From: Solwaraspora sp. WMMA2056
GTDB lineage: Bacteria; Actinomycetota; Actinomycetes; Mycobacteriales; Micromonosporaceae
Direction: 5' to 3'
DNA length: 64,000 nt
Assembly (NCBI RefSeq): GCF_030345095.1
Contig: NZ_CP128360.1
Location: forward strand, 5,952,001-6,016,000
A program made the position numbers and the translations under genes. How positions within the stretch are numbered: the first letter of the stretch is position 1; every line of letters starts with the position of its first letter. Positions 1 through 64,000 of this stretch are shown here, piece after piece. A model generated the notes under the pieces. That model did no database searches. It was not told the origin of the DNA and saw only the letters and a list, made by a program, of their open reading frames with translations.

Positions 1-125
1 AGGTCCGCCGGCGCGGGCACCACCCGGCTCACGGTACGCAACGCGCCAGGCCGGCGCGGCAGTTCCCGGGTATCGAGAACGAGCGGCGACCTGGGGTTGA
101 GTTGGTTCGACGAGTGATTGCGCAT
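1..125 (-). CDS. DUF177 (YceD) family protein, 5' end only
   Basis: Only the first 41 codons are in the window; the gene runs off the left edge. Reading from the ATG at 125, the residues include LDTRELPRRPGALRTVSRVV, which resembles the N-terminus of actinobacterial DUF177/YceD proteins. That family sits next to rpmF (ribosomal protein L32) and is tied to 23S rRNA or ribosome assembly. A GGAG motif lies about nine bases upstream of the ATG. The neighbour upstream on the same strand is the DivIVA-like gene, the order known from Streptomyces (coaD, DivIVA-like, DUF177, rpmF, rnc), so rpmF probably lies just outside the window. Family assignment from a fragment is reasonable but not certain. Confidence 0.7.
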   Translation of the reverse strand, partial: MRNHSSNQLNPRSPLVLDTRELPRRPGALRTVSRVVPAPAD

Positions 126-256
126 AGTCAGACTCCGGCCTGGTAGAGGCCGACAAAGTAGGTTACCCGAGCGGCGGTGGCAACGTCGAATCGGGCCGCC
201 GCTCCGTCGCTGCCGGGCCAGGCCCGCCACCTGGCGGGTACGGCGCGACGACAGGT

Positions 257-763
257 CTAGAACGGCAGCGGCCGATCACCTTCCTCGCCGCCGGCGAAGG
301 TGCCGATCTCCCGCAGCGCGTGCATCTTGTCGCGGCCGCGTTCGATCGAGGCCAGCGCCCGGGTCAGGAACTGCTCGAAGTTCGCCAGCGCGGTGTCGAC
401 GTAGTCGTCGACCTCGGCCCGAAGCCGCTGCGCCTCGGCGCGTGCCTCGGCGACGATGCGGGCGCCCTCGTGCTCGGCGGAGACGGTGATCTCGTTGACC
501 GAGACCAGCCGGGCGTGTTCCGCCTCACCCTCGCTGATGATCCGGTCGGCCTCCCGCTTGCCGGCCTCCATGATCTTGTCCCGCTCCTCCAGCAGCGCGG
601 CGGCCCGTCGGATGTCACCTGGCAGCTCGGCCCGCAACTGGTCAAGCACACCGATCATCTCGGCCCGGTCGAGCATGCAGTTGTTCCGGGACATCGGCAC
701 CGCCCGCGCGGTCTCCACCATCGCGATGATCTCATCGATGCGGTCGAACGGATCCACCAGCAT
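257..763 (-). CDS. DivIVA-like coiled-coil cell-division initiation protein
   Basis: A 168-residue protein starting MLVDPFDRIDEIIAMVETAR. The ATG at 763 has GGAG a few bases upstream. Almost the whole chain from about residue 45 to 150 is Ala/Glu/Arg-rich heptad sequence typical of a long coiled coil, with no membrane segment or catalytic motif. Proteins of this kind between coaD and DUF177/rpmF are usually named cell division initiation protein or DivIVA-related, and some databases call them ATP synthase subunit B-like because of the coiled coil. The N-terminus is a short hydrophobic/charged segment that could be a membrane-curvature or partner-binding head. Role inferred from coiled coil and synteny only. 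Confidence 0.65.
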   Translation of the reverse strand: MLVDPFDRIDEIIAMVETARAVPMSRNNCMLDRAEMIGVLDQLRAELPGDIRRAAALLEERDKIMEAGKREADRIISEGEAEHARLVSVNEITVSAEHEGARIVAEARAEAQRLRAEVDDYVDTALANFEQFLTRALASIERGRDKMHALREIGTFAGGEEGDRPLPF

Positions 764-960
764 CTCACTCCCTGTTGTCGGCGGGTCGACCCAACATGAT
801 GTCAAGGCCGGGCCAGGACGTCATCATCGCAACAGCCGGACCGGTCGGCGTTTCGTCAATGATGCGATTCCGGCGCCGGGCGGTCCATCCCCGCCCCCGG
901 CCCGGCGCGTCGCCCGCCCCTCGGCGCGGTCAGCTCGGCGCCGCCGGGCCCACCGGATCG

Positions 961-1455
961 TCAGTTCGGCGCCGCCGGCGGGGTCGTCACCCGGGCGATC
1001 AGCCGGTCGTACACCACGTCAGGCAGGTGGGCCGACACGTCGCCACCCCACTTGGCGACCTCCTTGACCAGGCTGGAGGAGAGGAACGAGTACAGCGGGT
1101 TCGTCGGCATGAACAGGGTCTCCACGCCGGCCAGGCCGATGTTCATCTGGGCCATCTGCAACTCGTAGTCGAAGTCACTGACCGCGCGCAGCCCCTTGAC
1201 CACCACCTCGGCCTGCTGGGTCCGACAGAAGTCGACCAGCAGCCCCCGGAACGACGCCACCCGCACGTTGCGGTACGTCGACGTGACCTCGTTGAGCATC
1301 GATATCCGTTCATCGATGGTGAACAGCCCCGCCTTGGACTGATTGATCAGCACACCCACGATGACCTCGTCGAACAGCCGGCTGGCCCGGCCGATGATGT
1401 CGAGGTGACCGTTGGTGACCGGGTCGAACGAGCCGGGGCACACCGCGCGTCTCAT
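961..1455 (-). CDS. coaD: Pantetheine-phosphate adenylyltransferase
   Basis: A 164-residue protein that adenylylates 4'-phosphopantetheine to dephospho-CoA, the penultimate step of coenzyme A synthesis in the cytosol. The nucleotidyltransferase signature is visible: PGSFDPVTNGHLDII near residues 7-20 (the H/T-x-G-H site is TNGH at 14-17), and LSSSLVKEVAKWGG near residue 130 supplies the second ATP-binding motif (ISSS/T type). Length is normal for CoaD. The ATG at 1455 lies within the end of rsmD, with an ATGA overlap (1452-1455), so the two are translationally coupled. The rsmD-coaD pair is widespread in bacteria. Confidence 0.95.
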   Translation of the reverse strand: MRRAVCPGSFDPVTNGHLDIIGRASRLFDEVIVGVLINQSKAGLFTIDERISMLNEVTSTYRNVRVASFRGLLVDFCRTQQAEVVVKGLRAVSDFDYELQMAQMNIGLAGVETLFMPTNPLYSFLSSSLVKEVAKWGGDVSAHLPDVVYDRLIARVTTPPAAPN

Positions 1456-2015
1456 GATCGCCGACCGTACCAAAGCATGGTCTCGCCGTACCGTCGCCCG
1501 CGTTCGGCAGTGATGCCTTCCACCCAGCTCAGTGCCGGCCCACGGGTCGACCGCTCGACCACGACCACCGCCTGCGGGGCGAGCCAGCCACCGGTGACCA
1601 GGCGGGTCAGCACCGTCTGCAGCTCGGCGTCGGTCACCGCGTACGGCGGGTCGGCGAAGACCACGTCGTAGCCGGGCCCCGCCGGCGGCTCGGCCAGCAC
1701 GGTGGCGACCTTGGCGGTGACCAACCGGGCGTCGGCGGCGGCGCGCAACGCGGCGATGTTGTCCCGGATGGTGCGGGCCGCGCGCGGCGCCGACTCCACC
1801 AGCAGTACGTGGGACGCGCCACGTGACAGCGCCTCCAGCCCCACCGCGCCGCTGCCGGCGTAGAGGTCGGCGACCCGCGCTCCGGCCAGCTCGGTCATCG
1901 CGTCGAGTGCACTGAACAACGCTTCCCGTACCCGGTCGGAGGTGGGGCGGGTCTGCTCGCCGGGTGGCGCGGCGATGCGCCGGCCGCCGTACCGGCCCGC
2001 GATGATCCGGGTCAT
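1452..2015 (-). CDS. rsmD: 16S rRNA (guanine966-N2)-methyltransferase RsmD
   Basis: A 187-residue SAM-dependent methyltransferase acting on G966 of 16S rRNA during small-subunit assembly. The N-terminal MTRIIAGRYGGRRIAAPPG and RPTSDRVREALFSAL are characteristic of RsmD. The SAM-binding motif is DLYAGSGAVG (residues 50-59) and the catalytic DPPY is at 122-125. Length is standard. Its stop overlaps the coaD start. In related genomes recG follows directly upstream; here a 1.65-kb segment carrying a surface-protein gene separates them. Confidence 0.95.
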   Translation of the reverse strand: MTRIIAGRYGGRRIAAPPGEQTRPTSDRVREALFSALDAMTELAGARVADLYAGSGAVGLEALSRGASHVLLVESAPRAARTIRDNIAALRAAADARLVTAKVATVLAEPPAGPGYDVVFADPPYAVTDAELQTVLTRLVTGGWLAPQAVVVVERSTRGPALSWVEGITAERGRRYGETMLWYGRRS

Positions 2016-2407
2016 GGGCGGCGGACTCCTGCGGCACCGGGTGCGGTCATGTCCCGGACGCTAGCTGATCCTCCGTACCGGCATCGAATCCGACCAGAAA
2101 GACACTTTGGAGTCGCTGACCAGCGTCGACAACTGTTGCAGGGGTGACGGTTGAGGCGAGAAAAACTACCCTTGCCGCCAAGGAACAGCACGTTGCGTAT
2201 ATCGATTGTCTCGACTCGACAACATCATCCTTAGCTTGTCCTGTGGGTCACCACGGCACTTCAGGAGCCGCTAAGGTCTGGCGCTGTACCGGTGGGACAC
2301 GCCGGTCGCACGATGCGGGGAGTCGTCGCACCAGCCACCAGTCAGTAATTTTCCAGCGGGTGGTCCGCCCCTGCACCGTGCCCTGAACCCCTCACTCAGG
2401 AGTACGT
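2016..2407. other. Intergenic region between divergent rsmD and surface-protein gene
   Basis: About 390 bases with no convincing coding sequence. The only sizeable open frame (about 2144-2386, plus strand) has no ribosome binding site and an atypical composition. The stretch is richer in A+T than its surroundings (for example around 2090-2240) and must contain promoters for both divergent genes. No clear -35/-10 pair stands out enough to report. Confidence 0.5.
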
Positions 2408-3403
2408 GTGAACCGTCTGAAGTCTCCGCTTCGGCGCGCCCTGGCCATCGCGGCCGGCGCGACGATCGGCCTGGTCGGCGCGGTGGCCCTGGCCGCCACC
2501 CCCGCCAGCGCCCACCACCCCATCCCGGTCGGCCTGCCGGTCTGCAAGACGGCGGATGGCGACTGGAAGATCGTCTGGAAGGTCTGGAACAGCGAGCGGA
2601 ACCTCGCCGCGACGCTGACCGAGGTCTCGACCGACCCGGCGGAGACCGAGATCACCGGTGAGATCTTCGTCGGCGCGGAACTGCCCACCGGCTCGGACGG
2701 GATTCGCGGCGAGCAGATGATCCCGTCCGAGATCACCAACGTGACCCTGACGGTGACCGCCGAGTGGCTCCGCGTCCGACCCCGGAAGACCGAGGTCGTC
2801 ACGCAGACCGTCACCAGCGCCCCGGTGAAGAAGCCGAAGCTGCTGAAGCTGCTGCCGATGTGTGCCGAGCCGACTCCGAGCCCGACCGTCGAACCGACCG
2901 TCGAACCGACCGTCGAACCGACCGTTGAGCCGACCGTCGAACCGAGCAGCGACCCGAGCCCGACCGCGCCGGTCACGCCGGAGCCGACCGAGCCGCCGGT
3001 GGTGGAGCCAAGCGAGCCCGAGGGCATCATCGAGTCCACCTGCGACCAGCTGATCTTCACGATCAACAACCCGGAGGACGGCGAGACCGTCACCGTCGAC
3101 TTCGTGCCGAACGAGGGCGACACGCTCACCGTCACCGTCGGTCCCGGCGAGTCCGGAGTGGCCGAGTTCGACGCGTTCGAGGGCCTTGAGGTCACCCCGG
3201 TCGTCGAGGGCTTCGAGGACGAGTCCGAGGCCTTCGCCTGGGAGCTGCCGGAGGACTGTGACACCGGCGGCGAGGGCGGCGGCGAGCTGCCGGTCACCGG
3301 TGCCGCCGCAGGCGGGATCGCCGCTGGCGCCGTCGCGCTGCTGGCCCTCGGTGGCGGGCTGTTCTACCTGGCGCGCCGTCGGCGGGTCACCTTCACCGCC
3401 TGA
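2408..3403 (+). CDS. LPXTG-type cell-wall-anchored surface protein
   Basis: A 331-residue secreted protein. A basic N-terminus and hydrophobic stretch end at an Ala-Ser-Ala signal-peptidase site near residue 35. The mature part has a domain of roughly 120 residues, then a Pro/Thr/Glu-rich wall-spanning linker containing a TVEP repeat, then a second acidic domain with two cysteines. The C-terminus carries the sortase signal in order: LPVTG at residues 294-298, a hydrophobic helix, and a short RRRR tail. It should therefore be linked to the cell wall by a housekeeping sortase. The GTG at 2408 is preceded by AGGAG at about 2398. Function of the globular parts is unknown. It is flanked by rsmD and recG, which are normally adjacent, so it looks like an insertion. 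Confidence 0.85.
   Translation: MNRLKSPLRRALAIAAGATIGLVGAVALAATPASAHHPIPVGLPVCKTADGDWKIVWKVWNSERNLAATLTEVSTDPAETEITGEIFVGAELPTGSDGIRGEQMIPSEITNVTLTVTAEWLRVRPRKTEVVTQTVTSAPVKKPKLLKLLPMCAEPTPSPTVEPTVEPTVEPTVEPTVEPSSDPSPTAPVTPEPTEPPVVEPSEPEGIIESTCDQLIFTINNPEDGETVTVDFVPNEGDTLTVTVGPGESGVAEFDAFEGLEVTPVVEGFEDESEAFAWELPEDCDTGGEGGGELPVTGAAAGGIAAGAVALLALGGGLFYLARRRRVTFTA
2885..2944 (+). repeat. Five tandem 12-bp repeats in the surface-protein linker
   Basis: The unit ACCGTCGAACCG occurs five times head to tail (the fourth copy has two substitutions). It encodes the repeated tetrapeptide TVEP in the wall-spanning linker. Such repeats can change copy number by slippage and so alter linker length. Confidence 0.95.
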
Positions 3404-3453
3404 GTCCGGCCCACCGGGTCGTGACTGACTGACAGCCACCCCCGCACCACCCC

Positions 3454-3495
3454 GCGGAAGGGCGCCGACCATCCCCCCGGTCGGCGCCCTTCCGC
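3454..3495 (+). terminator. Hairpin terminator after the surface-protein gene
   Basis: Perfect 17-bp inverted repeat (GCGGAAGGGCGCCGACC at 3454-3470 and its complement at 3479-3495) with an 8-base loop, 50 bases after the stop of the surface-protein gene. There is no U tract, as is common in high-GC actinomycetes. Confidence 0.85.
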
Positions 3496-3553
3496 TTGCC
3501 CCGCCCCGGATCGCGAACCTGTCAGGTAGTCCGTGATCGCGACACCCCGCCTT

Positions 3554-3633
3554 CATGATCGCGACGATCTTGCAATTGTCGATAACATTTGCCCTTTTTG
3601 TCCCACGATAAGCGCAAGATCGTCGCGATCATG
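3554..3633. repeat. Dispersed hairpin element, copy 1
   Basis: Perfect 20-bp inverted repeat, CATGATCGCGACGATCTTGC at 3554-3573 and its complement at 3614-3633, with a 40-base AT-richer loop. The inner 64 bases (3562-3625) match, in inverted orientation, the element at 31714-31777 at 54 of 64 positions by my hand alignment. It lies between two convergent genes (surface protein and recG) and may also act as the recG terminator. See the second copy and the finding on this element. Confidence 0.85.
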
Positions 3634-3668
3634 GGCGGCGGGGCGGTGGTGGGGAGGGTGAAGGCGGG

Positions 3669-5927
3669 TCAGCCCTTTTCGAGGTACTCGGCGCGTTCGG
3701 CGTCGACCAAGGTGTCGACCGAGGCCGCCAGCGCCGGATACCGGTCCAGCTGCGGATCGTCGTCGAGCAGCGTGATCGCCTCGGCCCTGGCCTGCCCGAT
3801 CAGCTCGGCGTCACGCAGCAGCGACAGCAGCCGCAGATGGGAGCGGCGGCCCGACTGGGTGGCGCCCAGGACGTCGCCTTCGCGGCGCTGCTCCAGGTCA
3901 AGCTCGGCCAGGCGGAACCCGTCGGTGGTCGACGCGACCGCGTCCAACCGTTCGCGGGCCGGCGTACCCTCGGCGGCGTCGGTGACCAGCAGGCACAGCC
4001 CGGCCGCCGAGCCCCGGCCGACCCGACCGCGCAGCTGGTGCAGCTGCGACACCCCGAACCGGTCGGCGTCCAGCACGATCATCACGGTGGCGTTCGGCAC
4101 GTTCACCCCGACCTCGACGACCGTCGTGGCGACCAGCACGTCGACGTCACCGGCGGCGAAGGAACGCATCACCGCGTCCTTGGCGTCGGCCGGCAGCCGG
4201 CCGTGCAGCATCTCGATCCGCAGCCCGTGCAGCGGCCCCTCAGCCAGCAGCGGCATCACCTCGGTCACCGCCAACGGGGACCGTCGGGCACCGGGGTCGC
4301 CGCTGGCGGCGGGATCCTCGCCGGACGGCTCCTCGTCGACGCCGGATCCGCCGGCCCCGGACCCTGCTGCGGCCCCGGACCCTGCGGCGTCGCCGATGCG
4401 CGGGCAGACCACGTACGCCTGATGGCCGGCGGCGACCTCCTCACGGACCCGCCGCCAGGCGCGTTCCAGGAATGCCGGCTTCTCTGCGGCCGGCACCACG
4501 TGCGAGGCGATCGGCGACCGGCCGCCGGGCAGCTGGGTGAGCGCGGAGACCTCCAGGTCGCCGTAGACGGTCATCGCGACCGTGCGCGGGATCGGGGTCG
4601 CGGTCATCACCAGCACGTGCGGCGGCTGCTCGGCCTTGGCCCGCAGCGCGTCCCGTTGCTCCACCCCGAACCGGTGCTGCTCGTCGACGACGACCAGGCC
4701 AAGGTCGGCGAAGTCGACGCCCTCGTACAGCAGGGCGTGGGTGCCGATCACGATGCCGGCGCGGCCGGCGCGGACCTCGTCGAGGGCGGCCCGGCGCGCG
4801 GCCGCGCCAAGCGAGCCGGTGACCAGCGTCACCCGGGTGCCGGCAGGATCACCGTCCAGCTCGCCGGCCCGGCCCAGCGGGCCCAGGAGTTCCTGGATGC
4901 CCCGGTGGTGCTGGGCGGCGAGCACCTCGGTCGGGGCGAGCAGCGCCGCCTGCCCACCGGCGTCGACGACCTGCAGCATCGCCCGTACCGCGCAGACCGT
5001 CTTGCCGGAGCCGACCTCGCCCTGCAGCAGCCGGTGCATCGGGTGCGCGGCGGACAGATCGGCGGCGATCTCCTCGCCGATGCGCCGCTGACCGTCGGTC
5101 AGCTCGTACGGCAGGCGGGCGTCGAAGGCGGCGAGCAGGCCGGCGTCGGTGCGGGGCCGGGGCCGCGCCGGCCAGTCGGCGGCGCGCAGCTTGCGCTGCA
5201 CCAACGTCAGCTGTACGGCGAACGCCTCGTCCCACTTGAGTCTCCGGCGGGCCTGGAACAGCTCGACGTCGCTGGCCGGGCGGTGGATCTGCCGCAACGC
5301 CGGGTGCAGCCCGAGCAGGTTGCGGCTGGCCCGTACCGCCGCCGGCATCGGATCTTCAGGTGGGGTGAGTACGTCCAGCACGGTGCGGACGCAGCGGGCG
5401 ATCACCCAGGTCGGTACGGCGGCCGCCGCCGGGTAGACCGGGATCAGCGCCCCGGCGAACTCCTCCACGCCCTCCTCGGCGGCCACCTCGCCGTCGGCGG
5501 CACCGTCGCCGAGCAGTACGTACTCGGGGCCGTTGAGTTGGCGTACCCCCCGGAACTCGGTGACCTTGCCGGCGAACAGCCCCCAGCGGCCCGGTTTCAG
5601 GTCCCGTTCGCGCCACGCCTGGTTGCCGAAGAAGGTCAACGTGAGGGTGCCGCCGGCGCCGTCCTCGACGACGACTTCGAGCAGTTTGCCGCGCCGTTGG
5701 CGCATCGGCCGTACGGTGGTCCGCCGCACCTGGCCCAGGACGGTGACCTGCTCCCCCACCTCCAGCGAGCGGATGTCGGTGTGTTCGCCGCGCTGGTCGT
5801 AGCGGCGCGGGAAGTGGTAGAGCAGGTCGCCGACGGTGTGCAGGTCGAGGTGGTCGGCCATCGCCTTGGCGGTCTTCGCGCCGAGGTTGACCGTCAGCGG
5901 AGTGTCCATCGTGCATGGCTGCGTCAT
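3669..5927 (-). CDS. recG: ATP-dependent DNA helicase RecG
   Basis: A 752-residue helicase that regresses stalled replication forks and processes branched recombination intermediates. The N-terminal wedge/OB region begins around residue 15 (GAKTAKAMADHLDLHTVGDLLYHFPRRYD, cited in part). The helicase core shows Walker A in LLQGEVGSGKTV, the DEQH box in VVVDEQHRFGVEQRD, and the later motif HQLRGRVGRG. A Gly/Ala/Ser-rich insertion of about 45 residues follows YVVCPRIGDA within the second helicase lobe, common in actinobacterial RecG. The start at 5927 was taken; MDTPLTVNLGAK, a few codons in, is an alternative. The DAK2 gene lies just upstream on the same strand, a conserved pairing. Confidence 0.95.
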   Translation of the reverse strand: MTQPCTMDTPLTVNLGAKTAKAMADHLDLHTVGDLLYHFPRRYDQRGEHTDIRSLEVGEQVTVLGQVRRTTVRPMRQRRGKLLEVVVEDGAGGTLTLTFFGNQAWRERDLKPGRWGLFAGKVTEFRGVRQLNGPEYVLLGDGAADGEVAAEEGVEEFAGALIPVYPAAAAVPTWVIARCVRTVLDVLTPPEDPMPAAVRASRNLLGLHPALRQIHRPASDVELFQARRRLKWDEAFAVQLTLVQRKLRAADWPARPRPRTDAGLLAAFDARLPYELTDGQRRIGEEIAADLSAAHPMHRLLQGEVGSGKTVCAVRAMLQVVDAGGQAALLAPTEVLAAQHHRGIQELLGPLGRAGELDGDPAGTRVTLVTGSLGAAARRAALDEVRAGRAGIVIGTHALLYEGVDFADLGLVVVDEQHRFGVEQRDALRAKAEQPPHVLVMTATPIPRTVAMTVYGDLEVSALTQLPGGRSPIASHVVPAAEKPAFLERAWRRVREEVAAGHQAYVVCPRIGDAAGSGAAAGSGAGGSGVDEEPSGEDPAASGDPGARRSPLAVTEVMPLLAEGPLHGLRIEMLHGRLPADAKDAVMRSFAAGDVDVLVATTVVEVGVNVPNATVMIVLDADRFGVSQLHQLRGRVGRGSAAGLCLLVTDAAEGTPARERLDAVASTTDGFRLAELDLEQRREGDVLGATQSGRRSHLRLLSLLRDAELIGQARAEAITLLDDDPQLDRYPALAASVDTLVDAERAEYLEKG

Positions 5928-5949
5928 CCGGCCCCCAACAACAGGTGTG

Positions 5950-7623
5950 TCATTCGATCCCGACCAGCAGCGGGAAGTGCGGCTGCCCGCCGACGACGGT
6001 GTGCACCTCGACGAACGGCCAGTGGCGGGCCAGGTGGGCGGTGAGCGCGTCGGCGAGACCGTCGGGGGCCTGCGCGCCGAGGATCAGGGTGGCCAGCTCC
6101 CCGCCGCCGCCGAGCAGCTGGTCGAGCAGGTTGCGGCAGGTGCCGGCCAGGTCGGTGCCGATCAGCAGCACCTCGCCCTCGACCAGGGCGAGGACGTCAC
6201 CGGGGCGGCAACGGCCGGCGACGGTGAGCGCCTCACGGGCGGCGAAGCAGACCTCGGCGTACCGGCAGGCACCGGCGGCCTCGGCCATCGCGATGACGTC
6301 GTCGGCGAAGCGGCGCTGCGGGTCGCGGACCGCGAGCGCGGCGAGGGCCTGCGCCGGTGACCGGGTCGGTACGACGGCGACGGTGACCCCGCCGGATTCG
6401 GCCTCGCGGGCGGCGAGGGCGGCGACGGCCTGGGTGTCCGGGTCGTTGGGCAGCACCACGACTTCGGTGGCGCCGGTGGCGCGGACGGCGGCGAGGAGTT
6501 CGGCGGTGGACGGGGAGCCGCCGACGGCCACGGCGCCTTCGCCGGTGAACAGGGCGGCGAGGCCGTCGCCGGCGGCGACCACGACCGTGGCGCGGCCGGG
6601 CGCGGCCGGCCGCGCGGCTGTGGATGGGGCCGGCGGCGCGACTGTGGTCGGGGCGGGCGGCGCGGTCTGGTCGGCGAAGCGGGTGACCGAGATCTGGTAC
6701 GGCCGACCGGCGACGACGCCGGCCTCGATGGCGGCACCGATGTCGTCGACGTGCACGTGTACGTTCCATACCGGAGGGTCGTCGCCGCTGCCGACGACGA
6801 CCAGCGAGTCGCCGATGCCGGCCAGGGTGGCGCGCAGCCGGTCGACGGCGTCGGCGGGCGCTTCGAGCAGGTACTGCACCTCGTAGGCGTACTCGTCGGA
6901 ACCGGTCTCGCGGGCGGTGACCGGCTCGCGGACGGGGCGCGGCGACGGGTCGGCGGGCGCGGGGCGCGGTGGCGGGTCGACATCGGCGTTGCCGGCGCCG
7001 GCCACCACGGCGGCCAGGGCGTCGAGCAGCAGGCACAGGCCCCGGCCACCGGCGTCGACCACGCCGGCGCGGGCCAGCGCCGGCAGCTGGGTCGGGGTGG
7101 CGGCGAGGGCGTCGCGGGCGGCCGACGCGGCGGCCCGTACCACGGTGGGAAGGTCGTCGGAGCCGGTCCGGTCGGCGGCCCGCGCGGCCGCGGCTACCAC
7201 GGTGAGCACGGTTCCCTCGACCGGGCGGGCGACCGCCGCGTAGGCGGCCTCGGCGGCGGCGGTCAGCGCCCCGGCGAGGGCCCGGCCGCGCACCACGGCG
7301 GTGTCGGTGAGCGCGTCGGCGATGCCGCGCAGGATCTGCGACACGATCACCCCGGAGTTGCCCCGGGCACCGAGCAGCGCGCCCCGGGCCATCAGCCGCA
7401 GCACCCGCCCGTGCGAGGTCTGCTCGCCCTCGGAGGAGTTGTCCAGGTCCAGGGCGAGGGCGTGCTGCGCCGAGGTGAGGGTGAGGACCAGGTTGGTGCC
7501 GGTGTCACCGTCGGGCACCGGGTAGACGTTGAGCGCGTCGATCTCGCCCTGGTGGCGGCGCAGGGCGGCCAGCCCATCCGCGCACCACCGCCGGACGGCG
7601 GCGGCGTCGAGGATGTCCAGCAC
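5950..7623 (-). CDS. DAK2-domain protein (YloV/FakA-type)
   Basis: A 557-residue protein. The N-terminal DAK2 (DhaL-like) domain carries the nucleotide-binding signature NVYPVPDGDTGTNLVLTL near residue 25 and GARGNSGVIVSQILRG near residue 80. A DegV-like/DUF1949-type C-terminal half follows after a Pro-rich linker around residue 200. In Firmicutes the homologue FakA phosphorylates fatty acids bound to FakB; whether the actinobacterial protein does the same is not established. The GTG at 7623 (VLDILDAAAVRRW) was chosen because the homology begins there. Placement between rpmB and recG matches the conserved rpmB-dak-recG neighbourhood. Confidence 0.85.
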   Translation of the reverse strand: MLDILDAAAVRRWCADGLAALRRHQGEIDALNVYPVPDGDTGTNLVLTLTSAQHALALDLDNSSEGEQTSHGRVLRLMARGALLGARGNSGVIVSQILRGIADALTDTAVVRGRALAGALTAAAEAAYAAVARPVEGTVLTVVAAAARAADRTGSDDLPTVVRAAASAARDALAATPTQLPALARAGVVDAGGRGLCLLLDALAAVVAGAGNADVDPPPRPAPADPSPRPVREPVTARETGSDEYAYEVQYLLEAPADAVDRLRATLAGIGDSLVVVGSGDDPPVWNVHVHVDDIGAAIEAGVVAGRPYQISVTRFADQTAPPAPTTVAPPAPSTAARPAAPGRATVVVAAGDGLAALFTGEGAVAVGGSPSTAELLAAVRATGATEVVVLPNDPDTQAVAALAAREAESGGVTVAVVPTRSPAQALAALAVRDPQRRFADDVIAMAEAAGACRYAEVCFAAREALTVAGRCRPGDVLALVEGEVLLIGTDLAGTCRNLLDQLLGGGGELATLILGAQAPDGLADALTAHLARHWPFVEVHTVVGGQPHFPLLVGIE

Positions 7624-7854
7624 GGCGCTGAGCCTACTGGGGCCGGCCGACAGCCGCCGCGAAGACGACGCCGGGGACGACACCGGGCCGGCGCCTTGCC
7701 GGTGCCAGGCGCGGGGTGCGGCGCTGGCGGACGTACGGCGTCGGGGGCGATTGGTCGGCGGCCGGGCCGATCGGGTAACCTGAGCAGGTTGTCTGGGCGT
7801 ACCGTGTCCCAGCGACCGGCGACCTGATGAACGACAAATCCCCAGGAGTATCCC

Positions 7855-8049
7855 GTGGCTAGCGTGTGCGACGTCTGTGGCAAGGGGCCGGGCTTCGGTC
7901 ACAACGTGCCGTGGTCGAAGAAGAAGACCAACCGCCGGTGGAACCCGAACATCCAGACGGTGCGCACCCCGGCCGGTGGCGGCAACACCCGCAAGGTGAA
8001 CGCCTGCACCTCCTGCCTGAAGGCCGGCAAGGTGGTCCGGGGCGCCTGA
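7855..8049 (+). CDS. rpmB: 50S ribosomal protein L28
   Basis: A 64-residue ribosomal protein with the zinc-binding form of the family: Cys5-x2-Cys8 (CDVCGKGPGFGHNV) and Cys51-x2-Cys54 (CTSCLKAGKV). Lysine/arginine-rich between them. The GTG at 7855 has AGGAG six bases upstream. Actinomycetes often keep a second, zinc-free L28 elsewhere that replaces this one under zinc limitation; no Zur site is evident here. It faces away from the DAK2/recG pair and is followed by a strong terminator. Confidence 0.97.
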   Translation: MASVCDVCGKGPGFGHNVPWSKKKTNRRWNPNIQTVRTPAGGGNTRKVNACTSCLKAGKVVRGA

Positions 8050-8076
8050 GCGCGCCACCCGCGATCCGACACTTCC

Positions 8077-8110
8077 GTAGCCGCCGGACCCACCCGGGTC
8101 CGGCGGCTAC
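8077..8110 (+). terminator. rpmB terminator hairpin
   Basis: Perfect 15-bp stem (GTAGCCGCCGGACCC at 8077-8091, complement at 8096-8110) with a 4-base loop, 28 bases after the rpmB stop. It also faces the end of the GNAT gene and may work in both directions. Confidence 0.85.
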
Positions 8111-8175
8111 GTCTGTCACCGACCGAGTCTGTCACCGCCTGACCGGTGCGGGTCGACCGCTCGACGGTGTCCGGG

Positions 8176-8670
8176 TCACCAGTCGCTGGTGAGCACCCGG
8201 CCGAAGGAGAGGCAGCCCGGCGAGTCCCGGTAGTAGCCGAAGTTGGGGATCCGGGCGTACCCGCAGCTGCGGTAGAGCGCGATCGCCTCGGGCTGCTTGT
8301 CGCCGCACTCCAGGATGACCCTACGACGGCCCTGGCCGGCGGCGGAGCGTTCGACGGCGGCGAGCAGCGCCCGCGCCACACCCCGGCCACGGGCGGCGTC
8401 GGTGACGTACATCCGCTTCAGTTCGGCGTCCTCGCCGGAGGTGCCGTGGCTGCGCCAGCCGGCGCAGCCGACCGCCTGCCCGTCGAGGTGGGCGAGGAGG
8501 AACGCCCCGCCGGGCGGGTCGAAGTGGGCCGGGTCGACCGGGGTGTCGTCGCCGCTGCCGCCGTACCGGACACCCAGGTCGGCCAGGGCAGCGGTGACCA
8601 GGCGTTGCGCGACGGAGTCGGTGAAGCGGACCCGGCGGATCTCGACGCCGGTGGAGAGCAGTTCAGTCAC
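8176..8670 (-). CDS. GNAT-family N-acetyltransferase
   Basis: A 164-residue GNAT protein. The acetyl-CoA-binding motif A is clear: LKRMYVTDAARGRGVARALLAAVE (Q/RxxGxG/A pattern RGRGVA), followed by ILECGDKQPEAIALYRSCGY, the usual motif B region. The GTG start at 8670 (TELLSTGVEIRRVRF) is taken because the domain begins there. The acetylated substrate cannot be predicted. It is convergent with rpmB and upstream of thiL on the same strand, but separated from it by a repeat tract, so it is probably not in the same operon. Confidence 0.85.
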   Translation of the reverse strand: MTELLSTGVEIRRVRFTDSVAQRLVTAALADLGVRYGGSGDDTPVDPAHFDPPGGAFLLAHLDGQAVGCAGWRSHGTSGEDAELKRMYVTDAARGRGVARALLAAVERSAAGQGRRRVILECGDKQPEAIALYRSCGYARIPNFGYYRDSPGCLSFGRVLTSDW

Positions 8671-8725
8671 GGGTAAAGGGTAGTGCGACCGGCGAGCGGT
8701 GCCCTCGGCGCACGTCGACGGCGGG

Positions 8726-8803
8726 CGGTGTCGGCACCGTGCGTCGGCACCGCGTGCCGGCACCGTGCGTCGGCACCGCATGTCGGCACCGCGCGTCGGC
8801 TCA
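8726..8803. repeat. Tandem 13-bp repeat between thiL and the GNAT gene
   Basis: About six head-to-tail copies of a 13-bp unit close to GTGCGTCGGCACC, with internal variation (units at 8739-8751, 8752-8764, 8765-8777, 8778-8790 and 8791-8803). The unit contains a partial palindrome around GGCACCG/CGGTG. The last copy runs into the thiL stop codon. Confidence 0.85.
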
Positions 8804-9739
8804 GCGGAAGTGCTCCCAGCCGGGGGCGCCCTGGTACGGCTGGCCGTCGATGGTCACCCCGGCACCCTTGACCACGTGGCCGACCCGCCGCCACCCCTTC
8901 GGTAGCGGCAGATCCTCGGGGAACGTCGCGGCCAGGGCGTGATCGTCGCCACCGCCGAAGATCCACTGGTACGGGTCGACGCCGAGCGCGTTGGCGGTGT
9001 CGCGCATCTGCGGCGGCACCTCGAACGCCTCCCGCCGCAGGTCGATGCCGACCCCGCTGGCGGTGGCGACGTGGCCCAGGTCGGCGATCAGCCCGTCCGA
9101 GATGTCGATCATGGCGCTGGCGCCGACGTTCGCGGCGGCCGGACCGGCGGCGTACGGCACCTCGGGGCGTCGATGCGCTTCCACCAGCAGTTTCGGCGAC
9201 CGGAACCCCCGGGAGAGCACCGTGTAGCCGGCGGCGGCGTAGCCGAGCCGGCCGGCGATGGCCAGCACGTCCCCGGCGTGCGCGCCGCTGCGCAGCACCG
9301 GGGCCGCGCCGTGCAGGTCACCGAGGGCGGTCACCGCGATCGTCAACGTCGGGCTGGCCGACATGTCACCGCCGACGACGGCCGCACCGACCTTGGCGGC
9401 CTCGTCGGACAGGCCGACGGCCAGGTCCTCGGCCCAGCCGGCGTCGGTCTCCGGCGGGGCGCAGAGCGCCACCAGCAGCGCGGTCGGCACCGCCCCCATC
9501 GCGACGATGTCGGCGAGGTTCGCGGCGGCGGCCCGGTGGCCGACGTCGACCGCGCTGGACCAGTCCCGCCGGAAGTGCCGGCCCTCGACGAGCACGTCTG
9601 TCGAGGCGACCACCCGGTTGTCGGTGCTGGCCACGACCGCCGCGTCGTCGCCGGGGCCGAGCAGCGTGGCGGCTCCCGGGTGTAGCCGCGCGGTGACCCG
9701 GGAGATGAGCCCGAATTCACCCGCCCGTGCCACATTCAC
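8801..9739 (-). CDS. thiL: Thiamine-monophosphate kinase
   Basis: A 312-residue enzyme that phosphorylates thiamine phosphate to thiamine diphosphate, the last step of cofactor synthesis. Typical AIR-synthase/ThiL-fold motifs are present: GEFGLISRVTARL near the start, LLGPGDDAAVV (Asp pair binding Mg-ATP), VEGRHFRRDWSS, and MIDISDGLIADLGHVA in the second half. The GTG at 9739 has GAGG seven bases upstream. Length is normal. The Lrp/RAM gene is divergent, as is usual in actinomycetes. Confidence 0.93.
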   Translation of the reverse strand: MNVARAGEFGLISRVTARLHPGAATLLGPGDDAAVVASTDNRVVASTDVLVEGRHFRRDWSSAVDVGHRAAAANLADIVAMGAVPTALLVALCAPPETDAGWAEDLAVGLSDEAAKVGAAVVGGDMSASPTLTIAVTALGDLHGAAPVLRSGAHAGDVLAIAGRLGYAAAGYTVLSRGFRSPKLLVEAHRRPEVPYAAGPAAANVGASAMIDISDGLIADLGHVATASGVGIDLRREAFEVPPQMRDTANALGVDPYQWIFGGGDDHALAATFPEDLPLPKGWRRVGHVVKGAGVTIDGQPYQGAPGWEHFR

Positions 9740-9851
9740 CGGTCCACCTCGTTCATCATCGTCTCCACTCGGGCACCGTCATGAATCCGGCCTGCTCCGT
9801 ACGGTAGTTTCACGTTCGGGCCGCTCCCGGGCGGCGGATAGGAGTCGGGTC

Positions 9852-10085
9852 GTGGTCCAGGCATACATCCTCATCCAGACCGAGGTCGGAAAGGCACGCG
9901 ACGTCGCTGACGCGATCGCGGACATCTCCGGCGTGGTCCGGGTGGACGCGGTGACCGGGCCGTACGACGTGGTCGTGCTCACCGAGGCGCATACCGTGGA
10001 CGAACTCGGGACGATGATAGTCAGCCGGGTCCAGATGGTGCCGGGCATCACCCGCACCCTGACGTGTTCGGTGGTACGACTGTAG
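9852..10085 (+). CDS. Lrp/AsnC-type ligand-binding (RAM) domain protein
   Basis: A 77-residue protein consisting only of the Lrp/AsnC effector-binding domain (starting VVQAYILIQTEVGKARDVAD), without the helix-turn-helix half. Stand-alone RAM proteins form rings and bind amino acids, and are thought to modulate partners. GTG at 9852 follows AGGAG about ten bases upstream. Its TAG stop shares one base with the GTG of the DUF3515 gene, so the two are co-translated. Confidence 0.85.
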   Translation: MVQAYILIQTEVGKARDVADAIADISGVVRVDAVTGPYDVVVLTEAHTVDELGTMIVSRVQMVPGITRTLTCSVVRL

Positions 10086-10768
10086 TGAACGACCAGCTCA
10101 ACCCCGCTGCGCCCGACACGGCGGCAGACGACCCGCCGGTCGCGGACCAGCCGGCGACCGGTGGCTCTGCTGCAGGCGGGCCGGACCGGACCACGCGGCA
10201 GGCGGCGATCTGGGCCACCGTGGTGGCCCTGCCGTTGACTGTCATCGTGGCGCTTGCCGCGTTCAGCCAGCTCAACCGGGCCGGCTCCGCCGACGGGCAG
10301 CCGGCCGGCGCCGACCCGTCGCCTTCGGCGTCGGCGTCCGTCGCGCCGGTGCCGACCACGCCGGTGCAGATGGCCGCCCCCGCCCTGGACGACCGCGCCG
10401 AGGTCGTCTGCCGGGCGTTGCTGTCCCAACTTCCCGGTACGCTGCGCGACCTGCGCCAGCGGCTGGTCAGCGACGGGGCCGAGCAGAACGCCGCGTACGG
10501 CGAACCACCGATCACCGTCGCCTGCGGGGTGCCGCCGGCCGAGTTCGCCCCGACGGACCTGGTGTACGCGCTCGACGGGGTCTGCTGGCACGCGACCGAG
10601 CAGCCCGACGCCACCGTGTGGACCACCGTCGACCGGGAGATTCCGGTGCGGGTGAGCGTGCCCGGGGCGTACGACGAACCGGGCCAGTGGGTGGCCGCGT
10701 TCGCCGACACGCTGATCGAGACCGTGCCCAGTGACGCGGACGCCGCCCCGCGCGGCTGCCGCGCCTGA
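10085..10768 (+). CDS. DUF3515 family membrane-anchored protein
   Basis: A 227-residue protein with a hydrophilic N-terminus of about 45 residues, one transmembrane helix (IWATVVALPLTVIVALAAFS), a Pro/Ser/Ala-rich linker and an extracytoplasmic domain with four conserved-looking cysteines (for example VCRALLSQLPGTLRDL, ITVACGVPP, DGVCWHA, RGCRA). This matches the DUF3515 family found beside ddl and thiL in actinomycetes; function unknown. Start GTG at 10085 overlaps the previous stop. Confidence 0.8.
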   Translation: MNDQLNPAAPDTAADDPPVADQPATGGSAAGGPDRTTRQAAIWATVVALPLTVIVALAAFSQLNRAGSADGQPAGADPSPSASASVAPVPTTPVQMAAPALDDRAEVVCRALLSQLPGTLRDLRQRLVSDGAEQNAAYGEPPITVACGVPPAEFAPTDLVYALDGVCWHATEQPDATVWTTVDREIPVRVSVPGAYDEPGQWVAAFADTLIETVPSDADAAPRGCRA

Positions 10769-10829
10769 TCCGAGTCCGGTCCGGACTGATCCGGGTCCGG
10801 CCTAGTCCGGCCGGTGGGTCCGGTCGCGG

Positions 10830-11948
10830 TCAGCGCAGCCCGGTCCCCCGGTTGAGCGCGGTACGGATCAGCCGGTCCACCAGCTTCGGGTACTCCAGGC
10901 CGGCCGCCGACCACATCCGGGGGAACATCGACGTCGGCGTGAAGCCCGGCATCGTGTTGATCTCGTTCAGGTAGATCTGGTTGTCGTCGGTGACGAAGAA
11001 GTCGACCCGGGCCAGGCCGGCGCAGTCCAGCGCGGTGAAGGTCCGGCAGGCGTACTCCTGCACCTGCCGGGTGACGTCGGGCGGCAACGCCGCCGGGATG
11101 TCGTACTCGCAGGAGTTGTCCAGGTACTTGGCCTCGAAGTCGTAGAACTCGTGGTCGGTGACCACCCGTACCTCGGCCAGCAGCGACGCCTCGGGGCCGC
11201 CGCCGGCCTCGCCCTCGATCACCCCGCACTCGACCTCGCGGCCGACGATCGCCGCCTCGACCAGCACCTTCGGGTCGATCTCTCGGGCGGTGGCGACCGC
11301 GGCGTCCAGGTCGGCCCAGTCGGAGACCTTGGTGATGCCGTACGACGAACCGGCCCGGGACGGCTTGACGAACACCGGCAGGCCGAGGCGCTCCTTGTCG
11401 GCGTCGCTGAGGCTCACCCCGGCGCGCAGCACCGCGTACGGTCCGGTCGGGATGCCCTCGACGGTGGCCAGCTTCTTGGTGAACTCCTTGTCCATCGCGG
11501 CGGCCGAGGCGAACACCCCGGCCCCGACGTACGGGATGCCGGCCATCTCCAGCAGCCCCTGGATGGTGCCGTCCTCGCCGTACGCGCCGTGCAGGGCGGG
11601 GAAGACGACGTCGACGCCGGCCAGGGCGACCGCTGGGCCGTCGGCCGGGTCGAGCACCATGATCCCGTTGCCGGTCGGGTCGGCGGGCAGCACCACGGCC
11701 GCGCCGGACCGGTCGGTGATCTCCGGCAGCTGCCGGTCGGTGATGGCCAGCTGGCTGCCGTCGCCGGTGGTGAGCACCCACCGGCCGGCGCGGGTGATGC
11801 CGACCGGGACGATCTCGTACTCGTCGGTGTCCAGGGCGGCGAGGATGCTGCCGGCGCTGACGCAGGAGATCGCGTGCTCGGTGCTGCGGCCGCCGAAGAC
11901 GATGGCGACGCGGGTCTTCCGTACGCTTGTCACAGGGGTGCCTTTCAC
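10830..11948 (-). CDS. ddl: D-alanine--D-alanine ligase
   Basis: A 372-residue ATP-grasp ligase making the D-Ala-D-Ala dipeptide for peptidoglycan. Motifs: VAIVFGGRSTEHAISCVSA at the N-terminus, FPALHGAYGEDGTIQG, VFVKPSRAGSSYGI (ATP-grasp lysine), and the C-terminal DFFVTDDNQIYLNEINTMPGF with Mg-binding Glu/Asn. Start codon is uncertain between GTG at 11948 and GTG at 11933; the former has AAGG seven bases upstream. A single copy of this gene is consistent with a normal D-Ala-D-Ala cell wall. It is convergent with DUF3515. Confidence 0.95.
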   Translation of the reverse strand: MKGTPVTSVRKTRVAIVFGGRSTEHAISCVSAGSILAALDTDEYEIVPVGITRAGRWVLTTGDGSQLAITDRQLPEITDRSGAAVVLPADPTGNGIMVLDPADGPAVALAGVDVVFPALHGAYGEDGTIQGLLEMAGIPYVGAGVFASAAAMDKEFTKKLATVEGIPTGPYAVLRAGVSLSDADKERLGLPVFVKPSRAGSSYGITKVSDWADLDAAVATAREIDPKVLVEAAIVGREVECGVIEGEAGGGPEASLLAEVRVVTDHEFYDFEAKYLDNSCEYDIPAALPPDVTRQVQEYACRTFTALDCAGLARVDFFVTDDNQIYLNEINTMPGFTPTSMFPRMWSAAGLEYPKLVDRLIRTALNRGTGLR

Positions 11949-12541
11949 TCGCGGCCTTCACACGCGCGCCAGGCACAGTCAGGGGGACGCCCGGCGGTAC
12001 GCGGGTTCACGTCTTCGCGCTCACGCGGGTGACCCTACTCTGCGTACCGACTCAGCGTGCCCTGACCGGCCCTGCTTCCTCCCGACGATGCGCTCAGTGA
12101 CCGCCGGGTAGCTGACGACCCGGGGACCCGCGTTTGTTGGACGGCGGCCTACCTGGGTCACGGGTGGGCGAGCCCGCCCGCCTGCACGCCGTCGACTCTG
12201 CCCTTTGCCCCGGCTCGACTTGTCTGCGCAACTTGAGCACTGACCACGGCAGACCAGGTCTGGCACCTCAGACTTATTCACGTGCTCATGTCGACCTACC
12301 AAGCGCCGCCCGAACTGAGGCCCCGGGATCGCTGAGTCACGCACCCGAAGACACAACAACCATCCGGTCAAGATCAAATCTAAACCCTCACTGCGCCCCA
12401 AGTTCTGCATCGGGGTCAACCTGGCAGAACCGGCCGGAAATTCTCGCCCTGCATTTACCGAAACGAGGTCTTTTCAGGCTCGAGTGCTGCCACAACCCCT
12501 AAACTCGAACCGAGACAACGTCCACACAAGACTATGCCAAC
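11949..12541. other. Intergenic region at the edge of the accessory patch
   Basis: About 590 bases upstream of ddl. Open frames exist on both strands (for example 12021-12419 minus and 12134-12502 plus), but they lack ribosome binding sites and have mixed, non-actinomycete codon use. From about 12300 the GC content falls visibly, marking the start of acquired DNA. No repeat, tRNA or recombinase gene is seen. Confidence 0.5.
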
Positions 12542-13075
12542 TCAGGAAATAAACCTCCGTTGCACGTCCCAGCCCTTTGGCGCTTCTAGCCGGGGTGATT
12601 CCTGGCGGACTACGATCCTCAACCCAGCTGATTCGTCAGCCAAAGCCAACGTTACGGAAAATTCTCTGTCGGGATAGCTGCCACCCAGTCGAGCGCGCCA
12701 CGTCTGAACCAGTATTTCAGCCAGCTCCTTCTCGGCATCCGCTACAAACTCGCGCGGACCTCGCCACCTAAGGAAAAGTTGATCAACCTCAAACCAGTTA
12801 TAGCTATCCACCGCCTCCGACCACTTCATCGGAGGCCAATCCACGCTATCGCCAGCCAACGGCATACTTAACCGAGCAGAAATCTCGGCCTGATCGTTCC
12901 CACTCAGCGCCAGAAATACAGCACCATGCAACTCAAGCAACTTAGGCCAGAAGAGCCAAGAAAAGCTCAGCGCCTGAAACACATCGCCCTGATTCCCGAA
13001 ATAGGAAACCGGATCATCGGAGCCAACATCAGGAAATGCAGCCCGAAGGATCATTCCGGCCCTTTCGTCCGACAC
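12542..13075 (-). CDS. Hypothetical protein, possible immunity protein
   Basis: A 177-residue protein of unrecognised family with lower GC and more Asn/Ser codons ending in A/T than its housekeeping neighbours. The GTG at 13075 (start VSDERAGMILRAAFPDVG) is preceded by AAGGAG six bases away, a better start than upstream in-frame codons. It has an aromatic-rich middle (SFSWLFWPKLLELHGAVFLAL, cited in part) and a charged C-terminal part, with no signal peptide. It is the most distal of three similarly sized minus-strand genes lying downstream of a broken RHS gene, the usual setting for an immunity-gene array. Function inferred from position only. Confidence 0.5.
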   Translation of the reverse strand: MSDERAGMILRAAFPDVGSDDPVSYFGNQGDVFQALSFSWLFWPKLLELHGAVFLALSGNDQAEISARLSMPLAGDSVDWPPMKWSEAVDSYNWFEVDQLFLRWRGPREFVADAEKELAEILVQTWRARLGGSYPDREFSVTLALADESAGLRIVVRQESPRLEAPKGWDVQRRFIS

Positions 13076-13243
13076 CAACCACTCCTTATCCAGTAACCTC
13101 GAGGGAGATTTTCCCCTCGGCCGACACCTCACGCCCGCCACCCTTAGGGTAGTAGATCGAATGCTCACGATCAATCGACTCTTGCGAGCCAGATGAGCCG
13201 GAGCACGGACGCCCATTTAGATAAGAATTCGCTATTGACCTCT

Positions 13244-13666
13244 TCAGCTAGACTCCGCCTGAAGTCTGCGGCCCCACTCGTCAGCTGCAAACAAACGGCG
13301 GAAACCTTCAACAATCTCATCAAACTTGTCGGGCGGCAGGTGGAAGTTAAGGTTTGATCTCACGTTCAATGCATCGACGACAGCCGCCGAGAAAGTTAGG
13401 GACAACACAGATTTAGCCGCATCCGAAGACCATGAGGAAATACCGCCATACACCGTTCTCCCTAGGTTGTCACTGATCGAGTAGGTATCCATCTCAAGGC
13501 GGCGATCTTGATCGTCATGCCGCCCACTCAGCGGAACCTGAAAGGACAATCCGAACTTCTCGCCGTGCCGATCTGTCGCCAGCGCCACACAGAACGTTTC
13601 TACGTCCCGCAACTCAACAACGGCGGCTGCGACCACCTCGATATTGTCGATCGATTCCTCATTCAT
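13244..13666 (-). CDS. Imm10-like immunity protein
   Basis: A 140-residue cytosolic protein starting MNEESIDNIEVVAAAVVELR. The middle contains LEMDTYSISDNLGRTVYGGI, which resembles the conserved core of the immunity protein 10 family (a DTY...YGG pattern). Such proteins neutralise nuclease or deaminase toxin tips of polymorphic toxins. A TTG at 13681 is an alternative start; neither has a strong ribosome binding site. It sits between two other immunity-like genes. Family call from memory of the motif, moderate confidence. Confidence 0.55.
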   Translation of the reverse strand: MNEESIDNIEVVAAAVVELRDVETFCVALATDRHGEKFGLSFQVPLSGRHDDQDRRLEMDTYSISDNLGRTVYGGISSWSSDAAKSVLSLTFSAAVVDALNVRSNLNFHLPPDKFDEIVEGFRRLFAADEWGRRLQAESS

Positions 13667-14280
13667 CTGGTCGTCGCCCAAACCTTGTTTCCCATGTATA
13701 CATCACGTCAATCCCCCAGTACTCCGCCGCACGGTGCATGTGCCCTTACAGGAGATGCAAGGAGGTAGCGCTCCCGGGAGGTGAAGCGTGCCGCCCTCCC
13801 GGAATGCAATGCTCGTCACCGCCTTCGCCTCAGTGTGACTATCCAACATTCCCTTGGGAAATCCTCAGCGCCTTCTGCAATGCGGTCATATCACCGCTCT
13901 TGAAGACCTCTGTGCCGACTAGGTTGCCCTTTCCAGGACGAGCCCGCCGGCAGCGGAGCGCCCGAGCCCGCCGAGCCGCCGGCACCGAAGAAGGCACGCC
14001 GCAACCCGAAAGCATAGCCCAGCATCCCGCCACCGATGGAACCACTGGGTGAAAAACTGCTCCACCTAATCAAGAAGCGGCCCGGCCGAAGCCGGGCCGC
14101 GCGCACGCGCTCAAGGCCTACGGCCCCGCGCGCACGCCCACCATCAGCGAGCCAAGAGCTAGCACCACAACCACTTCTATTTACATCGGCGTTCATTGAT
14201 GTTTTTGGTCTGTTGACATCAACTCTGACAGCAACATATACACCCGAAGGCGACCCCGGATACACGCGATAACCGCACGA
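13667..14280. other. Gene-poor stretch between immunity-like genes
   Basis: About 600 bases with no convincing gene. Short open frames on both strands are broken or lack start signals. On the minus strand, near 13839-13935, an open stretch ends in GTEVFKSGDMTALQKALRIS and could be the eroded C-terminal tip of a toxin, but this is speculative. A hairpin at 14077-14100 separates it from the next gene. Confidence 0.35.
14077..14100. terminator. Hairpin, probable terminator
   Basis: Perfect 10-bp GC stem (GCGGCCCGGC at 14077-14086, complement at 14091-14100) with a CGAA tetraloop. It lies about 180 bases past the stop of the minus-strand gene ending at 14281. No U tract. Confidence 0.55.
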
Positions 14281-14727
14281 CTACGAAGAGCCACTCTCGC
14301 GGAGATCTACAAATAGCTCATCGGCGCGGACTTCGACAGTCAGAACGACCGCTCCGCATACCAACTCAACACCGATGATCTTTCCTGAAAACATGATCAA
14401 ATTGACGTCGCGAACTTGTCGCCCAATGAGCTCACTGAAACCCTTATCGAAAGAGACATCGAAAGCTGTCCACTTGCCTGAGTGTTCCACAAATTCTCGA
14501 TTCTCGGGACTGAGGGGTTCCTCAAATTTGTCGACCCACTCACCAATCTTGAACCGTAGAGATTCGCCATCCGGCCCGGATTCGAACCGGAACACAACCC
14601 CGCTGGCAAGGGTGACCTCAACAGGCCCTTCCCCGACACGCCGAACCCCTCCAGGTTCGACGTAATTTACACGTCTCACTCGCGTGATCTCGCTGGTCAG
14701 GAAGCCTACAAGGCGGTCGCCTAGCAT
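14281..14727 (-). CDS. Hypothetical protein, possible immunity protein
   Basis: A 148-residue protein beginning MLGDRLVGFLTSEITRVRRV. The ATG at 14727 has GGAG eight bases upstream, and the start codon lies inside the last codons of the broken RHS frame (stop TAG at 14721-14723). The sequence alternates beta-strand-like segments (VEVTLASGVVFRFES, LICGAVVLTVEV-type) with charged loops, and shows no signal peptide. Position directly after an RHS remnant suggests an immunity role. I do not recognise the family. Codon use is less GC-biased than neighbouring housekeeping genes. Confidence 0.55.
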   Translation of the reverse strand: MLGDRLVGFLTSEITRVRRVNYVEPGGVRRVGEGPVEVTLASGVVFRFESGPDGESLRFKIGEWVDKFEEPLSPENREFVEHSGKWTAFDVSFDKGFSELIGRQVRDVNLIMFSGKIIGVELVCGAVVLTVEVRADELFVDLRESGSS

Positions 14728-15500
14728 AAATCCGTCTCCAAGTACGTGTGGCTCGTGGTGTAGGTGCCGGCCAGCCCGGTCTCGGCGGCAGGGATGGTGA
14801 CGGTGGCACCGAGCGGCCGGTAGCCGTCGTCGTAGCCGGTGACCGCCGTGGTGTACGCGTCGCCGCCGACGTGCCGGGTCGACGAGGTCGGCAGACCCAG
14901 CTCAAGGCTGTCGTACGTCCACGACGCGCGCAGCGCGCCAGTGGAGGTGTCGTCGCGCATCTCGGTACGGCGGCCGAGGTTGTCGTAGCCGTACCAGAGA
15001 GTTTCGCCGCGGCCGTCGGTCGTCGTCACCAGCTGGCCGGCGTTGTTGTAGGTGCTGCTCGACGTGCCGGAGTCGGGGTCGACGGTGCCGACCCGGCGAC
15101 CCAGCAGATCGTACGAGTAGGTCCACTCGTTGTCGACGTGGTCGGTGACCGTGGTGAGCCGGCCGGCGCGGTCGTAGCCGTAGGTGGTCTCCTCGTACGC
15201 CCCGGTGGGTGCGGACCCGGTGTGCTGGCGCAGGAAGGTCTGCCGGCCCCGCGCGTCGCTGATCGAGGTGGTGGCGGTGCCGCCGGTCGGCGGGTCGACG
15301 GTGACCCGGTCGCCGTCGTGGCCGGTGACGGTCTCCCACTGCAGCGTGTTCGCCGACCACAGCTGAGACCGGGTGGGGCGGCCGACACCGTCGTAGAGAG
15401 TCCGGCTCTGGGTCTCGATCGCGGTGTCGGCGAAGGTGACCAACGTGCCGTACGCGGTGACCAGGTGTCGATCGCACTGGTGGTCGCCGTCCAGGTTCGC
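14721..15500 (-). pseudogene. Truncated RHS/YD-repeat toxin gene
   Basis: An open frame of about 250 codons filled with YD repeats (YDGVGRPTRSQLWSA, YGYDRAGRLTTVTDH, YSYDLLGRRVGTVDPDS, YGYDNLGRRTEMRDD). Repeats of this type build the toxin-delivery shell of large RHS proteins, which are normally 1500 residues or more. Here no start codon, signal peptide or N-terminal domains are found, and the frame stops (…HTYLETDLC) before the core-closing DPxGL motif and any toxin domain. Both ends are lost, so it is a remnant. High GC inside the fragment contrasts with the lower-GC genes after it. Confidence 0.85.
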
Positions 15501-15645
15501 AGCGCCGCCGAGTCGGCTACGCCGACAACTCTGGCGCAATCCCATCGACGTTGAGCCGAGCCGCCCGTCCACCAATCGACGGAGTCCATAAGTCCACTAG
15601 TGACGGCAGGATGGGTCGGGTCGAGCATCCCAGGAGGTGGTAGCC

Positions 15646-16521
15646 ATGTCCCCGTCCGTGTTGAACTCGTCCGTACCGCGCCGGCGGCTGGGCCGGGAGC
15701 TGCGTCAACTGCGCGAGCGGCTGACCCAGCTGCCGCAGACGTCGGTCGCCAGCGAGCTGGAGTGGTCGGCGACGAAGCTGTGGCGGATGGAGCGCGGCGA
15801 GGTCCCGGTCCGCTCCGGCGACGTCGTGCTGCTCTGCGAGTTGTACGGCGTCGACGAGGGGACCACCGAGATCCTCGCCGCCTTGGCGACCAAGACCCGG
15901 GAGAAGGGCTGGTGGCACGACTACGCCAGTCTGCCCTCCTGGTTCGAGCTGTACGTGGGCCTGGAAGAGGCGGCCAGCCGGATCCGCGAGTACCAGAGTC
16001 AGTTGGTGCCGGGCTTCTTGCAGACCCGGGAGTACGCGACCGCGATCTTCACCAAGGACGTCGACGGCGTGCCCCGTCACCAGATCGCCGACCGGGTCGC
16101 GGTGCGGCTGGGCCGGGCCCGGCTGCTGACCCGGCTGGAGCCACAGGCTCCGGAGTTCGACATCGTCGTCGACGAGGCGGTGCTGCGCCGCGTGGTCGGG
16201 TCGCGCCAGATCATGGCGGCACAGGTGCGCCGGCTCGCCGACGCCGGCCGGCTGCCGAACGTCTCCGTCCGGGTCCTGCCGTTCTCGTCCAACCTGCACG
16301 CCGGGGTGCTGACCGGCGGCTCGTTCACCGTCCTGGACTTTCCCGAGCAGTACGAACCCACCACGGTCTACCAGGAGTCGATCACCGGCGCGCTCTTCCT
16401 CGACAAGCAGACCGAGAGCGACCGGTACGCTTGGGTCTACCACGACATCCGGTCGGCCGCGCTGAGCGAGGCCGAGTCGCGGGCGCTGTTGCTGGACACG
16501 GCGAAGGAGTACGAGCCATGA
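15646..16521 (+). CDS. XRE-family regulator with DUF5753 domain
   Basis: A 291-residue helix-turn-helix protein. N-terminal XRE domain (LGRELRQLRERLTQLPQTSV... WSATKLWRMERGE) spans roughly residues 12-70; the remainder is the DUF5753 domain with LVPGFLQTREYATAIF and VRVLPFSSNLHAGVLTGGSF. ATG at 15646 has AGGAGG about eight bases upstream. These regulators are abundant in Streptomyces and Micromonospora, almost always paired with a DUF397 gene; some pairs control development or antibiotic production. The stop overlaps the DUF397 start (ATGA, 16518-16521). Confidence 0.92.
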   Translation: MSPSVLNSSVPRRRLGRELRQLRERLTQLPQTSVASELEWSATKLWRMERGEVPVRSGDVVLLCELYGVDEGTTEILAALATKTREKGWWHDYASLPSWFELYVGLEEAASRIREYQSQLVPGFLQTREYATAIFTKDVDGVPRHQIADRVAVRLGRARLLTRLEPQAPEFDIVVDEAVLRRVVGSRQIMAAQVRRLADAGRLPNVSVRVLPFSSNLHAGVLTGGSFTVLDFPEQYEPTTVYQESITGALFLDKQTESDRYAWVYHDIRSAALSEAESRALLLDTAKEYEP

Positions 16522-16718
16522 CCGACCTGACCGGTGCCACCTGGCGCAAAAGCAGCCGATCGAACAGCCAGGGTGCGTGCGTCGAGGTCGCCAACGGGCT
16601 GGCCGGCGTCATCGGCGTACGCGACTCCAAGGACCCCACCGGCCCGGTCCTGACCGTCTCCCCCGCCAGCTGGTCGGCCTTCGTCGCCGCCACCAAGACC
16701 GGCACTCTCACCGCCTGA
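16518..16718 (+). CDS. DUF397 protein, partner of the XRE regulator
   Basis: A 66-residue protein with the family signature: TWRKSSRSNSQGACVEVAN, GVIGVRDSKDPTGPVLTVSP and WSAFVAATKTG. DUF397 proteins act with the adjacent XRE/DUF5753 protein; in several systems they bind it and modulate DNA binding. Start ATG overlaps the regulator stop. Full length for the family. Confidence 0.93.
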   Translation: MTDLTGATWRKSSRSNSQGACVEVANGLAGVIGVRDSKDPTGPVLTVSPASWSAFVAATKTGTLTA

Positions 16719-16757
16719 CCACACACCGCCAGCACGCTGGCGGGCCCGCGTTCCCGA

Positions 16758-16915
16758 CTACCCGAGGTACGGACTGTCACGCTGCTCAGCGTGGTGGCGC
16801 AGCCGGAGCCGTACCGTGTCGTGGATGGGGATGTCGGCGAACTCGGCAGGATCGACGAACCGCACCTCGGTGGACTCGTCGCTGACCAGAATCAGTCCCG
16901 CTAACGATCCGGCCG
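16758..16915 (-). pseudogene. C-terminal fragment of a NUDIX hydrolase gene (copy 1)
   Basis: On the minus strand a frame of about 50 codons reads …LAGLILVSDESTEVRFVDPA, then EFADIPIHDTVRLRLRHHAEQ, ending at TAG at 16758-16760. This resembles the tail of a NUDIX hydrolase, including the DTVRLRLRHH helix. No NUDIX box is present and the frame is closed by a stop on the upstream side, so only the tail survives. The 68 bases at 16758-16825 recur at 17378-17445 in the same orientation. Confidence 0.65.
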
Positions 16916-16916
16916 A

Positions 16917-17324
16917 TCAACCCCGCGATCTCCTACTCCAGGCCTCGGTCAGTATTCCCCTTTCTGACCGACGATGCGGAGCAATTATGAACTTCGGGCG
17001 ACCAAAAAGCATTACCGTCCAATACAGCAAGACACCCAGAAGCATGAGTACAAAAAACGCAAGAATAATCACGCCAGCCCAGGCAGGGGGGCTATCTGAC
17101 TCGGCTGTCAACAAGAGGAGAAGACCAGAAATCGCTAGACAACAGCCGGTGACGAAAATCGCGGGAGTCCCCCTGACATGGCCACGACGAAAATTCTCTG
17201 ATCGATACCAGAACCCAGCAGTCCGCCACTCATATTCGGTAGATTCACCCCGCCAATGCCGATAAAGAACTATTGGCGCCAAAGCAAGAGCTAAGAAAGG
17301 AAATGCCGCCGCAAGCCAAATCAC
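16917..17324 (-). CDS. Small membrane protein, unknown
   Basis: About 135 residues from the GTG at 17324 (GGGGAG lies about 11 bases upstream). Predicted layout: one N-terminal transmembrane helix (VIWLAAAFPFLALALAPIVL), a soluble loop with a Trp/Tyr/Arg-rich segment, then two further helices (IFVTGCCLAISGLLLLL and AGVIILAFFVLMLLGVLLYW). Lower GC than housekeeping genes. It lies exactly between the two copies of the NUDIX tail fragment, so it appears to have come in with, or caused, that duplication. No family recognised. Confidence 0.55.
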   Translation of the reverse strand: MIWLAAAFPFLALALAPIVLYRHWRGESTEYEWRTAGFWYRSENFRRGHVRGTPAIFVTGCCLAISGLLLLLTAESDSPPAWAGVIILAFFVLMLLGVLLYWTVMLFGRPKFIIAPHRRSERGILTEAWSRRSRG

Positions 17325-17377
17325 CCGTACAACAACTCCCCTATCTATAGAGCACCCCGGCGAGATCGCGACCCCGG

Positions 17378-17445
17378 CCACCCGAGATACGGACAACCGC
17401 ACTGCTCGGCGTGGTGGCATAGCCGCAGCCGCACCGTGTCGTGGA
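17378..17445 (-). pseudogene. NUDIX tail fragment, copy 2
   Basis: 68 bases about 80 percent identical to 16758-16825, same orientation. Translates to FHDTVRLRLCHHAEQCGCPYLG, close to the tail of copy 1, but with the stop codon changed to TGG. It lies just upstream of the membrane-protein gene at 16917-17324, which the two copies flank. Nothing else of a NUDIX gene is left here. Confidence 0.6.
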
Positions 17446-17470
17446 ACAGTGAAATCACTTCACGAATCGA

Positions 17471-18079
17471 TCATTCCGGTCCAAGTTGATCATCGACGCT
17501 GGCCACGATATCCAAGAACTCGCCCTCAGTAATTCTTGCCTCGCTGACCTGGACTCTCAGAACAAGATCCCCGTATCTCGCCCAGTAAACCCAGATTGCA
17601 CACTCACCAGATGTAAGAAATTTGGAATCAATATCGACACAAAATGAGTCGGCAGCATCGGCATTCAGGTTCGGCGGATTTGGAACATCGAGAACCCTTC
17701 CCGAGAATCTTCTTTCAAAATTCATTCTCACGGACGACTGGAATTGCCAAACAGCGAATGGGACGTTCCGATGTCTGCCGACTTCCTGAAAGTAGTTGTC
17801 AACGCCCCCATCGGTGTCGCTGGCCTGCCAGATCCGAACAAATGACGATTGATCAACCTGCTCCGTAGTGACATACCATGCACGCTCGGAGAGGTGTGGC
17901 AGACCAGATGGCGGCACTTCGAAGTCAGAGTCGTCTAGCGATCGTTCGGCGAGAAAGGCGAAGAATCCTAAGACGAGGGATGCACAACCAAGAACAACCG
18001 CCGCCCCAAGCGCCAATACCAACTTCTTCCAATGGCGGTGACGCACCATCGAGCCTCGATCCGATTGTGTGTTAACCAT
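17471..18079 (-). CDS. Membrane-anchored extracytoplasmic protein, unknown
   Basis: About 202 residues from the ATG at 18079 (a GTG at 18091 is an alternative). A basic N-terminus (VRHRHWKK) is followed by one transmembrane helix (LVLALGAAVVLGCASLVLGF), then about 150 residues outside the membrane with an acidic start (LAERSLDDSDFEVPPSGLPH), two cysteines (SFCVDIDSKFLTSGECAIWVY) and beta-rich sequence. Could be a lipoprotein-like receptor, an immunity or cell-surface protein; I do not recognise it. Same strand and same low-GC signature as the neighbouring small membrane proteins. Confidence 0.55.
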   Translation of the reverse strand: MVNTQSDRGSMVRHRHWKKLVLALGAAVVLGCASLVLGFFAFLAERSLDDSDFEVPPSGLPHLSERAWYVTTEQVDQSSFVRIWQASDTDGGVDNYFQEVGRHRNVPFAVWQFQSSVRMNFERRFSGRVLDVPNPPNLNADAADSFCVDIDSKFLTSGECAIWVYWARYGDLVLRVQVSEARITEGEFLDIVASVDDQLGPE

Positions 18080-18172
18080 CAACTCACCCACCCTCGACAG
18101 GATAGAAGTACAGCACGATCCCTAAATCCACTATAGATACGTATCAAGTCTGCATAGGGTGGCGGCACCTTC

Positions 18173-18514
18173 CTACCAAGACCCAGAGGCCTCCGCCCCA
18201 TCCGACGCGGGAGCACGGGAATCTTCTCGCCGGCCCTTGCCCCAGGCCAGCCATGAGCAGTAAACCGCCAACGTGCCGCCGCAGATGACTAACCCAAGCC
18301 CAGCGAGGAAGAAGAGGACCGCCACAGCGCCATCTACGAACCTCGCGGCGTGCAGCAGGACGATTCCTAGCCCCGGAAGGAGGTACATCAATCCGAGATC
18401 TCGGCGCCGAAAGCCAGCCAGCACTGGCACGCCGCCGGTCAAGATGACCACGAGGCCCATCCCGATGAAGCTACCCGCCAGGAGCAGTGTGGCTACCACC
18501 AACAGGCTCGACAT
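18173..18514 (-). CDS. Small multi-helix membrane protein, unknown
   Basis: 113 residues from ATG at 18514, which follows a GGGGTG sequence. Three hydrophobic helices are visible (LLVVATLLLAGSFIGMGLVV, LGLMYLLPGLGIVLLHAA and VAVLFFLAGLGLVICGGTLA), then a charged tail (KGRREDSRAPASDGAEA). No motif. It may form a unit with the next small membrane protein upstream (18537-18809), 22 bases away. Confidence 0.55.
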   Translation of the reverse strand: MSSLLVVATLLLAGSFIGMGLVVILTGGVPVLAGFRRRDLGLMYLLPGLGIVLLHAARFVDGAVAVLFFLAGLGLVICGGTLAVYCSWLAWGKGRREDSRAPASDGAEASGSW

Positions 18515-18536
18515 GACCGCACCCCTGTCCCAGATC

Positions 18537-18809
18537 TCACCAGTATCGGATGTCCAGTGCGTCCTTGAGCACTGACGCATCGAGGTCGAGCATCGGCATC
18601 CTCCACTCGAAGTGGGCCAGGTAGCGCAGCGGCAACGTCACGATCAGCCCGAACACGATGACGATCGGCAACACGAACCAGACCTGCGGCCAGATGAAGG
18701 AGCAGGGCAACGCCACCGCCGCCAAGCGCAGGAACCAGACACTCAGCCGGTAGACCACCAGCCGCCGGTAGCCCGACGGCGGACCACCACCCGGCTCCTG
18801 CCCCGTCAC
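18537..18809 (-). CDS. Small membrane protein, unknown
   Basis: 90 residues from the GTG at 18809. A Gly/Pro-rich start (MTGQEPGGGPPSGYRR) precedes two hydrophobic helices (LAAVALPCSFIWPQVWFVL and VIVFGLIVTLPLRYLAHF) and a short acidic end. Spacing of 22 bases to the downstream gene suggests joint transcription. GC content is back to the genome norm. Confidence 0.5.
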   Translation of the reverse strand: MTGQEPGGGPPSGYRRLVVYRLSVWFLRLAAVALPCSFIWPQVWFVLPIVIVFGLIVTLPLRYLAHFEWRMPMLDLDASVLKDALDIRYW

Positions 18810-18853
18810 TCAGGTCCCGCTTCCCACGCGCTGGCTCCCACGTGGTCAGTCTG

Positions 18854-20008
18854 TCAGCTGACGTCCACGGCGGCGGTGATGTCAGCGACCAGGTCCACAG
18901 TGTCTTCGATGCCGCAGGAGAGGCGGACGAAGCCCGGCGAGGTGTCGTCACCCCACTGGGCCCGCCGGTCGGCCGCCGTGTGCAGCCCGCCGAACGACGT
19001 GGCCGCTGAGACCAGTGTCGACGCGGTCAGGAACCGGCCGACCCGGTCGGCGTCGCCAAGATCGAACGACACGATCCCCGGAATGCGGCGCATCTGGGCC
19101 GCCGCGACCGCGTACGACGGGTCGGTCGGCAGGCCGGGCCAACGTACGCCGGTGACGTCACGGCGCCCGACCAGCGCGGCGGCGACCGCTTGCGCGTTGG
19201 CCGACTGGCGGGCCAGCCGCAGGTCCAGGGTGGCCAGTGACCGGTGAGCGAGCCAGCAGTCGAACGGGCCCGGCACGCTGCCGGTCAGCTTGCGCCACGT
19301 CGTCACCGCCGACAGCAGCTGCGCCGATCCGGTGGCCAGGTAGCCGAGCAGCAGATCGGAGTGGCCGGTCAGCGCCTTGGTGCCGGAGGCGACCACGACG
19401 TCCGCGCCGAGGTCCAGTGGCCGCTGCCCGAGCGGGGTGGCGGCGCTGTTGTCGACCGCGACCAGCGCGCCGGCGGCGTGGGCCGCCGCCGCGAGCGTCG
19501 CTACGTCGCAGACGTCCAGCCCCGGATTGGCTGGGGTTTCCAGCAGCACCAGCCGCACCCCGGCGAAGTCCGGGTACGGCCCGGCGGTCGGCACCAACCG
19601 TACGGTGACGCCGAGCGGTTCCAGCACCGTGGCGACCAACGCCCGTACGGTGAAGTAGCCGTCGGCGGGCAGCAGCACCGTGTCGCCGGGGCGCAGCGTG
19701 GTCAGCAGCAGTGCGGTGATCGCCGCCTGGCCGCTGGCGAAGACGAGGGTGTCACCGCCTTCCAGGTCCCCGATGGCGGTTTCCAGCGCCCGCCGGGTCG
19801 GGTTGGTCTCCCGGGCGTAGCCGTCGCGGTCCGGTGCCGGCCCGGTCACCGGGTCCAGGTGGTACGGGGCGGCGAACACCGGGCCGGGCAGGAACGGCTG
19901 GCCGGGCGTCGGCTCGGGCAGCCCGGCGCTGACGCACCGGGTGCCGTCGCCGTACCGGATGCCGTCGCCGTACCCCGGGTCGCGGGAGGTAGCGTTCATG
20001 GCCTTCAT
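18854..20008 (-). CDS. Cys/Met metabolism PLP-dependent enzyme (cystathionine gamma-lyase/synthase type)
   Basis: About 384 residues of the fold-type I transsulfuration family. Visible signatures: GYARETNPTRRALETAIGDLEGG (substrate/PLP region), FASGQAAITALLL, LLETPANPGLDVCDV, and the PLP lysine in VVASGTKALTGHSDLLLGYL. The C-terminus (SFGGLHTAADRRAQWG, GFVRLSCGIED) is typical of cystathionine gamma-lyase or synthase. These motifs do not tell lyase from synthase. ATG at 20008 or 19999 are both possible starts; neither has a strong ribosome binding site. Same strand as gpsA but not obviously in its operon. Confidence 0.85.
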   Translation of the reverse strand: MKAMNATSRDPGYGDGIRYGDGTRCVSAGLPEPTPGQPFLPGPVFAAPYHLDPVTGPAPDRDGYARETNPTRRALETAIGDLEGGDTLVFASGQAAITALLLTTLRPGDTVLLPADGYFTVRALVATVLEPLGVTVRLVPTAGPYPDFAGVRLVLLETPANPGLDVCDVATLAAAAHAAGALVAVDNSAATPLGQRPLDLGADVVVASGTKALTGHSDLLLGYLATGSAQLLSAVTTWRKLTGSVPGPFDCWLAHRSLATLDLRLARQSANAQAVAAALVGRRDVTGVRWPGLPTDPSYAVAAAQMRRIPGIVSFDLGDADRVGRFLTASTLVSAATSFGGLHTAADRRAQWGDDTSPGFVRLSCGIEDTVDLVADITAAVDVS

Positions 20009-20039
20009 CCTGGCCAAGGTCGCCGGCCGGCGGCAGGGC

Positions 20040-21038
20040 CTATTCCGGTTTCGTGGCCCGCGTCATCAGCAGCGTCAACGCGGTACGCGGGTCCAGGCCC
20101 TCGTGGCAGATCCGTTCCACCTGTTCGGTGATCGGCATCTCCACCCCGTGGGCGCGGGCCAGGTCCCGGATGGACAGGCAGCTCTTGACCCCTTCGGCGG
20201 TCTGCCGGGTGGCGGCCTGCGCCTGTTCCAGGGTCTCCCCCCGGCCCAGGTGTTCGCCGAAGGTCCGGTTGCGGGACAGCGGCGACGAGCAGGTGGCGAC
20301 CAGGTCACCGAGGCCGGCCAGGCCGGCGAAGGTCAACGGGTCGGCACCGAGCGCCACGCCGAGCCGGGCTGTCTCGGCCAGCCCTCGGGTGATCAGGGTG
20401 GCCTTGGTGTTGTCGCCGAGGCGCATCGCGGTGGCGATGCCGTACGCCAGAGCGATCACGTTCTTGACCGCCCCGCCGAGTTCGCAGCCGATCACGTCGT
20501 CGTTGGTGTAGGGCCGCACGTAGGCGGTGAGCATGGCCTGCTGCACGGCGGCGGTGCGGTCGGCGTCGGTGCCGGCGACGACGCTGGCGGCCGGCTGTTC
20601 GGCGGCGATCTCGGCGGCCAGGTTGGGGCCGGAGACGACGACGACCCGGTCGTCGCTCACCCCGGCGGTCTCGACGATCACCTCGCTCATCCGCTTGGTG
20701 GTGCCGAGTTCGATGCCCTTCATCAGGCTGATCAGGGTCGCGTCGGGGCCGATGTGCGCGGCCCAGTCGCCCAGGTTGCCGCGCAGGGTCTGCGACGGTA
20801 CGGCGAGCACGACCAGGTCCGCACCCTTGATCGCCTCGGCGGCGTCGCTGGTGGCGGTGACCCGTTCGGGTAGCCGTACCGCCGGCAGGTAGTCGGGGTT
20901 GGTGCCGTACTCGCGGATCGCGGCGGCGACCTTTTCGCGGCGGGCCCAGACGACGACGTCCGAGCCGGCGTCGGCGAGGACCTTGGCGAACGCGGTGCCC
21001 CAGGAGCCGGCACCGAGGACGACGGCCCGGCGGGTCAC
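20040..21038 (-). CDS. gpsA: NAD(P)-dependent glycerol-3-phosphate dehydrogenase
   Basis: 332 residues. Reduces dihydroxyacetone phosphate to sn-glycerol-3-phosphate for phospholipid synthesis. N-terminal dinucleotide fold with [18 protein letters not shown], then [40 protein letters not shown] and the C-terminal [20 protein letters not shown], all diagnostic of GpsA. The GTG at 21038 overlaps the plsC stop (GTGA, 21035-21038), so the acyltransferase that uses its product is co-translated with it. Confidence 0.95.
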
Positions 21039-21826
21039 TGACCCGGCTCCGGGGCGGTCGAGTCCGGTGCCTTGACGGTCCGGCCGTTGCGGCGGACCAC
21101 CGGTGTGTACAGCGGTGGTGCTTCGGCGCCGCGCAGCTCGGCGACCATGTCGCGCAGCCGCAGCATGATCGTTTCGGTCATCTCCTCCAGCACCGCCCGG
21201 GTGGGTTCGGCACCCATCCAACGACTGAGGTCGATCGGTTTGGCGGCCCGCAGGGTGACCGGCCGGCGCGGCAACAGGTTGAGCTTCCTGGTCCGTGGGT
21301 CGTACATGTTCTGCGGACCCCACATCGCCACCGGCACCACCGGTGCCCCGGTGGTCAGGGCGAGCCGGGCCGCGCCGGTCTTGCCGCGCATCGGCCACAG
21401 GTCCGGCTCCCGCGACGTGGTGCCCTCCGGGTAGATGACCACGGCACCGCCCTCGTTGACGCCGTCGATCGCCGCCTCCAGCGACTTGATCGCGTCGACG
21501 CTGCCCCGGTGCACCGGGATCTGCCGGACCTTGAGCAGCCAGGGGCCGACCACCGGGATGGCGAAGAGGCTGGACTTGCCGAGGAACCGCGGCCACCGGC
21601 CGGCGTCGTAGACGAAGTGCGCGATGGCCATCGGGTCGGCGTGCGACATGTGGTTGGCGACGATGATCACCCCACCGGTACGGGGGATGTGCTCCATCCC
21701 GGACCAGTCCCGCCTGGTCCAGATGGTCAACGTCGGTTTGATCACCATCACGACGAAACGTCGCCAGAAGCCCAGTTTCCGCCGCGCCACCCGTTGCCTC
21801 CTCGTGCCCGCCCGCTCGCCTGCCAC
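21035..21826 (-). CDS. plsC: 1-acylglycerol-3-phosphate O-acyltransferase (PlsC family)
   Basis: 263 residues. Catalytic HX4D motif at residues 59-64 in [10 protein letters not shown], and the substrate-binding [12 protein letters not shown] further on. A hydrophobic segment near residues 22-36 probably associates with the membrane. Makes phosphatidic acid from lysophosphatidic acid, in line with its coupling to gpsA. The C-terminal 50 residues are an Arg/Pro-rich extension. Some family members acylate other lipids, so exact substrate is not certain. Confidence 0.88.
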
Positions 21827-21908
21827 CCGACCGCCGCCCGTGCCGATCGTTGCAGCGAATCATGCCTTGTCGGACCCGGCCAGAGCCAACACGAGCCCAG
21901 CCGGCAGG

Positions 21909-22661
21909 ATGGAACCCGTGCAGGAGGCGACCTGGTCGGTGGTGCTGCCGGTGAAACGGCTCGCCGCAGCCAAGAGCCGGCTGCGCGGGGCGCTGACCGG
22001 CGTACCGCATGAGGAGCTGGCCCTGGCGTTGGCGCTGGACACCGTCGCGGCGGTGCTGGCCTGCCCGGTGGTCGCCGAGGCGGTGGTGGTGACCGCCGAT
22101 CCGGTGGCTGCCGCCGCCCTGGCGGCGCTCGGGGCGCGTACCGTCGCCGAACCCGACCCTGGTGGTCTCAACGCCGCGCTGACCCACGGCGCGGCGACCG
22201 TCCCGGCCGGCCGGCCGGTGGCCGCACTCACCGCCGACCTGCCGGCGCTGCGCCCGGCGGAGCTTGCCGCCGCGCTGCGGGCCGCGACGTCGCCCGCCGC
22301 GGCGCGGCAGCCGGCGGACACCGGGCAGCCCGCGGCGGTCGGCCGGTGGTTCGTGCCCGACGCCGACGGCACCGGTACGGTGCTGCTCGCCGCCGCCGAC
22401 GCCGCCACGCTGCACCCCCGCTTCGGCCCCGGCTCAGCCGACCGGCACGCCGCGTCCGGGGCCCGCCGCATCGGCGGCACCGGGGACACCGGGGACACCG
22501 GCACCAGCGGCACCGGCGGGGCTGCCTGGCCCACGCTGCGCCGCGACGTGGACACCGCCGACGGCCTCGCCGACGCGGCCCGGCTCGGCCTGGGCCGGCA
22601 CACCGCCGCGCTGTGCCGGGCCGGGTACCGTGCTGGCAGGCGCCCCGAAACGGTGGGCTGA
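21909..22661 (+). CDS. cofC: 2-phospho-L-lactate/PEP guanylyltransferase for coenzyme F420
   Basis: About 250 residues. Start region [21 protein letters not shown] is the nucleotide-binding loop of CofC/FbiD, and [22 protein letters not shown] carries the Asp pair. The protein transfers GMP onto phosphoenolpyruvate or phospholactate, the first step of F420 assembly. ATG at 21909 or GTG at 21918 may start it. An unusual Gly/Thr/Asp-rich low-complexity insertion ([16 protein letters not shown]) sits near residue 190 and looks like a recent expansion. Divergent from plsC. Confidence 0.88.
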
Positions 22662-22684
22662 CATGCCGGGGACGGTGATCTGAC

Positions 22685-22882
22685 GTGCAGGGCACGGTGG
22701 CGACCTTCGATGCGGCGACCCGCAGCGGTACGGTGCTGCTCGACGACGGCAGCGAGCTGACCTTCCCGGCGGCGGCGTTCGACGCCTCCGGGTTGCGGCT
22801 GCTACGACTGGGACAACGGGTACGCATCGAGCAGGACGGGACAGGACGCGTTAACCGCGTCACGTTGCCCACATTTGACTGA
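22685..22882 (+). CDS. Small cold-shock-like protein
   Basis: 65 residues from GTG at 22685 (VQGTVATFDAATRSGTVLLD). The pattern resembles one OB-fold cold-shock domain (G-T-V-x-x-F-D, then GTVLLDDGSELTFPAAAF, and GQRVRIEQDGTGRVNRVTL), but the RNP aromatic residues of classical CspA are mostly missing. It may bind nucleic acid weakly or have another role. This gene conventionally lies between cofC and ppk in related genomes. Confidence 0.65.
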   Translation: MQGTVATFDAATRSGTVLLDDGSELTFPAAAFDASGLRLLRLGQRVRIEQDGTGRVNRVTLPTFD

Positions 22883-22897
22883 CCCAACCCGGGGCAA

Positions 22898-22930
22898 ATT
22901 CATACCGCGTTCATCGTGATCAGGTCATGA
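22898..22930 (+). promoter_or_regulatory. Candidate PHO box upstream of ppk1
   Basis: Two adjoining 11-bp units, ATTCATACCGC (22898-22908) and GTTCATCGTGA (22909-22919), each with the TTCAT core of the actinobacterial PhoP site (consensus about G[G/T]TCAYYYRSS), then a less exact third TCAT at 22925-22928. They end eight bases before the ppk1 GTG. Phosphate-responsive control of ppk is known in Streptomyces. Match to the second half of each unit is imperfect, so this is a candidate only. Confidence 0.45.
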
Positions 22931-22937
22931 TTACCTG

Positions 22938-25397
22938 GTGACGCCCGCCCCCTCCAGGCGCGCCGCCGCCCGTCCGCGCCGCGCCGCCGCAGACCAGCCC
23001 GCCGACGCCGACGCGGCCACACCGCCGCAGACCAGGTCGACCCGGCCGAGCCGACGCCGTACGGCGAACGGTACCGGCCGCACGTCGACCAGCGCCGATC
23101 CGACGCCAGCGGCGGAGCCGGCCAGGTCGCCGGAGCCGACGCCGGCGGCCGATCCGACGCCGGAGCCGTCGCCCGCCGTCGAGCCGGCGGACGGGACCGT
23201 CGAGCCGGTGGACGACGGCGTCACCCCCGTCGCCGACGGCGCCGAGCCACTGGACGCGGCCGTGGAGCCGGTGGAGACCGCCACCATGCCGGCCGACGAC
23301 ACCAGCACGCCCAACGGTGCGGCCGAGGCGGACCCGTTGCCGAGCGACCGGTTCCTCAACCGGGAGCTGTCCTGGCTCGACTTCAACTCCCGGGTGCTGG
23401 AGCTGGCCGAGGACCCGCAGACACCGCTGCTGGAGCGGGCCAAGTTCCTGGCGATCTTCGCCAGCAACCTCGACGAGTTCTTCATGGTTCGCATCGCCGG
23501 GCTCAAGCGCCGGCTGCAGGCCGGCCTGCCGGTACGCGGCGGCGACCGGCTGCCGCTGCGTACCCAGCTGGAGCTGATCGCCGTCAAGACCGCCGGGCTG
23601 GTCGCCCGGCACGCCCGCTGCTTCACCGACGAGGTACGGCCCCAGCTGGCCGCCGAAGGCATCCACCTGATCCGCTGGAACGACCTCACCGCCGGGGAAC
23701 GGGAAGGGCTGCGCACCTACTTCCGGGAACACATCTTCCCGGTGCTGACCCCGCTCGCCGTCGACCCGGCGCACCCGTTCCCGTACATCTCCAGCCGGTC
23801 GCTGAACCTGGCCGTCGCGGTCCGCGACCCCGACGGCGGCCCGGAGCTGTTCGCCCGGGTCAAGGTGCCCAACAACGTGCCCCGGTTCGTGGTGGTCAGC
23901 CAGGAAGGTCAGGGCGGCCGGTTCCTGCCGGTGGAGGACCTGATCGCCGCCCAGCTCGGGCAGCTCTTCTCCGGCATGCAGGTCGTCGAGTGCCACCTGT
24001 TCCGGGTCACCCGCAACGCCGACTTCGAAGTCGACGAGGACCGCGACGAGGACCTGCTGCAGTCGCTGGAACGGGAACTGGCCCGCCGCCGGTTCGGCCC
24101 GCCGGTACGCCTGGAGGTCGCCGCCTCCATCTCCGACCACATGCTCGACCTGCTGGTACGCGAGCTGGACATGGACAGCCACGACGTACTGCGGGTGCCC
24201 GGCCTGCTGGACCTGTCCGCGCTGTGGCAGGTGTACGAGAGCTCCGACCGACCCGACCTGAAGGACCGGCCGTTCGTGCCGGCCACCCATCCCCGGCTGG
24301 TCGAGGGCGAGGTGCCGCGCAGCGTCTTCGCCACGCTGCGCGACGGCGACATCCTGGTGCACCACCCGTACCACTCGTTCTCCACCAGCGTGCAACGCTT
24401 CATCGAGCAGGCCGCCGCCGACCCTCTCGTCCTGGCGATCAAGCAGACGCTGTACCGCACCAGCGGCGACTCCCCCATCGTCGACGCGCTGATCGAGGCG
24501 GCCGCCGCCGGCAAGCAGGTCGTGGTGCTCGTCGAGGTGAAGGCCCGCTTCGACGAACAGGCCAACATCGGCTGGGCACGGATGCTGGAACGCGCCGGCT
24601 GCCACGTCGTGTACGGCCTCGTCGGGCTGAAAACCCACTGCAAGACAGCCCTGGTGGTCCGGCAGGAAGGCAACCAGATCCGCCGCTACTGCCACATCGG
24701 CACCGGCAACTACCACCCGAAGACAGCCCGGCTGTACGAGGACTTCGGCATGCTGACCGCCGACCCGGAGGTCGGCGCCGACCTGACCGACCTGTTCAAC
24801 GTGCTGACCGGCTACAGCCGGCAGACCGCGTACCGGCGGCTGCTGGTCGCCCCGCACGGCGTGCGCAGCGGGCTGATCGAACGCATCGAACGCGAGGTCG
24901 CCCACGTACGGGCCGGCCGCCCCGGGCTGGTGCAGTTCAAGGTGAACTCGCTGGTCGACGAGGAGATGGTGGATGCGCTGTACCGGGCCTCGCAGGCCGG
25001 CGTACAGGTCGACCTGCTGATCCGGGGGATGTGCACGCTGCGGCCCGGGGTGCCGGGGCTGTCGGACAACATCCGGGTACGGTCGATCCTCGGCCGGTTC
25101 CTGGAGCATTCCCGGGTCTTCCGGTTCGGCAACGACGGCGACGCCGAGTTCTGGATGGGCTCGTCGGACCTGATGCACCGCAACCTGGACCGGCGGGTCG
25201 AGGCGCTGGTGCAGGTGACCGACCCGGTGGCCCGCGCCGAGTTGGAGCGGGTGCTCGCCGAGTCGTTCGACCCCGAGTGCGAATCGTTCGAGCTGCACCC
25301 CGACGGCACCTGGACCCGGCACCACTCCACCGACGGGCGACCCCTGGTCCACCTGCAGGAACGCCTGCTGCGCCGGTTCGTCGGCGCCGCCAAGTAG
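22938..25397 (+). CDS. ppk1: Polyphosphate kinase 1
   Basis: 819 residues. Reversibly polymerises ATP gamma-phosphate into inorganic polyphosphate. The family start [20 protein letters not shown] is at about residue 136; the phospholipase-D-like core shows [31 protein letters not shown] and [19 protein letters not shown] (catalytic histidine region). The first 130 residues are a Pro/Ala/Glu/Asp-rich low-complexity extension not found in most Ppk1 proteins. GTG at 22938 has no Shine-Dalgarno sequence, so translation may be leaderless. A CYTH-CHAD gene and a NUDIX/phosphatase gene follow. Confidence 0.95.
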
Positions 25398-25458
25398 CAG
25401 ATCGGGTACGGACTGTTCGGCGACGGTCCCGGTCAGCCGACGGCGCTAGGCTGGCCCG

Positions 25459-26988
25459 ATGGTGGAGGAGGAACGCAAGTACGAGGTCGACCCCGGTTTC
25501 GCCGTACCGGACCTGTCCGGCTACCTGCCCGACGGCGGGCGGCTGGTGGAGCTGCCGGCGGTGGAGCTGACCGCCACCTACTACGACACCCCGGACCTGC
25601 GGCTGGCCCGCGCCGGGGTGTCGCTGCGGCACCGTGTCGGCGACACCGAGCCGTGGACGGTGAAGCTGCCGGCCGACGCACCCGGCGTACGGCACGAGAT
25701 CAGCCGGACCGGCAAACGCCGTACCCCGCCGACGGAGCTGGTCTGGCTGGTCACCGCGTACTCGCGGGGGGCCGAACTGACCCCGGCCGCGACGGTGCGC
25801 ACCGTCCGCACGGTGCTGGAGGTCCGCGACGCCGACGACGCGCTGCTGGTGGAGCTGGCCGACGACGCGGTGTCGGTGCTGGACGGCAAGACGGTCCGCT
25901 CGACGTTCCGCGAGGTCGAGGTGGAGTTCAAGACTGGCGACCGGCAACTGCTGGACCGGGTCGAGGCCGCCCTGGTCGCGGCCGGTGCGACCGCCGGCGG
26001 CTTCACCCCCAAGCATGTACGGGCGTTGGGCGCTGCCGCCGCCGGGCCGGCGGACCTGCCCCCGGTCGACGACCTGCCGGCCGAGCCGACCGCCGCCGAC
26101 GTGGTGACCCGTGCCGTCCGCGACGACATCACCCGGATCCTGACGCACGAGGCGTTGGTGCGGCTGCACGCCCCGGTCGGCGACGACGACACCGCCGTGC
26201 ACCAGATGCGGGTGGGCTGCCGACGGCTGCGCAGCGACCTGCGGACCTTCCGGGCGCTGGTCGACGCCGACTGGGCCGGCACGCTGCGCGAGGAGCTGAA
26301 GTGGATCGCCGGGGTGCTCGGCGGTGCCCGCGACGCCGAGGTGCTGCGGGAACGGCTCCGGCGGACCGCCACGACGGATCCGTTGGCGCCGCTGCCGGAC
26401 GCGGCGGTGGGTCGCATCGACACGGCGCTGGCCGCCCGGCACGAGGCGGCACTGGCCGAGGTGGACGCGGCCATGCGCTCCGACCGGTACGTTGCCCTGG
26501 TGGAGATGCTGGTGCAGGCGGCCCGGGAGCCGCAACTGACCCGGGCGGCGGCCGGGCCGGCCACGCAGGTGCTGCCCCGACTGGTCGCCAGGCCGTGGCG
26601 ACGGCTGGCGTACGGCGGCAGCGGCGTCGACGGTGCCGCCGACCTGACGTTGGACGCCCCCGACGAGCGCTGGCACGCGGTGCGGATCAACGGCAAGAAG
26701 GCCCGGTACGCGGTGGACGCGGTCGCGCCGGTCGTCGGCGGTGGTGCCGCGAAGCTGGCGAAGGCGTTGTCGAAGGTGCAGAACCTGCTCGGCGAGCACC
26801 AGGACGCGGCGGTCGCCGCCGACACCTGGCAGCAGATCGCCGCCGACCATCCCGACGACCACGAGTTGGCGGTGACGGCGGGCCGGCTGGTGGAGCGGGA
26901 ACGGACCGCAGTCCGGGCGGCCCGGGCCGACTTCGCCGATGCCTGGGACCGTGCGTCGACGCCGGGGCGGACGAAATGGCTGCCGTGA
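25459..26988 (+). CDS. CYTH-CHAD domain protein (polyphosphate-associated)
   Basis: 509 residues. The CYTH domain begins at once with the ExExK signature (E3-x-E5-x-K7 in VEEERKYEV) and includes TYYDTPDLRLARAGVSLRHR; residues up to about 200 form the triphosphate tunnel. The second half is a CHAD domain of helices carrying conserved histidines and basic residues (VHQMRVGCRRLRSDLRTFRAL, LGGARDAEVL, KKARYAVDAVAP). CYTH domains hydrolyse or transfer triphosphate; CHAD domains bind polyphosphate granules. Placement after ppk1 fits. The stop overlaps the start of the NUDIX gene. Confidence 0.92.
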   Translation: MVEEERKYEVDPGFAVPDLSGYLPDGGRLVELPAVELTATYYDTPDLRLARAGVSLRHRVGDTEPWTVKLPADAPGVRHEISRTGKRRTPPTELVWLVTAYSRGAELTPAATVRTVRTVLEVRDADDALLVELADDAVSVLDGKTVRSTFREVEVEFKTGDRQLLDRVEAALVAAGATAGGFTPKHVRALGAAAAGPADLPPVDDLPAEPTAADVVTRAVRDDITRILTHEALVRLHAPVGDDDTAVHQMRVGCRRLRSDLRTFRALVDADWAGTLREELKWIAGVLGGARDAEVLRERLRRTATTDPLAPLPDAAVGRIDTALAARHEAALAEVDAAMRSDRYVALVEMLVQAAREPQLTRAAAGPATQVLPRLVARPWRRLAYGGSGVDGAADLTLDAPDERWHAVRINGKKARYAVDAVAPVVGGGAAKLAKALSKVQNLLGEHQDAAVAADTWQQIAADHPDDHELAVTAGRLVERERTAVRAARADFADAWDRASTPGRTKWLP

Positions 26989-27872
26989 CCGAGGTCCGCG
27001 CCGCCGGCGGCGTGGTGTGGCGCACCGACGACACCGGGGCGGTCGAGGTGTGTCTGGTGCACCGGCCCCGGCACGACGACTGGTCGTTGCCGAAGGGCAA
27101 GCTGGAGCCGGCGGAGCATCCGTTGGCGGCGGCGGTGCGGGAGGTCGGTGAGGAGACCGGGATCCGGGCGGTGCCGCAGGTGCGGCTGCCGTCGATCCGG
27201 TACACGATGCCCGACGGCAACACCAAGGAGGTCGACTACTGGTCGATGCGGGCGGTCGATGAGCCGCCCGGGCCGGTGCCGGACGAGGCGGCCGACGAGG
27301 TGGACGAGGTCTGCTGGCTGCCGCTGCGGCAGGCCCAGCAGCGGCTGACGTACCGGCACGACGTGGGGGTGCTGCGCGGCTTCGCCGACCTGCCGCCGGT
27401 GAGCGTGACGCTGACGTTGGTGCGGCACGGGCATGCCGGCAGCCGGGACACCTGGTCGGGTCCGGACAGTGCGCGGCCGTTGGACACCGCCGGGTTGCGC
27501 CAGGCGCAGGCGTTGGCCGCGCTGCTGGCGTTGACCCGACCGGACCGGGTGCTGTCGGCCTCACCACGGCGCTGCGTACAGACGGTGGCTCCGCTGGCGG
27601 CGGCCCTGGACCTGCCGGTCGAGGTGGACGGTGTCTTCGACGAGCCGGCCGCCGGCCAGGACCGGGCGGAGGTCGCGTTGGCGGCCGCCGGGCGGCTGAC
27701 CGAGCTGGCGACGGCCGGTACGGCGGCGGCGGTCTGCAGCCAGGGCACGGTGATCCCGGCGGCGCTGACCATGCTGAGCCGGCGGGCCTCGGCGGACTAC
27801 CGGACGGCGAAGGGCGGCGGATGGCTGCTGTCGTTCGCCGGGGACCGGTTGGTCGGCGCGGACCAACTGTAG
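26976..27872 (+). CDS. MutT1-like NUDIX hydrolase fused to histidine phosphatase
   Basis: 298 residues. N-terminal NUDIX domain with the Nudix box GKLEPAEHPLAAAVREVGEETGI (cited in part) around residues 40-60; C-terminal histidine-phosphatase domain with the RHG motif in LTLVRHGHAG near residue 150. This two-domain architecture is that of mycobacterial MutT1, which hydrolyses 8-oxo-GTP and diadenosine polyphosphates; here the ppk/CYTH-CHAD neighbours also fit a role in nucleotide or polyphosphate turnover. ATG at 26976 was taken (GGGGCGG upstream); GTG at 26985 giving a 4-base overlap is equally possible. Confidence 0.9.
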   Translation: MAAVTEVRAAGGVVWRTDDTGAVEVCLVHRPRHDDWSLPKGKLEPAEHPLAAAVREVGEETGIRAVPQVRLPSIRYTMPDGNTKEVDYWSMRAVDEPPGPVPDEAADEVDEVCWLPLRQAQQRLTYRHDVGVLRGFADLPPVSVTLTLVRHGHAGSRDTWSGPDSARPLDTAGLRQAQALAALLALTRPDRVLSASPRRCVQTVAPLAAALDLPVEVDGVFDEPAAGQDRAEVALAAAGRLTELATAGTAAAVCSQGTVIPAALTMLSRRASADYRTAKGGGWLLSFAGDRLVGADQL

Positions 27873-27908
27873 ACGCGGTGGCGCGGCCGAGGCCCGCCCG
27901 GTACGCGC

Positions 27909-27944
27909 GAAGGCGCCCACCACGTTGCCGTGGCGGGCGCCTTC
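27909..27944. terminator. Bidirectional terminator between NUDIX gene and hup
   Basis: A 16-bp stem with one mismatch (GAAGGCGCCCACCACG at 27909-27924 with its near-complement at 27929-27944) and a 4-base loop, placed between two convergent genes. Confidence 0.8.
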
Positions 27945-27979
27945 GTCCCGACGGTGTCCGGCCGGTGCGGCCGGTGGCG

Positions 27980-28609
27980 TCAGCGGGTGGTTTTGCGGGG
28001 CGTCGACTTCTTCGCCGGCGCCTTCTTGGCGGGTGCCTTCTTGGCCGCCGTCGACTTCGCCGCCGTCGACTTGGTGGCGGTGGACTTCGTCGCGGTCGAC
28101 TTCGTCGCGGTCTTCTTGGCCGCCGTGGACTTCGCCGCCGTGGACTTCGCCGCGGTCGACTTCGCCGGCGTCGACTTGGCCGCCGTGGTCTTCTTGGCGG
28201 TGGCGGTGCTGGCCCGCTTCGCGGGAGCCTTGGCGGCGGTCGACTTCGCGGCGGAGCTGGTGGACTTCGCCGCGCCGGCCCGCGCGGTGGTGGCCTTGGC
28301 CGTGGTGGACCTGGCGGCGGTGGCCTTGGGCGCCTTGCCGGCAGCCACCATCTCCTTGAAGCCGGCGCCCGGCCGGAAGACCGGCACGGAGGTCTTCTTG
28401 ACCTTCACCGACTCACCGGTACGCGGGTTGCGGGCTGTTCGTGCCGCCCGGACGCGCTTCTCGAACACCCCGAAGCCGGTGATGCCCACCCGGTCGCCCT
28501 TGGTGACTGCCGCCTGGACCTCGGCCAGGACGGCGTCGAGCGCGGTCGTCGCCGTCTTGCGGTCCCCCAGGCGAGCCGCGAGCGCGTCAATGAGCTCTGC
28601 CTTGTTCAC
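27980..28609 (-). CDS. hup: HU-family DNA-binding protein with histone-H1-like tail
   Basis: 209 residues. The first 90 are a complete HU domain ([53 protein letters not shown]). The next 120 are a lysine/alanine/serine/threonine-rich low-complexity tail made of repeats such as [17 protein letters not shown] and [12 protein letters not shown], the actinobacterial HupS/HupB (Hlp) architecture. The nucleoid-compacting tail is long. GTG at 28609 follows GGGAGG. Located directly downstream of leuCD on the same strand, with its own probable promoter. Confidence 0.95.
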
Positions 28610-28657
28610 GAGTTCCCTCCCGTAGTGCAACTGGACTCAACGAGCCATTCTGCGCGC

Positions 28658-28686
28658 ACGGTATGCCCTGTACCGGCAGGACACAA
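28658..28686 (-). promoter_or_regulatory. Possible promoter of hup
   Basis: On the minus strand a -35-like TTGTGT (28686-28681) and -10-like TACCGT (28663-28658) are separated by 17 bases. Transcription would start near 28651, leaving a leader of about 40 bases before the GTG at 28609. Consensus match is moderate. Confidence 0.4.
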
Positions 28687-28720
28687 ACATCTACGGGAAA
28701 AAAGTCCTTGTGTCGTAACG

Positions 28721-28801
28721 GATTCGCCCCCATCCGGTGCCCCGGTCCGGCCGGTTGGTAGTAGCCGGACGGTTGGTGGGCCATCGGATGGGGGCGGAAT
28801 C
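28721..28801 (-). other. Large nested hairpin between leuD terminator and hup promoter
   Basis: Outer arms at 28721-28736 and 28785-28801 pair over 16 bp with one bulged base; inside them a second perfect hairpin (GTCCGGC at 28745-28751 with its complement at 28764-28770) forms. On the minus strand a run of six T follows about 15 bases past the outer stem. Could be a second terminator or a structured leader. Confidence 0.6.
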
Positions 28802-28836
28802 GGCGTCTGGAAGCCCTTGGCAGGGTCTCGCCGATG

Positions 28837-28871
28837 GCCTCGACAGGGGCTCGGATGTGCCCTGTCGAGGC
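28837..28871 (-). terminator. leuCD terminator
   Basis: Perfect 12-bp stem (GCCTCGACAGGG at 28837-28848, complement at 28860-28871) with an 11-base loop, 11 bases after the leuD stop on the minus strand. Confidence 0.8.
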
Positions 28872-28881
28872 GGCGTCGGCG

Positions 28882-29469
28882 CTATGCGACGACCGGTTTG
28901 AAGGGCAGCCGGTGCTTCTCGTACTCGGTGATGTCGGACTCGTGACGCAGGGTCAGTCCAATGTCATCGAGTCCTTCCATCAACCGCCAGCGGCTGAAGT
29001 CGTCGATCGGGAACGACCAGCTGGACCCCCCGGCCCGAACCTCGCGGGCACCCAGGTCGACGGTGACCTCGGCGGTCGGGTCCGCCTCGACGAGCGCCCA
29101 CAATTCCTCAATGGCGGGCATTTCCAGCTCCACCGGCAGGAGCCCTTCCTTGAGGGCGTTGCCCCGGAAGATGTCGCCGAAGCGCGGCGACAGCACGGCG
29201 CGGAAGCCCCAGTCGCGCAGGGCCCACACGGCGTGTTCACGTGATGACCCGGTGCCAAACTCGGGTCCAGCGACGAGAACCGATGCCCCCGAATACGAAG
29301 GATTGTTCAGAACGAATTCCGGGTCCTCGCGCCAGGCATTGAACAGCCCGTCGGCGAAGCCGGTCCGGGTCACCCGCTTGAGGTACACGGCCGGGATGAT
29401 CTGATCCGTATCTACATTGGATCGGCGAAGCGGGACGGCAGTCCCGGTATGCACGGTGAACTTGTCCAT
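28882..29469 (-). CDS. leuD: 3-isopropylmalate dehydratase small subunit
   Basis: 195 residues. Swivelling domain of isopropylmalate isomerase, starting [20 protein letters not shown] with [12 protein letters not shown] next, and containing [22 protein letters not shown] and [18 protein letters not shown]. Pairs with LeuC to isomerise 2- and 3-isopropylmalate in leucine synthesis. ATG at 29469, 39 bases after the leuC stop. Normal length. Confidence 0.96.
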
Positions 29470-29507
29470 GTCGTGATCCCGTCTAGGTCGGTGCGGTCGG
29501 TCGCCGG

Positions 29508-30965
29508 TCAGTTGAGGTCCGCCGGCGCGGCCAGCCGGCCCACCACGGCGGTGGCGGCGGCCACCGGCGGCGACACCAGGTGGGTACGCCCGCCCCGGCC
29601 CTGCCGGCCCTCGAAGTTGCGGTTCGAGGTGGACGCGGACCGCTCTCCCGGCTTGAGGGTGTCCGGGTTCATCCCCAGGCACATGGAGCAGCCGGCGAAG
29701 CGCCACTCGGCACCGGCGTCGGCGAAGACCTTGTCCAGCCCTTCGTTCTCGGCCGCCTCGCGGACCTTCGCCGACCCGGGCACCACGAGCATCCGTACGC
29801 CGTCGGCGACCTTGCGTCCGCGCAGTACGTCGGCGGCGGCCCGCAGGTCCTCCAGCCGGCCGTTGGTGCAGGAACCGACGAAGACCACGTCGACGGCGAC
29901 GTCGCGCAACGCGGTGCCGGGCCGCAGGTCCATGTACTCCAGGGCGCGTCGGGCGGCGACCCGCTCGGCGTCGGTGTCGAACTGCTCCGGGTCCGGCACG
30001 GCGGCGCTGAGCGCCGCGCCCTGCCCCGGGTTGGTGCCCCAGGTGACGAACGGGGTGATCGCGGCGGCGTCGAGGACCACCTCGGCGTCGAACGTCGCGC
30101 CCTCGTCGGTGGCCAGACTGGACCAGTACGCCACCGCGGCGTCCCAGTCGGCTCCCTGCGGTGCGTTCGGCCGGCCCTTGAGGTAGGCGAAGGTGGTCTC
30201 GTCCGGCGCGACCATGCCGGCCTTGGCACCCCACTCGATCGACATGTTGGCCACCGTCATCCGGCCCTCCATGGAGAGCTTGCGGATCGCCTCGCCGCGG
30301 TACTCGACGATGTGACCACGGCCACCGCCGGTGCCGACCTGGGTGATCAGCGCCAGCACCAGGTCCTTGGCGGTGACGCCGGGGCCGAGTTCGCCGGTCA
30401 CGGTGACCGCCATCGTCTTCGGCCGGGCCTGCGGCAGCGTCTGGGTGGCGAGCACGTGCTCGACCTCACTGGTGCCGATGCCGAAGGCGAGCGCCCCGAA
30501 CGCGCCGTGGGTGGCGGTGTGCGAGTCGCCACAGACGATCGTCATGCCGGGCTGGGTCAGGCCCAGCTGCGGGCCGATGACGTGCACGATGCCCTGGTTG
30601 TCGTCACCGAGGGCGTGCAGCTTGACGCCGAACTCGGCACAGTTGCGGCGCAGCGTCTCGATCTGGGTACGCGAGGTCGGGTCGCTGATGGTCAGCAGGT
30701 CCCCGCGTCGGCTGTTGAACGCCGGATCGGCGTACCCGGTCGGGGTGTTGTGGTCCTCGGTGGCCAGGGTCAGGTCGGTACGGCGTACCGGCCGGCCGGC
30801 CATCCGTAGCCCGTCGAAGGCCTGCGGGCTGGTGACCTCGTGCAGCAGGTGCAGGTCGATGTACAGCAGATCCGGCTCGCCCGCGGCGGATCGCACCACG
30901 TGCGCGTCCCAGACCTTCTCGGCCAGGGTCCTGGGCGATGTCGGCTTCGAAGTGGCTCCCACCAT
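29508..30965 (-). CDS. leuC: 3-isopropylmalate dehydratase large subunit
   Basis: 485 residues. Aconitase-fold [4Fe-4S] subunit: [12 protein letters not shown] at the start, [60 protein letters not shown] (first cluster cysteine) and [20 protein letters not shown] (CxxC ligands). Divergent from the IclR-type regulator ndgR, which in Streptomyces controls leuCD. The intervening 49 bases must contain both promoters. Confidence 0.96.
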
Positions 30966-31014
30966 CTGGACATCCTAAATTCTGGGAGGTATGTTTCGGC
31001 TTGTGGGACACAGT

Positions 31015-31701
31015 ATGAGCGGTGTCGGCGTTCTCGACAAGGCGGTGGTCATCCTCGCGGCCTGCGTGGACGGCGCCAGCCTGGCCGAACTCGTCGAGCG
31101 GACCAAGCTGCCCCGGGCCACCGCGCACCGGCTGGCCCAGGCACTGGAGATCCACCGGATGCTGGTCCGGGACACCCAGGGGCGCTGGCGACCCGGCCCG
31201 CGACTGGGTGAGCTGGCCAACGCCGCGCCCGACGTGCTGCTGACCGCCGCCGAGCCGTTGCTGGCCGCGCTGCGCGACGCCACCGGCGAGAGCGCCCAGC
31301 TCTACCTGCGCCGCGCCGACGAGCGGATCTGCGTGGCCGCCGCCGAACGGGCCAGCGGGCTGCGGGACACCGTGCCGGTCGGCTCGGTGCTGCCGATGAC
31401 GGCCGGCTCCGCCGCCCAGATCCTGCTGGCCTGGGAGCCCCCCGAGGCCGTCATGCCGCTGCTGCCCCGCTGCAAGTTCACCGGCCGTACGCTGGCCGAG
31501 GTGCGCCGACGCGGCTGGGCGCAGAGTGTCGCCGAACGCGAGGCCGGGGTGGCCAGCGTCTCCGCCCCCATCCGGGACCGCACCGGCCGGGTGATCGCCT
31601 CGGTGAGCGTCTCCGGGCCGATCGAGCGGCTCGGCCGCCGACCGGGTGAACGGCACGCCATGGCTGTCGTCCGCGCCGGGCAGCGCCTCTCCGGCCTCTG
31701 A
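31015..31701 (+). CDS. ndgR: IclR-family regulator NdgR (leucine/amino-acid metabolism)
   Basis: 228 residues from ATG at 31015 (MSGVGVLDKAVVILAACVDG). The N-terminal winged helix-turn-helix includes SLAELVERTKLPRATAHRLAQALE; the IclR effector domain follows (LYLRRADERICVAAAERAS, GSVLPMTAGSAAQILLAW). The conserved place divergent from leuC identifies it as the NdgR/AreB group, which regulates leucine and other amino-acid genes and, in Streptomyces, antibiotic output. An upstream in-frame ATG at 30991 lies only one base after GGGAGG, too close to be used. Confidence 0.92.
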   Translation: MSGVGVLDKAVVILAACVDGASLAELVERTKLPRATAHRLAQALEIHRMLVRDTQGRWRPGPRLGELANAAPDVLLTAAEPLLAALRDATGESAQLYLRRADERICVAAAERASGLRDTVPVGSVLPMTAGSAAQILLAWEPPEAVMPLLPRCKFTGRTLAEVRRRGWAQSVAEREAGVASVSAPIRDRTGRVIASVSVSGPIERLGRRPGERHAMAVVRAGQRLSGL

Positions 31702-31713
31702 GCACGGACCCCC

Positions 31714-31777
31714 CGACGATCTTGCACTTATCGTTGGACAATTCGGGCAAATACTCTCGATAACTGCAAGATCGTCG
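31714..31777. repeat. Dispersed hairpin element, copy 2
   Basis: A 64-base element whose reverse complement matches 3562-3625 at 54 of 64 positions. Its ends CGACGATCTTGCA and TGCAAGATCGTCG form a perfect 13-bp terminal stem; the inner part is AT-richer. It begins 12 bases after the ndgR stop and could terminate that gene. Confidence 0.85.
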
Positions 31778-31801
31778 GTAGAGTACGGGGGCGCAAGCAA
31801 A

Positions 31802-31828
31802 AGGCACCCTCAGCAAGTGAGGGTGCCT
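31802..31828 (-). terminator. tRNA-Glu terminator
   Basis: On the minus strand, 10-bp stem (31819-31828 with 31802-31811), 7-base loop, followed by TTTT. Lies directly after the tRNA-Glu gene. A rare classical intrinsic terminator in this GC-rich DNA. Confidence 0.8.
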
Positions 31829-31836
31829 GCGCACTG

Positions 31837-31909
31837 TAGCCCCGACCGGATTCGAACCGGCGCTACCGCCTTGAGAGGGCGGCGTCCTGGGCCGCTAGAC
31901 GACGGGGCC
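31837..31909 (-). tRNA. tRNA-Glu (CTC)
   Basis: 73 bases with full cloverleaf: acceptor GGCCCCG paired to CGGGGCT (one G-U), D arm TCGTCTAGCGGCC, anticodon stem CCGCC/GGCGG around loop CTCTCAA giving anticodon CTC, and T arm GCCGGTTCGAATCCGGT. The CCA end is not encoded. Charged Glu-tRNA-Glu is also the co-substrate of the LanB-type enzyme at 45396-48071. Confidence 0.96.
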
Positions 31910-32050
31910 AGAACCACGATGTTGCCAACTGCCGATACTGCCTGGCGGTGGGAAACTTCCGTTTCCTGCCGCCTCGCCCTTTCGGACGTGGTGCCGAACT
32001 CTAACAGAGACCAGCGTTCCGATGCCATCCGGGTTGTCCGGCAACGGTTG

Positions 32051-32122
32051 CTGGGGTACCAGGACTCGAACCTAGACTAACTGAACCAGAATCAGTCGGG
32101 CTGCCAATTACCCCATACCCCA
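32051..32122 (-). tRNA. tRNA-Gln (CTG)
   Basis: 72 bases: acceptor TGGGGTA paired to TACCCCA, anticodon stem ACTGA/TCAGT with loop TTCTGGT (anticodon CTG), T arm CTAGGTTCGAGTCCTGG. CCA not encoded. The tRNA-Glu/tRNA-Gln pair next to ndgR is conserved in actinomycetes. Confidence 0.96.
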
Positions 32123-32200
32123 TCGGTGCTTGCCGCACCGGGACAGAACTCTACCTGACCCCATGGTGCGCGCCAAATCGGGTTACCGCAGCGGTTTGCC

Positions 32201-33004
32201 TCAGTCGCCGGCGACGACCGGGTTGGCCAGCTCGCCGATCCCCTCGATACGCACCGACACGGTGTCTCCGGCGGTCAGCTCGCTCACCCCGGCCGGCGTG
32301 CCGGTCAGGATCACGTCGCCGGGCAGCAGCGTCATCACGTGTGACACGTACGACACCAGGGTCGGCACGTCGAAGACCATCTGCTTGGTCCGGCCGAGCT
32401 GGCGTACCTCCAGCTGCTCCGGGTCGCGGCCCACCTCGCAGCGGACCTCCAGGTCGCCGACGTCCAGGCCGGTGACGATCCACGGCCCGAGCGGGCAGAA
32501 CGAGTCGAAGCCCTTGGCCCGGGTCCACTGCCCGTCCGACCGTTGCAGATCGCGGGCGGTGACGTCGTTGGCGCAGGTGTAGCCGAAGATCGCCCGCTCG
32601 GCCGCCGCCCGGTCCGCGCGGCGGGCCCCCGGCGCACCGATCACCACCGCCAGCTCGGCCTCGTGCTCCACCTGCCGGGACTGCGCCGGCAGCCGGATCG
32701 CGTCGCGCGGGCCGATCACCGACGTCGACGGCTTGAGGAACAGCAGCGGCTCGGCCGGCACCTCGGCGCCGTGCTCGGCGGCGTGGTCGGCGTAGTTGCG
32801 TCCGACACAGACCACCTTGCTGGGCAGGATCGGCGACAGCAGCCGCACGTCGGCCAGCGCCCACCGCTGCGACGTGAAGGTCAGCTTGCCGAACGGGTGG
32901 CCTTCGACCTCGGCGACCGTCAGCGCCTGTGGGCCGGCCCCCGGCTCACCTTCGACGATCCCGAACGACATGCCCTTGTCATGGGCGAAACGAGCGATAC
33001 GCAC
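32201..33004 (-). CDS. Fumarylacetoacetate hydrolase (FAH) family protein
   Basis: 267 residues from GTG at 33004. FAH-fold signature: CVGRNYADHAAEHGAEVP, LFLKPSTSVIGPRDAIRLP, VEHEAELAVVIG (metal-binding Glu), TCANDVTARDLQRSDGQW, ARAKGFDSFCPLGPWIV-type segment and LTGTPAGVSEL. Such proteins hydrolyse or decarboxylate acylpyruvate-type compounds; substrate unknown. In Streptomyces and Micromonospora the next gene is usually gltX; here it is not, so the conserved block is interrupted after this gene. Confidence 0.9.
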   Translation of the reverse strand: MRIARFAHDKGMSFGIVEGEPGAGPQALTVAEVEGHPFGKLTFTSQRWALADVRLLSPILPSKVVCVGRNYADHAAEHGAEVPAEPLLFLKPSTSVIGPRDAIRLPAQSRQVEHEAELAVVIGAPGARRADRAAAERAIFGYTCANDVTARDLQRSDGQWTRAKGFDSFCPLGPWIVTGLDVGDLEVRCEVGRDPEQLEVRQLGRTKQMVFDVPTLVSYVSHVMTLLPGDVILTGTPAGVSELTAGDTVSVRIEGIGELANPVVAGD

Positions 33005-33161
33005 CCGGTCAATCTATCGCCCGTCCGGCGTAACGCCACGGTCGGTCACCACGGCGGGGCGCGAACGTAGCACAGGTCACCGGATCCGGTGGCGGATCCG
33101 CCCTTCTCTCGGCCAGGTGGCCGGTGGCCGCCTACCGTTCGGGTCGGGGGCAGGGATCGTG

Positions 33162-34346
33162 ATGCTGATGTCGTGGTGGCAACGGGGGGTCGCTGGCGGT
33201 ACATTGACCGCCGCGTTGACCCTCGGTGGGGTGGTGCTCGGTCCGCCGAGCGGTGGGTGGGCCCAGCCGACCCCGCAGGCTCCGGATCCGGAGCTGGTCG
33301 CGGTGACCATCAACGAGGTCGGCCAGAGCGCGCCGACCTACCAGGTCGAGGCGATCAACCGTACGGTGGCCCCGGTCGACGTCACGGTGCGCCTGGGGGT
33401 GCCGGACGGCACCTCGGTGGCCACCGTCGGCTCCGGCGGGCGCGCCGACGGTACGGAGATCACCTGGCAGCTGAGTCTGCCGGCCAGCGGCGGCGAGTCG
33501 GTGAACGCGTCGTTCCGGCCCGGCGGCACCGGGGCGGCCCAGAACTTCCCGGTCTGCGTCTACCAGCGGGACACCGCACGCCCGTACGACTGTGCGGTGG
33601 CCCGCTGGACGCCGTCGGCCGGCCTCTCCGCCGCCGACGGTGCGTGGTGGCAGCGACCGTCGGTGCCGCTGCTGGCCGGGCTGGGCGCGCTGGTCGTCGT
33701 CGCGATGGTCGGGTACGGCTGGCGTCGGCGGCTGCAGGAGCACCGGGTGGACCGGCGTCGGGTCGTCACCACCGGCCGTCGACGGGTCCGGTTGCCGTCC
33801 ACGCCGCCGCCGGCCCCATCGCCGTCACGCCGCTGGCGGCCGTCGACACCGATGGTGTTCGGGCTGCTGATCGCGATGTTCACCGGGCTCGCGGTGGCGG
33901 CGGTCCGGGGGGCCACGTACGGCTCGGAGGTGCTGGACCAGGCCAACCAGGTGCCCAGCGGCTGGATCGGCAGCACCGAGTCGGGTGGGTTCGGGGTCCT
34001 GCTGACCGAGACCGCCTTCGAGTTCACCGTCTTCCGGATGGCCTGCGTACCGGCCGGTGGACAGGACCGGCGGTGCCTGGCGACGGTGGGTCTGCGTAAC
34101 CGCAGCGACGAGGAGCAGTACTGGTACGCGCCGCTGCAGCGGGCCTACCTGCCGACCGGTGACTGGGTGGCGGTGGACGAGGCGGCGACCCGGCAGGAGA
34201 ACGGCGGTAGGGACATCTTCGCCGCGCCGATCCCGGCCGGTGCCCGGCTGCTGGTGCCGTTGGCGTTCACCGTCAGCGGCGAGCTGATGCCGGAGCATCT
34301 GGAGTTGCGCAGCGGCGCCTTCTCCGCCGGCGTGGCGGTCCGCTGA
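33162..34346 (+). CDS. Secreted/membrane-anchored protein, unknown
   Basis: About 394 residues (ATG at 33162; GTG at 33159 also possible). Layout: N-terminal signal or anchor helix (RGVAGGTLTAALTLGGVVL), an extracytoplasmic beta-rich domain of about 150 residues (VTINEVGQSAPTYQVEAINR) that resembles an actinobacterial surface beta-sandwich, a transmembrane helix (LLAGLGALVVVAMVGYGW), a basic cytosolic loop (RRRLQEHRVDRRRVV), another helix (VFGLLIAMFTGLAVAAV), then a second exterior domain. No family name recognised. It precedes a 42-bp palindrome and faces the ArsR gene. Confidence 0.7.
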   Translation: MLMSWWQRGVAGGTLTAALTLGGVVLGPPSGGWAQPTPQAPDPELVAVTINEVGQSAPTYQVEAINRTVAPVDVTVRLGVPDGTSVATVGSGGRADGTEITWQLSLPASGGESVNASFRPGGTGAAQNFPVCVYQRDTARPYDCAVARWTPSAGLSAADGAWWQRPSVPLLAGLGALVVVAMVGYGWRRRLQEHRVDRRRVVTTGRRRVRLPSTPPPAPSPSRRWRPSTPMVFGLLIAMFTGLAVAAVRGATYGSEVLDQANQVPSGWIGSTESGGFGVLLTETAFEFTVFRMACVPAGGQDRRCLATVGLRNRSDEEQYWYAPLQRAYLPTGDWVAVDEAATRQENGGRDIFAAPIPAGARLLVPLAFTVSGELMPEHLELRSGAFSAGVAVR

Positions 34347-34398
34347 CCGTACTACTACGTAGAGTCACGCGCGCACGGGCAGACCAAGTAGCACCTGG

Positions 34399-34440
34399 CG
34401 GTATTCCTGTGAGGAATAATTATTCCTCACAGGAATACCG
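34399..34440. terminator. Perfect 42-bp palindrome between convergent genes
   Basis: Two 21-bp halves with no spacer, left half at 34399-34419 and its exact complement at 34420-34440, centred on AATAATTATT. It is AT-rich at the core in a region of about 70 percent GC. It sits between the stops of two convergent genes (34346 plus, 34516 minus) and would form a 19-bp-stem hairpin in either transcript. A regulator site is an alternative reading. Confidence 0.75.
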
Positions 34441-34515
34441 TTGCATCGCAGATAGACCAGGGACACCATACATTCGCGGCAGATGTCCAGAATCGTGACG
34501 TAACCCGGGCGGCGG

Positions 34516-35100
34516 TCAGCCGACCGGGTGCATCGCCACCAGCATGGCGAACCGGTGTCCGCCGGCGGAGCCCTCGCGAGTCGCGCTGGCCTCCTCGAAG
34601 CGGCGCATCAGACTCTGCAGCTCCTGGCGGAACTCGGCGATCCGGTGCTGCGGGATCTCGGCGACGCCCCGGCTGAGCACCATCCGCAGCGGGTCCGGCG
34701 CGTCGCTGCTGCCGGAGATCGTGCCGGCGGTGAGTCCGGCCTCGATCTCGTCCCGGGTCTGGTCGAGCAGCAGGGCGACGACCTCCTGGGCCGAGCCGGG
34801 TTCGTCACCGGAGCGGCGGTGGAAGGTGAGGTTGAGCTGGCCCGCGCCGTACTGCTTCTCGATGATGCCGTTGACCACCCGGGTATCCCGGATGTGCAGC
34901 AGCTGGTGCTGCTCCAGCTGGTTGAGGTGGTAGTAGATCTTCGTCGGCGGGACGCCGACGATCCCGGCAAGCTCCTTCGCCGTCCAGGTCCGCTCCGGCT
35001 CCGACATGGCCAGCTCCAGGACCCGCATCCGGATGGGGTCCGCCAGCGCCTTGAGCGTGGCCACGTCCTCGATCATCCGGCTGCCCATCAGCTCAGTCAC
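34516..35100 (-). CDS. ArsR-type winged-helix regulator of the peptide locus
   Basis: 194 residues from GTG at 35100, which follows GGAGG six bases upstream. The N-terminal wHTH (VATLKALADPIRMRVLELAM, then TWTAKELAGIVGVPPTKIYYHLNQLEQ) is the ArsR/YdfH-like type that reads DNA; residues 100-194 form an extra helical domain with no metal-binding cysteine motif. It is divergent from the 66-residue peptide gene, with a 147-base shared promoter region containing an inverted repeat and the 10-base element also found upstream of the thiopeptide precursors. Likely local regulator of both cassettes (inference). Confidence 0.8.
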   Translation of the reverse strand: MTELMGSRMIEDVATLKALADPIRMRVLELAMSEPERTWTAKELAGIVGVPPTKIYYHLNQLEQHQLLHIRDTRVVNGIIEKQYGAGQLNLTFHRRSGDEPGSAQEVVALLLDQTRDEIEAGLTAGTISGSSDAPDPLRMVLSRGVAEIPQHRIAEFRQELQSLMRRFEEASATREGSAGGHRFAMLVAMHPVG

Positions 35101-35113
35101 GGCAAACCTCCAT

Positions 35114-35135
35114 TCAACCGACGTTCCACGGTTGA
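35114..35135. promoter_or_regulatory. Inverted repeat, probable operator of the ArsR-type gene
   Basis: TCAACCG (35114-35120) and CGGTTGA (35129-35135) are exact complements separated by 8 bases. The site lies 14 bases upstream of the regulator start, a typical autoregulatory position. Confidence 0.55.
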
Positions 35136-35149
35136 TTCTAACCCGACGA

Positions 35150-35187
35150 TTGACTTCTGTCCTTCGCTCAGGATATTTTGAACGTCA
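35150..35187 (+). promoter_or_regulatory. Promoter and shared operator of the radical-SAM peptide gene
   Basis: TTGACT (35150-35155) and TATTTT (35174-35179) separated by 18 bases form a sigma-70-like promoter. TTGAACGTCA (35178-35187) overlaps the end of the -10 and the start-site region. The same ten bases occur at 50443-50452 in the thiopeptide promoter, so one regulator may bind both. Confidence 0.55.
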
Positions 35188-35247
35188 GTTGGATTTTAGC
35201 ACCGCCTCACCTTCGCGACTCCTCATCCCCCTCACCGGAGGTTTACT

Positions 35248-35448
35248 GTGCCCACCAACCCGTTCTTCGCCGTCATCGCCGCCGTCGCCCTCGCCACCCC
35301 CGCCGCCGCGGCCGCCGTCGACGCCCAGTCCACCGCCGAGGCGACCGCCGAGGCTGCCGCCGAGCAGAGCCTGATCGCCATCGAACTGCCGACCGGCGAC
35401 GACACCGGCGAGGTCGACAGCATCAACTTCGCCTGCGCCTTCAGCTGA
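35248..35448 (+). CDS. Candidate radical-SAM RiPP precursor peptide (66 aa)
   Basis: GTG at 35248 with GGAGG six bases upstream, so translation is well supported. The peptide starts MPTNPFFAVIAAVALATPAA (a hydrophobic helix lacking the basic residues of a signal peptide), then an Ala/Glu/Thr-rich stretch, then SLIAIELPTGDD, and ends VDSINFACAFS. The tail has two Phe, one Cys (residue 63) and a C-terminal Ser, which could be the modified core. It is followed by a strong hairpin, then the radical SAM enzyme, a typical precursor-enzyme arrangement. I cannot match it to a named family; it could be a new radical-SAM peptide class. Confidence 0.6.
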   Translation: MPTNPFFAVIAAVALATPAAAAAVDAQSTAEATAEAAAEQSLIAIELPTGDDTGEVDSINFACAFS

Positions 35449-35468
35449 ACCGAAGGACCCGCCCCCGC

Positions 35469-35502
35469 AGCGGACCCGGAGCCGCCCCGCTCCGGGTCCG
35501 CT
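35469..35502 (+). terminator. Hairpin between the peptide gene and the radical SAM gene
   Basis: Perfect 14-bp stem (AGCGGACCCGGAGC at 35469-35482, complement at 35489-35502), 6-base loop, 20 bases after the peptide stop. It would make the peptide mRNA more abundant than that of the enzyme, as is common in RiPP operons. Confidence 0.75.
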
Positions 35503-35574
35503 GGCGTTACGGCCCCAGCCCGCCCGCCGTCGCAGCCCGGCACGCCACCCGTCAAGACCTCCGAAAGGCCCGCC

Positions 35575-36933
35575 ATGGCCCTGCCCGACCTCGTGCCCAG
35601 CCGCTACCTCGTGTTCAGCCCGACCGTCTACCGGCACCCCGGCGGCCGGCACCTGCGCGCCGTGTTCCACACCGGACGGGCCCGTACCCTGCTGCTCGAC
35701 ACCGACACCGTGCGGACCCTGACCGACGGCGACCCGGCCGGCCTGCCCGCCGACGAACAGCAGCGGCTCGCCACGCTCGGCGTACTCGTGCCGGCCGGCA
35801 CCGACGAGGCCGCCGCCGTCATCGCCGCCGGTGAGCAGGAGGCCGCCACCACCCGGACCCGCCAGTTCGTGGTCATGCCGACCGCCTACTGCAACATGGG
35901 CTGCGGCTACTGCGGGCAGGAACACCGGCGGGACACCCCTGCTGCCCGACCCACCCGGCACCGCGAGACCATCGCCGCCCGCGTCGAACAGGCCATGGCC
36001 AGCGGCGACTACGACCGCGTCGTGGTGCGCTGGTTCGGCGGCGAACCCCTGATGGGGTACGCCGTGCTGCGCGCGTTGTCCGCCCGGTTCACCGCTGCCG
36101 CCGACCGGCACGGCGTCGCGTACTCGGCGCTGCTGGTCACCAACGGCGCCCTGCTCGACGCCCGCAAACTGCGGACCCTGCACCGCGACTGCCGGGTGGT
36201 GCAGATCGAGGTCACCATCGACGGCCCGGCCCCGGTGCACGAGGCGTCCCGACCCCTCAACAGCGGACAGGGCTCCTACGACCGGATCACCGCCGCGCTG
36301 CGCGGCGTCCTGACCGACCCGGACCTGGCCGGATTGCGGGTCACCGTCCGGACCAACGTCGGCACCCACAACGCCGACCAGGCGGACGCCTTCGCCGCCG
36401 CGATGCGCGACGCCGGGCTCGCCGACCCGCGCATCCGGTTCTACCCGGCGCCGGTGCATTCCTGGGGCAACGACGTCAGCGACGTACGGCTGCGCCAGCG
36501 GCACGCCGCCGACACCGAGGTGCGCTGGTACGCCGCCTACCTCGCCGCCGGACTGCACTGCCGGGTGCTGCCCAGCCAGCCGGTACGGGTGGTGTGCACC
36601 GCAACGTCGCGGCACAGCGAGGTCGTCGCCCCCGACGGGCATCTCTACTCCTGCACCGAACAGCCGCTGGTGCCCGGCTTCACCGGCGAACACCTGGGCA
36701 CCGTGGACGACGTACCGCTCGGGCAGCTGCGCCCGCGAGGGCGCTACGACGACTGGTACGCCGGTCTGCGCGCCGGTGAGACCGGCTGCCGGTCCTGCCC
36801 GATCCTGCCGGTCTGCGGCGGCGCCTGCCCGAAACTGTGGCGGGAGGACAAACCACCGTGCCCGCCGCTGAAGGAGAACCTGGCCGCCCGGATCGACCTG
36901 CAGGTGCGCTCATCCGGGCTGGTCCCCGCCTGA
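35575..36933 (+). CDS. Radical SAM/SPASM peptide-modifying enzyme
   Basis: 452 residues. Residues 1-95 look like a PqqD/RRE-type leader-binding domain. The radical SAM cluster motif CxxxCxxC is C106/C110/C113 in AYCNMGCGYCGQEHRR, and SAM-binding GGEP is at 155-158. The C-terminal SPASM domain has all seven expected cysteines (C341, C360, C405, C408, C414, C418, C429) in the order CX2CX5CX3C after two upstream ligands, so two auxiliary [4Fe-4S] clusters are likely. ATG at 35575 follows GAAAGG. SPASM enzymes install thioether, C-C or other links in ribosomal peptides; the 66-aa peptide upstream is the natural substrate candidate. Its last 24 bases overlap the convergent ArsR-2 gene. Confidence 0.88.
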   Translation: MALPDLVPSRYLVFSPTVYRHPGGRHLRAVFHTGRARTLLLDTDTVRTLTDGDPAGLPADEQQRLATLGVLVPAGTDEAAAVIAAGEQEAATTRTRQFVVMPTAYCNMGCGYCGQEHRRDTPAARPTRHRETIAARVEQAMASGDYDRVVVRWFGGEPLMGYAVLRALSARFTAAADRHGVAYSALLVTNGALLDARKLRTLHRDCRVVQIEVTIDGPAPVHEASRPLNSGQGSYDRITAALRGVLTDPDLAGLRVTVRTNVGTHNADQADAFAAAMRDAGLADPRIRFYPAPVHSWGNDVSDVRLRQRHAADTEVRWYAAYLAAGLHCRVLPSQPVRVVCTATSRHSEVVAPDGHLYSCTEQPLVPGFTGEHLGTVDDVPLGQLRPRGRYDDWYAGLRAGETGCRSCPILPVCGGACPKLWREDKPPCPPLKENLAARIDLQVRSSGLVPA

Positions 36934-37392
36934 CGTCGGCGGACACCCCTCGCCGGACACCGGCGGAAACTCCCAGCGCAGCGCCAACTGCGCGGTCTGG
37001 AAGCAGCGCTCCGCCCGACCGTGCCCGGTCCGCTGGCTGACCACCCGGACCATTCCCTCCTCGGTGAGCACCCGCAGGTGGTAGTGCATCAGGCTGAAGG
37101 TGATGCCCAGCCGGTGGGCGAGCTGGCGCGCCGAGTAGGACTGCTGCGGTTCGGCGGTCAGCACACCGAGCACCTGCAGCCGGATCGGGTCGGCCACCGC
37201 CCGCAACGCGCTCACCCCGTCCAGCACCCGTACGGCGGCGGTGGTCGCGGCCGACTCCCCGCACTGGTGCGCCACACCGGGGTGTCGTGGCACACTGGAG
37301 TCGGCCCCCGACGTTCCCTGACGGTCGGGGGCTTCGCCATTGCCCCACCGGTCGGGGGCTTCGCCATTGCCCCGTCGCGCGGTGGCGGTCAC
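36910..37392 (-). CDS. Second ArsR-type winged-helix regulator, coupled to the elimination/SagB gene
   Basis: 160 residues if the GTG at 37392 is used; this overlaps the stop of the upstream gene as GTGA (37389-37392). The winged helix is in the C-terminal two-thirds: VSALRAVADPIRLQVLGVL, ARQLAHRLGITFSLMHYHLRV. The first 55 residues are a repeat-containing, probably disordered extension (GNGEAPDRWGNGEAPDR). No metal-site cysteine pair is evident. It is the last gene of the thiopeptide operon, so it may report pathway expression and feed back. Its 3' end overlaps the convergent radical SAM gene by 24 bases. Confidence 0.75.
   Translation of the reverse strand: MTATARRGNGEAPDRWGNGEAPDRQGTSGADSSVPRHPGVAHQCGESAATTAAVRVLDGVSALRAVADPIRLQVLGVLTAEPQQSYSARQLAHRLGITFSLMHYHLRVLTEEGMVRVVSQRTGHGRAERCFQTAQLALRWEFPPVSGEGCPPTSGGDQPG
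37322..37373. repeat. Direct repeat of 25 bp inside the second ArsR gene
   Basis: An identical 25-base block occurs at 37322-37346 and 37349-37373 (27-bp period), encoding the repeated GNGEAPDR segment in the regulator's N-terminal extension. It is in frame, so unit number can change without a frameshift. Confidence 0.9.
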
Positions 37393-39191
37393 GCCGCACC
37401 CGCCGGGAAACGCCCCACCGGCAGCAGGTAGACCAGCACGTCGTCGATGCCGTCCAGGCCGAGCAGCTCGTGGGCGACGTCGTCGTAGAAACCGCCGAAC
37501 ATGCCGAGCGCCAGCCCGGACGCCGCCGCCACCATCGCCAGGGTTTGCGCCAGGTGACCGGCCTCGGCCACGGCGAACCGCAGCGCCCGCATGCCGTACC
37601 GGTCCCGCAGCTCGCCGACCTGCACGTAGAGCCCGAGCAGGGCCGGCACCTCGGCCAGGTCGATCCCGCCGACGTCGAGGGCGTCGGCGCCGAACCACAT
37701 CGACGACGCCGTCAGCTCCGGCACCGTCGGTGCCGGCCCGAGCCGCCACAGCTGCCGGTCGACGTCGTCGACGTGGTAGACCCCGGCGGCGACGCCGGCG
37801 ACGTCGCGCGCGATCAGCCGCATCCGCGCCACGTACGTACCGCCGGCGCTCGGGTACGGGCGGTGGGCGTAGTCGTAGCGGTCCCCGCTGGGCAGCGGCA
37901 CCTGGGCCCGATGGGTCACCCCGTGTGCGCTCCACACCAGAGCGCCCAGGTCGGCGGCGTCGACCGGGCCGGTCAGCCGCCCCCGACCGGAGACCCGCCG
38001 GCGCAGCACGTCTGCGAGTGCCACCCGCGGCGGGTCCCCGGCGGGCAGAGGAACCGGCCGACCGCCGAACCGGAACGGGGTCCCGCTCCGTTCCGTGGCG
38101 GATTCACGCGGCCTCTGCGTCTGCAACAGCCCCGGCAGGAACTTGCTTGCCTCCTGGTAGCGGCGGTCGGCCGCCGCCGCGCCGTCGGCGAAGAAGTCCA
38201 CCGGCCCGGCCGGGGCCAACGCCGTACCGGCCACCAGCCAGCACACCGAGCGCTCCTCGTCGGGCAGGATGCCCAGCCGGTTGAACAACATGTGCAGCTG
38301 GGAGCCCCACACCCAGCGCCACCGCTGGTCGGCCGGGCCGTCGGCGGCCGACCCTTCCAGTTCCCGGCGCGCCGACCGGACCACCTGTGCCCAGTACGCC
38401 GCCGGGGACCGGTCCGGTTTCCCGCCCGCCGGCGTGCCTTCCCCGCCCACCAGCGCGACTTCCCCGCCCACCAGCGCGACGGTGCGGTCCCAGCGGCTAC
38501 GCAACGCCCGCCCCTGGCTGGCGAGCACCCGCGCCGCCTGGCCCTGCACGGCGGCGGCCGGCAGCATCGCCACCTCGTTCTGCCACCGCCAACCGGCGGC
38601 GTGCCCGCGCAGCCAACGTGCCGCGCCCAACTCGTCGAGGCCCAGCGCGGCAGCGGTGGCGGTGGCCAGTTCGGCGGCCACGGACAGCCGGGCCGGGCCG
38701 GGCGGCACCGCGCCGACGATCCGGGCGGTGACCTGGCTGGACCGGCAGAAGACGTCCTCGGCGACGGGCACCGCCGGTGGGCCGCCGTACCGGGCGGTCT
38801 CCGGCTGGTAGGCGATCTCGCGGACCTCGCCGTGGGCGTGCCAGCCGGCGGCCGACCGGGCGGCATCGCCGCCGAGCCGCTGGTAGTAGCTGTCCCCGTC
38901 GAGCGCGAACACCTCGTACGGTGCCTGCGCGACCAGTGTCGACAGCTGCTCGCGCAGCCGTTCGCCGACGCCCGGCAACGGGTCCCGGATCCGGATCCGC
39001 AGGTGCGGACCGCCCTCCCAGTAGCGGATGTAGAACCAGTCGGCGATGCCGCCGTCGGCGCGCAGCCGGTCCAGCAGCGGTGCCACCGTCGCCGACAGGA
39101 AGGTGTCCAGGTCGGCCGGTGCCCAGTAGACGAAGCAGTGCAGTCCCACCCAGGTACGGCGGACGGTGGCGGTCATGGTCGCAGCGGTCAC
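37389..39191 (-). CDS. Thiopeptide elimination domain fused to SagB-type azoline dehydrogenase (LazF-like)
   Basis: 600 residues. Residues 1-260 form a LanB C-terminal (SpaB_C-like) domain (TWVGLHCFVYWAPADLDTFL, DWFYIRYWEGGPHLRIRIRD), the fold that removes glutamate from glutamylated Ser/Thr to give dehydroamino acids. The C-terminal half is a nitroreductase/SagB-type FMN dehydrogenase (GVTHRAQVPLPSGDRYDYAH, PSAGGTYVARMRLI, VAEAGHLAQTLAMVAAASGL) that oxidises azolines. This two-domain fusion is the architecture of LazF in lactazole biosynthesis. GTG at 39191 overlaps the upstream stop (GTGA). Being in the same operon as a second SagB protein is unusual. Confidence 0.85.
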   Translation of the reverse strand: MTAATMTATVRRTWVGLHCFVYWAPADLDTFLSATVAPLLDRLRADGGIADWFYIRYWEGGPHLRIRIRDPLPGVGERLREQLSTLVAQAPYEVFALDGDSYYQRLGGDAARSAAGWHAHGEVREIAYQPETARYGGPPAVPVAEDVFCRSSQVTARIVGAVPPGPARLSVAAELATATAAALGLDELGAARWLRGHAAGWRWQNEVAMLPAAAVQGQAARVLASQGRALRSRWDRTVALVGGEVALVGGEGTPAGGKPDRSPAAYWAQVVRSARRELEGSAADGPADQRWRWVWGSQLHMLFNRLGILPDEERSVCWLVAGTALAPAGPVDFFADGAAAADRRYQEASKFLPGLLQTQRPRESATERSGTPFRFGGRPVPLPAGDPPRVALADVLRRRVSGRGRLTGPVDAADLGALVWSAHGVTHRAQVPLPSGDRYDYAHRPYPSAGGTYVARMRLIARDVAGVAAGVYHVDDVDRQLWRLGPAPTVPELTASSMWFGADALDVGGIDLAEVPALLGLYVQVGELRDRYGMRALRFAVAEAGHLAQTLAMVAAASGLALGMFGGFYDDVAHELLGLDGIDDVLVYLLPVGRFPAGAA

Positions 39192-40441
39192 AGCGGCACC
39201 TCCGGGTCGCTCAGGTCGTAGGCGAAGTCACGCACCCGCGACCGGCCGATCAGCAACAGGTAGATCAGGTCGTGCCCGGCGGGCAACGCGGCGGCGGCCT
39301 CGGCGGCGGCTTCACGGACCGCGCGGACCGGGCGGCAGAACAGCCCCGCCTCGGCGGCGGCGGTGCCGACGTGCTGGGCCAGGGCGCCGGCGGTGTGCAG
39401 CAGCCGCCGGTAGCCGACCGGGCCGTCGGCCCGGACCACCGCGCCGACGTCCGCGCTGACCAGCCAGGCCGCCGGCATGCCGGCGACGTCGACCTCGGTA
39501 CGCGAATAGGTGTACGCCTGCTGCACCTGCCCGATCGCGTCCCCCGGCCGGGTCGGCACGACCGGTGTCGACGCCGTCGATGTGGCTGCTCCGGCAGCGG
39601 ATCCCGCCGCTGCCGGGTACGCCGGGGCCGGCAGGTCGTACCAGCCGGCGGGCCGGTCGGTGACGTTGCCGACGGCGACGGTGTGCCGCAGGCCCGGCCA
39701 GGCGGCCGGGGATCCGGTCGGCGGCCGGTACGCGGCGGCGACCAGCCGGTCGAACACCGCCGCCGGCAGCGGCCTCGGGTCCGGGCTGAGCCCGCGCGGG
39801 CTCAGCCCGGAGCTGCGTACCGCCGGAGGACGGTGCCGCGACCCGGTGGCGGCGCTGGTCGGTCCGAGCTCGACGGTCAGCTGCCGGCCCTGCGTCCGTA
39901 CGGCGGCCCGCAGCCCGTGCCCGGCGGCCGCCTCGACCAGTGCCCCGGCGACGTGCCCGGCTTCCAACGCGGCCAACGCGTCGGCGAGCCGGCCGTAGCC
40001 GGCCGGCAACCGGCCGGGGCGTTCCCACAGCACCAACCCGGTCGGCGCGGCCAGCGACATCGGCCCAGCCGACCCGACCGGCACCGCCGCCGGCACCGAA
40101 CCGGGCCGCACCGGGTGCAGCCGCCCCCGTACCGGGTCGACCAGCCAGTCGGCGTCACCGCAGCGCACCGCCACGTCGACCAGGTACGCCGCCCGTGGCG
40201 ACGGGTACGCACGGTGCTCGTTGAACCCGTTCCACGGCTCGTAGCGGCGCGGCGCCAACGCGCTGGTCAACACCTTGACCAGCCGGTCGCCGACCGCGCC
40301 GGTGGCGGCCAGCGCGGTCAGTGCGACGCCGCCGGGTGCGGCCGGGGCACGGTACGGCGGCGCCGGGCCGGGCCGGACGTCCTTGCCGGGTCCGTGCGCG
40401 TAGACGTCGGCGAGCACTTCGACGAGCTGACGGGACGACAT
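39188..40441 (-). CDS. Stand-alone SagB-type dehydrogenase
   Basis: 417 residues. Nitroreductase/SagB family by its NxxRxYPSPRAAY-like segment (FNEHRAYPSPRAAYLVDVAV, residues about 85-105), the central LAALEAGHVAGALVEAAAGHG and the C-terminal QQAYTYSRTEVDV and RLLHTAGALAQHVGTAAAEAG. Would oxidise thiazolines/oxazolines to thiazoles/oxazoles using FMN, or reduce dehydroamino acids. ATG at 40441 has GAGG that overlaps the YcaO stop. Lactazole-type clusters need only the fused dehydrogenase, so a second one suggests an added oxidation or reduction step, or a replaced function. Confidence 0.8.
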   Translation of the reverse strand: MSSRQLVEVLADVYAHGPGKDVRPGPAPPYRAPAAPGGVALTALAATGAVGDRLVKVLTSALAPRRYEPWNGFNEHRAYPSPRAAYLVDVAVRCGDADWLVDPVRGRLHPVRPGSVPAAVPVGSAGPMSLAAPTGLVLWERPGRLPAGYGRLADALAALEAGHVAGALVEAAAGHGLRAAVRTQGRQLTVELGPTSAATGSRHRPPAVRSSGLSPRGLSPDPRPLPAAVFDRLVAAAYRPPTGSPAAWPGLRHTVAVGNVTDRPAGWYDLPAPAYPAAAGSAAGAATSTASTPVVPTRPGDAIGQVQQAYTYSRTEVDVAGMPAAWLVSADVGAVVRADGPVGYRRLLHTAGALAQHVGTAAAEAGLFCRPVRAVREAAAEAAAALPAGHDLIYLLLIGRSRVRDFAYDLSDPEVPL

Positions 40442-40448
40442 GGCGACC

Positions 40449-42377
40449 TCACGGGAACGGGTGCGGGTACAGGGGCAGGTCGGCGTAGCGCAGCGGGGCC
40501 GGCAGCCGGCCCAGCTCGGCCGGGACCCGCAGCAGCCGGTCCAGACCACGGGTGCGGTGGTGCACGTGGCCGAACGTCATCGGCAACGTGCCGGGGACGA
40601 TCACCTTCGCCGAGTGCAGCCCCAGCCGGTCGCGGGTCGACGGATCGGTCTGGTCGACCACGATCGTCTCCAGGCCGCGCGCGGCCCACCGGTCGACGGT
40701 CTCGCCGAGCAGCGCCGCCAGGTCGGTGACCGGGGCCGGGCGGCCCGGCCACACGTCCCGCCAGTGCGCCGGCGCCTCGCCGGTGAGCAGGAACTCGTAC
40801 CGTTGCCGGGCCTGCGGCAGGGTGTTCACCGCGACGTGCTCCTCCAGGCCGGTGACCAGCCGGGGATCGTCGAACATCGCCTGCAGCCGGTCCGGGTCGA
40901 GGTGGCCGGGCTTGTTGCGGGCCACCTCCGGCAGGCTGAACACGTCGACCACCGCCTCGGCGGCCGCCGAGCGCAGCGCCGCCCGGGGGTCCGGGTGGGC
41001 ACCGGCGGCGAAGAACGCCTGCGGCGCGCCGCCGGTCGGGTCGCGGTGCAGCACCAGGGCCAGCACCGTCGGCACCTCGAGATCGTTGGTAGCGTCGAAG
41101 AACAGCAGGTCGTAGCCGATCGTGTCGAGCCGGTCGACCAGGTGCGGCAGCACCGGGTCGTCGTCGGGGACGGCGACCGGGCGCAGCGGGGTCCGCGCGT
41201 ACCAGGCCATCAGGAACGCGTCGCGTTCGGCGACCTCGTACATGCCGTACAGGGCCGCCTCGACGGCGCTGTTGCCCAGGCCGCAGCCGTTGGAGCTTTC
41301 GTAGAGGAACCGGGCTCCGGCGCCGCGGTGCAGTCCCCAGTAGGCGACGTGCTCCGGCACCAGTACGGGGCGGCGGCGGCCCATCGACCACCCGTACACC
41401 CAGCGGGTCCGGGTCTGCGGGGTGTAGGGCACCATCCGGAACGCCGGGTGGTCGTGATGCGCGGGGTCGTGCAGCCCGAGCCGGGCCGGGTCGACCGCCC
41501 GGTCCGGGCCGAGGTCGGCGAAGGCCGCTTCGACGGCGGTACGCCGCCGGTACGGCCGCATCCCGGTGGCCCGTTCGACGGCTTCGAACAGGGCGACCCG
41601 CTCGGATTCGGCGAAGCTGCGGGCCCGGCCGTAGCCGGCTTCCCGGACCGGGGTGTCGCTGGCCAGTTCGCTGGTGCTCAACGCCATCGGTGACCGCTCG
41701 GTGCGGATCATGTGGGCGACGGGCCCGTGCCGCCAGTCGAACAGTTCGGCGCGCAACGCCTCCCGGGTGGTGCGCGGGTTGTCGCCGCGCAGCGAGTACG
41801 GGTCACCGGTCGGCGTGGCGGTGAGGGCCACCTCGGCACCGTCCGGGGTGTCCAGCGGCACCGGCCGGCAGACCCGGCAGCCCTGCCGGCGGGGCCGGAC
41901 CCGGTGGCTGCTGACGGTGGCGTGGTCGGTGCGGACCGCCACCACGGTCGCGTCGAACCGGGCCGGGTCGGTGAGCGCGTCGGCGACGGTGCCGGCCACC
42001 ACCGGCAGCAGGCTCGGCGGGACGGTGCCGCCGAGGCGCAGCCCCGGGTCGCGGCGGGGCACCCCCGGTCCGAACACCCGTAGCCGGGCCGCCTCGGCGC
42101 AGGCCAGGCAGACGCTCGCGGTCGGGCGCAGCACCGGGCCGACCAGCACCAGACCGCCGTCGAGGCGGACCGGTACGACGGTCGCGGCGTGCCGCCAGGC
42201 CTGGTCGCTCAGCTGCGCGGCCAGGGCCGGGGTCCAGTCGTCGAGCAGGACGACCATGGTCGCGCCGGCGTCGATGTCGCAGGCCGTGGCCGCGTCGCGC
42301 ACGGGCACCGGGTGACCGGCGAGGCGCAGGGCGTCCGCGAGCGCGGTGGCCGGGGTGGCAACGGTACGGGTCGACAT
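40449..42377 (-). CDS. YcaO cyclodehydratase for azoline formation (LazE-like)
   Basis: 642 residues. N-terminal TOMM leader/zinc module with four Zn ligands: C90-x2-C93 (VCLACAEAARL) and C167-x2-C170 (GCRVCRPV). The YcaO kinase-like domain follows (YGRARSFAESERVALFEAVE, SSNGCGLGNSAVEAALYGMYEVAERDAFLMAWY) and the essential C-terminal Pro-rich end is LPLYPHPFP. Phosphorylates the backbone amide of Cys residues and closes azolines on the precursor with help from the E1/leader-binding partner encoded just upstream. ATG at 42377, 3 bases after the partner stop. Confidence 0.9.
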   Translation of the reverse strand: MSTRTVATPATALADALRLAGHPVPVRDAATACDIDAGATMVVLLDDWTPALAAQLSDQAWRHAATVVPVRLDGGLVLVGPVLRPTASVCLACAEAARLRVFGPGVPRRDPGLRLGGTVPPSLLPVVAGTVADALTDPARFDATVVAVRTDHATVSSHRVRPRRQGCRVCRPVPLDTPDGAEVALTATPTGDPYSLRGDNPRTTREALRAELFDWRHGPVAHMIRTERSPMALSTSELASDTPVREAGYGRARSFAESERVALFEAVERATGMRPYRRRTAVEAAFADLGPDRAVDPARLGLHDPAHHDHPAFRMVPYTPQTRTRWVYGWSMGRRRPVLVPEHVAYWGLHRGAGARFLYESSNGCGLGNSAVEAALYGMYEVAERDAFLMAWYARTPLRPVAVPDDDPVLPHLVDRLDTIGYDLLFFDATNDLEVPTVLALVLHRDPTGGAPQAFFAAGAHPDPRAALRSAAAEAVVDVFSLPEVARNKPGHLDPDRLQAMFDDPRLVTGLEEHVAVNTLPQARQRYEFLLTGEAPAHWRDVWPGRPAPVTDLAALLGETVDRWAARGLETIVVDQTDPSTRDRLGLHSAKVIVPGTLPMTFGHVHHRTRGLDRLLRVPAELGRLPAPLRYADLPLYPHPFP

Positions 42378-42380
42378 GGT

Positions 42381-44219
42381 TCAGGCTCCTCGGCTCGCGG
42401 CGTCGGTGGTCCATTGGAAGCCCTGTGTCACGAACCCGGTGACGGCCAGCGCGTGGACGATCATGTGGGTGTCCTCGTCGGCGGGGCCGGTGTCGGCGGG
42501 GTCCGGCACCGCCGGCCGCCCGGTCAGGGTCGCGCCCCCGGTGGTGAGTGCGGCCCGCAGCGCCTGCTGCAGCCGTTCCTCGTGGTCGATCACCCCGGCC
42601 GGCCAGTACCAGGTGTCGTCCGTCCACGGCGCCAGCTGCGGGTCGCCGGGCAGCCAGGTCGGTGCCGCGCCGGTCAGGCTGACCGGGCCGGTCGGTACCG
42701 CGACACCGGCGGCCCGGGCCTGGGCGACCCCGGTCGCGGCGAGCGCCGCGAGCGCCACCGCGTCGGCGGCGTCGGCCTCCACCGCCCAGGCCAACGGCCC
42801 GTCGTCGGTGACGATCTCGGCGTGCACCGCACCGGCGGGCAGTCGGTGGGCCACCACCCGCGCCGGTACGCCGAACCGCCGGGTCAGCGCCTTCCACCAG
42901 CGTCGGGCGACCGGTACGGTGGCCCATTCGGCCTCGGCCACCTCGACGGTGTCGAGCCGGTGGCCGACGGCGTGGACCAGCCGGCGCAGCGCGACCCCGG
43001 CGGCGTGTCGCGGGTCGACGCCGACCGCGGCCGTCGTCACCGCCGACGTCGGTGACGGCGTCACCGGGTCGTCGACCGGTCGTATCCCGGTGAGCCCGAG
43101 GAGGGTCTCGGCGTACCGCAGGGTGGCGTCGATCCGGGCGGCGTCGGCGGTGGCCGCGACGCCGAGTGCCGGGCCGGCCAGCGCCAGCATCGCCGGCAGT
43201 TGCGGCAGGTCGCCGGGGAGCGCCGGCGGCAGTTCGCCGAGTTCCGGGTCGCTCAACGCCGTCAGCCGCAGCCCGACCGCGTCGATGTCGGCCGGGGTTC
43301 CGGGCAGCGGTACGCGGGCGGCCGGCAGCCACGGGTGGTACGTGGCCCGGACCGGGTCCAGCCGGGCGACCAGGGCCGACGGGTAGTGCGGTGCGGGGGC
43401 GGCCGGCTCCCCGCCGGGCAGGGTGGCGGCCTCCTCGGCCGGGTCGGGCAGTCCGGCGACGGTGCATACGATGCGGTGCGCGGCGGCGGCACCGACGAGC
43501 GCGGCCAACGCCGGAGCCACCGGATCGCCGTCGACAGCAGGGCCGTCGGTGTCCCGGGTCAGCCTGGTGGCGATCGCCGCGCTGTGCGCGGTCACCTCGT
43601 CGGGCGCCGCGACCGGGGTCACGTACCCGGTCTCCGCCAGGCAGCGGGCCGCGACCGCCGCGTCGCCGGCCCGCACGACGGTGTCCGCGCCGGTGCCGCC
43701 GGAGGGGTCGACGGTCAGGCCGGTGCCGGTCAGCGTCCGGGTCGCCGCCGCCGCCACCGGGCCGGTGCCGGCCACGGTCACCGTGGTCGACCGCAGCCGG
43801 TCCCAGGCCGCCGCCGGGTCGGCGGCCACCGACTCCAGCCAGCGGGCCAGGTCGGCCGGCGGCAGCCCGGGGTCGTCCCGGTCGCCCCAGCCGGACGGCA
43901 CCTCGACCAGCATGTCGTGTTCGCGCAGCTGCTCCAGCAGCAGCCGGACGGCCCGGTCCACCTCGGGTCGCCGGACCGGGCGGGCCAGGCTCTGCGGGGA
44001 CAGCCCGCCGGCGAGTTGCCGGGCGAGCAGCTGCCACACCTTCCACACCCCGGTGCCGCCGCTGACGGTGAAGCTCGACGACCAGCCCCGGACGTGTACT
44101 CCGGTGCCGGTCGGGGTGGCGAACACCACCGGTCGCAGCCGCACGACGGTCCCCGCCGTCGGCTGGGGGTCGTCGGCTGTCGTGACCTCGGCAGTCGTGG
44201 TCGACGGTTGCGGGCTCAT
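42381..44219 (-). CDS. E1-like leader-binding partner of the cyclodehydratase (LazD-like)
   Basis: 612 residues. Starts with an RRE-like wing (RLRPVVFATPTGTGVHVRGW... WKVWQLLARQLAGGLSPQSL) then a degenerate E1-type nucleotide fold (STTVTVAGTGPVAAAATRTL) with no catalytic Cys or zinc motif. In TOMM pathways this protein binds the leader peptide and activates the YcaO enzyme. It is rich in Ala/Thr/Gly and poorly conserved, as expected for this family. ATG at 44219 overlaps the preceding stop (ATGA, 44216-44219). Confidence 0.75.
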   Translation of the reverse strand: MSPQPSTTTAEVTTADDPQPTAGTVVRLRPVVFATPTGTGVHVRGWSSSFTVSGGTGVWKVWQLLARQLAGGLSPQSLARPVRRPEVDRAVRLLLEQLREHDMLVEVPSGWGDRDDPGLPPADLARWLESVAADPAAAWDRLRSTTVTVAGTGPVAAAATRTLTGTGLTVDPSGGTGADTVVRAGDAAVAARCLAETGYVTPVAAPDEVTAHSAAIATRLTRDTDGPAVDGDPVAPALAALVGAAAAHRIVCTVAGLPDPAEEAATLPGGEPAAPAPHYPSALVARLDPVRATYHPWLPAARVPLPGTPADIDAVGLRLTALSDPELGELPPALPGDLPQLPAMLALAGPALGVAATADAARIDATLRYAETLLGLTGIRPVDDPVTPSPTSAVTTAAVGVDPRHAAGVALRRLVHAVGHRLDTVEVAEAEWATVPVARRWWKALTRRFGVPARVVAHRLPAGAVHAEIVTDDGPLAWAVEADAADAVALAALAATGVAQARAAGVAVPTGPVSLTGAAPTWLPGDPQLAPWTDDTWYWPAGVIDHEERLQQALRAALTTGGATLTGRPAVPDPADTGPADEDTHMIVHALAVTGFVTQGFQWTTDAASRGA

Positions 44220-45403
44220 CGCGTCACCTCCGGTGCGGTCGCGGCCAGCCGGGTCAAGTAGCCGTTGATCCGTTCCTGCCAGGTGATCCCGGTGATCCGC
44301 TCCGCCGCCCGGCTGAGCAGGTAGGCGGCCAGATAGCGTTCGGTCGGGCGCACGTCCAGCAGGCCGAGCAGCAGGTAGAGCACGTTGGTGGCGAACCGGT
44401 AGGTGACAAACTCCCGCTCGTACGGGACCCGGTCGAAGTCGATCTGCCGCAGCAGCTGGTGGTAATCGCTGTACTCGGTCCGGTCCGGATGCCAGCGGCG
44501 TACCGTGTCCGGGTCCCCGATCTGCTCGGCCCGGTCCAGGTAGCTGAACGCCGGCACCCGGGGCAGTTCGCCACGCTGGTACGCGGCCCCGGTCACCTCG
44601 GCGGCGGACACCGTCCACTGTTCCCACCCGCGCTCGGTCGGGTCCAGGCCCGGACCCGACTCCGCACCCGGGCCTGCCGCGTCCGTCGGGGCGGCCAGCC
44701 GGGCGACCAGGGCGGTCGCCGAGTCGGCGCAGCGCCGCCACTGGGCGTCGAACGCCGCCCGTACCCGGCCGTCCGGGTCGTTGAGCACCAGGAACTCCTC
44801 CAGGTGCGACAGGAACGACTGGTGGCCGTTGCCGAGCCCGAGCGGGTAGCGGCTGGCGTGCAGCGCCATCGCGGTCAGGCAGGTCCGCACCCGGGCGGCG
44901 GCACTGTCACCGGCAGCGGCCAGCCGGTCGGCGGCGGCGCTGACCGCCGGCACCCCCAGGCGCAGCAGCGCGGCCCGGCACTCGACCGCCTCGGTGGAGC
45001 CGAACAGGGTCGCCAACGCGCGGTCGTCGACCGGCTCGACGCGGACGGTGTTATCCGGGTGGATCGGCGCGTACGGCGGCGGCACCAGCTCGATCCGGCC
45101 GGCCTGTTCGGCCTGGGCGAGCAGCTCGGCGACGCTGGTCCGCGCGGTGCTGGGCTGCTCGGCCAGGTGGCGGCGCAGCCGGCCGGCGACCGCGGTCGCG
45201 ACCACGGCCAGCTCCGCCGCGCCGGCCGGGTCGGTGGCGGCCAGCCTGATCCGCAGGTGCGGTCCGTGCCGCCAGTGCCGTTCCAGGTGTACGGCGAGCC
45301 CCTGCCCGGCGGCCCAGCCGGCGGCCGGGAGCACCGCCGCGCGCAGCAGCGGCAGCTTGGTCGGCGAATGGTAGTAGGTGACGATGTCGAGGGCGTCAGT
45401 CAT
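44216..45403 (-). CDS. Thiopeptide-type LanB C-terminal domain protein, expected pyridine synthase (LazC-like)
   Basis: 395 residues, a stand-alone SpaB_C-like domain (IVTYYHSPTKLPLLRAAVLP, ERHWRHGPHLRIRLAATDP, FLSHLEEFLVLN, DYHQLLRQIDFDRVPYEREF). In thiopeptide pathways one such protein performs the formal [4+2] cycloaddition between two dehydroalanines that forms the central pyridine and releases the leader. The cluster also has this domain fused in the 37389-39191 protein, which would do the glutamate elimination. ATG at 45403 lies inside the last codons of the upstream gene (8-base overlap). Confidence 0.8.
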   Translation of the reverse strand: MTDALDIVTYYHSPTKLPLLRAAVLPAAGWAAGQGLAVHLERHWRHGPHLRIRLAATDPAGAAELAVVATAVAGRLRRHLAEQPSTARTSVAELLAQAEQAGRIELVPPPYAPIHPDNTVRVEPVDDRALATLFGSTEAVECRAALLRLGVPAVSAAADRLAAAGDSAAARVRTCLTAMALHASRYPLGLGNGHQSFLSHLEEFLVLNDPDGRVRAAFDAQWRRCADSATALVARLAAPTDAAGPGAESGPGLDPTERGWEQWTVSAAEVTGAAYQRGELPRVPAFSYLDRAEQIGDPDTVRRWHPDRTEYSDYHQLLRQIDFDRVPYEREFVTYRFATNVLYLLLGLLDVRPTERYLAAYLLSRAAERITGITWQERINGYLTRLAATAPEVTR

Positions 45404-48071
45404 GGCCGCCCCACCCCTTCCGGTAGGTCTCGGCGACCAGCTCGACGACCCGCCCCTGCGGGTTGCCGACGCCGGGCACCGGCAGGGCCTCCTCGAACCG
45501 CACCGGTCCGTCGTGGCGGGCCAGCAGCCGGGGCAGGTTCCGCAGGTGCAGCGCGTTGTCGAGGTCGACGTACTGCGGTTTGGGCAGCGACAGGTAGCGC
45601 TGGTAGTCGTCCGGGCCGCCGCGCACGTCCACTCCGGCGGCGGCGACGAACACCTCGGCGGGCAGGCCGAGCCGGGCCCGCCAGGTGCTGACCGCGTCGA
45701 ACGGCACGTCGCCGTCGGTCTCCAGGTCGGCCCGTAGCCGCTGCGCGGCGTCGGTGGGCAGCGTCCAGGAGCGCCGGCTGAGCACCAGGTCGTGGTAGCG
45801 CAGCCGGGTCCGGTGCCGGGCACCGGCCACCTCGCCGGTCGGCGCGAGCAGGCCCGGTCCGACCAGGCCGCTGCTGAGGTCGAAGTGCAGCGGTACGGTC
45901 CGGTCCGGCATCACGAACGGGACGAGGAACCCGAGGTAGAGCACGTCCAGGTCGGCGCCGGTGTCGTCGCGGACCAGCCGTACCTGGTCGGTCACCGGGT
46001 CGTGGCGCAGCCCGACCCGGTCGGCGAGCAGGTCGGCCCAGCGGCCGTCCTCGCCCACCTCGTGGTCGACCAGCAGCGGGTGCAGGTTGGCGTTGAACCC
46101 GGTGACCGGGCGGAACTGCGCCACCTGGGCGCGCGGGCCGAGGGTCGCCCGGATCTGCGCCGCCACCTGCGCCTTCGCCTGGGGTGCCAGCAGGTCGAGG
46201 AACCGGCTGGTGAACCGGCCCCAACCGGCGTACACGTGGTTGAGCACCAGCAGGTCGGCCCGCGCGGTGCGGGCCGGCTGGACGAAGTAGGCGTACGAGG
46301 CGGGTCGGGCGGTGACCCAGGCGGGCAGCGCCGCCGCCGCGTCGCGGACGAGGCCGTCCGGCAGGGTGAACTCGGCCGCGTCGGTCGGAGCCGCCGCCCG
46401 CAGCCGGGCCAGCAGGCCGGCCCGGGCCTCGGCCAGTTCCCGCAGCTGCGGGGTGACCAGGTCGGCGAACTCCGCCGCCGGGCTGATCGCCCCGGAGGGG
46501 GTGACCAGGTTGTACGCCCGCCACACCTGGCTCATCTCGGTGGAGAAGTCGGCGGCGCGCGGGCACCGCCCGCCGACGCCGTACCGGGCGACGAAGCGGT
46601 CCCGGACCAGCAGGCGCAGCGGCAGGTACTGGTCGAACAGCTCGACCAGCCCGGCCAGCGCGGGCAGCGCGTCGGCGGCGGCCCGGCCGTGGGACCGGCC
46701 CAGCCGCAGCGGTGTCCGCACCGCCACGTCCTCGGCCAGCACCGGTGCGTCGAACCAGGACAGTCCGACCGCCTGGTACGCGTTGCGCCAGGCGTCGCGC
46801 AGCGACGCCAGCGCGGCGGCCCGCTCGCCGGCCGTGACGGTGCCGAACCGTTCGGTCCGGGCGTCGATGTCGGCGAGCAGCGCGGCCAGGTCGGACCGGT
46901 CGTGCCGGCCGAGCCAGTCGGCGATGTGCCGCAGCGCCTGCGGGTCCTGCGGGTCGACGGGTTCGACGGCCAGCAGCAGCCCGGCGTCGAGGACCTGTCC
47001 GACGTAGCGGGTCGCGGCGGCGGCGGTACGCTGCGGGCCGCCGGGCAGTCGCCGGGCCAGCTCGGCGACCAGGTCACCGGGGGTGACCCCGGCCGGGCCG
47101 GCGGCCCGGGTCCGGTCGATCAGCAGCCGCAGCGGTCCGGTGCAGGCCAGCGAGACCTCTTCCTCCAGCACCGAGATGATCCGGTCGACGCCCTGCACCG
47201 GGCGGTCCCGGCGGAACGTCAGCTGGTCACCGGTGACGGTGATCGCGGCGGCCAGCCGGTGCGGCACGGTGTCGCGCAGGGCCGGTTCGGCCAGTACCGC
47301 GGCGAGCAGCCGGGCCAGCAGGGTCCGGTTGGCCCGGGCGACGGCCACCGGCTGCCCGCCGGCCAAGGCCGCGTCGTCGGCAGGTACGGCACCGCCGGCC
47401 GATTCTGCCGCCCCGGTCCAGTTGCCCCAGGCGACGTAGGTGAACCAGGACAGCGGGCTGGTCTTCGCGGTGGCCCGCAGCGCGTACCGCAGCGCGTTGG
47501 GTTCGGACTTGCGGGCCCGGCTGTCCGGGTGGGCCCCGCCGGCGGCGGCCCGGTCGATCCCGCGCAGCAGGTCGGCACCGGTGAGGGTGACCGCGCGGCG
47601 CAGTGGTTCGGCGGCGCAGACCTCGGCGAGCGCGGACCGTTCCGCGCCGAGCGCGCCGGTGGCCAGCTCACCGAGTTCGGCGCGCACCTGCGCGGCCTCG
47701 CGCATGACGGCCAGCCAGGCCGGCAGGTCGGGCACCCGGTCGAGCAGGCCGCCGAGTTGCGCGACCCGGTCCTGCCGGGGCAGCCGTTCGTTGTGCACGT
47801 CGCGGCGCAGCGGCAGCACCGCCTTGCGGTGGAAGTCGGCCGGGTGTCCGTCGGCGCTGGCGTAGAGCGCGTCGGCGAGCCGGGGGGCCAGCTCGGTGAT
47901 CCGCGACCGCAGTTCGACCAGCCGGCGCAGCGCGGCACGGAACTCGCGGGCACCGTCCGGAGTCGGCGGGTACGGCAGCGCGGCCAGCCGGACCAGCGCG
48001 TACGGCGCCAGCGTGGTGTCGATCGCCGACCGCCGGTCGGCGGTGGCCGGGACGACGGCGATTCCGGTCAT
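45396..48071 (-). CDS. LanB-type tRNA-dependent glutamylation enzyme (LazB-like)
   Basis: 891 residues, a lantibiotic dehydratase N-terminal domain alone. Visible landmarks: RHPADFHRKAVLPLRRDVHNERLP-type region, KTSPLSWFTYVAWGNW, LTPQLRELAEARAGLL and the late GARHRTRLRYHDLVLSRRSW segment. The enzyme transfers glutamate from Glu-tRNA to Ser/Thr of the precursor so that elimination can follow. Separate glutamylation and elimination proteins are the thiopeptide pattern. ATG at 48071 overlaps the permease stop (ATGA). A tRNA-Glu gene lies at 31837, close but transcribed on its own. Confidence 0.88.
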   Translation of the reverse strand: MTGIAVVPATADRRSAIDTTLAPYALVRLAALPYPPTPDGAREFRAALRRLVELRSRITELAPRLADALYASADGHPADFHRKAVLPLRRDVHNERLPRQDRVAQLGGLLDRVPDLPAWLAVMREAAQVRAELGELATGALGAERSALAEVCAAEPLRRAVTLTGADLLRGIDRAAAGGAHPDSRARKSEPNALRYALRATAKTSPLSWFTYVAWGNWTGAAESAGGAVPADDAALAGGQPVAVARANRTLLARLLAAVLAEPALRDTVPHRLAAAITVTGDQLTFRRDRPVQGVDRIISVLEEEVSLACTGPLRLLIDRTRAAGPAGVTPGDLVAELARRLPGGPQRTAAAATRYVGQVLDAGLLLAVEPVDPQDPQALRHIADWLGRHDRSDLAALLADIDARTERFGTVTAGERAAALASLRDAWRNAYQAVGLSWFDAPVLAEDVAVRTPLRLGRSHGRAAADALPALAGLVELFDQYLPLRLLVRDRFVARYGVGGRCPRAADFSTEMSQVWRAYNLVTPSGAISPAAEFADLVTPQLRELAEARAGLLARLRAAAPTDAAEFTLPDGLVRDAAAALPAWVTARPASYAYFVQPARTARADLLVLNHVYAGWGRFTSRFLDLLAPQAKAQVAAQIRATLGPRAQVAQFRPVTGFNANLHPLLVDHEVGEDGRWADLLADRVGLRHDPVTDQVRLVRDDTGADLDVLYLGFLVPFVMPDRTVPLHFDLSSGLVGPGLLAPTGEVAGARHRTRLRYHDLVLSRRSWTLPTDAAQRLRADLETDGDVPFDAVSTWRARLGLPAEVFVAAAGVDVRGGPDDYQRYLSLPKPQYVDLDNALHLRNLPRLLARHDGPVRFEEALPVPGVGNPQGRVVELVAETYRKGWGGHD

Positions 48072-48823
48072 CCGTACCGCACCCCCTCGTCGCGCCGGAA
48101 CGCGGCGCGGGCGAGCAGGGCGAACAGCGCCGTCCAGCCCAGCAGCAGGAAGGCGATCCAGCTGGGTCCGATCAGGTGGTCGGCCCGGTCGATCAGCGCC
48201 AGCACGAAGTACTGGTACTGGTAGGTGGGCACGTACGGGACCACGGCGTGCAGCGCCGACGGCAGGTAGTCGATCGGCACGAACAGGCCGCCGAAGAAGG
48301 CCAGCAGCATGAACAGCAGGTTCGCCAGCATCATCGCCGGCTGCGGGGCGAGACGGTAGCCGATCGCCATGCCGAGCAGGCCGAACGGGATCGCGCCGAC
48401 GACGACCGCGCCGAGCCAGACCGGCCAGGCCGCCAGGGGCAGCCGCAGGTCGGTGGTGACGGCGGCGACGATCAGCAGCGGAATCCAGCTGATCACGTTG
48501 AAGCCGAGCACGTAGACCAGCCGGCCGGCGAACCGGGTCAGCGGTGACAGCGGCAGCAGCCGGAGCCGCTGCTCCCACGGGTTCTCCCGGTCTGCGGCGA
48601 CGCCGGCGGCCAGCGAGGCGACGGTGACGTTGAGGGTGGTGTAGAGCAGGAACGGGGTGATGGCGTACTCGCTGCCCAGGCCGAGACCGGCGTAGCGGTT
48701 GGCGTTGACCAGCCCGAACAGTAGGAAGAAGACCAGTGGGAAGCCCAGCGCGGGTGCCCAGTAGGCGGGCATCCGCAGCGTGTCGAGGGCGTGCGCCCGG
48801 GCGTGCAGCAGGACGTAGCGCAT
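48068..48823 (-). CDS. ABC-2 type transporter permease of the thiopeptide operon
   Basis: 251 residues from ATG at 48823. Six hydrophobic helices typical of ABC-2 permeases, for example APALGFPLVFFLLFGLV, FLLYTTLNVTVASLAAGV, VWLGAVVVGAIPFGLLGMAI and ANLLFMLLAFFGGLFVPI; an exterior loop precedes the last helix. Works with the adjacent ATPase to export the mature peptide and/or give self-protection. One base separates it from the ATPase stop; its own stop overlaps the LanB gene. Confidence 0.88.
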   Translation of the reverse strand: MRYVLLHARAHALDTLRMPAYWAPALGFPLVFFLLFGLVNANRYAGLGLGSEYAITPFLLYTTLNVTVASLAAGVAADRENPWEQRLRLLPLSPLTRFAGRLVYVLGFNVISWIPLLIVAAVTTDLRLPLAAWPVWLGAVVVGAIPFGLLGMAIGYRLAPQPAMMLANLLFMLLAFFGGLFVPIDYLPSALHAVVPYVPTYQYQYFVLALIDRADHLIGPSWIAFLLLGWTALFALLARAAFRRDEGVRYG

Positions 48824-48824
48824 G

Positions 48825-49754
48825 TCAGGCCACCTTCTCGGCAACGCGGATCCCGGACCGGGTGACGGCACCCGGGTCGGTGGACCGGCTGATCGTGCGG
48901 ATCGCTTCCTCCAGGCCGACCCGCTCGACCCGGATGCCGGTGAACGGCACCTCGGCGCGGACCAGTGCCCGGACGGTGGCGTCCGGGTCGGCGGTGTAGA
49001 TGTGGGTCCGGTTGCCGACGGTGGTCACCCGGTCGGCCGGGCCGGAGACAGCGATCGGCGGCAGCGGGCCGGCCACCTCGACGTCGACCAGGTGCAGCCC
49101 GACCTCGGCGACGACGTCGTCGACCGCACCGGTGCGGGCGATCTGCCCGCCGGCGACGACCACGACCCGCGTGGCGAGGTGTTCGGCCTCGGCCATGTCG
49201 TGGGTGGTGAGCAGCACGGCGCTGCCGCCGGCGGCGACGGCGGCGATCGCCGACCACAGTCCGTCGCGGCTGTCGGCGTCCAGGCCGGTGGTCGGTTCGT
49301 CGAGGAAGAGCAGGTCGGGGCGGCCGACGAGGGCGGTCGCCAGGGCGACCCGGCGGCGCTGACCGCCGGAGAGGGTGCCGCACCGCTTGCCCAGGAACGG
49401 GCCGAGTCCGAGCTGGTCGACCAGCTCCGCGCGGGGCACCGGGTGCGGGTAGTGGGCGGCGACGAGGGCAAGGGTCTCGGCGACGGTGAGCCGCCAGGGC
49501 AGCGCGGTCCGCTGCGGGGTCAGCCCCAGTCGGGCCTTGACCGGTACGTCGGCGGGGCTCGCGCCGAGCACCTCGACCCGGCCCGACGTGGGGCGGCGCA
49601 GGCCGGCCAGGATTTCGATCATTGTCGACTTGCCGGCACCGTTGGGCCCGAGCACGGCGGTGACCCCGGCCGGCACCACGACGGAGACGGCGTCGAGTGC
49701 GACCACGGCGCCGTACGTCTTGGTGACGGTGTCGAGACGGGCGAAGACTTCCAC
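48825..49754 (-). CDS. ABC transporter ATP-binding protein of the thiopeptide operon
   Basis: 309 residues. Walker A LGPNGAGKSTMIEILAGL, signature LSGGQRRRVALATAL, Walker B LLFLDEPTTGLDAD and switch His in LLTTHDMAEAEHLA. DrrA-like antibiotic-exporter type with a C-terminal domain of about 90 residues. GTG at 49754 has AAGGAG five bases upstream; the GTG at 49760 is too close to that ribosome binding site. First gene after the precursor hairpin terminator, so translation of the enzyme genes begins here. Confidence 0.93.
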   Translation of the reverse strand: MEVFARLDTVTKTYGAVVALDAVSVVVPAGVTAVLGPNGAGKSTMIEILAGLRRPTSGRVEVLGASPADVPVKARLGLTPQRTALPWRLTVAETLALVAAHYPHPVPRAELVDQLGLGPFLGKRCGTLSGGQRRRVALATALVGRPDLLFLDEPTTGLDADSRDGLWSAIAAVAAGGSAVLLTTHDMAEAEHLATRVVVVAGGQIARTGAVDDVVAEVGLHLVDVEVAGPLPPIAVSGPADRVTTVGNRTHIYTADPDATVRALVRAEVPFTGIRVERVGLEEAIRTISRSTDPGAVTRSGIRVAEKVA

Positions 49755-49776
49755 GAGCACTCCTTCGGATACGACG

Positions 49777-49807
49777 CGCGGAGGGGGCGCGGTGCGCCCC
49801 CTCCGCG
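49777..49807 (-). terminator. Attenuator-like hairpin between precursor genes and enzyme genes
   Basis: Perfect 14-bp stem (CGCGGAGGGGGCGC at 49777-49790, complement at 49794-49807) with a 3-base loop, 84 bases after the precursor-1 stop and 22 bases before the ATPase start. No U tract. It would limit read-through so that the precursor transcript exceeds the enzyme transcript. Confidence 0.8.
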
Positions 49808-49891
49808 TGACTGGCGTGACTCGCCCGGACCCGGGCTACCGGCAATCCCTGACACTGCCGGTGGCGCCCCGGTGGTGGGCGGGTGACTGGG

Positions 49892-50080
49892 TCAGTTCGC
49901 CTGCAGTTCGGCGTCGGCGCACGACGAGCAGCAGGAGCTGGCGCCGCAGCAGGAGCTGGAGCTGCAGCTCGACGAGCCGGAGGAGGCGCCGGTCTCCGGC
50001 AGAGCGGCCGAGTCGCGGATCGAGCTGACGGACAGTTCGTCGAGCTCGAGGTCTTCGACGTCGATGATGTCGTCGGACAT
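49892..50080 (-). CDS. Thiopeptide-type precursor 1 (Ser/Cys-rich core)
   Basis: 62 residues from ATG at 50080 (AAGG nine bases upstream; a GTG at 50089 is in frame). The acidic leader runs DVEDLELDELSVSSIRDSAA, then LPETGA, with the same Asp/Glu-Leu-rich spacing and S-[ILM]-RD[ST] motif as LazA. The expected core begins at Ser33 and has 13 Ser and 6 Cys among its 30 residues (Cys 39, 44, 45, 50, 51, 54) with two Cys-Cys pairs; the tail ADAELQAN is free of Ser and Cys. The run SSSS followed by CC is unlike published thiopeptide cores that I know. Cleavage site is inferred from the LazA-like LPE(T/N)GAS motif. Confidence 0.85.
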   Translation of the reverse strand: MSDDIIDVEDLELDELSVSSIRDSAALPETGASSGSSSCSSSSCCGASSCCSSCADAELQAN

Positions 50081-50161
50081 GTGATTCACCTTTCGGTTGG
50101 GGTTCGCCCCGCAGGGTCGCGGGGTCGTCGGGTGGCCGGCGTCGACGGGACGCCGCGCCGG

Positions 50162-50350
50162 TCAGGTGACGTAGCAGCAGGAGCAGGAGGCTCGGCCACC
50201 GTCGCCGGCCGAGGACGCTCCGGTCTCGGGCAGTGCCACCGAGTCCCGCATCGCGGTGACGGTCAGTGGCCCGAGGTCCAGTCCGTCCACGTCGATGTCC
50301 AGGTCGTAGTCCTGGGTGGAATCCCAGGTCGTCGACAGTTCCGCCAACAT
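50162..50350 (-). CDS. Thiopeptide-type precursor 2
   Basis: 62 residues from ATG at 50350; GGAGG ends six bases upstream. The leader shares LTVTAMRDSVALPETGAS with precursor 1 and with the remembered LazA leader. The expected core, SSAGDGGRASCSCCYVT, has three Cys and an Asp and an Arg inside the would-be ring, unusual in a thiopeptide. It is the first gene after the promoter at 50436-50464. Pyridine closure could use Ser1 with Ser10 or Ser12. Shares with precursor 1 the leader but not the core, so the operon probably makes two products. Confidence 0.85.
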   Translation of the reverse strand: MLAELSTTWDSTQDYDLDIDVDGLDLGPLTVTAMRDSVALPETGASSAGDGGRASCSCCYVT

Positions 50351-50408
50351 CGCGCACCTCCTTGTCGGCCCGGGAAGCCGTTCGCTGGGCCGCTCCTTGA
50401 CTTCCACC

Positions 50409-50464
50409 TGACGTTCTAGCTTCTTGCTGCGCTTGAGAATAGTTGAACGTCAAGGTTCGGTCAA
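50409..50464 (-). promoter_or_regulatory. Promoter of the thiopeptide operon with shared operator
   Basis: On the minus strand TTGACC (50464-50459) and TATTCT (50441-50436) are 17 bases apart, a near-ideal sigma-70-like promoter. The spacer contains TTGAACGTCA (50443-50452 as read on the plus strand), which is also present at 35178-35187, and an inverted partner TGACGTTC lies at 50409-50416. A repressor bound there would block RNA polymerase directly. Confidence 0.65.
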
Positions 50465-50544
50465 CCATTGGATCTGACTGAATCAGGGCAGGCGTCAGCG
50501 AGCAGACACGATTGGCGCAGAAAATTGGTAGAGAGCCGGAATTG

Positions 50545-51444
50545 TCAGCTCAGCTGATTGGGGGTAGCAAACTCGGCGAATCGGGCTATCCGCTCCACCA
50601 GTCGCTCGCGTAGCACCGCCGCCCGCGCGGCGAACTCCCGCTGCGCGGTGACGTACGCGGTACGACCCTGCGCTGTCTCGATGCGCACCGGCGGGTACCC
50701 GAGCTCCCGCAGGTCGTACGGACTGGCCCGCATGTCCAGGTCGCGGATGTCGCGGGCCAGCTCGAAGCAGTCAACCACCAGCTCACCATCGACCAGCGGG
50801 CTCAGCTGGAAGGCGTACCGGTACAGATCCATGTTGGCGTGCAGGCAGCCGGGCTGCTCGAAGTCGGCCTGGGTGGACCGCTGCGGGGTCAGCAGGTTCA
50901 GCGGCCGGGCCGCCGGGGTGAAGAACCGGTACGCGTCGAAGTGGCTGCACCGGATCCGCTGACTGTCGACGAACGCGGCGATGTCGGCCGGGCTCATCCG
51001 CAGCGGCCACCGGTGGTGACGCACCTCGGCGGCCGGCTGCCGGTACACCATCGCCCACTCGTGCAGCCCGAAACACCCGAAGTGCCCCGGTCGACCCGCC
51101 GTACGCACCAGCAGATCCCGTACCCGGGCGATCAGCTCGCCCCGACGGGCCAGCAGCCCGGCGGTGTCCACCGTGACCGCCGTACCGCCGGTCACCGGCA
51201 CCGCCCGGTAGTCACGCCCCCAGGACGCCGGATCGGCCCCGGCGAGCAGCACCCCCGCGCCGGGGTGCCACCGACGCAGCTGCGCCGGTCGGTACGCGTA
51301 GTAGGTGAACAGGAAGTCGGCGACCGGATGCGCCTCGCCCCGGCGGCGGCGCTCCAGATGCCCGTCCACCAGCTGGTCGACGCGCGCGGCGTGCGCGTCG
51401 CGCCGACGGGTCCAGCTGACCCGGTCGAGCACCGTGTCGGTCAC
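50545..51444 (-). CDS. 3-methyladenine DNA glycosylase-like protein
   Basis: 299 residues with the features of a group annotated in actinomycetes as 3-methyladenine DNA glycosylase: VADFLFTYYAYRPAQLRRWH, PASWGRDYRAVPV and GHFGCFGLHEWAMVYRQP. No helix-hairpin-helix motif is obvious, so the enzymatic label is inherited, not shown. A histidine-rich central region (RCSHFDAYRFFTPAARPLNL) could bind metal. It lies upstream of the thiopeptide promoter on the same strand, but 80 bases and a promoter separate them, so it likely marks the right edge of the inserted locus. Confidence 0.6.
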   Translation of the reverse strand: MTDTVLDRVSWTRRRDAHAARVDQLVDGHLERRRRGEAHPVADFLFTYYAYRPAQLRRWHPGAGVLLAGADPASWGRDYRAVPVTGGTAVTVDTAGLLARRGELIARVRDLLVRTAGRPGHFGCFGLHEWAMVYRQPAAEVRHHRWPLRMSPADIAAFVDSQRIRCSHFDAYRFFTPAARPLNLLTPQRSTQADFEQPGCLHANMDLYRYAFQLSPLVDGELVVDCFELARDIRDLDMRASPYDLRELGYPPVRIETAQGRTAYVTAQREFAARAAVLRERLVERIARFAEFATPNQLS

Positions 51445-51495
51445 CCGACCAGGGTACGGCCCGGTCAGGTCACGGCCCGGCCCGGTCAGGCCCGG

Positions 51496-52002
51496 TCAGT
51501 CGGTCTCGTCGCCGTCGTCACCGGCATCGTCGTCGGTGCCGGGACCGACCCGCAGCAGCGCCTCACGCCGGCACAGCACCGTCACCTGGTACGACACCCC
51601 CAGGTTCGACCAGATCTCGCCCCGCAGGTGCAGACAGATCCCGACCCCCGGATCGCCCTGCGGGTGCTCGAAGAAATCCACCGACGGCTCGGCCAGCGCA
51701 CCCACCAGCCCCTGGCTCTGCCGGGCGGTCGCCGCGACCTGCAGCAGCCCGGCGGTCACCTGGAACTCCACGTCGTCGAGGGCGTCGACGTCGTACCAGT
51801 GGGTGTCCGGCAGGAACAGCTGCGCGTCCACCGTACGGCGGGTGTAGTCGGGGCCGGTCAGTCCGCTGTCGGGTGCCGGGCGATCGCCGAGCCAGGCGGT
51901 CCCGGCGTAGTCGGTCCGCAGCCGCGGCGACCCGGTGTGCAGCTCGGTGACGAGGGTGTCGAGACGGGGCTGGGCGGCGAGATGGACGGCGGCTTCGATC
52001 AC
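51496..52002 (-). CDS. Hypothetical protein coupled to the GGDEF/NB-ARC regulator
   Basis: 168 residues from GTG at 52002 (start VIEAAVHLAAQPRLDTLV). Its start overlaps the stop of the large regulator gene as GTGA (51999-52002). Sequence is beta-rich with an aromatic core (DTHWYDVDALDDVEFQVTAG, GVGICLHLRGEIWSNLGVSY) and an acidic Asp/Gly tail; no domain recognised. Coupling implies it is an output partner or co-regulator of the fusion protein. Confidence 0.7.
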   Translation of the reverse strand: MIEAAVHLAAQPRLDTLVTELHTGSPRLRTDYAGTAWLGDRPAPDSGLTGPDYTRRTVDAQLFLPDTHWYDVDALDDVEFQVTAGLLQVAATARQSQGLVGALAEPSVDFFEHPQGDPGVGICLHLRGEIWSNLGVSYQVTVLCRREALLRVGPGTDDDAGDDGDETD

Positions 52003-55000
52003 CCTCGGGACCCTAGCACCGACGCCGGATCCCGTGGTCCGTCCGGGGCGCAGTCCAGGGCCTGGTCCACGACCAGGTCCAGTGGGGTGGTCAGACCGGC
52101 GTCCCAGGCAGCGGCGAAGCCCGCCTCGCCGCAGCCGACGCGGGCGGCGGCGAGGGTGGCGTCCCGCCGGGCCTGCACCGCGACCGGCGCGACGAGTCCG
52201 TGCCGGCGACGCAGCGAGTCGACCGCTGCCAGGATCCGCACCGCCAACCCGGCGTCGTCGTCGACGATCACGTCGGCGACCGTCTCCAACGAGGTGGACA
52301 GATCGGCCCGGTCGCCGAGCTCGAACCGGCGTTCCAGGGCCGCGACGAACAACCGCAGCGCGCCGGGGCGGTCGGCGACGGCGAGCCGGCACTGCCCCAA
52401 CTGGTGCAGTGCGACCGCCTCGCCGAACAGGTCACCCAGCTCACCGGCGAGGTCCAGCGCCTCGCGGGCCACCTCGGCCGCGCCCGCCGGATCCGGGCGG
52501 GCCAGCAGGATCTCCGCCCGGCAGGTCAGACCGAGCAGGACCCCCCGGCTGTTGCCGGCCTCCCGCTCCAACGCCAGACACTGGTTGATGTGCCAGTCGG
52601 CGTCGGCGACGTCGCCGACCCGCAGGCAGACCTTGGCGAGGTTGCCCAACGCGATCGCCATGCCCGACTTCGCGCCCAGCTCCCGCCAGACCTCCAGCCC
52701 GTAGCGGAAATGGTCGCCCGCCTCGGCGTACCGGCCGGCGAGCATCGCCGCCACGCCGAGGATGTTGCGGGCCTGCGCGGTGCCCTCCGCGTCGCCGGCC
52801 CGCTCGGTCAACGCGAGACAGTCGGTGCCGAGCCGGGTCGCGGTCGCCGTGTCGTCCTGGGTGGCGGCGAGCACCGCCGCCGGGTAGAGCAGCTGCCGTC
52901 GGTACGTCGGCGCCAACCCGGCCGGCGCCGAGAGCACCCGGTCCAGCCACTGGCGACCGTCGCGGATCTGGCTGCCGTTGCGCCAGTAACGCCACAGCCC
53001 GAGGCAGAGCCGGGCGGCGATGGCCAGGTCACCGACGTCGAGCGCCACCCCGAGCGCCGCCCGCAGGTTCGGGTAGTCGAGGTCCAGCTCCTCGGCCCAG
53101 TGGCGCTGCTGCGCGCCGGCCATCCCGGCCCCGGCCCGGTCGGCCAGCTCGGCACAGTACGCCAGGTGCCGGGACAGCTGTCCGGCCCGTTGCCGGTCGC
53201 CGGCCAACTGCCGCGCCCGGGCCTGGATGGTGTTGAGCATCGTGTACCGGCGGGCGCCGCCGCTGCCGGGCACCGCCACCAGCAGACTCTTGCGTACCAG
53301 TGCCGCCAGCTCGGTGGCGACCACCTCGGCGGTCGCCACGGCACCGACCACGGCGGCGATCGCGGGCACGCTCGCGGCGCAGGCGAAGACGGCGGTCGCG
53401 ACGAAGACCTCCTGCTGCACCGGACTCAGCAGCCGGTAGCTCCAGTCGACCGTGCCGTGCAGCGTCTGCTGACGGGCCGGCTGGTCCCGGGGACCGGCAC
53501 CGAGCGCGTCCAGGTGCGGCCCGAGGCACTCCAGCAGCGCGGCCGGACTCAGCTGGTCGGCCCGGGCCGCGGCCAGCTCGATCGCCAACGGCAACCCGTC
53601 CAACCGCCGGCACAGCCCGACCACCGCCGGCAACGACCCGGCGGTCAGGGTGAAATCGGCGTCGGCGGCCCGGGCGAGCCGGTCGAACAGCGCGATCGCC
53701 GGATGCGCCGCCACCGCCTCGGCCACCGCGGCGGCGCCCTGCGGCAGCTCGGCCACCGGTGGCACCGGCAGCGGTGCCACCCGGTAGACCTGCTCGCCGT
53801 AGACACCCAGCGGCTCCCGGCTGGTGGCCAGCAGCCGGACCCGGCCCGCCGCCACCAGCAGTTCGCCCAGCACCGGGGCGACGGCCAGCACCTGCTCCAG
53901 GTTGTCCAGCACCAGCAGCACCTCGACGTCGGCCAGCTGGTCGATCAGCGTGTCCAGGGTCGACACCTCGGACCGGGCCGGCACGTCCAGCGCGGCGGCC
54001 AGAGCGGTCAGCACCTCGTCGACGGTGCCGGTGGCGGCCAACGCGACGAAGCAGACCCCGTCGTCGAACCGGGCCGCCACGTCGGCGGCGACCGACAGCG
54101 ACAGCCGGGTCTTGCCGATGCCGCCCGCCCCCACCAGGGTCACCAACCGGCCCTCGGCCAACAGGCCGGCCACCCGGACGACGTCCCGGTCACGGCCCAG
54201 CAGCGGGGTCAGCGGAGTGGGCAGCCGCACCCGGCGGTCCACCCGGCCCAGCAGCTGCGGGCTCAGCGTCCAGCCTCCGGTGCCGGAGCCGACCAGTCCG
54301 CGACGGGCCCGGACCCGGTCCAGCTCCCGCGCCGCGGCCGCCGGCAGACCGCCGGTCTGCCGGGCGAACCAGGACACCAGGGTACGGCTGGGTTCACCAC
54401 GCAGCATGGTCCGCAACCAGATCCGCAACGTCGTCGGCGACCACGGCGCCAACTCGATCTGGTCGACCTCGGGCAACTGGGCCACCGTCGAGTCGGCACC
54501 GGCCGACGGGTCCGGTCCGAGCGGGGTGGCCGGGGCACCGCCGGGAACCGAGCCGGGGCTGCCGCTCGCGGCCTCGGTGCTGCCCCACACCAGCCCGAGC
54601 ACCGCCGGCAGCAGCCGGGGCCGTGACCAGATCCGCAGCAGCTGCGGCACCCGCCCGGCCGCCGACAGGTCGGCGACCAGCAGCACCTGATCGGCGAGCA
54701 CCGGCAACGGCAGCGGCGCGGGTTCGGTCGGCACCTCGACCACGACGAAGCCACGCAGGCCGGCCAGCCGGACGATCTCGGCGAGGAACCGGCTGTGCCC
54801 GGCACCGCGTTGGCCGTACACCCGCAGCGCGGCACGCCCGGTCACCTGCAGCCGGGTCAGGAACTCGTGGGTACGGCGCAGCGGTTCGTCGCGTTCCCAC
54901 AGCCGGGACCCGGCCCGCTCGGTGATCTCCACGTCGTCGGCCACCGCGCTGTCGCGGCCCCGGCCCTTCGCCAGGTAGTTCCGCTGATCGGCCCGGTCCA

Positions 55001-55412
55001 GCAGAAGTTCCGGGGTGTCGCCGTCGTGCGGCGCGCTCGACACGCCGAGGCTGACCGTCAGGTGCAGCGGCGGGTCGCCGGCGAACTCCGTGGCCCGGAT
55101 CTGTTCGGTCAACCGCAGCGCGAGCCGGACCGCCTCGGCACGCTCGGTCTCCGGCAGCACCACGACGAACTCGTCCCCGCCGTAGCGGAACAACGCGTCC
55201 TGTGGTCGGCACAGTGCGCGGACCCGGTCGGCCAACTGCCGCAGCACCCGGTCGCCCCGAAGGTGTCCGTAGACGTCGTTGACGGTCTTGAAGAAATCGA
55301 CGTCGAACAGAAACAGGGCACAGGGCCGACCCGGTCGGTTCAGTTGCCGACGCAGGTACGGTTCCAGGGCTGCGCGCGGCCGGGCACCCGTGACCGGATC
55401 GGTCGCCGCCAC
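51999..55412 (-). CDS. GGDEF / NB-ARC-type ATPase / TPR fusion regulator
   Basis: 1137 residues. A diguanylate-cyclase GGDEF domain occupies residues 1-160 with an intact active-site loop (YGGDEF at 77-82) and an inhibitory RxxD I-site (R69-P-Q-D72) five residues before it. Then a degenerate P-loop-like region (YGQRGAGHSR at 199-208), an NB-ARC/AfsR-type ATPase with Walker A GAGGIGKT (428-435), and about 350 residues of TPR-like helical repeats at the C-terminus. There is no recognisable DNA-binding domain. GTG at 55412 follows AGAGG. The fusion could link cyclic-di-GMP synthesis to ATP-driven signalling. Confidence 0.85.
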   Translation of the reverse strand: MAATDPVTGARPRAALEPYLRRQLNRPGRPCALFLFDVDFFKTVNDVYGHLRGDRVLRQLADRVRALCRPQDALFRYGGDEFVVVLPETERAEAVRLALRLTEQIRATEFAGDPPLHLTVSLGVSSAPHDGDTPELLLDRADQRNYLAKGRGRDSAVADDVEITERAGSRLWERDEPLRRTHEFLTRLQVTGRAALRVYGQRGAGHSRFLAEIVRLAGLRGFVVVEVPTEPAPLPLPVLADQVLLVADLSAAGRVPQLLRIWSRPRLLPAVLGLVWGSTEAASGSPGSVPGGAPATPLGPDPSAGADSTVAQLPEVDQIELAPWSPTTLRIWLRTMLRGEPSRTLVSWFARQTGGLPAAAARELDRVRARRGLVGSGTGGWTLSPQLLGRVDRRVRLPTPLTPLLGRDRDVVRVAGLLAEGRLVTLVGAGGIGKTRLSLSVAADVAARFDDGVCFVALAATGTVDEVLTALAAALDVPARSEVSTLDTLIDQLADVEVLLVLDNLEQVLAVAPVLGELLVAAGRVRLLATSREPLGVYGEQVYRVAPLPVPPVAELPQGAAAVAEAVAAHPAIALFDRLARAADADFTLTAGSLPAVVGLCRRLDGLPLAIELAAARADQLSPAALLECLGPHLDALGAGPRDQPARQQTLHGTVDWSYRLLSPVQQEVFVATAVFACAASVPAIAAVVGAVATAEVVATELAALVRKSLLVAVPGSGGARRYTMLNTIQARARQLAGDRQRAGQLSRHLAYCAELADRAGAGMAGAQQRHWAEELDLDYPNLRAALGVALDVGDLAIAARLCLGLWRYWRNGSQIRDGRQWLDRVLSAPAGLAPTYRRQLLYPAAVLAATQDDTATATRLGTDCLALTERAGDAEGTAQARNILGVAAMLAGRYAEAGDHFRYGLEVWRELGAKSGMAIALGNLAKVCLRVGDVADADWHINQCLALEREAGNSRGVLLGLTCRAEILLARPDPAGAAEVAREALDLAGELGDLFGEAVALHQLGQCRLAVADRPGALRLFVAALERRFELGDRADLSTSLETVADVIVDDDAGLAVRILAAVDSLRRRHGLVAPVAVQARRDATLAAARVGCGEAGFAAAWDAGLTTPLDLVVDQALDCAPDGPRDPASVLGSRG

Positions 55413-55707
55413 GTCGTACCTCTCACCGTTTCCGTCGTCGGGTCAGCGGGCCGGTCACCGTCGCGGCCGCATGTGTCGGCGTGGTTACCGGTCCTGCACC
55501 TGGGTGGCCAAGAGAATCGATGCTAACCGTCGACAACCGGGCGCGGAGTCAACCGGGCCGACGCACGTCCTGCACGATAGGAGGATGTTCGTTCCCGGCC
55601 GGGCGGTTTCTGCTACGTAACACGTCCATCGTGGTGTTTCACAACGTCGCACCCGGACACCCCGTTACCAACCCAGGATCTGTTCAATCGTCAGGAGGAT
55701 CGCGCCG

Positions 55708-57279
55708 GTGCGAACGAAGAGTGCGTTGTGGCGACCGAATCGCCGTCGAATCCGTGCCGTTGCACTGTCGACTGTGCTGGCGCTGACGGCCAGCGCGGTC
55801 GTCGGCGCCGGGGCCCCGTCGGCGCCGTCCCCGACGGGCCCCGGCGCCGCCGCGCCGTCGACCCGCGTACCGGGGGGTGGGTTCGCCAGCCTGTGGAACG
55901 GCACCGCCGGGGTAACCCCGGGCACCTCGCTGGCCGACATCCGTACCATCGTGGGGGCTGACACCTCGACCACGACGGCGCTGGACGGCACCGGCATCGG
56001 GATCGCGATGATCGACACCGGGGTGGTCCCGGTCGCCGGCCTGCCGGCGGGCCGCCTGGTCAACGGGCCCGACCTGTCGTTCGAATCGCAGGCGACGAAC
56101 CTGCGCTGGCACGACACGTACGGCCACGGCACCCACCTGGCCGGGATCCTGATCGGCGACGACCCGACCACCGGTGCCCGGGGCCTGGCCCCGAAGGCGA
56201 AACTGACCTCGGTCAAGGTCGGCACCGCGAACGGGGCCGTCGACGTGTCGCAGATCATCGCCGCCGTCGACTGGGTGGTGGCGCACCGCGACCACGACCC
56301 GACCCACCCGATCCGGGTGCTGAACCTCGCCTACGGCAGCGCCGGCAACCCGGCGTTCTGGACCGACCCGCTGCACTTCGCCGTCGAGAAGGCCTGGCAG
56401 GCCGGGATCGTGGTGGTGGCGGCCGCCGGCAACGACGGCACCGGGTTCGGCCGGTTGGACAACCCGGCGAGCAACCCGTACGTCATCGCCGTCGGTGCCA
56501 GCCTCACCAAGGGCACGTTGAGCACCACCGACGACGAACTCGCGCCGTTCACCAACCTCGCCAACTCCGGCAAGCAGGTCGACCTGCTCGCCCCGGGACA
56601 GTCGGTGCTGTCGCTGCGCAACCCGGGGTCGAACGTGGACAACCTGTTCCCGGGGGCGCGGGTCGGCACCACCCTGTTCCGGGGCACCGGCACCTCCCAG
56701 GCCGTGGCGGTGACCGCCGCGACCGCCGCACTGCTGTTGCAGGCCAAGCCGTGGCTGACCCCGGACCAGGTCAAGCAGGTGCTGGTGGGCAGCACCACGT
56801 TCCTGCCCACCGGGGTCGGCGCCAACCTGGGGCTCGGCTCGATCAACCTGCACGCCGCGCTCACCTACCAGCCGGCGTGGCAGCCGCAGCAGTGGACCCC
56901 GTCCAACGGCACCGGGCCGATCGACGCCTCCCGGGGTACCAGCCGGGTGGTCCGCAACGGGGTGGCGCTGCAGGGTGAGCAGAGCATCTTCGGCCCGTTC
57001 ACCAGCGTGACCTGGGCCGGGCAGGCGGCGGCCGGCACCGCCTGGAACGGTGGGGTGTGGCTGGGTCACCGAATGGCCGCCGACGGCTGGACCGGCAGCT
57101 CGTGGGCGAGCCGGACGTGGGGCGGCGCCACCTGGACGTCGCCGTCCTGGGACGGCTCGCCGTCCTGGGCCGACCCGGGCTGGTCCAGCCACTTCTGGTC
57201 GACCGGGGCGTGGGCACCGGGCGACTGGGGTTCGCACTTCTGGTCCACCGACCACTGGGCGAGCGCCTGCTGGTGCTGA
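55708..57279 (+). CDS. Secreted S8 (subtilisin-type) serine protease with Trp-rich tail
   Basis: 523 residues. Signal peptide near residues 10-40, then the S8 domain with catalytic D103 (AMIDTGV), H140 (YGHGTHLAG) and S330 (GTGTSQAVAVTAATAALL); oxyanion Asn at 242 (VAAAGND). From residue 400 the tail holds many Trp residues in G/S/T/W-rich repeats (TWAGQAAAG, SSWASRTWGGATWTSPSW, WSSHFWSTGAWAPGDW). That tail is common in actinomycete S8 proteases and may bind cell surface or substrate. GTG at 55708 has AGGAGG about nine bases upstream. Confidence 0.9.
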   Translation: MRTKSALWRPNRRRIRAVALSTVLALTASAVVGAGAPSAPSPTGPGAAAPSTRVPGGGFASLWNGTAGVTPGTSLADIRTIVGADTSTTTALDGTGIGIAMIDTGVVPVAGLPAGRLVNGPDLSFESQATNLRWHDTYGHGTHLAGILIGDDPTTGARGLAPKAKLTSVKVGTANGAVDVSQIIAAVDWVVAHRDHDPTHPIRVLNLAYGSAGNPAFWTDPLHFAVEKAWQAGIVVVAAAGNDGTGFGRLDNPASNPYVIAVGASLTKGTLSTTDDELAPFTNLANSGKQVDLLAPGQSVLSLRNPGSNVDNLFPGARVGTTLFRGTGTSQAVAVTAATAALLLQAKPWLTPDQVKQVLVGSTTFLPTGVGANLGLGSINLHAALTYQPAWQPQQWTPSNGTGPIDASRGTSRVVRNGVALQGEQSIFGPFTSVTWAGQAAAGTAWNGGVWLGHRMAADGWTGSSWASRTWGGATWTSPSWDGSPSWADPGWSSHFWSTGAWAPGDWGSHFWSTDHWASACWC

Positions 57280-57292
57280 ACCGGCCGTACGG

Positions 57293-57727
57293 TCAGTCGA
57301 GATCGCCGCGGCGCAGTCGCTTCGTCTGCGCCCGGCGCTTCTTGTCGGTGATCCGCCGCTCCTTCGCCGCCCGCGACGGCCGGGTCGGCCGGCGCGGCGG
57401 CGCCGGTGGCGCGATCGCCTCCCGCAGCAGCGCGGCGAGCCGTTCCCGGGCCGCCGCCCGGTTGGCCAGCTGGGTCCGGTGCTCGCTGGCGGCGATCGTC
57501 AACACCCCGCCGACCAGCCGGCCGGCCAACCGCTGCAGGGCCCGGTCCCGCAGCCACCCGGGCAACGCCGCCGAGGCGGCGACGTCGAACGACAACTCGA
57601 CCCGCGAATCGGCCGTGTTGACCCCCTGACCCCCGGGCCCGGACGAACGGGAGAACCGCTCGGTGAGCTCCCCCGCCGGGATCACCACCGAGTCGTCGAC
57701 CCGTACGTCGCCTACCGCCACACCCAC
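57293..57727 (-). CDS. arfB: Peptidyl-tRNA hydrolase ArfB (class-I release-factor-like)
   Basis: 144 residues. The catalytic GGQ is in RFSRSSGPGGQGVNTADSRVE; the C-terminal 40 residues are Arg/Lys-rich and should enter the mRNA channel of a stalled ribosome. Rescues ribosomes on non-stop mRNA. Start taken at 57727 (GTG); a GTG two codons further in is also possible. Convergent with the S8 protease. Confidence 0.9.
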   Translation of the reverse strand: MGVAVGDVRVDDSVVIPAGELTERFSRSSGPGGQGVNTADSRVELSFDVAASAALPGWLRDRALQRLAGRLVGGVLTIAASEHRTQLANRAAARERLAALLREAIAPPAPPRRPTRPSRAAKERRITDKKRRAQTKRLRRGDLD

Positions 57728-57805
57728 GACACTACCGACGCCGGGCCACGGTCCGCACTCAGCCGCCGCTGCGCACTCAGCCGCCAGGCCACGCGGTCCG
57801 CACTC

Positions 57806-58708
57806 TCAGCCGCCGCGCCGGATGATCGCGTCCGCGGTCTGCTCGGCCCGCTGGATCGGGATGGCGAAGCCGATGCCGATCGAGCCGGCACCCTCCAGGG
57901 TGGCGATCGCGGTGTTCACCCCGATCACCTCCCCGTCGGCGTTGACCAGCGGACCGCCCGAGTTGCCCGGGTTGATGGAGGCGTCGGTCTGTACGGCGGT
58001 CTGCCGACCACCGTTGCCGAGCATCACCTCACGGTCGAGGGCGCTGACGATCCCGGCGGTCACCGTGCCGGACAGCCCCAGCGGCGAACCGACCGCCAGC
58101 ACCGCCTCTCCGACCTCGGTGGAGTTCGGCTCGGCGAGCGCCAACGGCCGCAACCCGGCCGACGCCGGGACCCGCAGCACCGCGATGTCGCTGCCCGGGT
58201 CCCGGCCGACCACCTCGGCGGGGATCCGTCGGCCGTCCTGGGCGACGACGCTCACCTGGTGACCGTTCAACGGCGTACCAGGTGGACTGTCGCCATCCAG
58301 GATGTGGTCGTTGGTGATGATGTGGTGCTGGTCGTCGATGGCGAACCCTGACCCGCCGGACACCATCGTCCCCCGGTTGACCTGCACCGACACCACGCCC
58401 GGCAACGCCTGCGCCGCCGCCGCGACCAGGTCCGCCGGCAGCCCCACCGACGACGACGGCGACGGTGACGGCAGCGCCGTCAACCGCGCCGGGCCACCGT
58501 CCCAACCGGACACGACCGCTCCGGCGAGCCCACCGGAGGCCGCCGAGACCGCCAGCACCGCGGCGACGGCCAGCAGCCGGCGTCGCCAGCCGCGCGGCGA
58601 CTCCGGCGCGGGCGGGGCGGCGAATCCATCCGGCCCCGCCCAGCGGCCGGCCTCCGGCGAGATGAACCAGGGCCCCCGGGGCTCGCCCAGTCCGGTGGGA
58701 ACAGTCAT
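57806..58708 (-). CDS. S1C-type trypsin-like serine protease, PDZ-less HtrA relative
   Basis: 300 residues from ATG at 58708, preceded by GAGGAGG. Topology: cytosolic start with Pro/Trp-rich residues, one transmembrane helix (LLAVAAVLAVSAASGGLAGAVV), then a protease domain outside the membrane. Catalytic triad H135 (ITNDHIL), D174 (GSDIAVLRV) and S250 (NPGNSGGPLV). The usual PDZ domain is missing; the chain ends just after the protease fold. Likely involved in envelope protein quality control. Confidence 0.92.
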   Translation of the reverse strand: MTVPTGLGEPRGPWFISPEAGRWAGPDGFAAPPAPESPRGWRRRLLAVAAVLAVSAASGGLAGAVVSGWDGGPARLTALPSPSPSSSVGLPADLVAAAAQALPGVVSVQVNRGTMVSGGSGFAIDDQHHIITNDHILDGDSPPGTPLNGHQVSVVAQDGRRIPAEVVGRDPGSDIAVLRVPASAGLRPLALAEPNSTEVGEAVLAVGSPLGLSGTVTAGIVSALDREVMLGNGGRQTAVQTDASINPGNSGGPLVNADGEVIGVNTAIATLEGAGSIGIGFAIPIQRAEQTADAIIRRGG

Positions 58709-58757
58709 TGCGTCCTCCTCACAGGGGTCGGTACGCCGGACGTGTGGAACGCGGCCG

Positions 58758-59720
58758 TCACGGCAGCCGGGAGAACCACAGCATCGACGTCCCGGCCGCG
58801 GCCAGGGCAAGGATCAGGCCGAAGCCGATGAACCGGGCCGACACGTCGGTCGGCTCCAGCCGGTAGCCGACCGAGGTGCCGATGTCGGCGTACACGTCGT
58901 TGAGCTGCTTGCTGCTGGCCGCCTCGTGGTACGCCCCGCCGGTCAGCTCGGCGACCGCCTTGAGGTTCTCGCCGTCCACCGGCACCCGCAGCGGCCGGCC
59001 ACCGCCGTAGTCGATGTAGCCGGCGTCGGTGCCGACCGAGATGGTGTCGATCGGGATGCCGGCCTCGACCGCCTCGGCGGCTGCCGACTCCGGCGACCGG
59101 CCCGAGGTGTTCGCGCCGTCCGACAGCAGCACGATGCGCGCCGGTGGCGTCTCCTGGGCCGCCTGCGCGTCCAGCGACCGGATCGCCTCCAGCGAGGTCT
59201 TGATCGCCTCACCGATCGCGGTGCCCTGCGCGCCGGTGATCCCCTCGGTCAACCGGTCGATGCCGGCCCCGAGCGCCTCCCGGTCGGTCCCCGGGCCGAC
59301 CAGCACCGAGGCGTTGCCGGCGAAGGCCACCAACCCGACGTTGAACTGCCGGGGCAACGAGTCGACGAACTCGTGGGCGGAACGCTTCGCGGCGGTCAGC
59401 CGGTCCGGTCGTACGTCGTTGGCGAGCATCGAGGTGGAGACGTCCACCGCCACCATCACCGTGGCCCGCTCCCGGGGTACCCGGACCTCGTCCATCGGCC
59501 GGGCGAACCCGACCACCAGCAGCGCCAGCATCGCCAGGAACAGACAGGCCGGCAGGTGCCGCCGCCACGCCGGGCGGGCCGGCGCCACCCGGTCGAGCAG
59601 CCGCAGGTTGGTGAACCGGACCGCGTACCGGCTGGCCCGCCGCTGCCGCCACAGGTAGCCGGCGGCCAGGGCGGCCACCGCGACCAGGAACCACAGCCGC
59701 TCCGGGGACTGCCAACTCAT
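58758..59720 (-). CDS. VWA-domain membrane protein of the MoxR/DUF58 operon
   Basis: 320 residues. Two N-terminal transmembrane segments (WFLVAVAALAAGYLW, LFLAMLALLVVGFARP), a von Willebrand A domain with an intact MIDAS (DVSTS at 93-97 in VAVDVSTSML), and a C-terminal transmembrane helix (FIGFGLILALAAAGTSML). ATG at 59720 overlaps the DUF58 stop (ATGA). MoxR-DUF58-VWA operons act as a chaperone-like metal/complex assembly module; client unknown. Confidence 0.9.
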   Translation of the reverse strand: MSWQSPERLWFLVAVAALAAGYLWRQRRASRYAVRFTNLRLLDRVAPARPAWRRHLPACLFLAMLALLVVGFARPMDEVRVPRERATVMVAVDVSTSMLANDVRPDRLTAAKRSAHEFVDSLPRQFNVGLVAFAGNASVLVGPGTDREALGAGIDRLTEGITGAQGTAIGEAIKTSLEAIRSLDAQAAQETPPARIVLLSDGANTSGRSPESAAAEAVEAGIPIDTISVGTDAGYIDYGGGRPLRVPVDGENLKAVAELTGGAYHEAASSKQLNDVYADIGTSVGYRLEPTDVSARFIGFGLILALAAAGTSMLWFSRLP

Positions 59721-60775
59721 CGCCACGTTCCTTCCCGTACGCCGGCCGTCGGGGCCGGGGCGCAGGCGGCCAACTGCCGCTGCCGGTGTACGTGCCGCAC
59801 GATGTCCGCCACCCAGTCCCGGTCGGTCCGCAGCCGCAGATGCGCCGCCTGGGCCCGGCGGATCGCCCGGGCCACCTGGTCGCGTTGTCCGGCGGCGGCC
59901 TCGGCGTACCGGCGCCGCAGGTCGGCGCTGGCGGTGCTGATCTCACGCCGCCGCCCGGTCTCCGGGTCCTGCACGGTGATCACCCCGACGTCGGGCAGGT
60001 CGAGTTCCCGTGGGTCGGTGATGTCCACCGCGAGGACCTGGTGCACGCTGGCCAGCCGGCGTAGCGCCGGTTCCCAGTCGGGCCGCCCGGCCGGGTCGTC
60101 CGGCAGCCCGTCGAGGAAGTCGGAGACGACCACCGCCAGACCGCGTCGGGTCGCGGACCGGCGGAGCCCGTCGATGCCGTCGACCAGCGACGGCGCGGCC
60201 GATGTCGACGCGGCCGGCGGGCGGGCCGGCTGCGGGCCGGCCTCGCCCCGGGGGGCGGCGAGCAGTGCCCGCAGCAGACAGAGCAGGTGGTCACGGCCGG
60301 AGCCGGTCGGGAACCGCCGGGTCCCGTCGACACCCAGCAGATGCGCGCCGAGCACGTTGCCGGTGCCGGCCGTCAGGAACCCGACGGCGGCGACGGCGGC
60401 GACGGCCAACTCCCGCTTCTCCAGTTCGGCGGTGCCGAAGTCCATGCTGGGCGAGCCGTCGATCAGCACCCAGGTGGTCAGTTCCCGGTCGGCATCGACC
60501 TCACGCACGTGCGGCACCGTGGTCCGGGCGGTGACCGCCCAGTCCATCCGGCGGACCTCGTCCTCACCCGGCCGGTACTCCCGGCTGCCGGCCAGTTCGC
60601 TGCCGCCGCCGGGCAGCAGCCCGAGATGCTGCCCGTGCAGCAGGCCGTCCAGCCGACGGGTCACGGTCAGTTCCAGTCGGCGTAGCGTCTGCGGCGGGGT
60701 CAGCTCCGGCAGCGTCGCCGGTCCGGTCACGCCCCGACCGGGTACGCCACGACCAGTCACGCCACCGCCGGTCAC
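59717..60775 (-). CDS. DUF58 domain protein
   Basis: 352 residues. Early GSREYRPGEDEVRRMDWAVTART is the DUF58 hallmark, followed by an acidic-substituted VWA-like fold (TTWVLIDGSPSMDFGTAE). Couples MoxR to the VWA protein. GTG at 60775 overlaps the MoxR stop. The first 16 codons are a Gly/Val/Arg repeat that may not be translated if a later start is used. Confidence 0.9.
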   Translation of the reverse strand: MTGGGVTGRGVPGRGVTGPATLPELTPPQTLRRLELTVTRRLDGLLHGQHLGLLPGGGSELAGSREYRPGEDEVRRMDWAVTARTTVPHVREVDADRELTTWVLIDGSPSMDFGTAELEKRELAVAAVAAVGFLTAGTGNVLGAHLLGVDGTRRFPTGSGRDHLLCLLRALLAAPRGEAGPQPARPPAASTSAAPSLVDGIDGLRRSATRRGLAVVVSDFLDGLPDDPAGRPDWEPALRRLASVHQVLAVDITDPRELDLPDVGVITVQDPETGRRREISTASADLRRRYAEAAAGQRDQVARAIRRAQAAHLRLRTDRDWVADIVRHVHRQRQLAACAPAPTAGVREGTWR

Positions 60776-61815
60776 GCCACCGCCGCCAGTCCGGGCCGTT
60801 GGTCGTGTGCCGGGGCGATCTGCGGCGGCGGCACCACCTGCACCAGCCGCCGCACGATCGACTCGGCGTCGACCCCGTCGGCGACCGCGTCGAAGGAGAG
60901 CACCAGCCGGTGGGCGATCACGTCCACCGCGAGTTCCCGGACGTCCTCGGGCAGCACGTAGTCGCGGCCCCGCAGCAACGCCAGGCCGCGTGCGGCGGCG
61001 ACCAGGCCGAGGGTCGCGCGCGGACTGGCACCGTACGCCAGCAGCCCGGACAGCTCCGGCAGGCCGAACAGCTGCGGTCGACGGGTGGCCAGCACCAGCC
61101 GCACGATGTACTCGGCCAGGGCGTGGTGGACGAACACGTCCCGGGCCTGCTGCTGCATCGCGCTGAGCTGGCCGACGTCGAGCACCTGCCGTGACTGCGG
61201 CCGGTCGACCCCCATCCGGTAGAGGATGCCCAGCTCTTCCTCATCGGTCGGGTAGTCGACGACGACCTTCATCAGGAACCGGTCGCGTTGTGCCTCCGGC
61301 AACTGGTAGACGCCCTCGGACTCGATCGGATTCTGGGTGGCCAGCACCAGGAACGGATCCGGCACCGGGTAGCTGCGGCCGCCGATGGAGACCTGTCGCT
61401 CGGCCATCGCCTCCAGCAACGCCGACTGCACCTTCGCCGGAGCCCGGTTGATCTCGTCGGCGAGCACCAGGTTGGCCATCACCGGACCGAGTTCGACGTC
61501 GAACGACTCGGTCGACGCCCGGTAGATCCGGGTACCGACGATGTCCGACGGCACCAGGTCCGGGGTGAACTGGATCCGGGAGAAGCTGCCGCCGACGGCG
61601 ACGGCGAGCGTCTGCGCGGCGAGGGTCTTCGCGATCCCGGGTACGCCCTCCAACAGGCAGTGGCCGTTGGCGAGCAGCGCGGTGAGCAGCCGTTCGACCA
61701 ACCGGTCCTGCCCGACGATGACCCGTTTGACCTCGAACAGTGCCTGTTCCAGGGCTCCGGCGGCAGAGTCGGCACCCGTTGCTGGTTGCGTGCTGAGCTG
61801 TGGCTCGGTCGTCAT
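60772..61815 (-). CDS. MoxR-family AAA+ ATPase
   Basis: 347 residues. Walker A GVPGIAKTL (57-65), Walker B NLVLADEINRAP, sensor/arginine region EAQRDRFLMKVVVDYP and the helical lid. ATG at 61815 has GAGG nine bases upstream; a GTG at 61821 is too near. Drives remodelling with the following DUF58 and VWA proteins. Confidence 0.93.
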   Translation of the reverse strand: MTTEPQLSTQPATGADSAAGALEQALFEVKRVIVGQDRLVERLLTALLANGHCLLEGVPGIAKTLAAQTLAVAVGGSFSRIQFTPDLVPSDIVGTRIYRASTESFDVELGPVMANLVLADEINRAPAKVQSALLEAMAERQVSIGGRSYPVPDPFLVLATQNPIESEGVYQLPEAQRDRFLMKVVVDYPTDEEELGILYRMGVDRPQSRQVLDVGQLSAMQQQARDVFVHHALAEYIVRLVLATRRPQLFGLPELSGLLAYGASPRATLGLVAAARGLALLRGRDYVLPEDVRELAVDVIAHRLVLSFDAVADGVDAESIVRRLVQVVPPPQIAPAHDQRPGLAAVA

Positions 61816-61983
61816 CGGCACCGTCCTCGACGCTGGTCACCAATCGCCGTCCGGCCCGCCCCAACGGATGCGGCGTGCCCGGCGTCCGCCGGGGGTTGCC
61901 CTGGATCGGCGCGGTCTAACGCCGGGACGCGTCGCCGACCGGGTGATTGCCGGCGGACGCCGGGCACCGGATACCGTGCCGGC

Positions 61984-62979
61984 GTGCAGACACGAACCGA
62001 CGACGCCCCGGCCGCAGCGCAGCGGGGTGCACCACGGCGACACGGGTGGCTGGTGTGGGCGCTGGTGCTGCCGGCGGCGGGGTGGGCGGTGCTTCGGTTG
62101 GCCGGGTGGGAATTCGGGCCGCTGGTGCAACTGCTCGCATTCACCCCGTACGTCGCCGGATGGGCGGTGCTGCCGTTGGCCGTGACGGCGCTGACCCGGC
62201 GGTGGTGGGCGGCGGCCGTGGCGGGGCTCGTCGTACTGGCGTTGGCTGCTGCGGTACTGCCCCGGGCGGTGCCCGACAGGGTCACGCCACCCGCCGACGG
62301 CACCCCGGTCCGGGTCGCGACGGCAAACCTGTTGGCCGGTGCGGCGGACCTGTCGGTGCTGCTGGAGCTGCTGCGTCAGGAGCGGGTGGACGTGCTCGCG
62401 GTGCAGGAGTTCACCCCGGCTGCCGAGGCCGAACTGGACCGGCTCGGCGTCGCCGAACTGCTGCCGTACCGCCGCTCCGACGCCGAGATCGGCACGACCG
62501 GTTCGGCCGTGTACTCCCGCTGGCCGATCGTCGACACGGGGGTACGGCGCAACGAGGGTAGCTTCGCCCAGTCCTACGGCACGGTCCGCCCGCCGGCCGG
62601 CGGGCCGGTGCTGGTCGAGTCGGCGCATCCGATGGCGCCGTTCGCGTTGCGGACCATCCCGCTGTGGCGGGCCGACCTGGCCGCGCAGCCGCACCCGGAT
62701 CCGCAGGGCCCACCGCGAGTGCTGGCCGGTGACTTCAACTCGACGCTGGACCACGCGGCGCTACGCCGGTTGATCGCCACCGGCTACGTCGACGCGGCCG
62801 CCGCCACCGGCGAGGGGCTGGTCGGCACCTGGCCGTACGACGGGGCGCCGATCCCGCCGGTAACCCTGGACCGGGTGCTGGTGGACCAGCGGATCACGGT
62901 GGAGTCGGTGGCGGTGCACGGCGTGCCGGGCAGCGACCACCGGATGGTCGTCGCCGCACTGGTGCTGCCGGCACCCTGA
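61984..62979 (+). CDS. Membrane-anchored endonuclease/exonuclease/phosphatase family protein
   Basis: 331 residues. Three hydrophobic helices fill residues 20-95, then the EEP fold: VRVATANLLAGAADLSVLLE (metal-site Asn), VDVLAVQEFTPAAEAEL (catalytic Glu), SAHPMAPFALRTIPLW, VLAGDFNSTLDHAALRRL and the C-terminal VHGVPGSDHRMVVAAL (catalytic Asp-His). Likely a phosphodiesterase or nuclease at the membrane. GTG at 61984; substrate not predictable. Confidence 0.88.
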   Translation: MQTRTDDAPAAAQRGAPRRHGWLVWALVLPAAGWAVLRLAGWEFGPLVQLLAFTPYVAGWAVLPLAVTALTRRWWAAAVAGLVVLALAAAVLPRAVPDRVTPPADGTPVRVATANLLAGAADLSVLLELLRQERVDVLAVQEFTPAAEAELDRLGVAELLPYRRSDAEIGTTGSAVYSRWPIVDTGVRRNEGSFAQSYGTVRPPAGGPVLVESAHPMAPFALRTIPLWRADLAAQPHPDPQGPPRVLAGDFNSTLDHAALRRLIATGYVDAAAATGEGLVGTWPYDGAPIPPVTLDRVLVDQRITVESVAVHGVPGSDHRMVVAALVLPAP

Positions 62980-62980
62980 C

Positions 62981-63008
62981 CGGCGGTACGGCGGTACGGC
63001 GGTACGGG
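62981..63008. repeat. Short tandem GGCGGTAC repeats
   Basis: Three or more copies of an 8-base unit close to GCGGTACG follow the EEP stop. They precede a large hairpin and repeat part of its stem sequence. Confidence 0.7.
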
Positions 63009-63023
63009 CGATACGGCCGCACG

Positions 63024-63086
63024 GCGGTACGGCCGCACGGCGTGGGCGGTACGGGCCGCACAACCCACGCCGTGCGGCCGTACCGC
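63024..63086. terminator. Bidirectional terminator, 23-bp stem
   Basis: A perfect 23-bp inverted repeat at 63024-63046 and 63064-63086 with a 17-base loop, between the convergent EEP and citramalate synthase genes. The arms contain GCGGTACGGCCGCACGG, related to the tandem units just before. Confidence 0.9.
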
Positions 63087-63094
63087 TGAATGCT

Positions 63095-64000
63095 CTAGAC
63101 GCCGGCGGACGCGGCGCTGCGGGCCAGTCCGTAGGTCAGCGCGTCGACCAGGGCGTGCCAGCTGGCTTCGACGACGTTCTCGTGCACCCCGACGGTGGTC
63201 CAGTCCCGGGCGTTGCCGTCGACCGTCTCCACCAGCACCCGGGTGATCGCCCCGGTGCCCTGGCTGCCTTCGAGGATCCGCACCTTGTAGTCGGCCAGCC
63301 GGAAGTCGGCCAGATCCGGGTAGTGGCTGCGCAGCGCCACCCGCAGCGCCTCGTCGAGGGCGTTGACCGGGCCGTTGCCCTCGGCGGTGGCGATCACCCG
63401 CTCGCCGCGTACCCGGACCTTGACGGTGGCCTCGGAGACGACCGCGCCGTCCTCACGGTGCTCGACCAGCACCCGGTAGGACTCCAGGGTGAACGGCCGG
63501 GCGGTGACCGTGCCGCTGTCGGCGGCGAGTTCGGCGCGGACCAGCAGTTCGAAGGAGGCGTCGGCGGCTTCGAACGACCAGCCGCCGGCCTCCAGTTCCT
63601 TGACCCGCTTGGTGACCCGCGACAGGGCGTCCGGATGGCCGGCCAGGTCCACACCGAGCTCACGACTCTTCAGCTCGATGCTGGCCCGGCCGGCCATCTC
63701 GGTCACCAGGATCCGCATGTCGTTGCCGACAACCGACGGGTCGACGTGGTTGTACATCAGCGGATCCACTTTGATCGCACTCGCGTGCAGCCCCGCCTTG
63801 TGAGCGAAGGCGGCGGCCCCGACGTAGGCCTGGTGGGTGTCGGGGGCGATGTTGGCGATCTCGGCGATGGCGTGCGAGACACGCACCATCTGTCCCAGGC
63901 AGCCGTCCGGTAGGACCGGCAGCCCGAGCTTGAGTTGCAGGTTGGCGACGACGGCGAACAGGTCGGCGTTGCCGGGCCGTTCGCCGTAGCCGTTGGCGGT
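63095..64000 (-). CDS. cimA: Citramalate synthase-type enzyme, C-terminal part
   Basis: Only the last 301 codons are present; the gene runs off the right edge. Reads GYGERPGNADLFAVVANLQL near the edge, then SHAIAEIANIAPDTHQAYVG, FAHKAGLHASAIKVDPLMYN and a C-terminal regulatory LeuA-dimer-like domain (ADYKVRILEGSQGTGAITRV, DWTTVGVHENVVEASWHALV). This arrangement is that of CimA-like (R)-citramalate or 2-isopropylmalate synthases, which feed isoleucine synthesis. The catalytic TIM barrel lies beyond the window. Confidence 0.85.
   Translation of the reverse strand, partial: TANGYGERPGNADLFAVVANLQLKLGLPVLPDGCLGQMVRVSHAIAEIANIAPDTHQAYVGAAAFAHKAGLHASAIKVDPLMYNHVDPSVVGNDMRILVTEMAGRASIELKSRELGVDLAGHPDALSRVTKRVKELEAGGWSFEAADASFELLVRAELAADSGTVTARPFTLESYRVLVEHREDGAVVSEATVKVRVRGERVIATAEGNGPVNALDEALRVALRSHYPDLADFRLADYKVRILEGSQGTGAITRVLVETVDGNARDWTTVGVHENVVEASWHALVDALTYGLARSAASAGV

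What the first reader, a model, noticed from the sequence alone, without database searches (positions are those of the whole stretch)
34516..50464. Lactazole-type thiopeptide locus with two precursors and a second, radical-SAM peptide cassette
Seen: a nearly gap-free operon of two LazA-like peptides, ABC exporter, LanB N-domain, LanB C-domain protein, E1 partner, YcaO, SagB, elimination-SagB fusion and an ArsR-type regulator. Convergent to it lies a peptide-hairpin-radical SAM/SPASM unit. Known: the lactazole pathway uses one precursor and B-F enzymes of these types. Inference: this is a lactazole relative with added parts (second precursor, extra dehydrogenase, radical SAM cassette, two ArsR-like regulators). 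I know of no described system with this combination.
Basis: partly seen in the sequence, partly recalled or inferred. Interest (0 to 1): 0.95.

Follow-up and report, generated by a model that had tools for sequence, protein, structure and literature searches.

The report
Thiopeptide operon wired to second peptide
One bacterial gene island holds a lactazole-type thiopeptide operon and a separate radical-SAM peptide cassette whose promoters carry near-identical palindromic DNA sites, so one repressor is predicted to switch on two different kinds of modified peptide together, which would offer a handle on lactazole-like thiopeptides, whose natural role is unknown.

Summary
The genes are as reported: a lactazole-type thiopeptide operon with two precursors (A1, A2), ABC exporter, LazB-LazF homologues, an extra nitroreductase-fold protein (SagB2) and ArsR2, convergent to a cassette ArsR1/peptide rP/radical SAM. 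The "added parts" differ in weight: two or more precursors occur in 34 of 72 LazB+LazC loci and SagB2 in 24 of 72, so both are ordinary. The cassette is unusual: it stands alone in Actinoplanes and Longispora, and is joined to this operon in nine genomes of three genera, inverted in Catellatospora. New here: a palindrome (CGYTYRA-N6-TYRARCG) overlaps the -10 of the A1 promoter and, with one mismatch, of the rP promoter. A matrix from A1 promoters alone ranks the ArsR1-rP intergenic first in 14 of 14 loci (column-shuffled: mean 1.7, maximum 7). ArsR1 likely represses both. A1 keeps the lactazole register with a cysteine-free interior, a natural "minimal lactazole". All 16 rP peptides end in [N/D]-x-[G/A]-C plus 3-5 residues, a predicted thioether site. 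Products, binding and signal are untested. New variant of a known kind; boldest reading: the radical-SAM peptide signals thiopeptide production.

The parts
50162..50350 (-). A1, thiopeptide precursor; core SSAGDGGRASCSCCYVT
   Evidence: NF033400 31.9 bits (cut-off 30); same register in Catellatospora and Hamadaea and in 8 of 10 database relatives
49892..50080 (-). A2, second thiopeptide precursor; Ser/Cys-rich core SSGSSSCSSSSCCGASSCCSSC...
   Evidence: NF033400 40.2 bits; A2-type is the only precursor found in Micromonospora pisi
50430..50449 (-). operator-like palindrome CGTTCAACTATTCTCAAGCG over the -10 of the A1 promoter
   Evidence: only exact match to CGYTYRA-N6-TYRARCG in the 7.01 Mb genome
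50436..50464 (-). A1 promoter TTGACC-N17-TATTCT
   Evidence: 4 matches in the region, two of them one promoter with two spacings; 0.1 expected
48825..49760 (-). ABC transporter ATPase (DrrA-like)
   Evidence: below equivalog cut-offs
48068..48823 (-). ABC transporter permease (DrrB-like)
   Evidence: weak (28.2 bits)
45396..48071 (-). LazB homologue, glutamylating dehydratase domain
   Evidence: PF04738, 103 bits
44216..45403 (-). LazC homologue, predicted pyridine synthase
   Evidence: NF045556 169 bits (below its cut-off 325), PDB TbtD/PbtD, fold
42381..44219 (-). LazD homologue (partner of the YcaO protein)
   Evidence: tblastn and position; no family model hit
40449..42377 (-). LazE homologue, YcaO cyclodehydratase
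   Evidence: PF02624 261.7 bits, TIGR03604 275.3 bits
39188..40441 (-). SagB2, diverged nitroreductase-fold protein
   Evidence: PF00881 27.7 bits; fold nearest 3eo7, then BmdC and McbC; 24 of 72 laz-like loci
37389..39191 (-). LazF homologue, glutamate elimination domain fused to SagB-type dehydrogenase
   Evidence: PF14028 131.5 bits, TIGR03891 103.1 bits, TIGR03605 73.9 bits (cut-off 78.4)
36910..37392 (-). ArsR2, short winged-helix protein, last gene of the operon
   Evidence: PF12840 27.2 bits
35575..36933 (+). radical SAM/SPASM peptide maturase
   Evidence: PF04055 43.5 bits, TIGR04085 37.8 bits (cut-off 27), TIGR04463 176.7 bits (cut-off 525)
35468..35503 (+). 15-bp hairpin between rP and the radical SAM gene, possible attenuator
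   Evidence: a stem at this place in 8 of 8 laz-linked spacers folded, with different letters
35248..35448 (+). rP, predicted precursor of the radical SAM enzyme, ends INFACAFS
35165..35184 (-). operator-like palindrome CGTTCAAAATATCCTGAGCG (one mismatch) over the -10 of the rP promoter
35150..35179 (+). rP promoter TTGACT-N16/18-GATATT/TATTTT
35135..35163 (-). ArsR1 promoter AGGACA-N17-TAGAAT
34516..35100 (-). ArsR1, predicted repressor of both promoters
   Evidence: PF12840 38.9 bits; travels with the cassette in 7 of 7 stand-alone loci

Best explanation
This is a lactazole-type thiopeptide operon with two precursor genes, joined to a separate ArsR1 - small peptide (rP) - radical SAM cassette, and the promoters of the two units carry near-identical palindromic sites through which ArsR1 likely represses both. 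When an unknown signal releases ArsR1, both units would be transcribed. LazDE and LazF would make azoles, LazB and LazF dehydroalanines, and LazC would join residues 1 and 12 of A1 into a pyridine, giving a 32-membered lactazole-like ring whose interior has no cysteine, with a bithiazole-Tyr-Val-Thr tail; A2 is predicted to be processed by the same enzymes, in a register that I could not fix. In parallel the radical SAM enzyme would modify rP, most likely by a thioether from the conserved Cys near its C terminus to the Asn/Asp three residues before it. Shown: gene content, recurrence of the linkage, the palindromes and their places, the A1 register, the rP motif. Inferred: ArsR1 binding and repression, all chemistry, export and function.
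For: Enzymes and precursors. A1 register: Ser1, Ser10, residue 11, Ser12 and Cys13 are the residues needed by lactazole enzymes (PMC7210931); A1 has S1, S10, C11, S12, C13, while positions 2-8 vary between genera (SAGDGGR, WINTSGN, WVNTSGN) and ASCSCCYVT stays. Linkage: of 300 Micromonosporaceae genomes 10 have LazC at 55% identity or more and 9 have the radical SAM protein at 60% or more, all nine among the ten; linked on one contig in Solwaraspora, Hamadaea and Catellatospora, with the cassette inverted in both Catellatospora. Operator: matrix from nine A1 promoters ranks the ArsR1-rP intergenic first in 14 of 14 loci, seven of them without a thiopeptide operon; 300 column-shuffled matrices gave mean 1.7, maximum 7. 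The exact palindrome occurs once in the 7.01 Mb genome, at A1. A pattern drawn from the two sites hits A1 and rP in 6 of 6 genomes of the genus that carry them, and A1 and rP in Catellatospora (2) and Hamadaea (1). Sites overlap the -10 of both promoters and lie in opposite orientation to transcription, as fits a dimer site rather than a sigma element. The ArsR1 helix read TKIYYH[LI]N[QT]LE goes with good palindromes and KK[IL]YYHLGLLE (Actinoplanes) with poor ones.
Against: No binding, expression or product data. The pattern was drawn after seeing the sites; with one mismatch the palindrome is not enriched genome-wide (15 sites against 20 for the reversed control). The window has one further weak palindrome at 14654. 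In stand-alone cassettes only G040 (Longispora) of 7 has an exact pattern match at rP; in the five Actinoplanes-type loci the matrix hits are poor palindromes that include the -35 TTGAC, so part of the signal there may be promoter likeness. The 14 loci are not independent. In the radical SAM tree the laz-linked rows are not one clade (at least 4 changes), because rows of unknown context lie among them, so a single joining is not shown. ArsR2 is not excluded as a binder. The genus shares the island by descent, so within it co-occurrence is not independent evidence.
Confidence: 0.65

Rival explanations
1. Two independent peptide pathways are mere neighbours; the cassette inserted beside the operon once and was inherited, and the promoter likeness is coincidence or reflects a common sigma factor.
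For: The cassette stands alone in 7 genomes; within the genus the island is inherited together; both promoters are of the sigma-70 type.
Against: Linkage in three genera with inversion in Catellatospora; Solwaraspora flanking families c4, c5, c6 were not seen in the Catellatospora and Hamadaea stretches (crude gene calls); the motif has opposite orientation to the two transcripts, and column-shuffled matrices of the same composition do not find it.
Confidence: 0.17
2. The radical SAM enzyme tailors the thiopeptide A1 or A2, and rP is a regulatory or decoy peptide.
For: Micromonospora pisi has the operon without A1-type precursor, cassette and operator, so A1 and cassette go together in this small sample.
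Against: The radical SAM gene keeps its own adjacent peptide with a conserved Cys motif also in the 7 genomes without a thiopeptide operon.
Confidence: 0.08
3. ArsR2, not ArsR1, binds the palindromes, or the two compete.
For: ArsR2 is a second HTH_20 protein encoded at the end of the operon and was found in laz+cassette loci.
Against: Stand-alone loci have ArsR1 only and still carry the matrix hit; the DNA-contact helix of ArsR1 co-varies with site quality.
Confidence: 0.1

Closest known systems
Lactazole pathway (laz, Streptomyces lactacystinaeus; PMC7210931)
   Same: LazB-F type enzymes incl. the LazF fusion; precursor leader ...LPETGAS; A1 core in the lactazole register S1-S10-x11-S12-C13
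   Different: Two precursors, SagB2, ABC exporter, two ArsR-type proteins and a co-regulated radical SAM cassette; A1 interior lacks Cys and carries charged residues; Cys instead of Ser at position 11
Minimal lactazole scaffold LazA-min (engineered; PMC7210931, section 7)
   Same: Only S1, S10, residue 11, S12 and C13 needed; interior without azoles
   Different: A1 is natural, conserved in three genera, with an extra C14 and YVT tail
Other laz-like loci of Saccharothrix, Streptosporangium and Microtetraspora (loci L025-L039)
   Same: SagB2 and often several precursors
   Different: No cassette, no palindrome
Radical SAM/SPASM peptide maturases (TIGR04463 and relatives; ranthipeptide and sactipeptide enzymes)
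   Same: Radical SAM core with SPASM domain beside a small Cys-containing peptide
   Different: Far below the equivalog cut-offs; one conserved Cys with [N/D] three before it; hydrophobic N terminus in laz-linked rP

Membership tests
Lactazole-type thiopeptide cluster | thiazolylpeptide precursor | tested here: met
   A1 31.9 and A2 40.2 bits against NF033400, cut-off 30
Lactazole-type thiopeptide cluster | pyridine synthase (LazC) | tested here: met
   PDB profile search and fold search; the TbtD/PbtD equivalog cut-off itself is not reached (169 of 325 bits)
Lactazole-type thiopeptide cluster | LazF fusion of elimination and dehydrogenase domains | tested here: met
   PF14028 residues 21-321, PF00881 residues 397-594
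Lactazole-type thiopeptide cluster | LazB glutamylation domain and LazE YcaO protein | tested here: met
   PF04738, PF02624
Lactazole-type thiopeptide cluster | LazD leader-binding partner | tested here: inconclusive
   similar to and placed like LazD of other loci but no family model
Lactazole-type thiopeptide cluster | core register S1, S10, S/C11, S12, C13 | tested here: met
   A1 yes; A2 no: residue 12 is Cys, so its register is open
Lactazole-type thiopeptide cluster | pyridine-containing macrocyclic product | not testable with these tools
   needs mass spectrometry
TIGR04463 radical SAM maturase | score above the curated cut-off | tested here: not met
   176.7 of 525 bits
Radical SAM/SPASM peptide maturase (broad) | radical SAM core and SPASM domain beside a peptide gene | tested here: met
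   PF04055, TIGR04085 above cut-off; rP in 16 of 16 cassettes
Ranthipeptide or sactipeptide | thioether cross-link | not testable with these tools
   inferred from the conserved [N/D]-x-[G/A]-C motif only
Metal-sensing ArsR/SmtB | metalloregulator model and Cys ligands | tested here: not met
   NF033788 32.6 of 55 bits; ArsR1 has no Cys (sequence)

The most novel reading that the evidence does not exclude
A two-peptide circuit: the radical-SAM-modified, exported rP peptide is the signal (or its precursor the co-effector) that releases ArsR1 from both operators, so that one RiPP turns on production of another; the thiopeptide it controls is a natural minimal lactazole.
Probability: 0.2. Interest if true: 0.82.

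Novelty: new variant of a known kind. Interest (0 to 1): 0.6.

Why it matters
PMC7210931 (passages) states that lactazole-like clusters are close to half of predicted thiopeptides (251 of 508), that only laz is characterised, that lactazole A has no antibacterial activity and that its function is unknown. A conserved regulatory link to a second, chemically different peptide gives a testable handle on function and on how to wake such clusters: remove ArsR1. A1 also shows that the stripped-down scaffold built by engineers exists in nature, with charged residues in its ring.

Tried and rejected
Second precursor and extra dehydrogenase as novelties: rejected, common in laz-like loci. LanB-only or linear azole peptide reading: rejected by LazC fold and profile. 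Metal-sensing ArsR: not supported. SagB2 by PDB sequence search: no useful hit; against the wrong half of LazF by a mis-set reference: nothing, repeated with the right half: hhalign probability 80, E 1.4e-5. LazD by family models: nothing. Radical SAM tree to show a single joining: not shown. The spacer hairpin as an intrinsic terminator: not supported. Genome-wide enrichment of the palindrome with one mismatch: none. Papers: nine searches showed no report of this pairing, in an open-licence library only; one likely relevant survey (10.1021/jacs.8b03896) is not held, so earlier description cannot be excluded.
Full report
Place. The window lies in a complete 7.01 Mb genome. Six of the seven held genomes of the genus have LazC; G105 does not.

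The operon. Family searches and tblastn give the order A1, A2, ATPase, permease, LazB, LazC, LazD, LazE, SagB2, LazF, ArsR2. LazC is the deciding enzyme: a profile of 21 relatives finds TbtD and PbtD in the PDB (E 3.2e-25 and 2.3e-22), and the AlphaFold model (pLDDT 90.4) has 13 PDB matches at E <= 0.001, all TbtD, PbtD, the [4+2] aza-cyclase variants or TsrL; the lantibiotic dehydratase NisB follows at 3.2e-3. It stays below the curated TbtD/PbtD cut-off (169 of 325 bits). LazD has no family hit.

Are the extra parts special? Among 72 loci with LazB and LazC above 80 bits (of 76 in L022-L097; four fell below), a motif scan found two or more precursors in 34, one in 28, none in 10 (short contigs or misses of the scan); SagB2 above 85 bits in 24; the radical SAM protein in 7. 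SagB2 is a nitroreductase-fold protein (model pLDDT 79.2; nearest 3eo7, E 8.3e-13, then BmdC, McbC, ThcOx), distantly like the SagB half of LazF. So precursor number and SagB2 mark a known branch, not a new system.

A1. The lactazole study (PMC7210931; passages, section 7 part 1) shows that Ser1, Ser10, Ser11, Ser12 and Cys13 suffice, the pyridine being made from residues 1 and 12. A1 has S1, S10, C11, S12, C13 and C14. Positions 2-8 differ between genera, ASCSCCYVT does not. A database search gave 10 relatives (its 10 candidates); 8 of 10 share the register, P0249 is one residue shorter, P0250 differs. A1 thus looks like a natural minimal lactazole with Asp and Arg in the ring. A2 has Cys at position 12 and is not in this register.

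The cassette. In 300 Micromonosporaceae genomes the radical SAM protein has matches (E <= 1e-80) in 26: nine at 62-100% identity, seven at 54-58%, ten at 38-45%. The nine are all among the ten genomes with LazC at 55% or more; the tenth is Micromonospora pisi (G010). The other 17 have no LazC match at 1e-20. In the nine, cassette and laz genes share a contig (in Catellatospora coxensis the operon is split over two contigs). Both Catellatospora have the cassette inverted. Stand-alone cassettes (7 of 7 at 54-58%) keep ArsR1; 7 of 7 more distant stretches looked at (L133-L137, L141, L142) have none. The tree does not show the laz-linked rows as one clade, since rows of unknown context lie among them.

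rP. A peptide ending in [N/D]-x-[G/A]-C plus 3-5 residues precedes the radical SAM gene in 16 of 16 cassettes (15, G093). Laz-linked rP differ from stand-alone ones: a hydrophobic Ala-rich N terminus (best 15-residue mean 2.05-2.22 in 8 of 8 measured, against 0.78-1.63 in 7 of 7), a spacer of 87-147 nt instead of 2-20 nt, and a 10-15 bp stem behind rP in 8 of 8 folded. A signal peptide and an attenuator are my inferences; no signal peptide predictor was run, and the window's spacer as a whole folds no better than shuffles (z -1.19).

The shared site. TTGAACGTCA occurs exactly twice in the window: in the rP and the A1 promoter. A matrix from nine A1 promoters (weighted by genus) ranked the ArsR1-rP intergenic first in 13 of 14 loci, and second to A1 itself in the window; with A1 left out, 14 of 14, against a mean of 1.7 and a maximum of 7 in 300 column-shuffled matrices. 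These regions are AT-rich, which the shuffles allow for. The palindrome CGYTYRA-N6-TYRARCG is exact once in the genome, at A1; rP is one of 14 further sites with one mismatch, and the reversed control has 20, so the looser count is not enriched. With at most 2 mismatches and 11 or more A/T, sites lie only in laz+cassette or cassette loci; none of the other 68 loci of L022-L097 has one, while the window has one more weak site at 14654. A pattern drawn from both sites hit A1 and rP in all six cassette-bearing genomes of the genus, plus one site shared by G000, G034 and cassette-less G105; control 0 in 7 of 7. In Catellatospora and Hamadaea it hit A1 and rP in 3 of 3, with one, three and no other sites; in stand-alone genomes it hit rP in 1 of 7; in M. 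pisi it gave one site far from the operon. Only three promoters are predicted in the region, and the palindromes overlap the -10 of A1 and rP.

Which regulator. ArsR1 travels with the cassette; its presumed recognition helix (assigned by eye) reads TKIYYH[LI]N[QT]LE in the three laz-linked genera and Longispora, which have the better palindromes, and KK[IL]YYHLGLLE in Actinoplanes. It has no Cys and falls short of the metal-sensor model. Repression is inferred from the overlap with the -10.

Novelty. Nine searches of an open-licence library gave no report of this pairing; PMC10868606, PMC4603692 and PMC7470986 were seen as passages only; the main thiopeptide survey is not held. I rate it a new variant of a known kind.

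Noticed in passing
window 31836-31909 and 32050-32122: tRNA-Glu and tRNA-Gln genes lie about 2.5 kb beyond ArsR1; LazB-type dehydratases use Glu-tRNA, but this may be coincidence.
   Followed up: no
window 12001-18000: G+C drops to 58-65% in a genome stretch otherwise near 70-78%, which may mark foreign DNA.
   Followed up: no
L127:5863-5882: Longispora has a second, perfect palindrome CGTTCAAAATAATTTGAACG behind ArsR1 and upstream of a lipoprotein-like gene and an SDR-like gene (named by eye), possibly a further member of the regulon.
   Followed up: partly
L126, L128, L129, L130: Four Actinoplanes-type stand-alone cassettes lie beside the same four genes (XRE-like, GAF-like, subtilisin-like and cyclase-like by eye; clusters c9-c12).
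   Followed up: no
L025, L038, L041: Microtetraspora, Streptosporangium and a Pseudonocardiales bin carry two LazC- or LazD-bearing gene sets back to back, one beside an A2-like precursor.
   Followed up: no
window 50545-51444: A gene with no NCBIfam hit lies just upstream of the A1 promoter in all six genomes of the genus that carry the island.
   Followed up: no
L035: Saccharothrix obliqua has five lactazole-type precursors in one locus.
   Followed up: no
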